Source of the DNA: Hamiltosporidium tvaerminnensis
Taxonomy: Eukaryota > Microsporidia > Dubosqiidae
Length of the DNA: 64,000 bases
Direction of reading: 5' to 3'
Assembly (NCBI GenBank): GCA_022605425.2
Contig: JAKIMF020000001.1
Coordinates: 1,118,501 to 1,182,500 of the forward strand
The notes below the pieces were generated by a model. That model did no database searches. It saw nothing but the letters and a program-made list of their open reading frames with translations, and was not told the DNA's origin. The position numbers and the translations under genes were made by a program. Positions within the stretch are counted from its first letter, which is position 1; each line of letters opens with the position of its first letter. Below are positions 1 to 64,000 of the stretch, one piece after another.

Positions 1-283
1 ATTTTTAATATGTATTTAAGAAAATTCTAGGTTAAAACTTTTTTCAAAATTTTCAGATATTTTCTTCTACCTCTTTTTACCATTACCGTCTCTTTTTCTA
101 AATCCGACTCTTCAATTATATTTATCGTCGGTTCTTCTAATGCGGTTCCTCCGTTTAAAATTATAGGTGTTATTTTTTTGCTTTTAAATGTTATACACCA
201 TATTCATCTCTACATCGCTTGTTTTTAAAAAAGTGTAGGTTTTCAGGAATCTCGGCTCTGTTAATAACTCTTGTTGTTTTTTC

Positions 284-547
284 CTAGCTCTCTTCGGCAT
301 TGGGTCTCAAATCGAATCCTCTTCGTTGATACAAAGAAATTGTTTCGACTGTCTTCTTCATCACTATTCTCTGAATGTATGCATCTAAATTGTGGGGTAT
401 TTGCAGTCTTTTAAGGTCTGAAATATAGTATTTTGTTCCAATACCGTCTCGGGTCATTACATACAAGATTATTTTAACATCACATTTACTAATAAGATCC
501 AAATCATTGGCTAGCAGATCATACTTCCGTAATTTTTTTAGTTTCAA
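284..547 (-). pseudogene. Endonuclease-domain fragment of retrotransposon copy A
   Basis: This 87-codon open stretch closely matches the restriction-enzyme-like endonuclease region of the better copy (17258-17881). Shared words include LRKYDLLAN, YVMT.DGI, LKRL.IP and KKTVETIS. It lacks the upstream RPDI half of the nuclease, so it cannot encode an active enzyme. It is a surviving open fragment in decayed DNA and not a gene. Confidence 0.8.
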
Positions 548-3500
548 CTATTTCAAGTTAATCTTAGGAAGTGATTCATACTGATAATGAAGCTAATCAT
601 ATTTTTTCTATTATTAGAAATAAATATGTCGGGTCTATTATTCCGAATCTTGAAATAAATTTATATTCTTGTATTTACTCTTATCTCTCCAAGCTCGTTT
701 TCTAGAATTTCTTGCACTGAGCGACTACTAGTTTATCTGGATGACATAAATCTATATTATTTATTAGGAATAGTTGTAGGCATCTAACCACTTCATTATG
801 CTTCTGGTATGGTCATGACCGGAACTCTTCTAATATTGCGCTACCAGATGCTCCTCTATTTTACCAGATTTTAAAGTGTTTGCACACACCTTCCGCTCCC
901 GAGAATACATTTCTATTCTGAATATAGAAAATACCGCTTCATAACGTGGCCTAATATTCCTTTTTTTTAAGACCACCTAGAAAATTCATTAGCACCTACA
1001 AGCTCATTTTTTTCTTGCCTTATATAACTTTGATAAAAGTGTACATTTTTCTATTTCTTAAATAATCTTTCGAGTCGAGCTTCTTCTAAATTCTTCTTAG
1101 TGACTTCTTCTTCAAATATATCTTTTTGCTCTTAAAAAGCCTTTAATTGGTACAAGCTGGGTTTTATTAGTATTCTCCAGCTTTATGATTACCGCTCTTC
1201 TGGTGATATTTCTTTACTTTTTTTAGGGAGTCTAATTGTTTCAGAACCAAATGTTCGCTTTTAAACTTAATACCATGTAAAACCTTTTCGAGTTCTTTCT
1301 AGGAAGGAAACATGTACTTTACATTCTGGGAGAATATGTATTTATTTTTTTTACCAACACTGCACGCACTGCATCATCTAAATCAAAAATGTCAGCTTTT
1401 TCTGATCGAGGTACTTCTATGGATATTAGTCAACAATACCGCAGGTTTATAAATGACAGAAACCGATTGTTTTGCGTTTAATCTAGTGTGAATAAGTCTT
1501 TCAACTTTTGATATTTTTACTTTGTACTTTTTCAGATAAGCTACGACACAGATTATTTTGCCATCCTCTATTATTCCAAGGTATTTATGAAAAAACTTTC
1601 TAGAAAGGTAGCAGTATCTTAAAAATACATTTTAGTTTTGGCTGACTTGCTCTATTTATTTAATTCCGATCATTTTCAAAATTTCCTTTTGCTCGCCTAT
1701 TATAGCTCCAAAAGTATAGCTTTCTGTTACAAGGTACGTAAATCTTGTATAAAAAAGAGATTGTTGAAAGTTTTAGAGTCTTAATTCTTGTGTTTGTAAA
1801 CTTGTGTATTTTTCATTGAGTTCGTTGCGAAACTGATGCATACACTGCACAAAATTCAAGATAACAAACTATCTCCTGCAGTATATCTCTCTAGATATAA
1901 CTACTGATTGTTTTTCCAGGCCTCACCAGGCTATCAATTTTTATATTTTGATATTATTACCTTAATAAATCAGAGAATACAATCAAGTAAATTAAGAGCA
2001 ATATAAATTGGGTCAAATACGCATAACTTAAAGAGTTGTATGTTTTTTAGACATCAATTCACTTTGTATTAATATTTTCTCTGTAATTTTTATTAATAGC
2101 AACATTCAATTAAGTCTGTATTTTTTTCCTCTTGCACACGTCTCACAGCTCTCAATTGATTATCATCGACAATTTCTCGCCCCTCGACTTCTTGTTGACA
2201 GACTTTCGTTACACACTTTTTTATTTAACTTATGGTGTTAGAAATAAGGGTGAATGGCCTGTAGCTATAGCCTTATTTTGATTTATTTTAGCTATTAAAT
2301 ATGAGGCCCTGCAATGAAACAAAACAACCTTAGAGCCATGTTTTAATCACAGAACTTTAACAGTTTCATACGAATATTTGTGAAGAGTTGTAAGTTTCTT
2401 CATGAAAAAAATCGTAAATACCATCAATTCCAGCAGCTTTCCAATTAGGAAGCCAATTAAAGATGTTTGCTTTTTCATTTTGTGAAGGAAACATGGTCGA
2501 ATGATTATCTGCTAAAAATACAATCAAATAATCATCATACGTGACTCTCTCATCATTTTCTTTCCCACATTATAGACGAAAAACTCATTATTTCAATCCG
2601 ACTAACCTATGCGCCGATCAAAAACACTATGATATGTCACGATAAATCAATCTTCAAGACCCAAAAAACGATTATGTCTTCGGAATTTCTTCCTCTTATA
2701 CACATCGGGAGTTTTAAACCAAAGACATTCACGACTCATTTCTTCCAAATAGAGCCTAAGAAAAATCATTTATAAAGTTAAGATTTTATTTTGCTCCCGC
2801 ATGATTTTTTTGTGGCTTTTAATTTCTGAAGCGGTGTGTTTTACGTCTCGTGTCTCCTTTAGAAGATTATTGGAGATTATTAACACAGGGATTATAATCT
2901 CTATGCTTCCTTTGAGTATATCTAGGCTATTCTTATGTATTGCTTCGCCTTAGCATACTCGCGGCTTTTAGGATTAGATCGACCTCTGTAATTGACCCAA
3001 GCACATAAACTCCAGAATATTCATCGACTACTCGAATAATTAGGTTCAAAAATCTACTATCAAATAATCAATTTGGGCGTTTTCTAGTGCGGGCCATCAC
3101 TTTTCCAAATTCATCGTCTAGACTTCTTTGCTTTTACTCAAAAATTTATTTCTCAGGTTTATGTACTACGCGATGTAGGTCAGGGGGAATGAATCAGCGA
3201 GGCAAGGTACTATTACGTCGCTTATGATACTCTTGTGATTTTAAATGTTTTTTCGTCTCATTTTACGCCAAGATTCTTGCACATCGAATGTTACCCCATA
3301 GCCGAATTTATCATTTTAATGCATAAGAAGCTTGTTCTAGCCGTCTTGTGGCATTCTTCCGAACCTTTTCTGTACTGCAAATAAACAATTCAGGACCATT
3401 TATAGAGTCTGCTGCTAGGAATCGAATACAATACCAATGTGTTTAGAATTGTCCATCGGGAATGGCTAGAGTGAATTGGTTTGTCATGTCGAACAACGAT

Positions 3501-4024
3501 TCTATATAGAGATATAAACCGATGAAAGCGCAGTTATACGCAAGGATAAGGTGTTAAAAACTCGATTTTGTGTCTGATAACATTTTTGGCATGGTGGTGG
3601 ATGAGTTTTTCAATACTTATTCTTTTTTAAGATAAAAAAAATAAATATTATTAGTGCGAATCTTAGGTTTGATATAAATTATAGATGTTGCTTTTTGTAT
3701 AATGCGGAATACGTATACAGTACTCCAATTTCTGAAATATAAGCAAGGCTTGATTTAGTTTCGAGTTGAATACTATTTTTTACGATCAATAATATGTCAA
3801 AAAACTATAAATTCCTATTATTTGACTACTGCAAAAAGATTTTTTTTTGTTATAATTGGAAACACAAATTAACAAGAAAGAACCTTTTAATTTAATTCCA
3901 TTGTATCATTCCAAATGCATTAGTAAGGGTTTTTTAAAAAAATAATTCAAAAAAATGATTTTACTGATTTTTTTTAAAATAAATATAAATTTAAAAATAT
4001 ATTTATTTAAAACTATCACATCTT

Positions 4025-4729
4025 TTTTTAAAACAGTGGCAAGTGTTATATTTGTTTTCATGACATTAACGCAGTTCTAGGTCTACATAAATAACTGCTA
4101 CCCCAACACTCCATCGGTAACCCCTGCGATACCTACGTCCCAAAGCCTTTCATCTACCAGGTGTGTAGAACCTAATTACTAGGCGAGGCAGTTGCCCGGA
4201 GTTCGTTAATGTCCGTTGCATGGAGTGTGATCGAAGGCCGAAGCCCCCCCTGGGCTCCCCCAAGACTATGCAGCATTCCCACTTAATCTACACTTTCTGA
4301 ACCCAATAAACTTCTAGCTAAGATATATTTCAGAGATTTACATGGGGTCCACCTAGACAGTGCAATGTCATACCAACAGGTATAACCTGCTACTTAGCTT
4401 TCCTGGCTTTATATGGTTTTTTGTTTTTTATCTCCCAGGCGCTAAGTCTTCTAACCCGAGTGAGCAAGGCTAGGTTTCCATGCTTTTACATGGCAATTAC
4501 CTACATGTTCAGCTGCGGTCTGCAATCTGGTTACATAAAAAACTACAAATAAATTTGTAGAAAAAGTTTCTCCATCTCTTAGACCTTCCCTCCTCATAAC
4601 AACTCCCATGGAACAACCAAAGATGTAGTGTGGTTTTATTCCCACCAAAAATCCAAACAATGATCTCACACCAGTTTCACACACTCATTGCCAAGCAGAA
4701 AGTTTTTTATGTGGTTATCCTCCCTCCAT
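4025..4729 (-). repeat. Leader repeat L, copy 1 (5' region of retrotransposon A)
   Basis: This block is much richer in G+C than its surroundings; on the plus strand it includes a run of C at about 4241. Read on the minus strand it starts with GGAGGGAGGATAACCACAT and is colinear over its whole length with 32446-33135 on the plus strand. In both places it ends within a few hundred bases of where the retrotransposon coding region should begin, so I infer that it is the element's 5' UTR or promoter region. A 77-codon ORF (4451-4684, minus) is not open in the second copy, so I do not call it a gene. Confidence 0.7.
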
Positions 4730-4739
4730 ATTAAATTTA

Positions 4740-5530
4740 AAAAAAAAAATTAAAATAAAATATGTCTATTGATGTTATTCTTATGATGTACTGCAATTTA
4801 GAAAATTTGAACTACAATAGGTAATAAAGATTTTTTTAAACTATTTTAAAGCTTCAATATGCGATATGTTCTACTTCTGCTAATATTATTGCTTGTGTAA
4901 AATATTTTAAACCATAAACAACAATCGAAAGACTATTTTCTTTATTATAAAACTTTGGTTGGTGGCACAATACTTGAAAAGATTAAATATTTCACATCTC
5001 GTCGTGGTCAGGGTATTTTTCGACAAAATAATGTAATATAACTTGAACGAAAGATTTAATTTTAAATAAATATTGCAATTTTGCTTATTTCTATTCCAGT
5101 GGTCTCTGCCAAATTTCTCTTTAGTTTATATGCAACAACAATTTACAATAAAAACGAAGAAAGATATTGAAATTTACAATTTGTAAATTAAGAGCATGTC
5201 TAAATAATTTACCACATGTTTTTTAAAAATATCATAAATCAGTTTTTCAAAAATTTAGGTTAGTGGTGCTGAGATGTATTTAGATTTTGTCTCTAATTCT
5301 ATTATTGGATTAAAAACTTAGTAAGAGTTTAGAAAATATATTAAGGATTTTAATTTTATCTTATTTTAACAAAATTGTAATTCTTAACATCGAGCATTAA
5401 ATCAATTGTTTTTGATCGATATATCGGAATTACATTAAGAAGGGTTTAAAACAAATATATTTACTCAAAAAAAAATTTGTAATTATTGTGGTTTTAAAAT
5501 ATTAATTTGTTTAACACACTTATATATGCG
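4740..5530. other. AT-rich intergenic stretch, no gene seen
   Basis: The sequence is very A+T-rich with frequent stops in all frames. I see no RNA gene, conserved motif or recognisable transposon protein here. Confidence 0.6.
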
Positions 5531-5535
5531 TATTT

Positions 5536-5752
5536 AATGGGTGGTCGGAGATAGAATAACCCCGTTATAAATAATCTGCTTGGTATTGTGTGTGTATAAT
5601 AGGTTTCAAATTTACTGTGGACATTTTGGTTGTCTATAAACCATAGTGAATTTGCTGAACAATACTCTATGTTCCCGATTTACATAGATTAAAATAAAAA
5701 ATTTCATTTGCTTATCCTCGACACCGAGAGGTAAAAGAGGACAGTAATAATT
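5536..5752 (+). repeat. Short repeat S, copy 1 (~200 bp, retroposon-like)
   Basis: This is one of five dispersed copies. The 5' end resembles that of leader L (GGG.GG..GATA..ATAACC). The middle has a TTTGGT...ATAAACCA word. The 3' end carries the family signature CTTATCCTCGACACCGAGAG followed by GTAAAAGAGGACAG and an AT-rich tail. It has no coding capacity. The other copies are at 9.4, 16.0, 36.8 and 51.2 kb. Confidence 0.7.
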
Positions 5753-5754
5753 AT

Positions 5755-8700
5755 TTTTTTGAAATAATTCCCAAATTAGGTAATAATTAACTCCAAATTA
5801 TAAGAAATTCGATTATATTAAATTGAATTCTTTTTCAACTGTCGTAAGTCATAAAAGTTTCCAACATTTTATATAACCTGAAATCAGTTGAAACAAACTT
5901 TTGAAATGTAGCAAGTCAATTAAATTCAAAGTTTTGTAAATTAAATGAAATAAGTTTTTTATTTTAAACTCTTTATTCGAATTCCCACATTAATATATTT
6001 ATTATTTGCTGATAAAACTTATTCTAGGAGCTATAGAAGACTCCGCCTTTTTGGAAAATACTTAAGATTTAACAATACATGTTAAATTTATATATCTCTT
6101 TTATGTTTATTATACTTCCTTGTTAAATTCTATTAATTAAAGTAAAACCGTATTTATAAAAAATTTAAAAAGATCAAATTAGTTAAAGCATTTTTTCTAC
6201 GCAAATTAAACCTATTAATTAAGTATTTTAAAATTTTCATTCTTTAAGAATTAAATATAGAAAATACGTCATATATAAAAGAAAGGTAAAAAAATATAGA
6301 GAATTTATAAATTAAGTAAAGATACAGAAAAATAAGCATAATAGGATATATTTTTTCAATTTATTTTTAAAATTTTTTATTAGTTCTTAAATTTTCCTTT
6401 ATATTATTTTATTCTTCAACAATATTATCGTTATTTTTTTGAGATTCTATATCGTTTCTCTAAAGAAAATCATTTATCGACAAAAACAGCAAATTTCTAA
6501 GTTTCTTTTCAGCCACCACGTAATCTATCAGATGAAAAAATCTGCTGACTTTTAATTTAGCTACTAATACAATTCAAAATTGGGAACATAAATGGTGGGG
6601 TTTTATACGAACTAAGAAATATTTTTGTAAAAAATTTAAGTTTCGGGGATATAAGTCACATACTAGGAGAATATATTCCGACATTGGTTACTACTTTGAT
6701 CAATTGAATCGTTTTTATATGTTTCCGGTACAAATTTTTCTTTGTTAAAATCATTATTTTGTTTGGGACGTTAGAAACTACGTGTATGATGCAAAAAGTA
6801 TAGTAAATATCATTATTAGACCTTTGATATACTTATTCTTTATGACCTGTCGTGTGGAAGATATCTTCTGACTTAAGTGTTTCATAACGAACCAATACTA
6901 TATCTTGGGTTTATTATCAAACATGCCTGATTGTATTTTTTTAATCTAAAATTTATGTCAATCAATACATTCTTAGTTTTCTTGATATTATAAAATTGAA
7001 TATTAGTAGATTCAATGAAAATATATTTGGCTTTTTTTTGCTAATTTTCAATAATATCTAGCTACATATTTAATATTGTATTTGGGATTCCAAATTAAAC
7101 ATCAAAGTATATCAAATAAATCCCGAATTTTTTACAAAAAATTTTAGCAAAAAAGATATCAAGTAAAAAACTTAGATGCTGAGAATATATCAATTTGCAA
7201 ATTTTGAAGTTAAAAAAACTATCTAAATTATTCATATGTTCTTCATTCTACCATTTTAATTCAAAATAAGGTTTATATGAAAGAAAGCCTTTGAAATATG
7301 CCTTTTAATATAGTGCAGAGGCAATTTTTATTAAAAATAATATATTATGTGGTCTTATTTATTAAAATATGATTCATTTGTTTTAAAAGTCTTAATAATA
7401 CTGTTTAAAAAGAAACTTGTATTCACAACTCTTATATTTTATGAGTAAACAGATGTTTAATATTTCGAATCTATTTTTAAGATGTAATGTGTAAATTTTG
7501 CTTTATCACCTTTTTTTGCATTGTAATCATATTTATATTTATGATATTTCGAATAAGTATTTCCTAAATTTTTAAACGAAACCATCTTCAGAATTTATCA
7601 GAATAACTCGAATATTATAAATAAAAACTTAGCAACCAAACTTCAATTTGGAATTTTATCAATCTAAACCGTTTTCGATTTATCAATTCAATACATTAGG
7701 TATATTTATAAATGGAATTTATATTTTATTTTGATGATAAGATTTTTGGCTTGATGAAATTATGAACAAGTTTAATTCGAAGTTATCTAGTTGTTTACTA
7801 TCAAAAGTCTCTCTTTAATATAATTGGATTATAAAGTATTAAATAATACCTTGTGATTTCGCATTGTGTTATTTGAATTTTCTAGTTCAATTATTTATGA
7901 TTTCTTTCATATAAGTCTGATATTAATGTCTTTGTAATAATTAATCGCGTTGAAATGGTTTAGTTTATGAAATATTACCAAGTTTTATAGAAGCTTGATT
8001 TATGATTTAGTATAAAATATAATTTTTTTATATCATTATTTACATCAAGGCACATATTTGGTTGATATACAAAAAAGAACGCAAATATAATAAATTTGAT
8101 CTCATTCTTTTTTTATAATTTCCAATGTATCGAATTCCAATAATATAACAACATATTAACATCAAAATACATCTGGTGTACGATTTCACAAATATAAATG
8201 TACAAATTACGTTTACATTTTGGTCAAATCTGTTTTATGTCACATAATTCATCATAGGATTATTCTCATATATTGCTCTCACCATTTCTAAGCTTTCTAA
8301 TAATTCTATAAAAAATCGTAATTTTTATTCACTTTGATTCCATTTGTTATACATTATTTAGTAAGGTTTGACTGTTTTTATGTCTTTGCAACAACTATAT
8401 ATTCAGAACATGTTTAGATAAGTGCGATTTATCCAAGATACTTTCATCTGTGATCCATATAATAATTAAAAATTTTAAAAAAATATATTTGTACCATTCG
8501 ATTTCTAGAAATAAGCCAAAAATCTGATTTTTAGCTGTTTTGATGATTCATGACAGTTTTTAATAGATTGTGTAGTAATCAAAGTCACCGAGACGTAATT
8601 TATTATTTTTATATTAAAGTATCAAAACCTAAGGATCCTATTTGTGATATTTACAAAAGATGTAAAAAGCATTGATAAACTTTAAAATACACTTAAGATT

Positions 8701-9380
8701 CATTTATACATTTAAATTACAACAATTTAGTTTTTTATGTAAAATTTAAAACATATCTTTGATATTATAAATTCATCATTAAGATTAAAAAGTTAAATAT
8801 TAAAACCTATCTTAGAATATTTATCTATAAAATAAATTTTAGACTCAAAAAGCTTTTGGTAGTATCTTGTTTAGTACAAGCCATTAATAAATTCGTTTTT
8901 TAATTTTGGATCAAATAAAGCTCTATTTTAGTTATTTTTTTACCGTAAACTAATTCATTTATAGAATAAAATCAATGGTTTGTATGTAATTATATTTATA
9001 CTTCAGAGTTTATCTTCTAAAGAATCTAATTGCAAAATTATTTTGTAAAATAAGCTATGAATTTGCGGATTCGGCCCATCAATTTTCTTTATATAAATAT
9101 TTTTATCAAATTCTAACCAATTTTTTATTCTCAATATGGAATAGATAAAGGTAAAAAAAATTGATGAGAAAAAAATAAAACCTTATTATATTTATGGTTT
9201 ATGATTTCTGATTTAACTCCACAATCATAGTTTATCGTTATACTAATTCAATAATTTTAAAACAAGATTTAAAGAGTGATGAATTATTTGTTTATATATT
9301 TTTTTCCTTTTTCAATGTATTTTAATTTATTAAAACTAATGAACCAATTTTAGTATAACTCGACAAAAAAATATGATTTC
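5755..9380. other. Long AT-rich desert, no gene seen
   Basis: Roughly 3.6 kb contain no open frame longer than a few dozen codons and no recognisable protein motif, tRNA-like arm or repeat signature. It is probably old decayed insertion DNA, but nothing in the sequence shows this directly. Confidence 0.6.
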
Positions 9381-9383
9381 AAA

Positions 9384-9610
9384 TCTTACTTACTTATTCC
9401 AGTCCTCATTTACCACTCGGTGTCGAGGATAAACAACTGGAAATTTTCCAATTGCTCCTTTTAATCTGTTGTGACTCCGGATTACAGGGGATTGGCCTAT
9501 AGATCCAATATAGTTTACATTCCACCAAAATACCTACAATTATTTTATAACAATTTACACATTCATTTCTAACGAGATAGTTTTTAATGTGGTTATCTTC
9601 TCCCCACCCA
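9384..9610 (-). repeat. Short repeat S, copy 2
   Basis: This is one of the best preserved S copies. On the minus strand it runs from TGGGTGGGGAGAAGATAACC through GGATCTATAGGCCAATCCCC and a CGGAGTCACAAC word to GTTTATCCTCGACACCGAGT. It then ends in a GTAA-type tandem tail (AATAAGTAAGTAAG). The same tail is seen in the copy at 51.2 kb. Tandem 3' tails of this kind are typical of retroposed sequences. Confidence 0.75.
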
Positions 9611-9829
9611 TAATTTCAAATCAATGTCCTTAATACTATTCTAAGAACCTTGGTTTGACTTGTGTGTTTAAAAGTATAGGTATAAGGAGAAAAAATAATT
9701 TAGTCAAGCATCATTATTCAAAATTGCTTCGTAGCTTTGCAACATTATATAAATCAATAAAGATTTTTGAATGTTCAGTTGTTAGTGCACCTTGTAATCC
9801 TCATAATCATCATCCTCGTTACTACCGCC

Positions 9830-10025
9830 TTCATTGATGCCCCTTTCGGTCCTTTTTCTAGTTATTTTGTTTACCTTTTCGGTTTCGTAACAAGGTAATT
9901 TTAAGGCATGGGTTGTTAATCCTACACTCAACCTGAGGACCAGTCCCTTTTAGTCGTCTCTTACGACAAGCAGCGAATGCTCCAAGCCAATTCTGTTCCC
10001 GGTATGGTGAGAAACAGAATCCTTA
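9830..10025 (-). repeat. GC-richer block, possible leader remnant of a second LINE type
   Basis: A ~190-bp block with clearly higher G+C than the flanks. Read on the minus strand it includes GCATTCGCTGCTTGTCGTAA, then GACTAAAAGGGAC and GTCCTCAGGTTGAGTGTAGG. From memory this resembles non-coding leaders of arthropod LINE-like elements, but I cannot confirm that. No ORF is intact. A 60-codon plus-strand ORF at 9655-9837 shows no protein-like character. Confidence 0.35.
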
Positions 10026-10029
10026 TCTA

Positions 10030-11520
10030 ATCATAAATTATACAAAGCAATAATTTTGTACTTCTAGGAATAATTTTTATACCTAATGGATTGTCAAAGC
10101 TTAATAAAATTTGAATCCAGAAATTCCTGCCTCGCACAATCCTTACTTTAATCATATATCGAAGTACTATGTTGATGATCACTTCAGTTTATCGAGATAA
10201 ACAGTTCAGTTTTATTATCAACACTTGCTATGTTTTGATGTTTTATGGTAGATTTTTTTGATTCAATCTAAAATTATCTTTCCTTATTCTCGGTTCAAAG
10301 CCCTAAACGGCAATTTTTTTTAGTAATTTGGTATGATAAAACAAAAATAATAGAAAATTATACATTTTTGGAAATAAGAAGATTAGTATCTAATGGTATT
10401 TTTTGCTTAAATTAAGACTTTTCTAGTACTTGAATTTTATTTGAGTCGTTTCTAACTTTATAAATTGGTATTATATTTATCACAGACATTTATTTAATAT
10501 TAAAACGGCCAGTTGTTTTCTTAAATCATCAGAAAACAAATAAAATTTAACAGCACATCCGAAAAAACACAAAAAATATAAGCACAGTGTGACTAACAAA
10601 ACATCATCTTCATTGAATACATAAAATTAAAATTTGTAACGAATATTTGGTTTAAAATAAATTATAGGAAAAAAAACTTTTATAACATTTAGGATTTGAT
10701 AATAGGTTTTTGCTGAAGTAATCACGATTCTAAGACGAAGAAAATATATTGTAAAAAATTTTTTAACATAAAAAAATTTTAAAAATGAAAAAATATTAAG
10801 GATATAAGACATATATTAAATTATTCCATAATAGATTTAAACTATGTTGATATTTTATGAATATTGATATTGGAATAAAAAAATCTTAATTGTGTGGATT
10901 TAATTAAATATGACAAAAAATTAAGATCTGACTTAAATATTTTATATAAAAATAGGCAGTAAATGATCCAAAGAAGCCATAATTCGCATATTCGGAGGTA
11001 TAGTATGTGACGACACTTTATAAATATTTTTATATTTTTTTTGGGGAGTTAATGGGCAACAAGTGAGAGTTTATATGGCAACTATCAGCCTAAGATAGTA
11101 AATATAAATGGAAGTAATTATATCAAACCAGAAACAAGAAATCAAAAACAAAGGCTGGGATGTATTCATGTGAAAGCATTGCAAAGGAATCTGATTTGTA
11201 GGACAAATCAGAGAGCAATTTATAGACTAGAATATACGACAAACTAATTGGCACACCCAGACACATAATTATAATTTGTTAGATATTTTAGAGTAAATAA
11301 GACATGAACTATATTTGTATCGACGAATATGATTTTGTTTTTGAATTATAGAAATAAAGCTATAATATGTAAATTTGTTTTTAAATTTTCTATAAGTAAC
11401 ACTTTTCATTATCGCGCTTAATTTTTAAATAAAAAAATTCTAAAATTTGAAAAGTTAAATATCTATTCATAAGAAATGAATAAAAATGATCAAAATGAAT
11501 TTGTGTGAATAGTAAGACAG
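10030..11520. other. Intergenic stretch, no gene seen
   Basis: Mostly AT-rich. A slightly more mixed segment at about 11040-11280 could be old transposon sequence, but I could not match it to any family. No ORF or RNA gene is supported. Confidence 0.5.
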
Positions 11521-11523
11521 GAA

Positions 11524-13024
11524 TTATTTTCTATGTTTCCATCGCAAATAAAAATAAATTAATTTTTCCATAATTATTAAAAACCTGAAAAAAAATCTAA
11601 ATAAACTGCCGAAAGTATCTGAATAAGTTACAGCATGATTCAATTCATTGTTTTTAAATGCGTTTATATATATATTTTCTGTTTTGCGAGCTATTCGTTT
11701 CCAATTATAATTTTTTTTTACAAATTTGTGAAATCTTATTGGACTGCATTTTTTACAATAAATAATTTCTTTACTTTGTAAAAAATTCATTCGGACGTAA
11801 CTTTTCTAATGAACATTTATCATTTTCAAAGATTTCGTTTATATTTTTTAATTTATTGCAATTTCCACATCCAAATTCACCTTCTTCTACTTTCTTTACA
11901 GTTTTTAATATTCCTTCAACCATGTCTTCACAACTTGTCATCCGTAACTCTATCATCTCATCAGGTAATATTTCGTGTATTCCACCTACATTTGTTGAAA
12001 CTACTATAAGTCCAGAACTTACGGCTTCAATTATTGCCATACAAAATGATTCTGTTAAAGAAGTGTTTAAAAATATTTGACATCTTTGTAATACACCACT
12101 AATATTTTTATTATCTAATTCTCCAAGCATCAATACTCTATTATGTAATTTATTATCATCTATCATTTGTTCCATGTTTTCCCTTTTGTTTCCGTTACCA
12201 ACGATAACAAAATCTACATTTTTTGTCATTGAACATACCATTGGTATTATTTCGATTAATAAATCTACTCCCTTTCTATAAACTAGCCTAGAAACAACAG
12301 CAATTTTTATTCTTTTTTCAAATTCACCAAAAAAACTTTTAAAATTGTCTTCATGTTTAATAAGTTCAAATGGTTCAGCAATTTTTTTACCATTTTTATG
12401 AATAAAATTCGTTACTCCGCATTTTTGCCTTTGAATTTTATTTCGATTTTTCTTACATCTAAAATTTTTACTTTTTACACCGTTCGGAATCACGAAGATC
12501 TTATTTTCTTTTTTAATCTCAAATCTTTCAATCAGATTTTCTTTACAACAATAAGATACACATATATATGCTCCTATATTTTTTAAAATACCTTCACATA
12601 ATTTATTTACTATGATATTTTCAATGCCTCCGGTTTCGAAGATAGAATGTTCTGTAAGCACTGTTGGTATGCCCATAGTAATTGCATGCGATACTCCTTC
12701 AATAGATAAATTTGACATACTCTGGTGTCCATGTACAATTTCAATTTCATTAGAAACAAATATTTCGAAAAAATGTTTGAAATTAGAAAAAAGCGAAGGA
12801 AATGTTGTATTTTGACATACCAAAGGTAAACTAAGGTAATATACTTTTATATAATTATACTTATCGACTTTTAAATAATGTATATCTTTATAATTATCAT
12901 ATGAATGTGTTATTATTATTACTTTATGATTTCTTTTAACTAATTCTTTTGAAAGACACATTATATGAGTTTCTATACCACCTATGTTTGGAAAGAAATA
13001 ATCACAAACCATAGCTATAATCAT
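11524..13024 (-). CDS. GPI3: GPI3/PIG-A: GPI-GlcNAc transferase catalytic subunit (frameshifted)
   Basis: This is the catalytic subunit of the ER complex that moves GlcNAc from UDP-GlcNAc to phosphatidylinositol, the first step of GPI-anchor synthesis. The N-terminus has the family signature VCDYFFPNIGGIETH, followed by VIIITHSYDN, a HGHQ/TEHS region, ICVSYCCKEN and VIPNGV. The GT4 half has VVSRLVYRKGVDLL, an E-x7-E motif (TESFCMAIIE) and VVSTNVGGIHEILP. About 45 residues are inserted after PNGV. The first frame stops at 11771. The conserved C-terminal part (NYNWKRIARKTENIY, then a membrane helix ending LRWK) continues at 11524-11790 in another frame, so one extra T in a T6 run near 11785 breaks the gene. 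I choose the start at 13024, 11 codons inside the longest ORF. It lies 3 bases behind CCC and matches the family's usual N-terminus. Confidence 0.93.
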
Positions 13025-13027
13025 TAA

Positions 13028-13030
13028 GGG
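13028..13030 (-). promoter_or_regulatory. CCC start-proximal signal of GPI3
   Basis: CCC lies three bases upstream of the ATG at 13024 (CCCTTAATG on the minus strand). It supports that start over the upstream ATG at 13057, which has no such signal directly in front of it. Confidence 0.55.
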
Positions 13031-13059
13031 TAAACAGGGTTTATTGATAAATAACATTA

Positions 13060-14630
13060 AACTGTGTTATTGATATTATTTTCTTTAAAAGTATAATTTT
13101 TAAGAAACCATCTCCTAAGTAATATGTTATAGTTTTAACAATTTTTTATAATATTTCTTTTAGCGTTATTTTGATTGTTCTAAAGAGTTTTCCAATTTTT
13201 TTTGTTTAAAATTACCTTTTTTTGACTTAGAATGATTCTTAAATATTTATTTATTATAAACCACAGAATCAACTAAAATTAATTAAAAATAAGTTTTTTT
13301 TCAAATTAAAAAGATTGCTTTGAAAGGCAATGAATCATCCTATGATTTTATTTATGTATGATATTATCCACTAATTTGTATTTTAAATTAGCAAAAATAT
13401 ATTTAAAACTGCAAGTTTATATTTAATGGGTTTATGATATTAATTATTATTCGAGATTTTTGGTTTATGGCTGTTCGAAATCTGTACATGTATTTCCTAT
13501 CAAAATATAAAAGTCGTAATTTGTTTCAATGATGAAATAATGTATTTAGTTAGATATAGTGTTAAATTAATTTTTTTTCTTTAGTTATCTTATATATTTT
13601 GTGCCATAGTCAACTTAACTATTTACACCTTAATTTTTTAACAGATCTTCGTTCGCAATTATATCATTCAAAATAAAGATTTTGATATTTTCCTATTATG
13701 GATTTAAAAAATTCTTAATTATTGCACGCTTCTTTAAAAAAAGGTTCATGCTGCAGCAGATCGGCCACTTGTTTGACGTACCATGACAACTGTCTACTAC
13801 GTTTAAAGGAATTTTTCTTTGATTCATAATCTTTTTTAAACCAAATTAATGGTTTTAACCGATTTTAAGTAATACAACCAAACCTAAGGTTCTTTTAATA
13901 CTTATAAAGAGCTTTTTCAGTTACATTTTTTTGTGATTTAGTAGGACAACGATCTTAGGTTATCCTATAAAATGATATTCTCTAACAAAACCTATAAATA
14001 AGGCTTATTCCTTTGTTATAGCCTATATTATTCGATTTTTCGTTAATAAAATTGGAAGCAAATATTGTGAACATATTATAGCCTCAATAAATGTAAAATT
14101 TAATAATTTAAAACGCAAAATATATTTATCTAGCTTATTTTACAAATTTCGAGCTAAAATTTATCCGGTTATACTTCAATTCCGAATACTAAGTTCTAAA
14201 GATTACTATTCTCAATTTTTTTATCGAGACTTGAACTTAAATAAATTTAGAGAAGTATATTTAAAATAAAATCTTAACTATGGCGTTGGGTGTAATCATG
14301 CTCATTTAATTTTTACAAATAATTGTCAAATTTTCTATCAAGGTTATAAAGTTTTACAATACTGATATATACATTCTCCCACCTATAATATAATTTTTCT
14401 TAAATGTAACAGAAAAAACATTGGCATCTAGCTTGATGTCTTCTTTCTGTAACCATTTCGAAGGAAAATAATATTTACTACTCATTGTAAATAGCATTAC
14501 ATGACCTTGAATTCGACTTTTTGTTTTATATTTTGTTGTTTAATTTGCATATTAAATTAATTTTTAGGATTTTATTCTGTTTTTTTTATAAGTTATAGTA
14601 TATTTGTGACTTCATTTAAAAATCCAAGTT
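13060..14630. other. AT-rich intergenic stretch, no gene seen
   Basis: No ORF of note and no recognised motif. A short less AT-rich patch at about 13745-13800 is unexplained. Confidence 0.5.
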
Positions 14631-14639
14631 GTGAATATT

Positions 14640-15850
14640 ACCTTTCTAATTTCTAAGCCCTTCGATTGTTTTGTAAATATTTCAGTTATTTCTTTCTAAT
14701 TGTCCAAAATTTTTAAAACATATGGTCTATTCATAATTAGCTGGAGGATTCCCCGTCTAAGTTTAACCGAAGGTTGATACAGAGTCATTTTAACCGATCT
14801 GGAGTATATCTTATGTGTCATTTGTACCGAATTTTGCAAAATGGATAAATCAGCAGATTTAAGTCGAACTAATCTATGTTTAACTGATAAACGAATTTGC
14901 GGTATCAATCGCTGCTAATGTTTTTTTATACACCATTTAATGCGAAAAAATCTTTTTACTCTAATAGGATTCCTCTTGTACTCTTGGACGGATTTTTCTT
15001 TTACGTTTAAGCATTAATTCCTATTAGTTTAATTTTTTATACTCAACTAAGTTTTCTAAAAGAGTAGCCGTTGGTGACAGAGTCCTATCATTTATAACTA
15101 GGCTATTATCCATAAAATACCTTCGCCTCATCTTTCCTAAATCTAAATAATTTTCTCCACATATAAACAATTAGGCTCTCAATCAAAACAAATATTATTT
15201 GAGACTAAAAATTCTACTCTTATACATAGTAATCTATTTTCTTTTAATTAAGTTTACAGATCAATTACAACAAATGTAAAAAATACATGCACAACAAATT
15301 TCCTCTTTGCAGAAGACCTTTTCGATCTTTTTGTTTGTGGTTTTGGGGGGACATATTGAACTATGAAATTTCTATCTTGTTTTTTTGAAAAACTAAAATT
15401 TTGGATAAATTCTATAAGCTTGGTTTTTATATATATTTAATTAAATAGTCTAATCTTTCGAAAAAACTTTTTTTTCATATTACATGTAACCATGAAATAA
15501 AATCCCCACTGTAAATAGAAATAACTAATAAAAAAATCTTTTATTTCTTAAACGTCTCTTACTGTCTGACTAACTTCTGCTAATTTCACTGGCTGTTTTT
15601 AATAAGAGCTAACAAATTTTGTAAGTAGTTTCTGAAAACTTGTAAATATTCAGAGCCAATAATTTTTAAATGCCAGGACTTCTACCTAATGCGTCTTATT
15701 CAAACAGATAACTTAGATTGCTATATAACCATTCAGCACATGGCGTTTATTAAAAAAAGCTTTGCAATATCATAACTATACAACAGAAAGTTGTATGTTT
15801 CCTAAAAAAACCATAAATACTAGCAATTCTGGATTCATTCAATTCTTAAA
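14640..15850 (-). mobile_element. Retrotransposon copy G: highly decayed internal fragment
   Basis: The open stretch 14696-14908 aligns with the zinc-proximal region of the best copy: RLKSADLS against RLEPADFS, and VKLRRGI against TELGRGL. Upstream DNA at about 15055-15110 matches the segment around 18810-18860 (a TCTAGAAGAGTAGC-like word), and about 15300-15330 and 15800-15830 match 19090 and 19625. Order and strand agree with a single minus-strand copy in which ends and frame are lost. It is the most diverged copy I could still place. Confidence 0.65.
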
Positions 15851-15995
15851 TCAATCATATATATATAACCTTATCTAATAAAGAAAAAACTGTCTAATAA
15901 TTATCAATCACAAAGGTATTAGATGCACATTATATAGTGCTGCGTCTTATTTTCGCTTATGAATGTAGACAAAAATTTAAATTTTTTTCTGAATT

Positions 15996-16219
15996 ACCTT
16001 ATTTAATTATTCTCTTCCTCTTTTACCTCTCAGTGTCGAGGATAAACAAATCAATGAATTTCATTTTTTCTTTTAATCAGTTATAACTCGGGATTATAGG
16101 GAATTTGGCCTATAGATCCGGTGATGTTTATGTCAACACCGTGGCAGCAATGATGTTAATACGAATTAACACAGTTATTGCCAATTAGATAGTTTTTGAT
16201 TGGATTACCCCCTCCATCT
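15996..16219 (-). repeat. Short repeat S, copy 3
   Basis: Read on the minus strand it starts GATGGAGGGGGTAATCCAAT, contains GGATCTATAGGCCAAATTCC and CGAGTTATAACTGATTAAAA, and ends in GTTTATCCTCGACACTGAGA with GTAAAAGAGGAAGAG and an AT tail. It is similar along its whole length to the copy at 9.4 kb. No coding capacity. Confidence 0.75.
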
Positions 16220-16224
16220 ATTCT

Positions 16225-17185
16225 GATTTACCCAATCATAAATATAAAAAAAATTTTCATAATAGACTCCACCTCGAAATAACTCAAATTTATTACTCTC
16301 ATTTTAAAATTTCTCGCTATTTTCATAGGTCGTAAGTTTCACACCATAAAACTTTCAAGACATTTTTTTCTTGACGCGAGTTTCAAAAATATTATATTTA
16401 CAGCTCAAATTTAAATTAAATTCTCTTATGGTTTTTTACTAAAGCTATAAACAATTGTAAATTTCACATGTCTACATACTTTGTTAGGGGGTCTTTAGAA
16501 GGTATATATATGGATATTGTTTTTATGTTCCTTTCCAAGCTGATATAGGCTTCTTATTGTGTTCGTCATGCATATCTGCGAAGCTTGTCTAATACGTTTC
16601 TCTTTCAAAAATCAATCAAAAGACATGTGAATTTACATAATCATTCTATTATGTTTATAGGCTCGAGTATTTTGCAAACAATTTTACTTAGGGGTCTCAG
16701 TTCGAACTCCTACCTTGGCGATTGCTTTGATTTTAAGACTTCTAACATGTGTTAACATAAATGATAAATTCATCAAAGATCATGAATCGATAGTAAAAAT
16801 GAAGAAAACCATCTTTTTGTTTTATTCTTGTCATTTTCTGTTCAATCTGTACTATGTTTTTTCAATACTTTGTAAAAATTTAATACAATTTTAAATTTTT
16901 GTACCTTGGAATTCCTGACTGAGTTTTGTATGTGTGCCCTAAAACCTTATTTACTGCTAAATGTATACATTTTTCCTTTCTTGCTCTACAAATTCTTTAT
17001 AATTTTGTATGAATTTTAGAAATATAAGTTTATTTTCATCTGTAATGTGTCCAATCAAATATTTTTTTGGGATATTTGCTAGTTAAATTGAAGCTCATTT
17101 CTAATAGAAATAAAATAGTACTAGCGAATATGAAAATAAAAATATGAATACACATTTGGTTAACAATATATCCAATTCGCCTTTT
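16225..17185. other. Intergenic stretch between repeat S and retrotransposon B
   Basis: AT-rich with no ORF. A TTCGAAC word at about 16701 looks at first like a tRNA T-loop, but no stem pairs around it. Nothing else is recognised. Confidence 0.5.
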
Positions 17186-17257
17186 CTTCTGATCTATGTC
17201 ACATTACTTTAAATAATTTTATATATAAAATTCTGGGTTAAAATATTTTTACCATTT

Positions 17258-17881
17258 TTATATGTCTTCTTCTACCTCTTTAACCACTTTTGTCTCTTCT
17301 TCCAAATCCGACTCTTTATTTATGTTATTGGTCGGTTCCTCTAAAGTGGTTCCTCCTTGTATAAAGGGTGCTTTGTTTTTTGGTTTAAAATTTTTTGCAC
17401 CATCTTCCTCTCTCTTCTCTTCTTTTAAAGAGGGTATTGGTTCCTCGTGATTCTCTGCTCTCATAATAAAACCCATTGACGCTCTCTTCCAGCTCTCTTC
17501 GGCATTTAGTCTTGACTCAAGTCCTCTTCGTCGATCAAAGGAAATTGTTTCGACTGTTTTCTTAAGTACTATAGACTGAATGTATGCCTCTACATTCATG
17601 GGTATTTCTAGTCTTTTAAGATGAGATTTATGGTATTTTGTCACAATACCGTCCCAGGTCATCACATAAGGGATTATCTCAACACTACACTTATAAATAA
17701 GGCCCAACTCATTGGCTAGCAGGTCATACTTCCTAAGTTTTTCAGTTTCAACTATTTGAAGTGAATCTTGGGAAGTGATTCCTACTTCAATGAGTGTTAT
17801 CTTATTCTTCTTCTTATCTAAAATAAATATGTCCGGTCTGTTATTCCGAATTTTAACATCAGTTTTTATTCTGGTGTCCAC
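17258..17881 (-). pseudogene. Restriction-enzyme-like endonuclease domain of copy B
   Basis: The 207-codon open stretch starts inside the domain. RPDIFIL (residues 15-21), LIEVGI (30-35) and the K..KYDLLA word (48-55) fit the PD-(D/E)xK nuclease pattern of R2-type non-LTR elements, which nick the target site and prime reverse transcription. The C-terminal third is acidic and low in complexity (about residues 140-207), ending in EVEEDI before the 3' UTR. The key acidic and lysine residues are still present here, unlike in the RT of the same copy. Confidence 0.85.
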
Positions 17882-18017
17882 TCTTATCTCTGCATACTCA
17901 TTATCAAGAATTTCTTTAACTGAGTGACTCCTAATTCGTTTTTAGGACTTAAACTTATATCTATTTAAGAGAAGTAAGTGTAGGCATCTAACCACTTCAT
18001 TATGCCGTCTGGTGTAG

Positions 18018-18668
18018 TCATGGCCCAGCCATTTTACATCGAGCTGCTAGATGATCTACAGTCTTACCAGACTTCCCGCAGTGTTGACACACACCATCTG
18101 CTCCCCAGAATACATTTCTATCCTGAATATAGAAGAACACAGCTTCATTGCGTGGCCTAATATTCCCTCTCTTTAGCCATCTTGAAGAGTCACTAACACT
18201 CACAAGCTCATTTTTCCTTGCGTTATATAACTTTGAAGTAAGTTTTCGTTTTTCTATTTCGTTATATAGTTTTGCAAGTTGAGCTTCTTCTAAACTTTTC
18301 TTAGTGACTTCTTCTACCCACCTGTACTTTACTTTTAAGAAGCCTTTTATTAGTGCAAGATGGGTTTTATTATTATTCTCCACCTTGAGGATTGCTGCTC
18401 GTCTAGTTGATATTTCTTTACTTTTTTCCAGACAATCCAAGAGTTGCAGAAGCATATGTTCGCTTCGCAACTCAGCACTATGTAGGCCTCTTCCAAGTTC
18501 TGTTCTAGGAAGATACAAACGCTCTTTACATCCTGGGCGGAGATGTATTTTATTCTTCACCAACACCGCACGCACTGCATCATCTAACTTAGAGAAGTCA
18601 GCCGGTTCAAGTCGAAGTACTCCTATGGATAGTTGATTAACGATATCGCATGTTGATTGATTGCACAA
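18018..18668 (-). pseudogene. RT thumb and CCHC zinc-motif region of copy B
   Basis: The 216-codon open stretch carries a basic helical region (thumb side of the RT) and ends in CQHCGKSGKTVDHLAARC, a C-x2-C-x8-H-x4-C motif. In R2-type elements such a motif sits between RT and endonuclease and helps bind nucleic acid. The stretch runs into a stop just after the zinc motif, and the endonuclease reads on in another frame 140 bases downstream. Confidence 0.8.
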
Positions 18669-18784
18669 AATATTTTTTTTTGCATTTAATCTAGTGTGAC
18701 AAAGTCCTTCAACTCTTGATATAAGTTTACTCTGTACTTCTTCAAATGAGCTACGTGTTGGAATTCCTCTGCTATCTTCTATTA

Positions 18785-19063
18785 TTATAAATATTTGTAA
18801 ACACTAACACCTTCTAGAAGAGTAGCAGTATCTTCACAACACGTATCATTTGTGGCTGACTTCTCTTTGTTAATCTCTAGGCCAATCACATCTAAAAATT
18901 CCTTTACCTCGCCTGTCATAGCACTCAATGTTGAGCTGTCTTTTGCAAGGAGCTTTGGATCATCAATAAACAAGAGATGATTAGTAGAATGGGATTCTGC
19001 ATCTGTTTGTACTGTCACTTTCGTGTATTTTTCAGTAAGCTTTCGGCTTAATGGTCTATACAC
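18785..19063 (-). pseudogene. RT palm fragment of copy B with FIDD motif
   Basis: The sequence HLLFIDDPKLLAKD (residues 29-42) is the RT motif C (usually Y/F-x-DD), with both aspartates kept. It is followed by GLEINKEKSATN, the usual motif D context. The fragment is separated from the upstream RT part by a frameshift and about 100 bases of decayed sequence. Confidence 0.85.
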
Positions 19064-19167
19064 AACACGAACAACAATGTTGATAAACTATCTCCTTGCA
19101 GAATTACTCTCTCAATCTTCTTGCTCATGACTTTTTCAGGCCCTAGTGATATATCAATTTTCCATTT

Positions 19168-19569
19168 TCATATAATTACCTTGATAAATCTCACGATCAA
19201 ATCAGGTAAATGAAGGTTTTCAATGCATTGAGTTAAATAAGCATGGTCTATTGAATCATAATCTTTTTTAACAGCAATCCATGTTGCCTTAAGATTGTTT
19301 CCGTACTCTTTATTTAGGGCAATATTAAGTAGAACCTGCTCTTTCGCTCCCTGCACACCTCTTACCGCCCCTAATTGGTTCTCTGCAAGCAACCCTCGCC
19401 TTTCCACTTCAATTTGAACGACTTTCGTTACACACTTTGTCGTTAACTTATAGAGGTTGGACATACAAGTGATTGGCCTGTAGTCAGAGCCTCTTCGTGG
19501 AATTCCTTTCGGTATCAAATACGAAGCCCGCAGTAAAACCAATCGGCTTGAGTTGTTCCTTCTAAACAT
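19168..19569 (-). pseudogene. RT fingers/palm fragment of copy B, motif A catalytic Asp lost
   Basis: RT signatures in order: IPKGIPRRGSDYRPIT (about residues 19-34), LLAENQLGAVRGVQGAKEQ (60-78) and the motif A region ATWIAVKKDYDSIDH (95-109). In this family motif A should have an aspartate where residue 99 is alanine (codon GCT against GAT), so the polymerase site is dead here. The upstream neighbour overlaps in another frame (19515-20024). Confidence 0.88.
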
Positions 19570-20024
19570 ATAACTTCAATATCATAAATATATTTGTGAA
19601 GAGTTGTAAGTTTCTTAATGAAAAAATTGTAAATACCATCAATTCCAGCAGCTTTCCAATTAGCGAGCCAATTAATGATATTTACAAATTCATCAAGTGA
19701 AGGAAACGTGGTCGGATGATTATCTGATACAAATGGAATCAAATAATCATCATACGTGACTGTGTCATCATTTTTGTTCCACATTGTAGACCAAAAACTC
19801 ACAATTTCATCACGACTAACCACATGCTCGGATTCCACACGCTCAGATAACCCACGATAAAATCGACCTCGGAAAAGCTCAAACATACTATTCTCTTTTC
19901 GGAATTGCTTCCTACTTTCATACATCGTAATTTTTTTCTCGTAAACATTCAAAGACTCATTCTTCTTAACTAAAGCCTCAGAAAGATCAGTTACGCTGCT
20001 CAATTTTAAATTAAACTCTCGCAT
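19515..20024 (-). pseudogene. Region upstream of RT in copy B
   Basis: This 169-codon stretch holds the segment between the N-terminus and the RT. EIVSFWSTMWNK and NWLANWKAAGIDGI are typical of the region just before RT in R2-like and other non-LTR elements. The same words recur in copy D (34252-34560). It overlaps the RT fragment in a different frame through a frameshift near 19560. Confidence 0.8.
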
Positions 20025-20489
20025 GATTTTCTTAAGGCTCTTCGTTTCCGAAGTGGAGAGCTTTTCCTGCTTACGAGCCTTCTCGAGAAGATCTTTGGAA
20101 AGTACTAACTTAGAAATTTTACTTTCTATGTTTTCCTAACAAGCGGATCTAGGCATTTCTTTGCGTGTTGCCTCGTCATAGCATACCTGGGCTGCCTGGA
20201 TTATCCGTGCCACTGCCGATATCGTCATCGGCACATAAGAATCAGCTCACTTATCGATAATTCGATTAATAAGGTCCAACACTTTACTGTCAAGAAATTC
20301 ATTTGGAAGCTTTCGAGTTCGGACCACCACTTTTCCAATTTCGTTCTCCGAGATTTCTTTGATTTTACTCAAAAATTTATCTTTCAGGTTTATGTACTCT
20401 GTGGTGTCAGTCAGGGTGCATGGCTCAGTCAGACAAGTGGCGATTCTACGTCGCTTTCTATTCTCTTCTTGCCTTATTTCCCTTTCTGC

Positions 20490-20726
20490 TTAATTTTGTG
20501 CGAGTTTTTTAAACGCATCGATATCTAATGTGCAGCCAAATTTCTCATTATAGTACCTCATAGTAGCGGGCCAGCCATTTCTGGGCATTCTCTCAAACCT
20601 CTTTTGCACTGCTAGAATAGCAGATCTAGGCCATTCCTGCTCTACGATTGTGACAGAGTCAAGTATTGAGTGCAATACCATCAGTCGATTCCCTTCTAGA
20701 ATGGCCTCTGTATTGAGGTTTGTCAT
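20490..20726 (-). pseudogene. N-terminal coding fragment of retrotransposon copy B
   Basis: A 78-codon open stretch without a motif I can name. It lies about 270 bases inside the probable ORF start (ATG-ATG at 20996). A matching but broken segment exists in copy A near 3300-3490. Its higher G+C agrees with the rest of the element and contrasts with the flanking AT-rich DNA. Confidence 0.6.
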
Positions 20727-20999
20727 GCCGTTGGCTGGTCAACATGCAGTGGCATCGGTACCAGAAGACGAGAGTATGGTTTCAACCAAGCAGACTAGAC
20801 TAGTCTGGCAACTACTGCTTGGTGGTTGATGGGTGGTGTCATGGAAGGTCGGTGGAGGTGGAAGTCTCTCGGATAACATTGCTAGCATCTATATCACACA
20901 TCGAAATCTCTCCTGCACTGTTCTCTAAGTTGTTTACAGCCTTTATTTGTTCATTTTTTATTTTTCGCTGTCTACTTTTTTCCTTCTACCCATCATTAC

Positions 21000-22095
21000 T
21001 TTAAATAATTTCACTTCATTTATGCTATTGATTTTTTAAGAATTTGATGAAGATAAGAAAGAATCGTTAATCTTTTAAATGCCATTGCGGCTTCACAATG
21101 GTTTTCTTTCGGTTACCTTTCGCTTAAAATTTAAAAATGGATGATAGTGAATTATAGAACGGGATTAATAACAATACGTTTTGTCAATTTTCCCAAAAAA
21201 ACGAAAAGAGAAATATATCTCATAGAATACCCTTGAAGTAGAAAAAAGTATCAAGATATCACTAAAATATATACATATATATTGTAATGATTTTCTTAGG
21301 TAAAACATGAAATTATAGTATATTTCCAATTTACTAATTGATTTTTTAAAGTATAGTTATAGAACTCTCGTAACAAAAACATAAAATAATGAAATTTTAA
21401 GAAGTTTTTTTCATTTTTCTTGCAAATATGTGCATTATTTTAGATAAAGAAGAAAGAAACTTGGGAAATTTTGAAAAAGAGCAAAAAAAAATAAATCCCT
21501 ACTAAAAGATGCGGTAAACACAAAATAAATTTAATTAATGCCAAATAGAATTTGCATAGGTAATATTTTAAGATACTAAGAAATGTGTAATGTTTTAAAT
21601 ATTATGCAAAAATATTTAACTAAATAGTCGGTCCGTTGAATATAAATCTTAAAGCATGATTCGGAATTATTTTTAAATATATTCTCATTTTACTATAAAA
21701 ATGATTCAGGCTTTATTATAAAAGCTTTTCTTAAATTTATTGCGATTAATATTTAAAGAATAACGAAAATATTAAATTTTATTCAGTGAATAAATCTATA
21801 AATGTAATATGGTAAGATTCCTCAGCGGTGAATGAATTCTTTAGCACGGAGCTGTGTATTTCTACTTGATTAAATCAGTTAAGATTGTATTTATTTTTAA
21901 AGACAAATTATAAAGAAAAAAATGTGGTTTAAATTTATATTCAATTTATAGATATTAGTTTTCCAAATATTTCTAATTTTTTTCAAAGAAAAAAATATTA
22001 CAGAAGGAAAATTAAAAAATATTATTAAAATATATTTGATTCCATATTTAAAACATTAAGGGTCGAAAATAGGTTTGAATTATTTAATATATTTT
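21000..22095. other. AT-rich stretch between two retrotransposon copies
   Basis: No ORF, RNA gene or repeat signature is recognised. The sharp drop in G+C at about 21000 probably marks the 5' boundary of copy B. Confidence 0.55.
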
Positions 22096-22099
22096 CTTC

Positions 22100-23490
22100 T
22101 GTTTTAAACATCATTGGCCTCATCCAATAAATTCAAAACTTCGTTATATTTATTGTTAGTTCTTCTAATAAGGTTAATCCTCTAAAATATCAGATATATA
22201 TTTTTTTGATTTTTTTTCTTTTTCTTACTCGTTACTTGCATTTTTAAGAGTATTGGTTTCTTGTGTATTCCGGCGCTTTTTTTAAAACTTTATGAATGTT
22301 CTCTGTAAATTATCAATAGTGTTGGATGCATATTTAAATTTTCTTCGTCAACAAAATAATTTTTTTAACGGGTTTATTGTACATTATTAATTATTTTTAT
22401 ACATCTACGTTCATTTATATTCGAAGTCATTTACTGTATATATTATGGTATTTTGTCACAATACTGCATCTAGTTTATCTCACAAGTGGTTATTACAACA
22501 TTACTGCGTATATGAGATTCAACTCGATATCGATAATGCATACTTCTTGGTTTTTCAGTCTGAATTATTTAAGTAAATTTAGGAAAATATTCCTATTGCA
22601 ATGAAAGTTACATTATTTTGCTATTATCTAAAATAAATGTAGTATATTGCTATGAATTTTCACTATGGATTTTATTCTGGTTTTTACTCTTTTTTCGAAT
22701 TCTCTTTTTCGAGAATTTCATGAACTGATCGACGCCCAATTCGTTTTGTAGTCTTAAAATTATATCTATTTTTAGGAAGTAATTAAGTAACCTTAATACT
22801 TTGCTATAATTTCTGATATAATCATTTCCGAGCATTTATACACATCGAGTCGCCAAATGATATAGCGCTTCCGCTAGTAACTATCATATTGAAACTTTCT
22901 TCATGAAAATCATAATGCATTACGATTCTATGATTAAAAGAATACGTCTGCCTAAAATGAATTAATACTTCATTTCTTTGGCCATCTTGAAGCAGCATTT
23001 GCCCTCACAAGATCATTTTTCTTGCATTATAAAACTCGAAATGTGGTTTTTATTTTTGGATTACGTTATATTACGTTTCTAAATGTGATCTTCTTCTAAT
23101 TTATTTTTGTTTAATTCCTCTTCCAACCTATATTTTACTTTTCAAAACCTTTCATCTGTGCTATATGGGATTCATTGTAGATTCATTTTTAAAATTTCAA
23201 GAATTTGAGTTGATATTTCCTTGCTTTTTTAGAAAGTTCAAATGTCCCGTAAAAATATTTTTTCCGCAAATCAACATTCTGGAAGCCTTTTGCAATTTTA
23301 TGGAAAAATATGCAAGAATTTCAAATACTGGCTTGAGTTGAACTTAACTCTTTCATATAACACAAGAAATTTATTTTCTACATTAAGAAGACAGACTGTT
23401 CAAGCTTGATACATCAACGTGATAAATTATCAACTATAGTGCATTTAAATTGTGTTTAAAAAAAATTACATTTTATCTAGTTCGAAACAT
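22100..23490 (-). mobile_element. Retrotransposon copy C: decayed 3' half
   Basis: The sequence is colinear with 17270-18700 of copy B on the same strand. About 22140-22280 matches the acidic tail and UTR side, 22690-22850 matches the segment between zinc motif and endonuclease, 22980-23230 matches the thumb helices, and about 23450-23490 the region just upstream. The ORF at 22650-22835 is an open remnant of this region. The RT half is absent, as in a 5'-truncated insertion. Confidence 0.75.
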
Positions 23491-23499
23491 TTTTATTAA

Positions 23500-23995
23500 A
23501 CCTTGATGATGGTTTTTAATTTGAGTTTTTTATAACCTATCGAAATGTGATAACCTTTTAGTGTATATTATTATTGCGACAAAAGGCTTTTTTTTCGTGC
23601 TAATCTACGAAAAAATTATTTCCGGTTGTTTCGTACAATAATTCAGAAAAACATTGGTGATTTTCTATCATAAAAATGCTGATCGTCTATTAAATTATAG
23701 GATTGTTCTAAAGTTTTATCATTAAATTCATTCAAAGATTTTCATAAATATTCTAAAATTTTTTCACAAAATATATTTAAAAAGTTTTTAGTCTCCTGCT
23801 TATATCAAATAAACAGCAAGTTTAATTCAAACACTGAAGATAAATTGCATATTTGAAGTTTATTTCCTTTATTATATTCAACTAGCTGTTATGCTCGTAG
23901 AAGAGAACTTTCTTTTACATTCCTAAGCAAAAAATGCAGTAAATAACCACAAACTTCATTATCTGAGCTAAACTTTTTTTAAATTTTGCATAGGA
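23500..23995. other. AT-rich intergenic stretch, no gene seen
   Basis: Nothing recognised on either strand. Confidence 0.5.
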
Positions 23996-23999
23996 ATTT

Positions 24000-24260
24000 C
24001 TTATTCTCAATTGGTCTGTTTCTCTATATTTTTTTAGGCTTTCATTTCTAAATTATTACCCGCTTGAGCAATTTTTCAATAAAATTCTAGGCTTTTTTAA
24101 CCTGCATATTTCCAAATTTCTTTCATATTTACCTCTAAATTTTCTGAGCTTCAACTCTTCTTTAATATTTAGTCTGTTCACCTTCCATCTATTTTTATTA
24201 ATTCTTTCCTTTTTCTCAATGAAATTTTTTACTGTAAGTGTTTTATTTCTCAAAAAAACC
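24000..24260 (-). mobile_element. Tail remnant of a second LINE type, copy 1
   Basis: A 65-codon ORF (24056-24253) contains NRWKVNRL...FRGKYERN. This part of the minus strand is colinear over about 150 bases with 54390-54550, where a WPDEVTNDL word and LEKWRNIAKD can be read. Words of this kind (RW.D....W..IA.D) mark the C-terminal tail of several LINE polyproteins. It is too short and decayed to name a clade. Confidence 0.4.
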
Positions 24261-24264
24261 TTGT

Positions 24265-25195
24265 TCTTTAACTATATTCTGTATTGTTTACTTTATTTAT
24301 GTATAAAGTTATTCACATTTTTAGAAAAAATCTTTTAATTTAAAAAGTATAAAATTCCATGTTATTCTAATAAAAATGTTTTATGCCATTATTATTGAGA
24401 ATATAAATATATTACACAGAAGAATGGTAGAAAAACATCAATATTATCATAAATTTTTTATGTATCTGATAATTCTTAGAAAATAAATCTCCACCAAGTG
24501 ATTTAATTTTTTCAAAACGAAATACTTTAGAAAATGAAAAAATATATTTATTTGTTTTTACTTTCATATTAATATAGTCTAGAAAGGATTTTTACAATTT
24601 TTATTGCAAATATTTTTTTGAAGCAATGAATCTTTTTAATTGTTTTATGTTTGGTTCTACTCACTATTATTGGTTGCATAAGATTTATGAACAAATAGAA
24701 AGAGACATATCTTAATTAGAGCACGCATATTGGGGTTATATTATTTTAACCATTAAACATTTAGAGGTGAGTTGTCGTTGGGACATTACCGAATTATATA
24801 AATGATATGAGGATTAAATTATGCATATCGTTATGGCTCCCAAAATATTAAATTAAATTTATGGATCACAGTTTTCAATTTTATAACTAACACATGTTTA
24901 GTATATTATAATAAATCTGTGGATTTAATATTTTATACTTTCAATTATAATCAAAATTTTACGAAAAATATAAATTCATTTATATTACCAATCTCAATCA
25001 TTCTTTTTGTCTACAAATTTCTCTGCTTTTAATTTATAAATATTTATTTAAAATTTTTCAGTTTAAAGCCTTCATCTAGAAATGTTTTTTTCTTTCCAAA
25101 CAAACAAAAATTTTACTTTCCTTAATAAAATCCAAAAGGTTATGTTATATTTTACTTACCCATTTATACTATTTAGATTTAAATACTTATACATC
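24265..25195. other. AT-rich intergenic stretch, no gene seen
   Basis: No open frame or repeat signature is seen before the CCC signal at 25201. Confidence 0.55.
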
Positions 25196-25200
25196 ACAAT

Positions 25201-25203
25201 CCC
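25201..25203 (+). promoter_or_regulatory. CCC start-proximal signal of the 183-aa gene
   Basis: CCC lies three bases before the ATG at 25207 (CCCTAAATG), the same spacing and nearly the same sequence as at GPI3. Confidence 0.55.
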
Positions 25204-25206
25204 TAA

Positions 25207-25758
25207 ATGTTAATATTTACATATACAAATAGTACAAAATTCAAAATACTAGATAATCTTGTATATGAAAACAATATATTTATAAATTGTCCTATAAAAT
25301 TAAAATATCCAACTATTCATTTTATAGATAAAGACAGTAAGAATGTTAAAGAATGCGATTTTCTATGTATTTTTAGTGAAAATATGTTGTATGAAAATTT
25401 TAAAAATTTAATAATAAATTATTCAGGAGTTGTAATAACAAGGGATAAAAATAATTTTGAGAGCTTTTTTGATGTAATTCTAGATACTAAAGATTATAGA
25501 GAATATGATGATACTTTTATTAAATATGAATATAAAAATACTTCTTTTATATGTAAATTTGGTTTAAATGATGTGAAGGAAAGTTATAATGGAAAAAAAG
25601 AAGATAATTCATTTGTAGGTAAGGCAATTGAAGATAATATCGAAGTAGATCATAATAGAAGAAAAAATGGCTTTTTAGATACAAAATTCCAAGAACTGAA
25701 AATGGAAAAAGACAATGATTCTTTAAAAAATATTTTAAAAAGATTTTCTAATCAATAA
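25207..25758 (+). CDS. Unrecognised 183-aa protein
   Basis: I do not recognise this protein. It looks like a real gene. The frame is open for 183 codons in AT-rich DNA, the composition is mixed and protein-like (frequent D, E, G, Y and F), and the ATG sits three bases behind CCC. The first ~110 residues alternate hydrophobic strands and charged turns (MLIFTYTN, FLCIFSE, GVVITRDKNNFESFFDVIL), suggesting a compact alpha/beta domain. Residues ~120-183 are charged and probably flexible or helical, ending KNILKRFSNQ. There is no signal peptide or membrane segment, so it is probably cytosolic. It converges on the mevalonate kinase gene 200 bases away. Confidence 0.75.
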   Translation: MLIFTYTNSTKFKILDNLVYENNIFINCPIKLKYPTIHFIDKDSKNVKECDFLCIFSENMLYENFKNLIINYSGVVITRDKNNFESFFDVILDTKDYREYDDTFIKYEYKNTSFICKFGLNDVKESYNGKKEDNSFVGKAIEDNIEVDHNRRKNGFLDTKFQELKMEKDNDSLKNILKRFSNQ

Positions 25759-25816
25759 ATATTTTATAAAAAATGTAAAAAAATTGATTTCAAATTAAAT
25801 ATTTTAATAATAAAAA

Positions 25817-25838
25817 AGTAAAGAGTAAAGAGTAAAGA
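25817..25838 (+). repeat. Short tandem repeat, three GTAAAGA-like units
   Basis: AAGTAAAGAGTAAAGAGTAAAG lies in the short gap between the convergent 183-aa gene and the mevalonate kinase gene. It is a simple microsatellite with no evident function. Confidence 0.6.
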
Positions 25839-25956
25839 AATCTAAAGTTCAATGAAGGTTTCTTTGATTACTTATAAAATTATCTTTTAAGTAAAATTGA
25901 ACTATTAATTATATTATTTTTATAAATAAACTAAAAAATTTTGATTAAAAAATATT

Positions 25957-26886
25957 TTATTCGCACGAATTTGAGAATTGAACACCATCATCTACTATTT
26001 TTACTTCTTCCCAACCTTCGAAACTAATATTATTTTCAACGATTGTAAATAAATGCCCTCCGTGACCTGCTCCAGTTATTTTACCTTCTACACCACGTTT
26101 CCTTATTTTCAATAATTCATTCTTCATGGATTCTGGACACGCACCTAAAATTTCAAGTAATTCTTGGTTTCTTCTTATGAGTGGATATATTTCTGGTAGT
26201 AAAAATTCTCTTGAAATAATTCTCGCTGCTTTATCAGAAATCTGAGACATTTCTTCCAAAATCAAATCTTTATTTATATTTACTGGGCATTTTTTTACCA
26301 CATTGGCTACATTTCTGGTTATTTTGCTGTCAAAAATTAAAATTTTATACCTTTTTAAATATTTCGAATCAACTTTTTCGATTTCTTTATCCTTAAAACA
26401 CAAAAGTCCACCATAAAAGCATGCTGCTACATCCACACCAGATGATTTTCCATGAAAAATATTCTCAATAAAAATTGAATTCTCAAAAACTTCTTTTTCT
26501 TCAATTTCAAAAGCCTTATTACATTTATTTTCTTCCGTAATATTTTGAGATATAAAATTTTCCTTATTTAAATCGTATTTTTCACTTAAATATTTACCAC
26601 TTGAAAGTAAAACAGAAATAACCGCACTCGAACCCAAACCACATCCAAATCGTAAGTTTAAAAATATTGAAATATCATTTTTTGGTAGAATTTCTCCAGT
26701 TATTTCCTTCATATTACATTCTCTGCCATTAATATCTGTACATGTAATTGTTCCTGTTCCGTTTCTTATTTCAGCGTATCCTTTTTTGTTTATCGCTGCT
26801 ACTATACAAAGAGATCCCTTTAGTACAGCATATTCACCAAACAAAATTAATTTCGCTGGTGCAGATATTTTAAGATTTTTAGTCAT
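25957..26886 (-). CDS. ERG12: Mevalonate kinase (GHMP kinase family)
   Basis: It phosphorylates mevalonate with ATP in the cytosolic route to isopentenyl diphosphate, which feeds prenylation and dolichol (needed for GPI and N-glycan precursors). All three GHMP motifs are visible: APAKLILFGEYAVLKG (residues 9-24), the ATP loop GCGLGSSAV (81-89) and KITGAGHGGHLF (269-280). HGKSSGVD (145-152) carries the aspartate expected to act as base, and ITRNVANVV (189-197) matches the family's N/P-R-x-T-like segment. At 309 aa it is shorter than typical eukaryotic enzymes of about 400, a usual microsporidian trend. The start follows ACCG at -8 in place of CCC. Phosphomevalonate kinase is a less likely alternative, given the HGKSSGVD and EYAVLKG details. 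Confidence 0.9.
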   Translation of the reverse strand: MTKNLKISAPAKLILFGEYAVLKGSLCIVAAINKKGYAEIRNGTGTITCTDINGRECNMKEITGEILPKNDISIFLNLRFGCGLGSSAVISVLLSSGKYLSEKYDLNKENFISQNITEENKCNKAFEIEEKEVFENSIFIENIFHGKSSGVDVAACFYGGLLCFKDKEIEKVDSKYLKRYKILIFDSKITRNVANVVKKCPVNINKDLILEEMSQISDKAARIISREFLLPEIYPLIRRNQELLEILGACPESMKNELLKIRKRGVEGKITGAGHGGHLFTIVENNISFEGWEEVKIVDDGVQFSNSCE

Positions 26887-26889
26887 TTT

Positions 26890-27425
26890 TTAACGGTTGT
26901 AGTTTTTTAATTAAATTTCTGATAAATTTTATTTCTTCTTTAAGAAATTATAATTTATTTGTAAAATAAATATAAAATCTTATATGAAAAAGGAAATATT
27001 AAAAAAATAATTTATTCCTATAAAATCTTCTTTGAGGATTATTAGGACTTGAATGATTTTTGAATTGGTTTGAATATTAAAACGACGAATTAGTTTTACT
27101 ATAATAATAGAAGTTAAACATATAATATATTTTAAAACCGAACGAACCCTTTCTATACACTAGATTCATCTTCCAGAACTGAATCTATTAATTCTAATTG
27201 AATAATCTGGATATAAGAAATTTAAAACAGAAGAATAAGTAAAAAAATAGAATTTTCTATTTGAGGTAAAATGATTCAAAGCTACAAAAATAATTTATAG
27301 CTAAGATAAAATTTAAATTTATAAGATTACATTCTAATTAATAAAGTAACATATATTCTAAATATTTTCGTTTTTTATATGTTTTTTTAGACTAAATCCA
27401 CCATTTATTTATATACAACCAGTCA
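26890..27425. other. AT-rich intergenic stretch, no gene seen
   Basis: It lies upstream of mevalonate kinase and presumably holds its promoter. I see no motif other than ACCG just before the start codon. Confidence 0.5.
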
Positions 27426-27429
27426 TCTT

Positions 27430-27900
27430 CAATATTATATCTTAATGTTCCTTTTTAGGTCGCTTTACCTTCAATAAAGCTTAAAATTTTATTTATTTGC
27501 TTGCTTTTGTCTTTCGTTAAATTATTAATTTAATGAGTATCGATCCTTCGTGTGTTTATGTTTTCTGTATTACACCCACTGTCAAAATTTTCCAGCTCTA
27601 ATATACATTTGGTCTTGGCTCAAATCTCTTTGTGGATCAAAAGAAATAATTTTGACTGTATATATGCCTCTATTATAATTTGTGCCAAGGATTCATATTT
27701 TTATATAGCAATACTCTCTCAGGTCATACATAAGGAATTATCTCAACACCACATTTATAAATAAGACCTAACTCATTGGCTAATATATCGTAATTCTTCG
27801 GTTTTGAGTTTTAACACTTTGAAGTGAATCTTGTAAAATAATTACGAACTCGATAATTTTAATTGTGTTTGATTTCTTATTTATGCAAATTATTAATAAA
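27430..27900 (-). mobile_element. Retrotransposon copy F: endonuclease-region fragment
   Basis: This minus-strand fragment is colinear with 17380-17800 of copy B. Shared words include those around AAGAAATAATTTTGACTGTA, ATTATCTCAACACCACATTT and ATAAATAAGACCTAACTCAT, which encode parts of the KKTVETIS and KYDLLANELGLIYK regions in copy B. It is broken by stops. It sits inside the otherwise compact gene cluster, directly upstream of the KH gene. Confidence 0.75.
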
Positions 27901-27983
27901 TAATATAAAAATTAATTTATAGGTTACTTTCTCTGCATTTTTTTTATAAAAAAATATATTTCGACATTTAATTAATAATTTCT

Positions 27984-27986
27984 CCC
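27984..27986 (+). promoter_or_regulatory. CCC start-proximal signal of the KH gene
   Basis: CCC lies seven bases before the ATG at 27994 (CCCTATAAAGATG). Confidence 0.5.
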
Positions 27987-27993
27987 TATAAAG

Positions 27994-28836
27994 ATGAAAT
28001 CACCAGAAAAGCTTTCAAAAGAATTATTTATTCAAAATTTACATGGGAAGTACAACAAATATGTAAATTTTAAATTGGATAAAAATATTTTTTACAATGA
28101 TGAAGACAAATATAGATCAACGAATTTGAACGAATTTCTTATACCAGATATTATTGTAGAAGAACATATTGTATTAAGAAAGATAGAAGCTCGTAATATT
28201 TATAAAATATCTGAAGATTTCAATACTGAAGTGATTATTTTAGATGAAGATGTAGAAATCATTGTTGTTGCTATCAAAGGAACCAAATATAATATCAGAA
28301 AGACAATTGAAGAATTGTTTAAAAGAAATGTTGAAAAATATAATTTTGGGGTAGAAAAAACTTTAGAAATAGTTGTATCTCGTGAGAAATGGGGATATAT
28401 TACAGGTAAAAATGGAAATGCGTTAAACGAGATACAAAAAAATACATCCACAAAAATTATTTTATCTAAAGCTTCCGATACAGAAAATAAGATTATAGTT
28501 ATTACAGGAAATGAAGAAAATTGTTTTCAAGCCAAAGAAATGATTTTATCAAATATTTATTTTTCCTTTTCATCACAAAAGCAGAATTCATATAAAATTA
28601 TAATTCCAGAAAAAATGGCTTTATATTTATTAGCAAGAAAAGCGGAAGAATTTAAAATTTTACAGGTCAAAGTACCTTCTAAAATATTTATTGAACCAAC
28701 ATATATTTCTACAAATGATACAAGAAGAGCGCTTGTGATTTCAGGAAATTATGAAAATTTTAAAAAAACCAAAGAAACTATTCTTGAATATTTTAAAGAT
28801 AAAATTTCGTTAAATGATATTGAAATTTTAGAATAG
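27994..28836 (+). CDS. Multi-KH-domain RNA-binding protein
   Basis: KH domains bind single-stranded RNA through a GxxG loop. The central domain (about residues 122-188) is canonical: TLEIVVSREKWGYITGKNGNA with GKNG at 138-141, then I..IQK.TSTKI and a C-terminal helix. A degenerate KH-like unit precedes it (about 58-112, ending NIRKTIEELF, without GxxG). Another follows (about 199-268, SYKIIIPEKMALYLL to NFKKTKETILEYF), also without GxxG. Tandem KH units with degenerate members are the style of vigilin/Scp160-like proteins, but the protein is far too short for full vigilin and I cannot assign an orthologue. It is convergent with ORC1, with a gap of about 300 bases. Confidence 0.85.
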   Translation: MKSPEKLSKELFIQNLHGKYNKYVNFKLDKNIFYNDEDKYRSTNLNEFLIPDIIVEEHIVLRKIEARNIYKISEDFNTEVIILDEDVEIIVVAIKGTKYNIRKTIEELFKRNVEKYNFGVEKTLEIVVSREKWGYITGKNGNALNEIQKNTSTKIILSKASDTENKIIVITGNEENCFQAKEMILSNIYFSFSSQKQNSYKIIIPEKMALYLLARKAEEFKILQVKVPSKIFIEPTYISTNDTRRALVISGNYENFKKTKETILEYFKDKISLNDIEILE

Positions 28837-29141
28837 CGAATCAAATTATAAAATGAAATAAAAATTATTTTTTTTTACCGGTTTTAAGGAAAATACAAAT
28901 GTTAAAAATATTTCATCGACTAACAATTTTAGCATTTTTATAAAAGTAAGTTTTTATAAGAAATTCGATAATAAAAATTACTGTTGATTTAATTTATACC
29001 TAAAAACGTACCAAAGTTCAAAGAAATGTTAAATATATTTTAATATCAATGATTATATATCAATAATTATATTTTATTGGTTTTTATTTTCTTGAATTCT
29101 TTATCATTCATATAAAATATTTCTATTTCTGGATATAATAA

Positions 29142-30188
29142 CTAAAGTCTTAATTTAGAACAATATTCTTCTAAAATGCCAATACTTATTAAAAAATCTA
29201 TTAAATTTAGAAATTCAAAGTACGAAATTCTATCTAAATTTAAAATTTTAAATTTTAAATCAAACTTTTCAAATAAAATATTTTTACTAAGAATATCAGA
29301 ATCTTGAAAACAAAAAAGTAAAATTTTCGAATATAAATTTAAATTCTCTAAATATTTATAATACAATGGGTTATACATAGATTTCATTGTATTATCTACA
29401 TCAAAAATTGTTATCAATTCGGATTTGGCTTTGATAGATTTTAATCGTTTTGTACTTTTTTTTACAATATCTTGATTGGTTTCAGAATTAATCTGATCTA
29501 AAATGTGTTCTACTTTTCTAATATCCCCACTCACTGCACTAATTCTCTTACTCAATAAATCAATAGAATTTTTTTCAAATTTCCTTTTTGAATCTAACGA
29601 TTTAATTTTCTTATCTAAAATTATTTTAGATTCAATTATTTTATTTATTTTTTCGTGTGTATAAGGTTTAAAATATATTCTATCCGTACCCAATCTACTA
29701 TTAACTTTGGCTTCAAATAATTTCTCAGGTAGATTTAACGTATTTGCTATAACAATAATTAATAATTTTGATGACATATTTTTGCTTTCAATATAAGGTA
29801 AATCAAATATATTATACAATAGTTCTTGTTTTGGAGTTATTAATAAATCTATTTCATCTAAAACCATAATATGGTGTTTTTTGCAGGATAAAAAGTGTGT
29901 TTGTAATGTTTTTAAAAAACCTTGTTTTTGATTTAATTTCATACAACTTGTATTTCGTAAAATATTTAAATAAATGCTATTTTTGGTTTTTAAATGTCCA
30001 CAATTAATATAAAGATATTCAAACACATTTTTCTGTTTTATATTTTTTAATAACTTTGTAACCGTATATGTTTTTCCTGATCCCGGAACACCACTAACAT
30101 ATATCGATTTTCCTATTCCAGATTTTATAAAATCTGTTATGTAATCTTTTAATATATTATATTCTTCTTCTCGTGAAACAACTGACAT
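29142..30188 (-). CDS. ORC1: ORC1: origin recognition complex AAA+ subunit
   Basis: ORC1 is the ATPase subunit of the origin recognition complex that marks replication origins in the nucleus. The AAA+ core is complete: Walker A GVPGSGKT (33-40), Walker B IMVLDEIDLL (107-116), sensor 1 in IIVIANTLNLPE (144-155), the ORC1/Cdc6 word KVNSRLG (161-167) and sensor 2 in AVSGDIRKVEHILD (218-231). YINCGHLKTKNSIYLNIL (60-77) and RIYFKPYTHE also follow ORC1 more closely than Cdc6. A winged-helix-like region fills the C-terminus. There is no BAH domain, so at 348 aa it is about the AAA+ and winged-helix part only. Cdc6 is the main alternative. CCC touches the start codon directly. Confidence 0.88.
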   Translation of the reverse strand: MSVVSREEEYNILKDYITDFIKSGIGKSIYVSGVPGSGKTYTVTKLLKNIKQKNVFEYLYINCGHLKTKNSIYLNILRNTSCMKLNQKQGFLKTLQTHFLSCKKHHIMVLDEIDLLITPKQELLYNIFDLPYIESKNMSSKLLIIVIANTLNLPEKLFEAKVNSRLGTDRIYFKPYTHEKINKIIESKIILDKKIKSLDSKRKFEKNSIDLLSKRISAVSGDIRKVEHILDQINSETNQDIVKKSTKRLKSIKAKSELITIFDVDNTMKSMYNPLYYKYLENLNLYSKILLFCFQDSDILSKNILFEKFDLKFKILNLDRISYFEFLNLIDFLISIGILEEYCSKLRL

Positions 30189-30191
30189 GGG
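30189..30191 (-). promoter_or_regulatory. CCC start-proximal signal of ORC1
   Basis: CCC immediately precedes the ATG (TACCCATG on the minus strand), the shortest spacing in the window. Confidence 0.55.
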
Positions 30192-30399
30192 TATTTATAT
30201 ATATTTATGATACTTATCATTTTTTCGCTATATTTTAAGCCGGGACTGGAGATTTTAAAAAAGTATTATAAAAATAAGTTTTATATATTTTAAAAGTAAA
30301 AGATTATGAAGGAGGATTTATTATTTAGATACTGGATTCGGTTTATTAAGATATTTATCGCTGAATGTAATACAAAATATAAAAAAACGGCCAAAAGTA

Positions 30400-31735
30400 T
30401 TCAACGCTTCGATATCTCTGCCTATTATCTGCTTGTTCGAATTTGAAAAAAAAAGAATTTGGTTTAATATTAGCATATAAAAGGTTTGGCAGCTTTAGAT
30501 ATGTAAACTATAAATGAAAAAATTTGGAGGAGAGCTCTATAGTGTTGTTCTCCGAGGTGAAAATATGAATTTGAAATTCTAAGATTTCCAAAAAAAAGTA
30601 AATATCAATTTCAAGACAACGATTCTCAATTGAAAAACAAAAATAAACTCTATCTTGCACAAATGAAATGCTTCATAAAACTAAAATATAAGTTCGAAGA
30701 AGATTCAATAAAATGAACTGAGAAGAGACTAGTTAGCAAAATTATTAACGAAATAAATTAAAATTGTATTCATAGTTATAAATGCAAGAAAGAAATAGCT
30801 TGTGAGTCCTAGTGACTCTTCCAGACAGCAAACGAAAAAAGTAGCATTAGTAAAAGTAATGAAGGGCTTTTCTGTCAAATCTTAGATAAAATTTATTTTA
30901 GAGAAGTAGAATGAGATTGAAAAGACTACAATGAATCTTTTAAATCACTAATTCATTTTACGAAAAGATTTTAGATTAGGCTCAGACACGACACAAGACA
31001 TAATGAAGTGGTATATGACCAACTTGCACCTTTAAACGATACATGTTCGGGTTTAAAAAACGAATTAAGAGTAAGATTCATAGTAAATAAGAAATTCTTT
31101 AAAATGTTTATGAATAAATAGGTTTTGGGTTCTGAATTATCCTCGATGTAGAATTCTGAAGCATAGAACGAATCTAATATTTTAACTAGCAAATTATATG
31201 AAAGCACCAAAACACGAGAAAATATATTATATATTCACTTTGGATGGTTAAAATCGAAAAAAACAAGTAAGTATGATCAAAGAGAAAAAATTTTAGGTCT
31301 TGTAAATGAATTTGGGACTATGGTAATATTATATATGATAAACTGGCACGAGGTTGTACAAAATACCCCGTGATATACTTTAAAAACTACAAATATCTTT
31401 CAAAAAAGAATAGCCAGTAAATAGTGCATAAGAAGAATATCGTAAATTTTCTTTGTTCGATACTGAAGACCTGTGTCAGAAATAAATCCATAAGAGAGTT
31501 TTGCAGATGTGTAGAGGATGTTATAACAGGAGGCGTGAACATATGGAACAAATACCTTCATATAAACAAGCAAGCGATGAAGAAGGAATGTTAAACGTCT
31601 AAAATTAAAAGCTAACAAATACTTATTTTAGATAAAGTAACCAAAGTAAATGTAAATCAAACCTCAGATTTAGAGCAAGAAAGTAAAATATAAAGAGTTA
31701 AAAGAAAAATATACAAATGATACAATACTTTGCCA
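30400..31735 (+). mobile_element. Retrotransposon copy E: decayed 3' half
   Basis: This plus-strand copy is colinear with the 3' half of copy B. About 30500-30730 matches the thumb helices (for example a CTTGCACAAATGAAATGCTT word), 30780-30830 matches KNELVSVSDSSRW, and 30990-31110 matches the segment between zinc motif and endonuclease. About 31480-31620 matches the acidic tail, and the UTR word follows near 31725. It is full of stops; the ORFs at 30971-31210 and 31400-31618 lie on the opposite strand and are spurious. It begins close behind the ORC1 start. Confidence 0.75.
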
Positions 31736-31739
31736 CCCT

Positions 31740-32440
31740 AAATTTTTACTAAATTGCATTTCATAAAATTTTCGAAAAAATATTTTTATGATAAACAAAA
31801 TATCTAATATGAAAAAATAAATTAATATATCTATATTTTCTTTATTGAAACCACAATTTCAAAATTATTTATATTTTTTGTTTTATAATTTTTTAATCCC
31901 GAATTTACGTAATCTGGTTTCTTTTCACAAGTTATTCGGAAGTTCTTTTCTTTCCAACGCTGTGTCACCGAATCCAGATTACCGTTTTATTAACTAAAGT
32001 ATTCATTGTTTTCTCCCACTGCTCTTATTTCCTAATCTGTTCCGCTTGCTTATGATGAAAATTTTTTTAAGATTTTGTATTCATTATTTTTATTCCTATC
32101 ATTTTATTGAAAAATGAAGAAATTAATATGTTGGGTGTTTTTTTAATTGAAATTATCTTTTTTATCAGTATGTCTTGTTTGTTAGTCCGTTTCTGCTCAA
32201 CGTTCATATTATAAAAATTTCTTGACTAGCTCTCATTGATACGTTTTCATGGCTTAATACACACGTTTAATTATAATATATCGTTTCAGCTCTTCCTTTC
32301 CGTATCCTGTTAAACTATATCTCCATTCATATTGAAATTACATTTTATGTATAAATTTATATTTCAAAATGATTTTGCATAAACTTGGGGAAAATATTTG
32401 TTGAAAGTATAATTATATTTGTTGTACAGAACATTTATAT
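31740..32440. other. AT-rich stretch between retrotransposon copies E and D
   Basis: No gene or repeat signature is recognised. Confidence 0.5.
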
Positions 32441-32445
32441 TGTAA

Positions 32446-33135
32446 GAAGAAGGAGTATATCCACATACAAAACTTTGTGATTAGCAATTATTTGATAAAA
32501 TTCATGTGAAGTCATCATTTATATTTTTGATCGGATTATAACCACCCCAAATTCTTGGTTGATTCGTTCGAATTTGTAAAAGGAAACGGATATATAAAAT
32601 GATCAAATATTTTCTCATTAATTATTTTTTGGTTTTTTTTGTAAATAGATTGAAAACTACGTCTGAAATTGTAACGAATGCCAGGAAAAAATATTCGAAA
32701 CATAGTCTTTCTACTCAAGTTAGAGGAATTGGCGCCTAAGGATACAAAAAACCATACATTGTATGGGGTCAGAAAAGCTTAGAAGCAGGTTATGTCCAGT
32801 AACATGTCATTTCCAACCAAAAATAGACCCCTGTAAGTATCCGAAATATATCTTGACTGGAAGTTATTTCAATTCAGTAAGTTTAGATTAAATGAAATTG
32901 CTGCTGTATTTCGGAAGAGCAATATTTCAATTTATAATAGCAGTTCATACAACAGAAATTAATGATCTTTGGCAACTGCCTCGCCTATTTAATTAGTTCT
33001 ACGCAATAAATTTTGAAAAAACTTGGGATATAGGTATCAATAGGTATCGCTGGAAGGTTTGAGAAGCGGTTATCAATACTGAAAACCAGAAAAGCGTTAA
33101 AATTATGAAGAACAAATACAACTTACCCTTTATAG
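32446..33135 (+). repeat. Leader repeat L, copy 2 (5' region of retrotransposon D)
   Basis: It is colinear with 4025-4729 in inverse orientation. Words shared with copy 1 read on the minus strand include CAAAAAACCATA, AGCAGGTTAT, AAATATATCTTG/AGCT, GGCAACTGCCTCGCCTA and the CGGTTATC...GCGTTAA...ACAAATA end. This copy is more AT-rich, as if it had drifted longer. A minus-strand ORF (32536-32718) is antisense and spurious. Confidence 0.75.
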
Positions 33136-34251
33136 AAATTGATATTTTAAAATAAAAAAAAATCTAAAAAAATTGTTTTTAACTTTCATAAAATTTTTAA
33201 TTTATACGGAACTTTCAGTTTTACATGTGGCAATTTCATAAAGAGTTTTTATTTCCTAATAAAACAATTGAATAGCCTCTAAAACAGACGCAGTTCTCGC
33301 GTAAAAAAACACTAATATAATTTCTTTCAAAATTTATATGATTTAAAAGTTGTAATGATCTGCTGGATTGTGTTTTGATTAGTGGAAAATTCAGAATAGA
33401 AAAGGGTTAGAGAGTCAAGAAAATACGGCATTATATATTCAAAAACATTTTTTTTGCAATAGAAAATATATCTAAATTTGGAAAAAAATAATTTTATCTG
33501 ATTGTTAAATTAATACCACAATTCCAATGCTTATTGAGAGTTTTAATTTATAAAACCCTTTAATCACAATTTGTTGTAATCTAGTTGCAATTAACAGTTA
33601 GTTGGAAATATTTTCCAAGACTGTCTATGGCGACAGATTACCGTTTTATTTAGATTATTTAGTATGAAACTTTTTTTCTCTCCGCTCATGTAAATATATT
33701 TTGCCTTGTTTACTTATAAAGTACACTTTTTAAATTTGAAGACAGTGCATTGATTTCGATATTTTTATTTAAATTTACGGGCTAAAAATTTATGTATTTG
33801 TTTGAGTTGAATTTAACTTCTTATTCGAATGTATGAATTGTCAGTTCCTTCTGCGTGTTACATTATCATCAATGACCATCCTTTTGCACCTATTGCTACA
33901 TAATTCTGACTTTAATATCGTCTGAACTAAAATAACGTTTCGGAGTTTACTATGAGCATCCAGTTTGATTGTGCCTCTATTTCATCAATATACAATTATA
34001 ATATTTTTATAACAAAAAATATATAGCGCAATAAATTTAAAGAGAACAGTTATTTTAATGTCAAATTACATTCGAAGTAGCTAAGTTCCTATTTCAGAGA
34101 AATATTTATATAAAATGGGTTGTAGGTTTAAATTTTTAAAGAAAAAGTTACGATGTATGAAAGTAAGGAAGCAATTTCGAAAATAATCGTAGTTTAGCTG
34201 CTCTGCTGTGGGTTTTCTAGTAGCTTATTTGAGCTTGTTGAATCTGAGCAT

Positions 34252-34560
34252 TTGGTTAACCGTGAAGAAATCGTGAGTTTTTGGTCTACAATGTGGAACA
34301 AAGATAATGGCACAGGCACGGATGATAATTATTTGATTCCCTCTGTATCAGATAACCATCTGGATATGTTTCCTTCACTTAATGAAATGGAAATATCATT
34401 AATTGGCTTATTAATTAGAAAGCTGCTAAAATTGATGGCATTTGCAATTTTTTTTATCAAGAAACTTAGAACTCTTCATAAATATCTATATGATATTGTG
34501 GAAGTTTTATGTTTAAAACCACTTCAAGCCGAATTTTTTACCGTAGTCTTTCGTATTTGA
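34252..34560 (+). pseudogene. Pre-RT fragment of retrotransposon copy D
   Basis: A 102-codon open remnant. VNREEIVSFWSTMWNKDN and LIPSVSDNH match the corresponding region of copy B (19515-20024) almost word for word. After about residue 45 a frame change relative to copy B replaces the NWKAAGIDGI word. Confidence 0.8.
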
Positions 34561-36796
34561 TACCAAAAGAAATTCTACAAAAAGGCTCTTACTACAGGTC
34601 AATCACTTGTATGCTCAACTCTATAATAGAACAATAAAGTGTGTAGAGAAAGTCTTTGTTTTTAAATAGGAAAAACTAAGGTTTTTTTCAGATAACCAGT
34701 TAAGAGAATTGAGAGGAGTGCAAGGGGCAAAAGAGCAGGTCTTACTGAACATTTCCTTGAACAACAGTGTTTAAACAGTCTTAAAGCCACGTAGATGATG
34801 TAAAAAAAGCTTTTGATTCAATTAATCATGCTTATTTTACTCAATGTATCGAAAACTTTAATTTACCTGCTTAGATTCTGAAATTTAACCAGGTAATTAT
34901 ATAAAAGAGAAATAAATATATCAGTATAGCCTGAAAAAAACATGAACAAGACAATGAAGAGATTTTGCAAACCGAAAGTTCGTCACTATTGTTGTTTATG
35001 TTGTATATAGATCATTTGAGCCGAAATATTAACGAGAAATACACAAAAATGAAAATACAAACGAAAGCAGAATCATACTTACTAATCATACCTTGTTTAT
35101 GTATGATATTAAGCTCCTTGCTTGAGACACCGCTATATTGAGTGCTATTACAAGTGAGGGAAAATAATTTTTAAAGCACATCTGTTTAGAGATTAATAAA
35201 GAGAAATCAGCCACAAATGATATGTGTTGCGAAGATTCTTCAACTCTTCTAAAAGATTTTGGAGTTTATAAATCTTCCAGAATAGTGGATGACGCCCAAA
35301 GTAATCAAATGCTTAGTTCATTTGAAGAAGTACAAAGCTGCTTATATCAAGGTTAAAAATATTGTCACGCTTGATTAAACGCAGAAAATTCATTTTCTGC
35401 AATTTATCAACATGTAATAACGTTGAAAAATAAAAAATAGAAGTACTTCGACTCCAACTAGCGACTTCATTAAATTGGATGATGTGGTGCCTGTGGTTTT
35501 AGTAAAAAATAAGATACATCTTCGCCCAGGATGTCAAGAGAGTTTTTACCTTTAGAACAGAACTCGGAAGAGGCTTATATAGTCTAGAATAGCGAAGCGA
35601 GCATATGCTGTTGCGACTCTTAGTTTTCTGGAAAAAAAAGTAAAGAAATATCGACTAGACAAGCAGAAAATCTAAGGTGAAAAATACTAATAAAGCCCAC
35701 TTTACTCCAATTAAAAGCTTTCGAGAGGCAAAGTATAGTTAAAAGAGGAAGTCACTAAGAAAAATTTAGAAAGAGCAGAATTTGAAAAGTTATATAACGA
35801 AATAGAAGAACGAAGACTTAACTCGGAGTTATATAATGCAAGAAAAAACGAGCTTGTAAGCGTATGTGACTCTTCAAGATGGCTAAAGAAAGAGCAAATT
35901 TGGCGGTGCTTAAGCAGTGTTTTGCTATATCTAGGATAAATTAGTATTATGAGGAGCAGATGGTATTTACCAACACTGTAATAAATCCGGTAAAACTGTA
36001 TATCACTTATCGACACGATGTAAATAAATGCTCGGTAATAACTATACTAGATGGTATAATGAAGTGGTTAGATGCATACACCTAGTCCTACTAAATAGAT
36101 ATAAATTCGAGCTTTAAACCGAATAAGAAGTCACTAGTTCAAGAAATTCTTGAAAACAAGTAGGCAGAGATAAGAGTAGACACCTGAATATAAACTGATG
36201 TCAAAATTCGGTGTAATAGCCACGACATATTATTTTAGACAAAAATAAAAGTAAACATTATTCATCGAAATAGGAATCAGTTCTCAAGATTTGCTTCAAA
36301 TAGCTTAAACTGAAGAACCAAGGAAATATAATATGTTATCAAACTAGTTAAGTCTTGTTTATAAATTTAAGTTAGAGATAATCGCTTATGTGATTTCTTG
36401 GGGTGGTGAGCAACCACCACAAGCCTTACCCCAAAAGACTGCAAACGCCCATGAATATATAGGCATAGATCTACACGATAGTACCTAAGAATTCAGTTGA
36501 AGCAATTTCTTTTGATCGACTAAGAAGACTTGATTCGAGACCAAATGTCGAAGAGAGTGACAAAGGGTGTTATTAAAAGAGGAGAGAAGCATGTGGAACC
36601 AACACCCTTTACAACAGCCAATTATCAAGCAAGATGGTGTTAAAGATTTTAAAACATAAGTAATCGACTCCTAATTTCAGATGCGGGAACTATAAGTGGA
36701 ACCGAAGATAAGCATAAATGAAGAGTTTATGGTAGAAGAAGACAAAATAGTTGTATAGAGATAGAAGAAAATATAGAAAAGTGTGAAAATTGTTGT

Positions 36797-37000
36797 AAGG
36801 TGGAGTGAAGATAACTATAGTAAAAATATCGGTTAGAAAATGAGTGTGTAAAATCATTATTGATATTTTGGTGTGATATAAGCTACCCTGGGTCTAAAGG
36901 CAAATCCTCTATCTTCTCGAGTTATGAAATAAAAAGAAACAAATGAGAACTGCCATATGTTCATCTTCGACGCCGAAAGGTAAAAGAGAAATATAATAAG
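36797..37000 (+). repeat. Short repeat S, copy 4, nested in copy D
   Basis: GGTGGAGTGAAGATAACTAT at the 5' side, AATGAGTGTGTAAAATCATT and GATATTTTGGTGTGATATAA in the middle, and TTCATCTTCGACGCCGAAAG with GTAAAAGAGAAATA at the 3' side. It splits the 3' UTR of retrotransposon D. Similar TGTGAAAATTG and TTTGAAAAAAT words flank it and may be a diverged target-site duplication. Confidence 0.7.
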
Positions 37001-37069
37001 AATGTATTTGAAAAAATAGTTTTAACTTAGCTCTATGTTACAAATCTATATCAAATGATTGAAATTCGG

Positions 37070-37420
37070 ATTAAAATCTTAAAATATTTGTGATAGGAAA
37101 TATTAATTCAGTCGTGCTTGACTCACAAAATTCCCGTTGAATCGAAAAAAAACCAGGTGATCTAGATTTTTGGCCGAATTTTAAGTATTCCTTATACGCG
37201 TAGTGTCGAGATAATATCTTATGTGATGATATGAAGTGATATCGTGGGTAAATGCAATAAAATGGGACTTGAAAACCATGAAATCGAATAGAAATAGAGG
37301 CATCTATATAAGTCTGTGTTCTTAAACAGCAGAATTCATTACTAATATTGATCATATGGAAGAAATCAAGGATAGGACCATGTGAGGAAGAACTAGGAAG
37401 AATTTCAAAAAGACTCATTA
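37070..37420. other. Higher-GC block of unknown origin
   Basis: About 350 bases directly behind retrotransposon D are less AT-rich than the flanks. A 115-codon minus-strand ORF (37071-37418) is open, but it has no CCC signal and no motif I know. The block is probably another piece of mobile DNA. Confidence 0.35.
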
Positions 37421-37424
37421 AAAA

Positions 37425-37770
37425 AATGTGTTACCAAAAACTTATGCTCTCATTACTCATGACTTCAAATGAAAATGTAAACACAAAAAAAATTATAATA
37501 TAAAGTGAGAAATGATCGAAATCAAAACAGGGAATTAAAAAATATGGAAAAATATTAAATATAAAAGACGAGCTAAATGAAACAATGAAAGTTGTAAAAT
37601 AAAGCCATAAAAAACCGATAATAAACTTAGATTAGAACAAATTTAATATATTTCACAGTAATTAAAATAAATTATAGGTATTAATTAGTATGAACTTTTA
37701 CATTCCTAATAGGTGCAAGACTGAGCTAATGAACGTACAAAATAATATAAAATATTGTTTTTAATTAATT
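37425..37770. other. AT-rich stretch downstream of the mu-chain gene
   Basis: No ORF or repeat is seen. Confidence 0.5.
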
Positions 37771-37772
37771 TA

Positions 37773-38937
37773 TCAAATTCTTATTTCATATCTGCCACTT
37801 TTAAATAGATATTTTGCCCAAATGGCAGTTTTTTCTTTTAAACCTACATCCTTGATAGTTAAACCGGTACAACTGAAAAATAAACATTCAAAATCAATTA
37901 GGATTCCTCTTAATTTTTGATTTTGAAAGGATTGGTAATTTAAAATTAATTTAGCACTTTCATTTTTTATGTTGGATCACATTCCATATGATTATAGAAT
38001 CTTTTTCGAAAAAAGTTGCTTTTCCGTTTTCGGATGAACTAGATACTGAATGTGAATTATACGGTAATAAGATTTTTATGTTGATATTATTTATTTCTTT
38101 CATTCTACAAGAAAGTAATATGTAATTTTTTTCTAGTGTTAATTGAATTGGAGGTTTGGGCGGAATCGATTTGTATCTGATTAAACATTGATCTGAGCAT
38201 TTTAATGTAATTGGAGTTTGAAATTTACTCTCTGAAAATATTTTGTTAGCATTTAGATACGTGTTTTGTTTTAAATGAACCATATTGTTAAGGATTGGGT
38301 CGAGAACCGGTTTTTTATCTTCTGAGCCATTTTTTGATTCTAAATCATTACAATTATTTCCATATTCTTTAATCTCATTTCTGAAACAATCCTCAGTAAT
38401 TCCCATTTTTTCTGAATTGGTATCAATATTGTCTTCTAAGTTAATAAACTCAAGATTCTGAGGAACACTTAAATTTAAATAAAAATAATTTTTGGTCTTT
38501 TTGCTTTTCGGTGCTGAAATTTTACCATTGAGATTATTTCTTAATATATTTCCTTTTATATCCATAATAACATTTAGTTCCTCAATTACATCCAACATAA
38601 TTTCACTTTCATTATTCGTGAACTTTTTAACCGTTTCAATTTTACGATCGATATTATTTTTAATATTTTCTAATAAATTATTTGTATTAATTTCGGATTT
38701 TAAAGTTAAAAGATCAAAAAAATGCGACTTTAAAGTTTTTGAATTTAGATTTCCAATAACACTGGCCAATGTTTCAATAAATTCATTGGCTAAATAATTT
38801 TGGATAATTGAATGGCACTTTGAAGAAATATATATTTTTATATCATCATGGTAAATTACATTGGTTGGATTCTCTATTCTACGTACGCCATATATAAGAA
38901 TATCATTTTTATCCACAATACAAATATCTTGATACAT
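37773..38937 (-). CDS. Clathrin-adaptor medium (mu) chain (frameshifted)
   Basis: Mu chains sit in AP complexes and bind cargo sorting signals at the trans-Golgi or endosome. The N-terminal ~95 residues are longin-like. LDVIEELNVIMDIKGNI (about residues 114-130) is the typical start of the C-terminal mu-homology domain. Near the end, INIKILLPYNSHS and EKDSIIIWNV correspond to the V.I.IPVP and E...I.W.I words of AP mu chains. The long frame stops at 37960, but about 62 more residues follow in another frame to 37773, with GLTIKDVGLKEKTAIWAKYL and SGRYEIRI matching the conserved mu C-terminus. One extra A in the A6 run at 37963-37968 explains the break. I cannot tell AP-1, AP-2 and AP-3 apart; delta-COP is less likely. 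No CCC precedes this start. Confidence 0.85.
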
Positions 38938-38939
38938 AT

Positions 38940-41900
38940 TTGTTTTCTTCTTTTTTTCTTTAAAATAATAACTTGAAACAAATCTGTTTTACCGGTATGA
39001 TATTTTATAGTAGAATCGGAAGAAAAATAAGGTAATAATATGTCTATAGGTATATTGAGAGTTAATATTTATATTTTAAGAAAAATAAGATGAACATAAC
39101 AGGTTTATACGATCAAAAACAAAAGGAATAACATTCAAGCTATCAACTTTTAGGTCAAATTAAAAAATGTTTCAAAATGTTTTATAGCTGTTTCGAAAAA
39201 AAACAGCGATTTCTTTTTTCTAAATTTTAATAATGAAATCGAAAAAATATTTTAACAATATAAATCTTTCAACTTTTAGTTTAGATTTTTCAAAAGCTAA
39301 AATAATTGAGATTCCTTTATAATATTTCATGAATTTTGTGTGGGAACGATTAATTGAAAATTTTTGTTCTAATTAGTTCAGAAATTATAGTTTAAGTTTC
39401 AAATCTTATACATTTTTTCTTAATATTTTCTAGCATTTTTATTTGGTTATAATTATTCTTGTCAAACTTATGTTATATTTCTTCGGTTTGATTTACAAAA
39501 AAAATAAATTTTGTTTGATAATAAAGAATTTTACATTTTTTTAACACCCGGTGATATAAATTTGGCTTTAATTTATTTAATATTTTAAATTCTTTTATAT
39601 ATTAACAAAATTTTCTATGACCAAACATTCATTTACATTTAAGAGATTTTTTCATACATTAATTCAAATAGATTATTTTATTTTATTGAAGTTTCTAAAG
39701 ATTATTGTAGTTTTTTTTGGAAGATTTAGGATTCCTTAAAATTTCCCTCGGATTAAATTTTAGAGTTATACATAACATAATTATACCTTTTAGAGTTACA
39801 AAAAAAATATTGCAATAAAAAAAGTAAAACGTAAAATAAAAAATTTTCAAATAAAAAATACAATTGAAAAATTATGTAAATAATCTAAATCACATAAAGT
39901 TGATTTTAAATTGAATTATCAAAATAAAAAAAACTATGATATTATTAGTTCTAGTATCTTATTAAACTATTGAGTAAAATATTTTTTTTAAAACAAATAA
40001 TTAGATCTTGTTGCATATTTGAAGGAAATACTGTAAAAACTTAATATTTACTGTTAGCAATTTGATAACCTTTATTATTTAAGAAAAATATGTTTTTCTT
40101 CTCTTGGAATTCATGAATATATGAAATCAAAGTAAATTCTTTAATTATGATTGAAAGAATCTCGTGGGGAGTCTTAAAAGCCGTACGAAAATTTACTTTT
40201 ATGTTTATTTTTGCTTTTGTTTTAGGAAGATGAAAGACCATAAAAAATTGTATTTTTTAGTTTACAAATATTTTTAACTTCAATTGATTAGATTTTCGTT
40301 ATTAGCTCTATAGAAATAAACCTGTAAAGGTAGTTTTATGCAAACAAAGATGTTATATATAAATAATTATATCTGTAAAAAAAAGGTTAAAAACCATTCT
40401 CTTATCTTTCTGGTGAATAATAGAATCCATTTGCTCTTTCTTACATTTTAAAAATAGTTTTTTTATAAAATGTAAACAGTTTTGATTAAATCTATCTATA
40501 ATCAATTTTATAGTGTAATTAATTTATTTATTTTTATCTTTACCAATAATATTCAAAGTTTCGAATTGTAAGCAGTAGCTGTTCGTTTTATTATATAAAA
40601 TATAGAAATATTTTCCTTCAAAATTAAATAATATTTCTATTCACAACTGTATTGATTACTCTAATCGAATATAAATTTAAAAATATTACAATACTTTCAT
40701 CGATTACTTGTGCAATAATTAAAACTATCTTTTAAAGTTAAAAATTTGCACAAATAATGTATGATTGCATCACAGATATTTATTTTAAGTCAAAATAATT
40801 TGCTATTTGATAGATTCGAAAAAGTTCCAAATAAATATTTCTTTATTTATAATAAAAAAAAATTGGTACTTAAAGAAACATTTTTAAAATTAAATATTAA
40901 ATATATCTTTACAAAGTATAAACCTTCTATTGATTATCTTATCGATCCCAAATTATCTATGAAATTAGTTTCACTTATGAACACCTAGGTTCATCTATAT
41001 TCTTTTAACTGTAAATATGAACATTTTATTTAGGTTTTTATTATTTCTCCTATATATTCTATATTATATTATATTTTTGTCTTAATTGAGAACTTCCTAG
41101 TGTATTTCGAAACTATCGATCTTAAATTTGTTAGATAGGAATTATATACACACGAGAATTCATATAAATATAAGTTATAAAAATTTCAACTATGTAAATT
41201 CATATGTTGACGAATTAAAACAGCCAAAATCTATTTAGCTTGATCAATGATTTAATCCATAACTTTAAGTAATTTAATTTATTTTTATTATAAAAATATC
41301 AGATTTTTTTGGGATTTTCGAAAATAGATTAATTTTGTTACTAATTTATGGCAAATGCAATATTACTTATGATGCATTCAAACAAACATCGTATAAACCT
41401 ACATAATTTTATTTAACATATAAAAATAAAAAACAACTACCACAAGATAATGAATACCATAAACATACTTTGGTTTTGATTGAGTTTTTAAATCTTGATT
41501 TTTTAATTTTAGAGTCACGAAAAGTATACAAAGAAATGTTCTTAAAATTATAGTCGATATATAAGTAAGACATCTTATTTTAGAAGAATCTCGCGACTCT
41601 AAATATAGAGGTACTGGTATTCTTAGTTAAAATAAACCGACAGAAAATCGAGAAGATTAGATGAGAATTTAGGTAATCCATAGCTTCAAATATATATTAA
41701 AAAACTAGAATAGCTTTGAATTTTGAAATTCTTGGCTTTGAATGATAACTGTTCGAACGGATTCCAGAAAGTGATTGGATTCAAAAAGTAAAGTTTAACC
41801 TTAAATTCTAAAGCTCGAAACAGCAGAAACTATATAGTTTGATCAAATGAAAATTTCTTTTGTAGTTTTGACATAAATAAATGAAAAAATAGAGGCTCGT

Positions 41901-42765
41901 GATAAAAATATGAAGATTAAAGAAGTTAAAGTCTAAGCTCTTTATAAACTATAAGAAGTAACTGAGTGTCTACTTTTATTACAGAAAATATACTTTTAAA
42001 AGTTTTTAGATAGAGTGATTCCTATTTTTTTGCTTATATTTAAATTTTACTTTTGAAAGCGATTTTAAATGAAAGTTCTTATCGTAGCATCTGTGATATC
42101 ATTTAGAAGCCTATATTTATGTTCATGCTATGCTGAATGTACAATATATAGAATCTATACCCTCGAATTAAGGTAATTAACTATATTTTCCTTTTTTATA
42201 TGAATTCAACGAACGTTCATATCCAAAACATCATTTATTGAAGCCTTAAATTTTAAAATATAAAATTTTGTAGTTTCATTTAGCTTAATACGATCAAATT
42301 TGTATATTTTGGCAAAATTAATCTTTCTATGTTCCATTTGGATATTTACTTGCACATATATGTGTCGCGAAAATTAAAAATTGACTTTTTTAAATATCTA
42401 ACTCAAAACAGAAAAAAAATATTTTAAATTTGAATTTTTTTATGAACCATAAAAAATATCTATTGCGTCCAAAATAGCCGACACAGCACTAAAGTTTCAA
42501 GAATTAAACAATCTAATCCACTATTGAATTTTACAGACCAAAAAATTTAAATTAATCTAATTTAGAATTAACTAATGTTTTATATATTAATAGTAAAATC
42601 TCAACAAAATAGAGACATTTTAAAAAACATAACATTAATTTTACAAATTTAATCTTATCTTCAATTATATAAATTAACGTAATATTCAGAAAATCAATTA
42701 CCATATTATTTTAAAATATTGTTACTACAAATCATATCAACTAGATAGTAAAAACTGCCATAAAC
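38940..42765. other. Long AT-rich stretch, no supported gene
   Basis: Nearly 4 kb with only short frames. The 75-codon plus-strand ORF at 40761-40988 has a plausible composition but no CCC signal and no recognisable motif. The 66-codon ORF at 40041-40241 is no better. A less AT-rich segment at about 41530-41960 could be old transposon DNA, unassigned. Confidence 0.5.
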
Positions 42766-42769
42766 AATA

Positions 42770-45700
42770 CTATTTTTCGTAATGATACTTATCATAAATT
42801 ATATCAAATAAATAATCAACAAAAACCGTTAAAGAAATAATACAAAGTGATGCCAGATAAAACAAAGGAACACCATATAAGTTCAAACTTGATCCATTAA
42901 TTTCATTATCTATTTCTTGAATACCAAAAATAGTAAGAAAATACAAAAATAAACTTAAAAATATTCCAATGTACGAAAATATAACAAAAAAAGAAATGCT
43001 TCTTATTTGGCGAACCAATATCGTAGTAAAAACAATCAATGAAAAGTAATTGTTCATTGGTGTATAACCACACACCAATCCATTATGAGATTCGAATCCA
43101 TTTATATACAAAATACCAAATGACAACCAAAATACTGTTGAAGCTTTGATAAGTGAAAGTATTAAATTGTAAAATATTTCTAAGTTTGAAAAATATTTTC
43201 TTGGTTCTTTATATTTTCTCGGATTTTCCATTAAATATTCTTCTGGATGATCCTTATCAAAAAGACATATCGATAATGGAACAAAGGATGTGAAAAGTAC
43301 GTTATAATAATTTAGAAAGAAAAAATTATAAATTGGTTTTCCTGAAAATCCATTAAAAAAGTTGTAATAAAATTGTATCAAAATAAAATAAAAATTCTTA
43401 AAAAAAGAATTCAAAGTCAATTTTGAAAATCTCATAAAATTATATCTCCCGTGAACCAATAACAATCTTTTGAGACATTGAAATTCAGGAATCGAAAAAT
43501 CTGATGTTAGACTAGCCTGTGTTCCTTCTTTTCCTTGGATCCCTACACCTATACAGGATGATTGTAACATCGGAACATCATTATTTCCATCCCCGATTCC
43601 TAAAACATTTTTTCTTTTTTTTACGAGTAATTTGGTTATTTCTGCCTTCATTTCAGGCGTAGCCCGATAAATAATTACAGAATCGCAATCTAAAACAGAA
43701 GAACTCTCTTTTAAATTATTTATAATAAATCTAGGTTTTTCTACGATACTTTTATTTGTTGATTCCCAGTTTCTATCTAAAATACCACAATTTATTCCAC
43801 ATGAAATAGAAGTTTCTCGTTTGTCTCCTGTAATCATCCAAGTCTTTATACCTGCCATTTTCAAAGCAGACAATGTCTGTGAAACATTATCTTGCAATTT
43901 ATCTTCTATAAAAGTTGTTCCTATGTATATTAAATTGGTTTCCATTTCTGTAAATAATTTATCTAATAGTTGTTTTCTATCTTCAAATCCTATATTTTCA
44001 TAAATTACTTTGAAATTTACAAATTCTTTTGAATTTATTTCTTTATATGCAAATACCAAAGATCTTAAATCTGAATTCGAATTTATTATTTTTTGAACTT
44101 TACAATAAAAAACCTGTAAATCCTTATCGATTTTCATTTTTTGAATATCTTGGAGAACCATTTGATCAGATCCTTTAATAAAAAGAAAATGTTTTTTAAA
44201 AATTGTCATTACAACTGTCATCCTTTGTCTCTCGGAACTAAAAGGATAAACCATTGATATATCACATCTGACAGTGTTGGATCCAATTTTTAATAAAATA
44301 TAATTTTCATTTCTTTCTGTTATATAACATTTTTCTTCCTCTAGCGCATTCAATATACATACTTCATCTTGAGACACGCCTTCATATTTTTCATTCAATC
44401 TTTCTACACTGTTGCAACATAAAATAGAAAATATAAGCAACAACGGAAAATTGTTTTTCAAATCATTTTCTGTAATTTTAGAGCTTCCTTTTTTACATAA
44501 AATACTTTTTTCTTTATTTTTTGCATATTCCCACGCCGATACAAGTTCATTTCTTTCCACAAAATCTGAGAAATCTTTAATTTGATATTTACGTAATATC
44601 ATTTCATTTTTAGTTAATGTTCCTGTTTTATCGGTTAATACATATTCAACTATTCCTATATCTTCAATGACATTTGAATTTCTACATCTCGAATTTATTC
44701 CATTAAATCTTAACTTTTCATCGTTTGAAATATATAAAGCTTGAAATATTCTAGAAATCTCTATCATAACAAAGAGTGAAAGTGGAATTATATAACTAAA
44801 CAAAATATAATTTGTACCTGTCAACTTTAAAGACTCTTCCCCTAAATTAGGACTCAAATATAGATATTGAATATTATCCTTTTTTAGAAATAATGATGCA
44901 AGTATGGAAGTAATTGTCAAGACAATAAAATAAAATAAAAACATGTAAATAAGCTTATTATTAACCATCATTTCAAAAATAGAAATTCTTATATTTGTTT
45001 GATGAAGTGATTTAGATAATTGTGTTTTATTTCCTACAGAAATTACAATTCCAAATATTTGTTTGGTATTTTTCAATTTACTTCCTCTTAAAAGAATATT
45101 TTTTTCTGATTGCATTATTTGATCAGTTTCGGTTTTTATATAACATCCAATATCAGAATTTATACTTCGATTATCGTTTATATCGAGAGATTTGATCTTT
45201 TTAAGCATTTCTATCATACATGAACATGTTGATGGATATATTTCTCTTTCTGTAAAATTTACTGAATCATAAATTATTTGTGTGCATTTTTTCATACTTT
45301 CTTCAAAAAGTGAAAATTTTTTCTTTAAATTTACTTCTCCATCAATATTACAGGTCTGAACAAAACAATAATTTTTACATTTTTGTTCTGTACTATGAAT
45401 TAAAGAGTTCAACAGTACAATATCTGCCGGTATTTCTTCATTTTCCATGACCACTACATAATCGCCATATTTTAGATCTTCTACATTTTCTTGAAAAATT
45501 TTAAGCTTTTCATCAGAAATATCATATTTGATAATAAAAACGGGTTTTTCATTGATTTCATTATCCTGTTGATGTCTATTATAATCTTCAATTCCATCTT
45601 TTATCATTGCAACTCCCAAAACAATTGAAAGTGCTATAAGATATGTATACGGTGTAAATGGAGATATAGATGGTATAATCAATAAAATAAGCGTAACAAG

Positions 45701-45808
45701 AAAAAACAAATTATTGTATTTTGTAAATTGCATGTATAAATTTAAAGGAATAAATGAATATGCCGTGTATTTTGAAGTAACTATTCTATTTTGTTTTTCT
45801 TCTTTCAT
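42770..45808 (-). CDS. P4-type ATPase (phospholipid flippase)
   Basis: P4 ATPases move phospholipids from the outer or lumenal leaflet to the cytosolic one. At 1012 aa it has the family's order: an N-terminal RIVTSKYTAYSFIP with a first membrane pair and DGIEDYNRH; actuator loop DGEVNLKKKF near residue 154 (usually DGETN); KNTKQIFGIV; phosphorylation site LTDKTGTLT (Asp near 392); nucleotide-domain words FSSERQRM and KGSD; hinge GDGNNDVPMLQ near 737 (usually GDGAND); then LLLVHGRYNFMR and a six-helix C-terminal membrane region with FNGFSGK and YNVLFTS. It is complete and intronless. DGEVN keeps the glutamate needed for dephosphorylation. I cannot assign it to the Drs2, Dnf or Neo1 class. CCC lies ten bases before the start. 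Confidence 0.95.
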   Translation of the reverse strand: MKEEKQNRIVTSKYTAYSFIPLNLYMQFTKYNNLFFLVTLILLIIPSISPFTPYTYLIALSIVLGVAMIKDGIEDYNRHQQDNEINEKPVFIIKYDISDEKLKIFQENVEDLKYGDYVVVMENEEIPADIVLLNSLIHSTEQKCKNYCFVQTCNIDGEVNLKKKFSLFEESMKKCTQIIYDSVNFTEREIYPSTCSCMIEMLKKIKSLDINDNRSINSDIGCYIKTETDQIMQSEKNILLRGSKLKNTKQIFGIVISVGNKTQLSKSLHQTNIRISIFEMMVNNKLIYMFLFYFIVLTITSILASLFLKKDNIQYLYLSPNLGEESLKLTGTNYILFSYIIPLSLFVMIEISRIFQALYISNDEKLRFNGINSRCRNSNVIEDIGIVEYVLTDKTGTLTKNEMILRKYQIKDFSDFVERNELVSAWEYAKNKEKSILCKKGSSKITENDLKNNFPLLLIFSILCCNSVERLNEKYEGVSQDEVCILNALEEEKCYITERNENYILLKIGSNTVRCDISMVYPFSSERQRMTVVMTIFKKHFLFIKGSDQMVLQDIQKMKIDKDLQVFYCKVQKIINSNSDLRSLVFAYKEINSKEFVNFKVIYENIGFEDRKQLLDKLFTEMETNLIYIGTTFIEDKLQDNVSQTLSALKMAGIKTWMITGDKRETSISCGINCGILDRNWESTNKSIVEKPRFIINNLKESSSVLDCDSVIIYRATPEMKAEITKLLVKKRKNVLGIGDGNNDVPMLQSSCIGVGIQGKEGTQASLTSDFSIPEFQCLKRLLLVHGRYNFMRFSKLTLNSFFKNFYFILIQFYYNFFNGFSGKPIYNFFFLNYYNVLFTSFVPLSICLFDKDHPEEYLMENPRKYKEPRKYFSNLEIFYNLILSLIKASTVFWLSFGILYINGFESHNGLVCGYTPMNNYFSLIVFTTILVRQIRSISFFVIFSYIGIFLSLFLYFLTIFGIQEIDNEINGSSLNLYGVPLFYLASLCIISLTVFVDYLFDIIYDKYHYEK

Positions 45809-45818
45809 TATCTTTTAT

Positions 45819-45821
45819 GGG
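45819..45821 (-). promoter_or_regulatory. CCC start-proximal signal of the P4 ATPase gene
   Basis: CCC lies ten bases upstream of the ATG (CCCATAAAAGATAATG on the minus strand). Confidence 0.5.
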
Positions 45822-45824
45822 ATT

Positions 45825-47880
45825 AAAAATAAAATAAAAATTAATTTACTTTTTTTAAAGAATTAATATTATGCTTTAAAAAAAAGTCGAAAAAAATCGA
45901 AACATAAATTACAAAAAAATAAAAAAAGGTAATAAATTTTATATAACATAATATGAGAATAAGGAATTGAAAAAAATACTATAAAATTATTACAAATTGT
46001 GGTAAATGAAAAGAGGTGTTCATTTCAGGTTTTAATTCAAAAACAATATTTTTTTAATTGTAAATTAATTTTCACGAAATAAATTTGAAAAAAAAGAAGA
46101 AATCTTAAATTTACCTTTTCATTCAAACGGATAAAATAAAATTTCTATAATCTTTGATATTGAAAAACAAATCTAAAACCGTATTTAATATGAAAGACAG
46201 GAAAAATATGTGTTTTAATTTTTTGCCTTAAAATTTTACAGGAAAAATAATTAATCGAAACAAATTTTATATAAAAGTGTTTCTTACATGTTAATAACGA
46301 TTTAAAGATCTTTTCTTAGGATTCTAGATTAAAATATTGACCTGTTCATTAGATATTTATTCTATTGTAATATAAAAAATTCTAACTGGTTTAAATTGGT
46401 TGTGTATGTTTAAATATATCGAAATTAATTCATATTAAATTCATTAATGAGATTTACGATTGTTTTTCAAACATAATTGTTGGCTTTTTTTGCTCATTAT
46501 ACTCTTTCTGTTAAATAAAATCAACTGGTTGACAATAAAGTTAATTTTTTATTATTTTAGCCTTCCTCATACAATTTTCTTTCGAGGTTTTCTTGTATAT
46601 CCAACGAAAACTTTGATTCCTTTAAAAATATAATAATAGATTAACTAGGTTTTAACATATTTTCTTTAGAGGAAAATAAAATTGTATACAATTTGTTTTA
46701 GCGTAGTGAAATAAATATGATTGATTCTATTTATAGTAAACAATTGATGTAACGGATATACTGGTTGAAATGGTTGCTAAAATGCCATCTTATGTTATCG
46801 AATACGAAAAAATAAAACCATATTTAAAAAAATAACTATATTGTGTTAAAAAACAACTGTATAATTAAACGTAGGTTTAAAATTTAAGTATTTATCTTAT
46901 CACGAAAAATTTCTGTAGATTTTACCGCTTTATATATTGAATATAAATTTGAGTAAGGGAGAGGATTACAAAACACGAAACAACCGGATTGCAATACATT
47001 GGGAAGAATTGATAAAAATATTAATTTTGGATTTTGGTCATGATTAAACCATCATACAATTTCTGTGTAGCGTAAGAATTGGTATAAGAACGAAAATGTC
47101 TAATAAACAACTGAAATTGTTTTAGAAACGAGTTTGTAGTTTTTTTATCTGGCTAGAATATAAAATGCGACAGTTATTGTAGGTATTTGTCATTTAACTG
47201 TTAGAAATACAGTGTTAATCACCCTTGTTCAAAGGGTTAATGACTGGGTAATACAAAACAAACTACTTTTACAAAGCCAAAATTTCTACTAAGCAGATTC
47301 CACTAAATAGTATGATTTACGGTTTAAGGTATATCGATTAGTCGCTGCTTATATAATTAAATAGTTAGTCGGGGCAAAAAGCGTAGATTATATGGAAATA
47401 ACGCTGATCTTGAAAATAAATAATCAAGTTTCCGAACTGTGATCACGCCCAAAGTAACAGATATAGCCACATCGTAAGTTGTTTCATCTATTAAATCAGT
47501 TCTGCAATTTTTTTAGATTAAAAACTTCTGATGTATATGTCTAAAAAATACCGATGTAGTGTTTTAGGGTAGTTGTTACTTTAAACCGAAGAAAGCGCTA
47601 TTTTCACGAAAAAAAATATAAAAAACCTGCGACTGCTATAAAAATGATGTCATAATTACCAAAAATTTAGATTTAATATCTCGAGCATTCTAAATTTCAT
47701 TATATAAATTTATTTTGATCAGAATTATCTTTTTGCAGATAAATCGCTACAAAAAAATATAATTAATTACAAATTCAGTTTTTCCTTTTTAATTTTAATG
47801 TGTAAAGAATATATTTTGATATATTCTACTAAGTATAGAGAATCAAGAAATAATAGATAAAAATATCTAAAGAAAAAGAA
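45825..47880. other. Intergenic stretch, no supported gene
   Basis: It is AT-rich in its first half. About 46940-47640 has more G+C and a patchy look like decayed mobile DNA, but I could not match any frame to a transposase or RT. Confidence 0.45.
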
Positions 47881-47889
47881 GCCAAAGTA

Positions 47890-50253
47890 TCAATTTATTC
47901 TTTTATAAACATCCTCCTTAAATAAAAGGATAAACTCCTTGATGAGATTTTGTGATAGATTGCAATCTCTTACCTGAAAGCTCTCTATTCTATCAACGTC
48001 ATCTTTTCTTAGCAAATTAGTAGAATCATCGGCAAAACTACAATTCATAAATAATATTTTTGTAATATTTGATCTTCTAATAAGCGTTCTCAAGCTAAAT
48101 TTCGTAATATAAGCTTTTGAAATACCCAAGTAATCAATAGAAGCGCTAAAAATAATTTCTGGATTTTGTAATAAATTTTCAAATGATTTTGTGTCATATG
48201 AAATCTCTAAGCTTTCTAAAGTTGGTAGATTCAGGATAAACAAAAGCATATCAGCAGATATGTTATTACCAAATAAGTGTAATTTTTTTAAAGATCGCAA
48301 ACATTTTTTACTGAAGCTTCTGATTTTTTTGACATGGTAATAAGTTAGATTACAGTTTGTTAAAATTAATGATTCCAAATTGTGACACCTTTTTAAAAAT
48401 TTTATTCCTATATATGATATTTTACTTCGTTCGAAATTTACTTCTTTTAAAGCCTGCAGATTTGTAAAAACAAATTTCTTTGGGAAACAAAATATGCAAA
48501 CTTCACAATTGTTTAATGAAAGAGTTTCGAGCTTCGAAAATTTAGATATTTTCGATATAGAGTGTTCTTTTAATTTTGCATTTGAAATTTCGAGAATTTT
48601 AATCGAATATCGTAGATTTCTAACTTTAAATAAATTTCCAAAATCAAAATCTAAATCGAAACCAGTTCGAATTAGGCGCTCGAAACTTAAACTTTCTAAT
48701 GATCTCATTTTGTTTAAAAACGAATAAAGGCAATCACATGTGTTCGAACAGCATATATTAAGGACTTTTAAAGATTTAAAAATCCCTTCATTATTTTGAC
48801 AACAGGAATATTTTAAACAAATACTATCAATTGATTTGTAGTAAAAATGCGTTAAATATTTAATTCTTGTAAATATTTCAATTACAGAGCTTGTTTTTTT
48901 TAGTTCTATGAAACGTATTTTTTTTATTGTAAAAAATCCAATTTCTTGACCTGTGCATATGTTATTTGTAATTTCCCCTAAGAGCTCACATTTTTCAATG
49001 GCCAACTCTACTATTTTCATTCTAAAAATTTCTTGAAGAACTTGCTTTGTTAAGATTATATTTTTAAGTAAAAGATATCGCACTTTTAAAAAAAAATATG
49101 ATGCATCAATTAAGCTAACTTTTTTTAAAACCCACTGAATTGACTCAATGTGTAGAATTTCCAAATTTTTAAATGAATATAAAAAATTGAAATTTTTACA
49201 GACATCTAGTTTATCTGCGTAATCAACTTCAATAATATTTTCGTTAAAATCATCATTAATAAAAAATGATGCAAGGTTTAATGACATTCTTTGATATTTT
49301 CGTACTAAAATTCGTTCTTCCAAACCATCTTCCTGTGTCTGTGGTATATCACAATACTTCAGTGTGTACGTCTTTAATCCTAGAAATTTGATTTTTTTAA
49401 TATTTAGATTTCTTAAACACCAAAAAAATGCAAAAATCTGTGTTTCGTTTAATTTTTTCATCAAATAATAAAAAATGGAACAAGTTGTATTGAAAGAATT
49501 TATCTTAATAGAAAAGCAAGTCGAAAAATCATAAATATTTTTGCTGCATTCACGATTAGAGAATATTATTGCATCATTCTCGATACACAAGCATATTGGA
49601 CTAAAAAAGCACGTTAAAAACATTATAAAATGTCTTTTATCAATACTAAAATCAGAATTATGGTAAAATGAAACCATATCTTTACCATATTTGCCTAAAA
49701 ATCCTATATTAATCAATGCACTATAAATATTTAAGGAATATTTTTGCGATTCTGGGATTAAATAGCTAATAAAATTCAAAATTCTAAAAAAAGTTGGTGG
49801 AGATATAGAAATACCTAAATCATGGATATTCCCTAGACAAATATTTAAAAATATGGTAATTTCATCTTTGTTTATTAGATTTGCAACATATAAAGATTTC
49901 TTTTTTGAATTTCTATCTAATAAATAGTCTTCAAAAACCATAAATCTTACAATAAAGTCTTCATATCGATCTATTTTAAATAAATGTAAATTAATGGGTT
50001 CAATTTCTTCCGAATCATTGGGATATTTATCGTTTTGACAATTTATTCTTTTTTGCTCATTGATTCTTTCAGATATATTCTTCGTAAGATTATACCTTTG
50101 CTCTTCACCTTGAAAAACAAATTTATTATGGATTTCATCTTCTTGAGTACCTCTCACAATAAGTTCAATGACACATGAACTACAAATAAATTTTTTGAAA
50201 CAAAAAAACACGATAAGCAGCATATTAAGTGTATCAGGCAAAAAATTTAGCAT
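47890..50253 (-). CDS. Leucine-rich-repeat protein, probably secreted or membrane-anchored
   Basis: I do not recognise an orthologue. Much of the protein is made of irregular ~23-28-residue leucine-rich repeats, clearest in the C-terminal half (FSKLETLSLNNCEVC, LQALKEVNFERSKIS, CHNLESLILTNCNLT, LKKLHLFGNNI, LPTLESLEISYD). LRR surfaces bind other proteins. Families of such proteins with signal peptides are known in large microsporidian genomes. I choose the start at 50253 instead of 50337: CCC lies 17 bases in front of it, and the new N-terminus MLNFLPDTLNMLLIVFFCF reads as a signal peptide. The chosen protein is 787 aa. It is Cys-rich, which fits a secreted protein. Role unknown. Confidence 0.8.
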   Translation of the reverse strand: MLNFLPDTLNMLLIVFFCFKKFICSSCVIELIVRGTQEDEIHNKFVFQGEEQRYNLTKNISERINEQKRINCQNDKYPNDSEEIEPINLHLFKIDRYEDFIVRFMVFEDYLLDRNSKKKSLYVANLINKDEITIFLNICLGNIHDLGISISPPTFFRILNFISYLIPESQKYSLNIYSALINIGFLGKYGKDMVSFYHNSDFSIDKRHFIMFLTCFFSPICLCIENDAIIFSNRECSKNIYDFSTCFSIKINSFNTTCSIFYYLMKKLNETQIFAFFWCLRNLNIKKIKFLGLKTYTLKYCDIPQTQEDGLEERILVRKYQRMSLNLASFFINDDFNENIIEVDYADKLDVCKNFNFLYSFKNLEILHIESIQWVLKKVSLIDASYFFLKVRYLLLKNIILTKQVLQEIFRMKIVELAIEKCELLGEITNNICTGQEIGFFTIKKIRFIELKKTSSVIEIFTRIKYLTHFYYKSIDSICLKYSCCQNNEGIFKSLKVLNICCSNTCDCLYSFLNKMRSLESLSFERLIRTGFDLDFDFGNLFKVRNLRYSIKILEISNAKLKEHSISKISKFSKLETLSLNNCEVCIFCFPKKFVFTNLQALKEVNFERSKISYIGIKFLKRCHNLESLILTNCNLTYYHVKKIRSFSKKCLRSLKKLHLFGNNISADMLLFILNLPTLESLEISYDTKSFENLLQNPEIIFSASIDYLGISKAYITKFSLRTLIRRSNITKILFMNCSFADDSTNLLRKDDVDRIESFQVRDCNLSQNLIKEFILLFKEDVYKRIN

Positions 50254-50270
50254 GCGAAATAGAAATGAGA

Positions 50271-50273
50271 GGG
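50271..50273 (-). promoter_or_regulatory. CCC signal supporting the internal start of the LRR gene
   Basis: AACCCTCTCATTTC precedes the ATG at 50253 by 17 bases. The upstream ATG at 50337 has no CCC near it. Confidence 0.45.
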
Positions 50274-50339
50274 TTCTTGTTTGATGCATATTATTAATGA
50301 ATAGAACCATCAGCTCTTTAAACATTCTTGTTTTCATTT

Positions 50340-51240
50340 AGAATAACAAATGCAATAAAACTTAAGTAATTTATTAATAATAAATTATAAATTAAAAATG
50401 AACTTGAAATCAGAATAAATGTAAGTTTGATTTTGAAGAATGTATGGAATGTGTCTAGACCACGTCCCAAAGAACAAAATTATTCTAAATTATTGGTATA
50501 TGATTTAATATGTTTATATACCAAGAAGTTATTTCTTTTATTTTTTACATTTTTCTTATTTTAAACGACATATTACAAGCTATAATTCGGTTTTTGAACT
50601 AAAACAACTCTTTTGGGAAAATAATAATTTTTTAAAAATAATACATTAGGCAAATATGGAAATATAATCATCGTACCAAAACTTTATAAATGTGTATAGA
50701 CGCTTTGATATTCTAAAAAATTCAAACTTCTATTTTGTTTCTGATTCATTTAATCCAATTCTTTAAATTATGCATGTAATTCTAACTTCGTGCGAATATT
50801 CAGTTATGAATGGTTCTAAATATTTTGAATCTAATCGGTAGTATTAAATTCTTAAAAAGGAAATTTTCTTAATGAACAAAATAGAGCAATTTTTCTTTGC
50901 CGCAAAAAATACAAACAAAAAATGCCGCGTTTTGTTGCAAAGTTGCCAACAAATGTACAACCGGATTCATATCAACAGGAAAAATAGCTTCAATAATATA
51001 AGGATTTTAAATGATTAATTATAAAAAGCGTCTTAGTAAAGTAATTACATTTCGATAGAATTTAAAATTAAATTAATCATCATTTCAGAGTATTTAAGCT
51101 AAACTGTGCCCGAATGAAATTGACGAATGTTCCTAATTCTTGATTAAAATAACGAAATTTTCGTATTTGAAGATACTTGTTCTACTCTGATTATAGATAC
51201 AAATGTTTGTACTTTTATGTATCAATTGCAAAATTTGAAG
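50340..51240. other. AT-rich intergenic stretch, no gene seen
   Basis: No open frame or repeat signature is recognised. Confidence 0.5.
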
Positions 51241-51244
51241 TAAA

Positions 51245-51462
51245 AGAAGAGAAGCGCATTTAAAATATCTGCTTGATAGTAGGCACGCAGAATTGGTAAC
51301 CAAAGCATTGTTGTCATTTTAGCGTGATGTAAGTCACAATGAATCTATGGACCAGTCTACCGTAACTCCGAATTACAATAGATTTAAAGAAACAATGGAA
51401 AACTTTCATTTTTTCATCTTCGAAACCGATGGGTAAAAGAGTAATCAAATAAGTAAGTATAT
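51245..51462 (+). repeat. Short repeat S, copy 5
   Basis: The most diverged S copy. CTGCTTGATAGTAGGCACGC at the 5' side matches the CTGCTTGG.A.TGAGTGTG word. GTAACTCCGAATTACAATAG matches the middle, TTCATCTTCGAAACCGATGG plus GTAAAAGAG the 3' side, and the tail AATAAGTAAGTAT matches that of the copy at 9.4 kb. The ORF at 51314-51496 is antisense and spurious. Confidence 0.6.
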
Positions 51463-51464
51463 AA

Positions 51465-54385
51465 GCAAATTTACAACCATATTTATACTCTTGCATTTAT
51501 AAAAAATGATATAGAATTGAATTTGCAAACATAGCATACAATATTATTTTATATAATTGCAGCCTGGTCCTGTATTAAAATAATTTTGATCTTATTTATA
51601 GACTTTCGAAGCAAAATTAAAAAATCAACAAAGCGATAACAATATTATTGTTTACTATATAATTTAAATTTACAGTAACAAAAACTATTCTGAATATTAA
51701 TATTCATTAAATATATCCAAAACAGAAGATGTGATTATATGAAAAACAAGTCGGACATTAGTTTGAATCAAACACAAAAATTAAATTTTAGATTCACAAT
51801 AAGTCTTATATAATTATCTCTCAAGTTGAAATGATTTGCAAATATTTGAGCTTTGAATAAATTAATTTAACAAATATATTTTTGTAAGCAAAAAAGTTAT
51901 TAAACATGAACATATACACGCCTTTGAAAGTTTTCAATTTAAGTAAAAATAATCATTTTGATTTTATAAACAGAAATTTAATATGATTTTCTTAAATATT
52001 TAAAAACCTTTGTGCAAACAAAAAATACAGGAAGTAAACCAATTTTTTTATTAAAATAATTAGAGTAATATATCTATATATTGATTGTGAATAAGATTTA
52101 TGAATTCAACTATTTATTTATATTTTCTTTATTTACTTTTTATGAAATAACATTTGACCTGTCTTTCATTTAAGATATGTTAATCAAGAATAAGTTATTT
52201 TATTGAATACTATGAAGTACATTTAAGTTTAAAATAAATATTTTTTTTCAAAAAATTTATCTATTTGTTTTAAAGAATTTAATTTTAAAAGTACAAATAT
52301 AATAGGTATATTTTTTACTTTTGACAGTAATTTCGACTAGATTTTTAGTTTTTATCTAAAAACATATTCTATTCTTATGATTACTAACAGGCCCACATAA
52401 CTTATGGTTTACATTTGAATATGCAATTTGTTTAAAAATTAAAATAAGTAAAAGATTCTAAGTAACCAACAAATTTCTTGAGTAAAAAGTTGGTTGGTTT
52501 TTTAAGATTTAAATTTTTGTATTTGAAATTTTATAACGCACAAAATCCTTCAATAAGTAACCCATCTTTTAGTTGTAAACGTTCCATGAAACCTATTCAT
52601 TATATAATATGTTTTCAAATGCAAAAAATGTAAATTTTATACAATTCATATAAATAATTTTGTCATAAAAAAATATACTATGCCTGATCATTAGTTTGAT
52701 ATGGTATAGTTTATACGATTAAAATATAAGCTAACAATGCTTTAGGATGTTTCACACCTTCTTTCCTATCCACATGCCGCATTCAAATTTATTTTTAAGT
52801 ATAATATCTCAGCCTTTTGATTTTAATCAATTGAAGAAAAAATAATGTATCTCATATTTCTAGGTTTATTATATTTTTTTAGTTCTGAAAGGCTTTTAAA
52901 AGGGAATTTAGATTATTGGATAAAGTTATTCTATGTCAAACAACACTCTACAAAAATTTCCAGCAATTTTTTATATGAATATTCACTTTAATTCTTGCAT
53001 GGTATCAAACCAAAATAAACAAAAAACATTTTATTATATTATTGATAAGCCTATTTATATGTTTGGATAGCTCGGTTTCTGTTTTCTCAAAAGTTCTATG
53101 AGATTCAGGTGAGTTTAGCTTAAAGATAACACAAAAGCCCTTTTACTGTGTGCACTTGGATAATATTCGTTTATCCGCAACCCCATTTACATTTCTATTG
53201 TAGAGAGATACATTTCGAAGGCAGAAATCGAAATTTTTAGCAATCCTATATTGGCTATTATCTGTATTATATTGTGAAAATCCAGATAAAAAATCTTTGA
53301 TAAGGAAACTTTAATTCGTTGCTATCAGGTAATAATTTAACGTGAATATGGTGAATTTGAAAGATCTGCGATGAAAAACACATCAATTTATAATAGATCT
53401 GAGGTGATAGATTCAAAAGTCAAGGTAATATGATTGTCTACTTTATTTTTCACAAGTAAACTTGATATATAATATAGCACATGATTTTATATATCAAACG
53501 TGACTATTTCTGAAATTACTTATCGATAATAAAAAATATTAGCAGTATAACTGTATATCCAATGCTTGTGAATTACAATATCACATAAGAATAACTAATT
53601 CTTTTCTGATTTTATGCATCTAGCACCGTAATCGAAATATTTCGGTATATTTGTAACTCTTAAAATAATTTAATTACAGATTGGATGTATTAGGATATAT
53701 TTTGCTTTGCATTTTCGAGTTAAATTTTACATATTTCGTAAATCAAAACCAATATATTTGTTTACTTTTATACCCTGTAATATAAATGTGTGTATTACTT
53801 TATAATTTTATTATATTTGGTTTTTTTACAGAAACGAATTTTTAAAATATAAGCACCATATAGATTATTGTTTTAGGTATATTTTGTATCTAAATGACTG
53901 TATTTCTACTAAAAAGTTTAAAATATACTGGTAATAATTTAGATACCGATTTTTCTTTTGCAAATTATATATCGCTAATAATTTTAAATTAAAACCTTTA
54001 TTTAGCATGCTCTAGTATAATTTCTCTTGAATATGAACTAATAAATTCTTATAAAATAGATTTTCTTAAAGTATTTTTAAATATAGAAAATCTCAAGAAC
54101 ATTTTTTTACTTGAAATTTAAAAAAAATGTCGAGATCTTTGATACGTAACCATAACCTAGAATAAAATCATAGAGAAACTGATGAATATCAGAATAGATT
54201 GGGTATAATTCTGTTAGGATATACCGGAAGGGCTATTTAAGTTGACAAATTAGGGCTTTAGGATGGAAAAAACGATCAAATATCCCACAGAGAACACCAA
54301 AATATTAAAATAATATTTATCATTATATTACCAGCAAAATATGAAGAAAAAAGGCTTACTTGATACGATTAGAAAAACATTTAAC
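51465..54385. other. Long AT-rich stretch, no gene seen
   Basis: Nearly 3 kb without an open frame, RNA gene or recognised repeat. Confidence 0.55.
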
Positions 54386-54387
54386 AT

Positions 54388-54960
54388 AACTATTACCCCC
54401 TCGCAGAGCCATGGATCTTAAGTGCTCCGGTATCTTTAGCAATATTTCTCCATTTTTCCAAATTTGTCTCTAAATTCTTTCTAATGAGTTTAGTTTTCAT
54501 AGATCATTTGTCACTTCATCTGGCCATCTTCCATTTTTTTACCTGATTCTTAATTTAATTTTAAGTGTATTTTTCGCAAATTCTACTAACAGCTCTTTCT
54601 GCTAATTTTAATTTTGCGTTTCAGCCGTATCCAAGTATTCTTTGTTATATCACAGTCACCAAATCAATTTCTTTTTAAGGGTATATATCTTATTTCGTGA
54701 AATGCACAACCTCTTATTTTCTAAATATTGATTCATATATCTTTGAATATCTAATACTCGCAATATATCGAACGTCCTTGGTTTTTTAATCTTCTCCGGT
54801 TTTTAAGGTGCATGTACTCTGATAGGTCCCATAAAGTCTCATATATTTGTATTTACTTGTTCATGTCATCATAGTTGAGTTCAATAAGAGATTCAAGGTA
54901 AAATCGTTTTATTACCGGCATCTAAACATTCTTAGATCTGCAAAAAAATTCTTGATTCAT
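54388..54960 (-). mobile_element. Tail remnant of a second LINE type, copy 2
   Basis: Read on the minus strand, WPDEVTNDL and, after a frameshift, LEKWRNIAKDTGALKIHGSARG are followed by a stop near 54391. W.DE/D....W..IA.D near a stop is typical of the extreme C-terminus of many LINE polyproteins. The last ~150 bases are colinear with 24040-24215. Upstream to about 54960 the sequence has similar composition but no readable frame. Confidence 0.45.
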
Positions 54961-54969
54961 ATTTTAAGA

Positions 54970-56200
54970 GGTTTCCAGCGAGAACACCAATTTCTTAGCT
55001 GTAGATGATTAAATATAAAACATTTCAGCGTGGTTATGATAAGGAGAAATTATGTTATATTCGGTTGAAATTTCAATTGATTTCAATCCAGACATTTCTG
55101 ATTTCGCTGATAATATTTCTAAGAATGATAGTATCGATATTCTGTTTGCTTTCCTATGATAAAAAGGTCATATATATGCTATTTAAAGTGTTATTGCCTT
55201 AAATTTTACCAAATGTGTTTGTGGAAGTATAAAAACTAGTGAAAATCCAAAACAAATCTAATTTAATAAAGAATAGAAGTACAAACCAAGATTTAAGAAA
55301 TAATAGAGCAACCTATCTAGTATAATATTTTTTTATCAAAAGACACCTTTTAAAATATTATACCTTATTTAAAGCGATTTAATCATATATAATTTTATAA
55401 AGTGTTTATTATAGAAATATAAAAAATTCTGCTAAATGAGAATTTTTTATTTTATGTGTTCTTATTTTTGTCTCATATTTTGGCCCTGATTAGTCTATAT
55501 TGTAAAACATATTAAATTCATATACTTTTTTTTTTACAATTATTTACATTATTCTAAAATTTTAAAAAAAATATTTTCATGTTGAATGTGTTAATTGTTA
55601 TTTTTTCAAGGGCTTAATAAATTTAATCAATTGACCATTTTTTTTCATTTCCATTGTCTATATCGTTTTCATTTATTTTCTTTTATGGAATTTCGTACGT
55701 AAAAAATATTTTTGGATATTTTTAGAAGAAATCATCGTTATTTAATTTATTATGAATGTTTCAAGATTAAATTCATAGCTAAAAATAAAGATCTTACATA
55801 AAAATTTTGCTGTATTTTTTGATTTCACACACTAGAAGCAACCTATGCAAAGTGTTTATGATTCATCATTAAAAACTCAATATTTTACAATCTTCAAATA
55901 TGAATATATTCCTCCGACCTTTATGTTCTTGTTTTTTATGTGTAATTATAAAAATAAAACGATTTTGGATATATAGCGGCAATTCAAGTTTTATAATGTT
56001 TTAAATCTCCTAATAATTTGAGTATTACATGAAAATCTGATATTTAAATTCAAATCTATGAAGATTAGGATGAAATATCTTTAAAATCGTTTTTAACTGA
56101 TAATTTATTCTAATATAAAATATCTATAAAATATATTTTCAACTTTCTTTAAAAAATATTTCTAATTTAAATTATAAAAATTCGAATTTAAATGAAGAAT
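54970..56200. other. AT-rich intergenic stretch, no supported gene
   Basis: A 65-codon ORF at 55005-55202 has no CCC and no motif, so I do not call it. Confidence 0.5.
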
Positions 56201-56204
56201 CTAT

Positions 56205-56233
56205 ATTAATTAATTAATTAATAATTAATTAAA
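56205..56233. repeat. TTAA-rich palindromic tandem repeat
   Basis: Repeated TTAATTAA units form a perfect or near-perfect self-complementary tract about 40 bases before the start of the 172-aa gene. It could be simple AT slippage or part of the promoter's melting region. Confidence 0.5.
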
Positions 56234-56264
56234 CAAATATTTTATATATAATTTAAAAAGGGAT

Positions 56265-56267
56265 CCC
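56265..56267 (+). promoter_or_regulatory. CCC start-proximal signal of the 172-aa gene
   Basis: GGGATCCCATATG: CCC lies two bases before the ATG and forms a GGGATCCC palindrome with the preceding GGG. Confidence 0.55.
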
Positions 56268-56269
56268 AT

Positions 56270-56788
56270 ATGCCCAGCAGCAGTAATAATTCAGATAATA
56301 TGCCAGAAGAAATGAATGTTGAAAATATATATGATCATCAAGTTGAAATGGAATTGAAATACCTCCTACATACCGTATTTGAAACATATTTCATATATAG
56401 CCAGGCCATTGTTCAAATCCGGAATAAACGAATTGAAGGACTATCCGAAGATCAATCTAGTGATATTGTGTCATTTCTTATGGAAATCTCTGAAGCTAGG
56501 TTGATGACATTTCATAAAATATTAGGTTTTGGACTTACCAACATACATAATTTTGAATTCAATATAAATTTAAAGACCGAAAACCTATTCCTTGATTTGA
56601 AAGATGTTCCTTTTGTTTTTACAAAAAGGGAAACATTTTATAATGAATTATTGTTTAGTATGAATAAAAAAGCTGCGGAAATGGATATATGTGAACTGGT
56701 TGAATTTTTGAATTCTTTGATCCCTCAAAGTGTAATATCCTTGCAAGATGATTATAAAAGAATCATGAAATTGTGTCATTATGATTAA
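56270..56788 (+). CDS. Unrecognised 172-aa helical protein
   Basis: I do not recognise this protein. The composition is balanced, the frame is open from an ATG two bases behind CCC, and the DNA is less AT-rich than its surroundings, so I take it as a real gene. The first ~20 residues are Ser/Asn-rich and disordered. Residues 25-95 look alpha-helical (ELKYLLHTVFETYFIYSQAIVQIRNKRIEG, DIVSFLMEISEARLMTFHKIL), and residues 120-172 again helical and acidic. There is no signal peptide or membrane segment. The nearest neighbours are kilobases away, so context gives no hint. Confidence 0.75.
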   Translation: MPSSSNNSDNMPEEMNVENIYDHQVEMELKYLLHTVFETYFIYSQAIVQIRNKRIEGLSEDQSSDIVSFLMEISEARLMTFHKILGFGLTNIHNFEFNINLKTENLFLDLKDVPFVFTKRETFYNELLFSMNKKAAEMDICELVEFLNSLIPQSVISLQDDYKRIMKLCHYD

Positions 56789-56794
56789 TTTTAT

Positions 56795-59700
56795 AATTAA
56801 AAGTTGTTGTTGAATTGTTAAACCCGTGAATTACCGGAATTTTTTTTAGTTTAAAGTTTTACCGTACAATACTCATTAAAGGTATATTTTGGTTATAATA
56901 GAGTTTGTAAAACAAGTCGCATTAGTTATTTTACTAAACCAAAATACGATGCATCAAGTAATTATATACGTAGTTCCTTCAAATCCAGGAAATAGTCTCT
57001 TTATCGATTATTTAAGCGCCGATTCATCTTAAATTAATATATGTAGAGAATTATAAAGAAATCAATGAGACGTAAATGGGGAAATAAAAATATAGATTCG
57101 AACAAAACTGATTTACCTTTAGCTTTTAAGCTCCGTTAAATTTGTTTCTAAATTGAATCAAACACAAATAAACTTTGCAAAAAAAATTCTATCAGAGATT
57201 CGGTTGAATTGACTCAAAGTAAAGATATAGACAGCACACTTATTGGCTAATTCATTGATTTTAATTCTAAATTTTGTTGTGAATATTTCTCATGCAATAA
57301 GACGAATGTATTGTGCAAAAGAACCCTAAAAAGTACCTTAAAGATGTAAATTTATGATCGAGATTGATACTTACGCGATAACTTATAAATTCGTCAAACA
57401 TATTTTTTAGGTTTAACAAAGACAATTTTTCCTGATAACTGATTATTTGAGCTATAAAATGCTGTATATAATGAAACGAAAGAATTAAAGTAGAAAAGCC
57501 TACACAAAGATTATATATACACACTGATTTGAAAAATGTGTAAGAAAGAAAATATTCAATGGTAACCTAAAAGTCCGTTAAAAAAAGTTAAAACATAATT
57601 ATTCAAATAAAGTTCGAAGAATAGCCGTAATATAGGACAGAAGAGAAATATGAATAAATTAAAAAAAATATTTAACGATTTACGCAGGCCAATGAATTGC
57701 TTTTATTTCTGAAAAAAATAATGAAAATATATGTAAAATTTAGTCAATACAAATTATAGAGTTTATATGAAAAAAATATGTAAAATATTTTATAAAGGAT
57801 TATATAAAAAACTCCAATGAAGTACCATATGATAAAGTTATAATATATTCTATGTCTGTTTTGTTGCTCTTTCTGATCTAAGCAAGTATGAAAAGTTAAG
57901 GATTTGATCTAATTAACAAATAATAAGAACATTTATAAATTATATTTCGTAAACTTAAAATATTTTGAGTCGCCTGTAGTTTTACACTGTACTATTAGGT
58001 GAAAAATACAATATTTTTAGGTAAACAAACATTTTTAGTAGTCTTAAACCATTTCGTTACTAAATAAATTATTTGAAAAATAATTTTTAAATTAAAAATA
58101 TCTTTGAAATAATTCTTGAAAAGAAATTAAGTATAATTCCTATTTTTAAAAAACAAGTTTCTTAATTTGTAAATATGTTTTTATTTTTTTCATCTATTGT
58201 TAAATATTGTAAGGCTTACATTGGTAGATGTAAGTAATCATATTGGAAACATTTATTTACTAAAAGAATGTAAAATCGATACATCTGTTCGATTTCATCT
58301 ATGCATAAAAGACATAATTTGAAAATATGATAACCTAATTTTTGAAAGATAAATCTCTGACTAAATCTAAGAATGAAATAAATGAAAAAAAGAGAAAATA
58401 AATGAAATAAAAACGGCAGAATAAAATGCTGATAATTTTTTAATCGTGGAATGTGAAGATATATAATTCTACATCCATATTCTTAATTAAAGTATTCTAT
58501 GTTTTTTATACTTTTTATATGTTTCTAATGTGATGATTCTTAGTTCTAGTATTGTTTTCTGTGATATATTGATTTATATTTATTGTAGTGAGATATGTTT
58601 ATATGGTATTGAAAACAAGAAAAGTTTTCAAAATTACGAGTTCGTTCTTTTCTATCAAACAAAGCACATATAATCGAGATAAGCTACAATGTGGCCTGAT
58701 AGCATTTAAAAATTTATATCAAATATTATATATAAGTACTTCAATTGGGCCTAAATTGCATCTCTAGGCTAAATTATGTGCTGCTTGTAATGTCGGGGTA
58801 GTTAAGTTGGCTTAACTATTATATTCCTCTGTCTTTTTGCCCTAAACGGAATTTCGAGACAATTTGGATAGGTTTATGCCACAAATAAAATAATTTAACA
58901 GAAGCTCATAAGTTTTCTGAAAAAAACCTTAGAAATTTATCCGAAGGTGTAAAAATCATAAAAGTCTGAAAACTTAATAAACATCATTTTGCAATATTCA
59001 GTGGCTTTCCTATGAATAGAAAAAGATAAATGACATATACCTGACATAAATTAGAAGACATCCGACTAGAAAATTTTATAACGAAAAAAAAACTAGAAAT
59101 TTGAATGGATCATTATATACGCAGGAAATAATTAGATATTTTATATCGTGGATTATTCAAAAATCTTTAGGAAAATAAAACCAGACTGGCTTACATTACT
59201 GTGTTCTGATATATCGGATATGAAAACGTTTTGAAAGATATGATAAAGTACAGACAATCTGTCTCATTCGCCAAAACTTCATTGTTAATCAGCAATATGA
59301 TTTAGAAAAACCAAAGACGAACATTCGCTTGAAATGTATTGAGTGTTCAGGTCTCTATATTTACTCTATCTGAATTGATATAAATTTAAGTTTTGAAAAA
59401 ATTGTATTAGATTCACTCTGTTTTGGAAATGCTCGAAGATGAATATGCGCAAATTGTAGTTAATACCAGAATAAAAAGCAATGTGATAGTGAAAATTAAT
59501 GAAAAGATATTTTATTATAGACTTGAGCAAAATCAATATAATATTTATATAAGCAGGAACATTCAACAATATTCTTTCCAAATATTTAAAAAAAATTACT
59601 TGAGAAATATGGCTTCACGATGAAACGGGTCTAGCCTTTCTTTCTAATGTCGAGACAACCTCTTATGCTTAATATAAAACGGGTTTTAGGGTTTCCGATA

Positions 59701-60255
59701 TTAAATTTTTAAAAACAACAACTACCATCGAATATAGAGACCTTCATCAATTGCGGGAAATAAACTTACAATTATTTTCTTTCATTACCAAAAGGTATAT
59801 CAGCCTTAAGACTATCTGCATATGAGAACATATGAAAGATATTACTGGGTATCATAGCAAGAGTTATGAGATAATGCAGCCTAGAAACAAATCAAATCAA
59901 CCATAAACGAATAATAATGTGTAAATTAAATAAATAGCAAAACATTTAAAGGGACTTACGAAGATAAATTAATGACTAGAACCCAAAAAAAATACAAATA
60001 TTTGAGCTAAATGTAAGATGAAAATATCAACCAAGAGTAGACTATATTTAACTTTTAAAAACAGCAGACAAATAAAATTTAATCCTTTTTCACTTAAATT
60101 TAACTTGCCAAAAATTATTATAGATTATTTAGAAATATATTCCAATAATGAAGTGTTTTATATAAAAATTGTGAATTTTTTACAAACCAAATCACATATT
60201 ATAACTTATTAACATAAAAATACTCTACCATTCTTTAGTATCTAATAAGTACAAA
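56795..60255. other. Long AT-rich stretch, no supported gene
   Basis: Three short ORFs (57267-57524 minus, 59423-59623 plus, 60018-60212 plus) lack a close CCC signal and recognisable motifs. Some patches with more G+C (about 58730-58870 and 59600-59700) may be old mobile DNA. Confidence 0.45.
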
Positions 60256-60262
60256 CATATAT

Positions 60263-61221
60263 TTATACATCTCTATACGCCAATCTTTTCATATCTATGT
60301 ACTTATCTATCTCATAATAATACATTTCAGTATCGGTAAATATATATAGAACATTACGACTTCTACAATACTCAATACCTTTTATACTTTTAATATCTTT
60401 AAATTTTATTTCTAATTCCGATGTATAACTATAAAGCTTAAGTAAGGAATTACAATACATCGCTATTATGAACTGAATATCTTGTATTTTATACATTTTA
60501 TTTGAAATACATTCTTTAATAATTGAAGTATTGAGCAGTTTTATATAATTTTTGTTATTTATTTTTAGTGTACAGAAGTCATATGAAGATGAAGGATAAA
60601 ATAGTCTGTAACTTTCATGTCTGTATTAATATTAGATGATATATTACTATTTTTAATTTTAATGTTACTTATATCAAATTCTCTAATATTATTCTCGTTT
60701 AAATCTATCTTTTCTATAGCTTGTTGGTTACGTACATCATACTTATAAATACCACTGTCTGTACCTACATAAAGATAAAGACCTTTCCATTCAATACAAG
60801 TAACTTCCTTAATAGGTATAAACATATTAGAATATCGATATTTCAAATCATAAAATTTTATACCTGATGGCGTGATTGCAGCTAGTGTATTGTTTATAGA
60901 GTAACAATGTGTAAACAAAGTATCTTTTTTATAATTAAATATATTTTTAGATGTAGAAATATCGTATAAACGTAGACCGTTATGTGTGTCTGTTGTTGAA
61001 CAGAGCGTATTACCCGATGGGTAGTACTTTACATATGTATTACTGTATGATGTAATTGTTGGTGTATCCGTTACAATTTTATGATATTGTAGTGTTTGTG
61101 TGTTAAGAATTGAAATATTCTGATAAGAATCTGTAAAAACAACAAATTTGTCGTTTTTAGAAATGTCAGAAGAAAAATAAGTTGTTTCTAATATTTTAAT
61201 AGTTGGTTGTAGTTTATTCAT
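60263..61221 (-). CDS. WD40-like beta-propeller protein (frameshifted)
   Basis: The first 207 or so residues show WD40-style blades: FVVFTDSYQNISILNTQT, STTDTHNGLRLYDIST, LAAITPSGIKFYDLKY and LYVGTDSGIYKYDVRN, each a strand set ending in a .L.D/N word. WD40 proteins act as scaffolds in many complexes, and I cannot tell which one this is. The frame stops at 60565, but the next frame continues without a stop from about 60598 to 60263, with more blade-like strands (CNSLLKLYSY, RNVLYIFTDTEMYYYEID). One missing T in a T4 run at 60598-60601 explains the break; joined, the product would be near 318 residues. CCC lies 16 bases before the start. Confidence 0.78.
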
Positions 61222-61224
61222 GGT

Positions 61225-61540
61225 TTTGTTTTATTTTGGGGATAAATATTTTTAATAACAAGATTTTGACGGTTTAGTTACTGAGGTAATGAGAATAAAT
61301 ATAAATTTTTTAAACAGAAATTATAAGTTAGAATATTGATCCAAAAATAAATGAATAATACATTAGATTGAAGTAGAAATTTTATTTTATAAAAGAATCA
61401 CTGGATTGAAAAGAATTTCTTATTTTTTCTAAAAGAATAATTTTTATTATAATTTTTTAAGAGACACATTGAATTGAAGTAGAGAAAGTTTTTTACATTT
61501 AAAATAAATAAAATTAAAAGGCTTATAAATAAGATTATTG
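61225..61540. other. Upstream region of the WD40-like gene
   Basis: It is AT-rich. Apart from the CCCC signal nothing is recognised. Confidence 0.5.
61238..61241 (-). promoter_or_regulatory. CCCC start-proximal signal of the WD40-like gene
   Basis: ATCCCCAAAATAAAAC precedes the ATG at 61221, with 16 bases between the Cs and the start codon. Confidence 0.45.
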
Positions 61541-61544
61541 CAGT

Positions 61545-61770
61545 ATTTATTAATAACTGGCTTGTTCCTTACGGATGAAACACAATCCAAGGGTGAATCA
61601 TAGCTTCGCTGTGTTATATGCGGTCAAAGTCAATCCTTTTGTGATTGGTTAGTTTGCTAACTCACGCAAACTTCCCGCAGAAAGACAAAGAGTGCACCAA
61701 CCAGGAAGGGGATCGAATCCGGCCCTTTGGACTAAATTCCGATATTCTCACCACTAGTCTTTCTCATTAA
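61545..61770 (-). mobile_element. tRNA-derived SINE-like element
   Basis: A GC-richer block with sharp AT flanks. On the minus strand its head reads like a tRNA gene. A TAGTGGTGAGAATATC word at about 61742-61757 fits the A-box/D-arm. GATTCGATCCC (61709-61719) fits the pol III B-box consensus GGTTCRANYCC at 10 of 11 positions. A body with GTTGGTGCACTCTTTGTCTT and TTGACTTTGACCGCATATAA follows, then a tail near 61550. No full cloverleaf forms, so it is not a working tRNA. Its fresh look against the decayed surroundings suggests recent arrival. Confidence 0.65.
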
Positions 61771-61774
61771 TACA

Positions 61775-62475
61775 CATGAAAAATCGTTTTATTAATACTA
61801 TACAGCAAGAAATAATTATTTTTCGACTCAAAACGACAAAAACCAAGAATTTTATGTGATAATGGATCCGAAATATACTTAAACCGTGAACAAAGTCAAC
61901 CAGCAGCTTTAGTAAAAAATAAATCTTTTTTTATTCAAGAAACCAAGGTTTAGTATACGAGAAATAAAATATATTCTTAAAATCTTGAAAGTAATTTTTT
62001 TTGAATCGATTTTATATGGGCTATCGGTGCCTGTTAGATTATAACATTTGATAGTCGCTATGGAATCGTGAAGTTTGTTCAAAAGAGCAAAAACATAAGA
62101 TTTTTTTGTATAAAGTATATCAAATACTCATTTATTGCATACTTCGTAAAATTTTTTTACTTCCCATGATCACTTTATAAAAACTAAAGCTAGATTTTTA
62201 AGTTTGAACGCAGAAGGAAATAGTGATATATGCTTCTGATTAGAAAAATTACAATTATTCCTAAATATTTGTACGAAATTATAAAAAATATTATATTTTA
62301 AATAAGCACCAAAGAATATATTTTTTGCTGCTGGTCTACGTAGATTATCTTTAAAATTGATTATAAAGAGACTTCGATTAGATGTAAATCATTTGTATAT
62401 AAATTCTCTATAAGTTAGCGAAAAGATGTTCATTAAAGATCATAACTTTAAGTGTAACGGCTTAAATCCTCAGCA
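61775..62475. other. AT-rich stretch, no gene seen
   Basis: Nothing recognised between the SINE-like block and the mariner remnant. Confidence 0.5.
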
Positions 62476-62479
62476 GAAA

Positions 62480-63180
62480 AATTATTGAGATGATAATAGA
62501 ATGCAAGAGAAAAAAGCATGTCTTTTTATACGTTTCTCTTAATATAGAGCATAAAGGGCTTAACAAAACCTCGATCGATACCAGGAACGTTAATGTTTCG
62601 GCTGATTATATCTATTAAAGGAATTAACCTCAAAACGCGAGCTTTTCTGATGAATCTAAGTTTATTTATGAAAAAAATAAAAAAAAATATGTATCGAGCA
62701 TAACAAATCCGAGAAGAATTCAAACAGAAGACATGAAAACATATAATTTTCGTTTCTGGATTTTTTATTATTCCGCTGAGCGTATTCATAATGAGAATTT
62801 ACTAAGTTATAGTCAATAAAATAGAGGTCTCTAAAAAGAAATCATCATTTATTCATCTAGGTTTTCAATCTTTTTGCAGTCGGTAATGTTGAACCAAGCT
62901 TAATGATGGCTAAAGAGATGTCTTTTGATCAAAACAGAGCTAGAGATAAAAAAACGAAAAAGAATCCAACAGAAGAGTGGCTTAAAAAAAACTATTATTT
63001 TTTTAAATAGCGATTTTTTATGGGAATTTAGGTCTAATCGAAGATATCTGCAGAAATGCAACACGATGTATATTTTTGGAAGAAAATAAAAGTTGATACC
63101 AAGGTACTAAAAACTTTCAACCAAATTAAAAGAAAACAAAATATGTGATTAATGATTATAGGAAATCACAAAAACTTTAG
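62480..63180 (+). mobile_element. Tc1/mariner-type transposase remnant
   Basis: In the plus frame at about 62640-62810, FSDESKFIYEKNKKKYV is the DDE motif region around the first catalytic aspartate (usually VIFSDESKF....R.YVWR), followed by a FRFWIFYYSAE word like the usual VMVWGCFSA. In the frame at 62932-62995, FDQNRARDKK and EEWLKKN correspond to QQDNA..HT...EWLKKN, with asparagine where the second catalytic aspartate should be. Further on a DL/ICRNATRCIF stretch may be the DLNPIEN region. Stops and frameshifts interrupt it, so it is dead. The minus-strand ORF 62526-62789 is a shadow. I could not define inverted repeats. Confidence 0.75.
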
Positions 63181-63184
63181 GCGA

Positions 63185-64000
63185 TGTAAATGCATTTGAA
63201 CCAGATGGTTTTTACTAGTTAGATTATTTCGTACAGGTAATATAACAAACATAGTATTACTTTTGTTTTCACTGAAAATAGGTGCTATGGATTCTTATGA
63301 CAAACTTGGAAAGTGTTTGTATGATAGTATAGCCGGTAAAAATACGCAGATGCTGCTGTCGGATATTCACAAGAAGAAATAAATAATTCCTCTAAGAGCA
63401 TCAATCAGTGATATGGAAAATTTCAAAGAGGATTTAGACTTGATTAAGTTCCCCTTAGAGTAATAAAGTAAATAGAAACCACATAAGAAACCAAGAAACA
63501 ATACTACTATAAAATTCATTATTAGAACTAGAAATTGTAGCTAGCTCAAAATATTTAAAGTATTTTTAAGTTTAGTGGCTCTTAGAAACAGTTCGAGGAA
63601 TCAAAAATTTGCACCGCGAGAAAGCGGGATTTTGCTAGATTTAAGATATTATCGTGTTTTGCAGTATAGAACTAGGTTTAAACACTCATAAACTCCTTTA
63701 AAAAACGGGAATCATTTCGCAACTGGGCGTAAAAATCTTCGAAATTATCAAATATAAGTTACAATTGAGGTGTATTGGATGCCCATATCACCTAATATTA
63801 TGATAACAAATCTTCAGAAAAATTCGATGTTCAAGATGAATGAAATACTGGAAATGAATTTCTTAAAATCAAATCTTTTCAAAAATTTGTAATAAAACCA
63901 TATATGTTTATAACACCTAGAAATTCAACGAGATTTGCTGCTCGAAGTCGATTCTTACTACAAGATTAGGATAAAACATATAAGTAATAAAGACTTATCA
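63185..64000. other. Unassigned mixed-composition stretch
   Basis: It is somewhat less AT-rich than typical intergenic DNA here and has no long frame. It could be the rest of the mariner insertion or another decayed element, cut by the window end. Confidence 0.4.

Follow-up and report, generated by a model that had tools for sequence, protein, structure and literature searches.

Single-base frame breaks in three genes of Hamiltosporidium tvaerminnensis are probably residual consensus errors of its assembly

Within a stretch of 64,000 nucleotides from the microsporidian Hamiltosporidium tvaerminnensis (hereafter the window; C12:1118501-1182500 in a 17-contig assembly totalling 21,638,905 bases), the genes for GPI3, an adaptor complex mu chain and a WD40-like protein are each broken by a change of reading frame. 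Judging from the comparison with related proteins, we consider it likely that these breaks stem from consensus errors left behind in the long-read assembly of a heterozygous diploid and are not features of the organism itself: single surplus bases in the assembly, near but mostly not in homopolymers, would push ordinary housekeeping genes out of frame, and reads of the same isolate would be expected to lack them. The so-called host genes of the window are genes of H. tvaerminnensis, a parasite of water fleas, and the closest matches of the window genes in protein searches came from Hamiltosporidium.

The first-pass annotation of this DNA had described three genes that end early, with the C-terminal part open in another frame, and this description is borne out by the in-frame ORFs, all on the minus strand, at 11771-13057 (GPI3), 37960-38937 (mu chain) and 60565-61221 (WD40-like), each of which runs to an early stop. 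For all three genes, an uninterrupted Hamiltosporidium protein was found that is 98-99% identical and runs on into exactly the displaced C-terminal part, namely P0001 for GPI3 (499 amino acids, H. tvaerminnensis), P0121 for the mu chain (387 amino acids, labelled H. magnivora) and P0122 for the WD40-like protein (318 amino acids, labelled H. magnivora). These are representatives of clusters of 6-7 sequences each, and the comparison was made to the representatives. With 13.4 kb as the longest of the contigs listed for it, P0001 comes from an assembly other than the one in 17 contigs; it differs from the window GPI3 at four residues. Given the H. magnivora labels of P0121 and P0122, the comparison is a same-species one for GPI3 alone, not for the mu chain or the WD40-like gene. 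Frame-aware alignment of the window DNA to the three proteins, on which all residue counts are based, matched 494 of 499 (P0001), 378 of 387 (P0121) and 309 of 318 (P0122) residues across both frames, with one four-base step in GPI3, one in the mu chain gene and two in the WD40-like gene. As judged from these alignments, the match of both frames to the relatives is far beyond chance.

The main frame of the first gene encodes GPI3/PIG-A, the GlcNAc transferase of GPI anchor synthesis, with the Pfam domains PIGA and Glycos_transf_1, and P0001 starts at window position 13024. The frame step, together with the C-terminal part read in the next frame, spans 11527-11782 (minus strand); after the step, 84 of 84 residues are those of P0001, and a stop follows. 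An earlier reading had located one T too many in the T6 run near 11785. The net gain of a base stands, but the best positions for the step fall between 11776 and 11782, on the 3' edge of that run and immediately beyond it, and moving the step into the run adds one residue mismatch; on the alignment, a slip in the T6 run plus a substitution may still account for the break. The GPI3 DNA matches the assembly once, at the window itself.

The main frame of the mu chain gene belongs to the Pfam family Adap_comp_sub, and the frame step with the C-terminal part that follows in the next frame (37776-37980, minus strand) supplies positions 202-259 of the 259 of this family; all 66 residues after the step are those of P0121. 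The alignment places the step within 37974-37980, upstream of the A6 run at 37963-37968, and thereby contradicts the proposal that the break is an extra A in this run. One further mu-family locus, on C14, is without a stop inside its match among the matches listed.

The WD40-like protein has a weak COPA/B propeller match, under the curated cut-off, and matches ERCC-8 chains at an E of 0.006; its relative is named DUF2415 in one source. The C-terminal part lies in another frame at 60266-60606 (minus strand) and is joined to the main frame by two steps, according to the two-step fit to P0122. Two one-base gains within the 20 nucleotides 60587-60606 leave 1 mismatch in 26 residues, whereas a single missing base leaves 4 mismatches and an unmatched codon. 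A T too few in the T4 run at 60598-60601, as suggested before, is thus the poorer fit.

As the first-pass annotation had it, the genes are otherwise undecayed. Differences from the relatives number 4 of 414 residues before the step and 0 of 84 after it in GPI3, 7 of 320 and 0 of 66 in the mu chain, and 4 of 205 before the first step and 3 of 111 after it in the WD40-like gene. Decay of the downstream part, as expected of a pseudogene, was therefore not seen in any of the three genes relative to these proteins; a very recent null allele would pass likewise.

The same annotation offered uncorrected homopolymer indels in the assembly as one of two explanations of the breaks, and of this account the assembly indels remain the best reading while the homopolymer slips do not. 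A slip would put each step inside the run named for it, with the sign named for it; this fails for the mu chain and the WD40-like gene, whose steps lie outside the runs named, and holds for GPI3 only with the additional mismatch. In the in-frame sequence of the ten genes of the window, a run of at least four bases turns up about once in 28 nucleotides, and 91% of 62-nucleotide stretches contain one. With runs so frequent, a run near a break is expected and is weak evidence.

An ab initio frame model (order-4, 3-periodic) served only to find longer breaks, and 54 genes from the window and from the stretches described below were scored with it. At its strict setting none of the three window genes was detected; laxer settings detected the WD40-like gene, along with many rows in repeats. 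By the model alone the continuations of GPI3 and the mu chain are unsupported (log-odds of -8.0 and -1.9), so that the proof of continuation comes from the relatives. Nine model rows exceeded 15, among which two pairs represent one gene each and two rows were discarded as copies of a repeat family. Strong model signals marked three more candidates on C12 (C12_300k 11359-14002, C12_300k 66-772 and C12_600k 5138-7791); among the 11 genes scored on stretches of five further contigs, none gave such a signal.

Errors of long-read assembly should also strike unrelated conserved genes, and the same kind of break was indeed found in NSF, GCN5 and a Cdc48-type AAA gene. Besides the window, 28 stretches of 10 kb were taken, 23 of them on C12. 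The Sec18/NSF gene is split near C12:1030303, the GCN5 gene is split near C12:1079580 with its acetyltransferase and bromodomain in different frames, and the Cdc48-type AAA gene, on C3, is split twice. Family searches were also run over the whole genome; loci were counted from rows, the counts are lower bounds, and breaks outside the matched domain are invisible. Among the matches listed and over the matched domain, no break was seen at 9 CCT and 14 proteasome loci; likewise among the matches listed, none was seen at 11 SNF2, 6 kinesin and 17 GTP_EFTU loci. In the AAA family, with 20 of 44 candidates scored, 2 of 19 loci are broken, those of NSF and the C3 gene, and the 16 ABC_tran loci include one with internal stops (19 of 29 candidates scored). 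The matches listed for the remaining families include one broken locus of three for tRNA-synt_1, beside tandem repeats; one of 28 in different frames for DEAD, in tandem repeats, plus a fragment of 63 amino acids with a stop; and, for Pkinase, 72 matches of which five have internal stops, at four loci, one of these being intron-like. In view of these family counts, the earlier statement that three of ten genes are broken holds for the window and is not the rate of the genome. Among the other seven genes of the window, family matches run end to end for the flippase and the mevalonate kinase only (2/7).

The tally of steps given below excludes the breaks in the C6 tRNA synthetase and the C4 DEAD-box gene, which fall within or next to in-gene tandem repeats. 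Although unrelated, these two conserved genes, the C6 tRNA synthetase, of the valyl kind by eye (L030 1515-1998), and the C4 DEAD-box helicase (L032 554-929), carry similar 30-bp tandem repeats in their coding regions, which are open in several frames. A different repeat, with copies that are 75-95% identical, occupies 17258-20126 of the window and recurs at C12:1199836-1202715 (L013/L014) and in L003, L009 and L027. The repeat lies in several frames and has a weak reverse-transcriptase match (RVT_1, under the curated cut-off), and several of the region's apparent frame breaks are due to its copies. ABC transporter domains at C12:831555-831989 and C12:1224537-1224971 lie in frames of 258 and 284 amino acids, compared with about 570-690 at most loci, and these two short frames may be further breaks. 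Near-equal scores were obtained at pairs of loci 24-51 kb apart (C14:1279162-1280712 and C14:1303049-1304599; C5:900536 and C5:929434; C4:581579 and C4:632681), which suggests segmental duplications or haplotype copies retained in the assembly. We also note a two-ORF candidate at L005 and a kinase on C1 with a stop (L034).

All eight homology-supported steps read as net gains of one base, without a shared signal. For the four steps in the window this comes from alignment, and for the four in NSF, GCN5 and the C3 gene from frame arithmetic, to which a gain of one looks the same as a loss of two. When the candidates from the frame model are added and repeats dropped, three more gains and one opposite step bring the tally to 11 gains of 12; by frame arithmetic alone the WD40-like gene, too, would count as a loss, so that the single exception may also be two gains. 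We noticed post hoc, in what is a small sample, that 6 of the 8 steps can be parsed as one codon in which two synonymous choices for the third base stand next to each other. The two WD40-like steps do so by script, at one of six equally good placements, and those of NSF, GCN5 and the C3 gene (both steps) by eye. The mu chain step parses in this way only with one more mismatch, and that of GPI3 not at all. Random insertions allow the parse in 28-34% of cases, making six of eight, on this post hoc reckoning, an event of about 1-2%.

How surplus bases might have entered the consensus is a matter of speculation. For some steps, both bases of a heterozygous site in a diploid, asexual lineage could have been written into the consensus. 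H. tvaerminnensis is regarded as diploid (PMC10845963), and fixed heterozygosity with allele frequencies around 50%, attributed to asexual reproduction, is described for samples from the same archipelago (PMC12376958). Alternatively, and as speculatively, parts of the PacBio CLR assembly could have been merged in after the polishing of the Nanopore assembly. According to its description, the published H. tvaerminnensis assembly, FI-OER-3-3, was built from PacBio CLR reads with Canu and from Nanopore R9.4.1 reads with NextDenovo; the Nanopore version was polished, and quickmerge was then used to merge it with the CLR version (PMC10542269). Two points in that description speak against an error: 66 Gb of Illumina data went into polishing the assembly, 'in a subsequent step', and fragmented BUSCOs amount to 1.8%, compared with 3.8% in the older draft (PMC10542269). 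Among the titles and abstract openings listed, none concerned frameshifts in this assembly, and the words 'frameshift' and 'indel' are absent from the main text of PMC10542269.

Akin to the breaks described here, the errors reported for long-read assemblies (in the Kastor paper and in Watson and Warr 2019 as cited there) are single-base indels that split otherwise intact genes and come to light when intact relatives are compared. The reported errors are largely tied to homopolymers and are deletions above all, whereas the supported steps here are gains and lie mostly outside long runs; the Kastor paper also mentions insertions tied to no particular homopolymer. In raw CLR data, deletions outnumber insertions in the table of one paper (PMC5964698), and so the bias towards gains is no clean signature of a platform and was not used to name one.

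The main rival to consensus error, which we think improbable while granting it a real chance, is that the steps are real null alleles, heterozygous or fixed, in an asexual diploid lineage, with the assembly showing the broken allele; either of the two could surface in a collapsed diploid assembly. Such alleles would be favoured by fixed heterozygosity and inefficient selection, both reported for H. tvaerminnensis (PMC12376958). If recent or masked they need no decay, and the comparison with H. magnivora is compatible with recent mutation. Mutation should yield deletions as well, yet all eight supported steps are gains; two gains within 20 nucleotides of the WD40-like gene, and two in one AAA gene, in a reading otherwise unbroken, are hard to obtain in this way. 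Moreover, genes that are essential in other fungi are affected, NSF being one.

Neither frameshifting nor slippage in the cell is likely. The first-pass annotation had left room for slippage tolerated during transcription or translation, an idea against which stand the absence of a common slip site or stop context, the intact relatives and the many unbroken conserved genes. One form of such tolerance is known from Euplotes, in which one-base gains upstream of early stops are described as rescued by frameshifting at the stops, AAA predominating before the stop (PMC10235951). By analogy, the one-base gains of H. tvaerminnensis would be real, and the ribosome would skip a base at the early stop so that the frame is restored after a short altered stretch. 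That all eight steps are gains of one base, the kind such a system tolerates, fits this explanation, which we nevertheless regard as very unlikely: in contrast to what is described for Euplotes (PMC10235951), the codons before seven early stops are AAG, AAA, CAC, AAC, CCC, CTG and AAA, with AAA in two of seven and no common slippery codon, and the genes of the relatives are uninterrupted. A tolerant organism should also accumulate shifts widely, and the CCT (9/9) and proteasome (14/14) loci are unbroken over the matches listed. We attach the same very low probability to the wider proposition that a microsporidian tolerates real one-base gains in essential genes and has the frame restored by its ribosomes or its transcription machinery, a share of the genes needing such correction for their expression. 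Were the shifts nonetheless real and tolerated, a microsporidian would stand next to Euplotes among organisms with a code that is not strictly triplet.

Transcriptional slippage at A or T runs, restoring the frame in a share of the mRNAs, is more doubtful still. Slippage at poly(A) is known in AT-rich endosymbionts, and the likeness extends to an AT-rich genome, an intracellular organism and runs near the breaks. Two of the three window genes do have a run of six in their stop-bounded interval, and in GPI3 a run slip with one substitution is possible. The explanation fails because most steps lie outside runs: the mu chain step precedes its run on the upstream side and those of the WD40-like gene lie about a run of four, which sets both genes apart from the endosymbiont cases, and no run exceeds three bases in the stop-bounded interval of GCN5 or of one AAA step.

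Short spliceosomal introns (mean 28 bp in H. tvaerminnensis, for which PMC10542269 confirms 17) that mimic frameshifts are the least probable reading; as the cause in the three window genes they are ruled out by the residue-by-residue match to the relatives, which keep every residue across the steps while the surplus is only one or two bases. The one case that favours introns is a broken-looking CDK-like kinase on C14 (L033 370-540), whose pieces are separated by two very short intron-like stretches, each with GTAAGT at its start and CTAATTAG at its end. The break in this kinase is likely due to introns, and its intron-like stretches help to separate introns from frame breaks in the H. tvaerminnensis genome.

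If the breaks are assembly errors, as we think likely, housekeeping genes can appear truncated in the H. tvaerminnensis reference to which later studies map (PMC12376958), and caution would be warranted in that counts of gene losses or pseudogenes derived from this reference need to be checked against reads.
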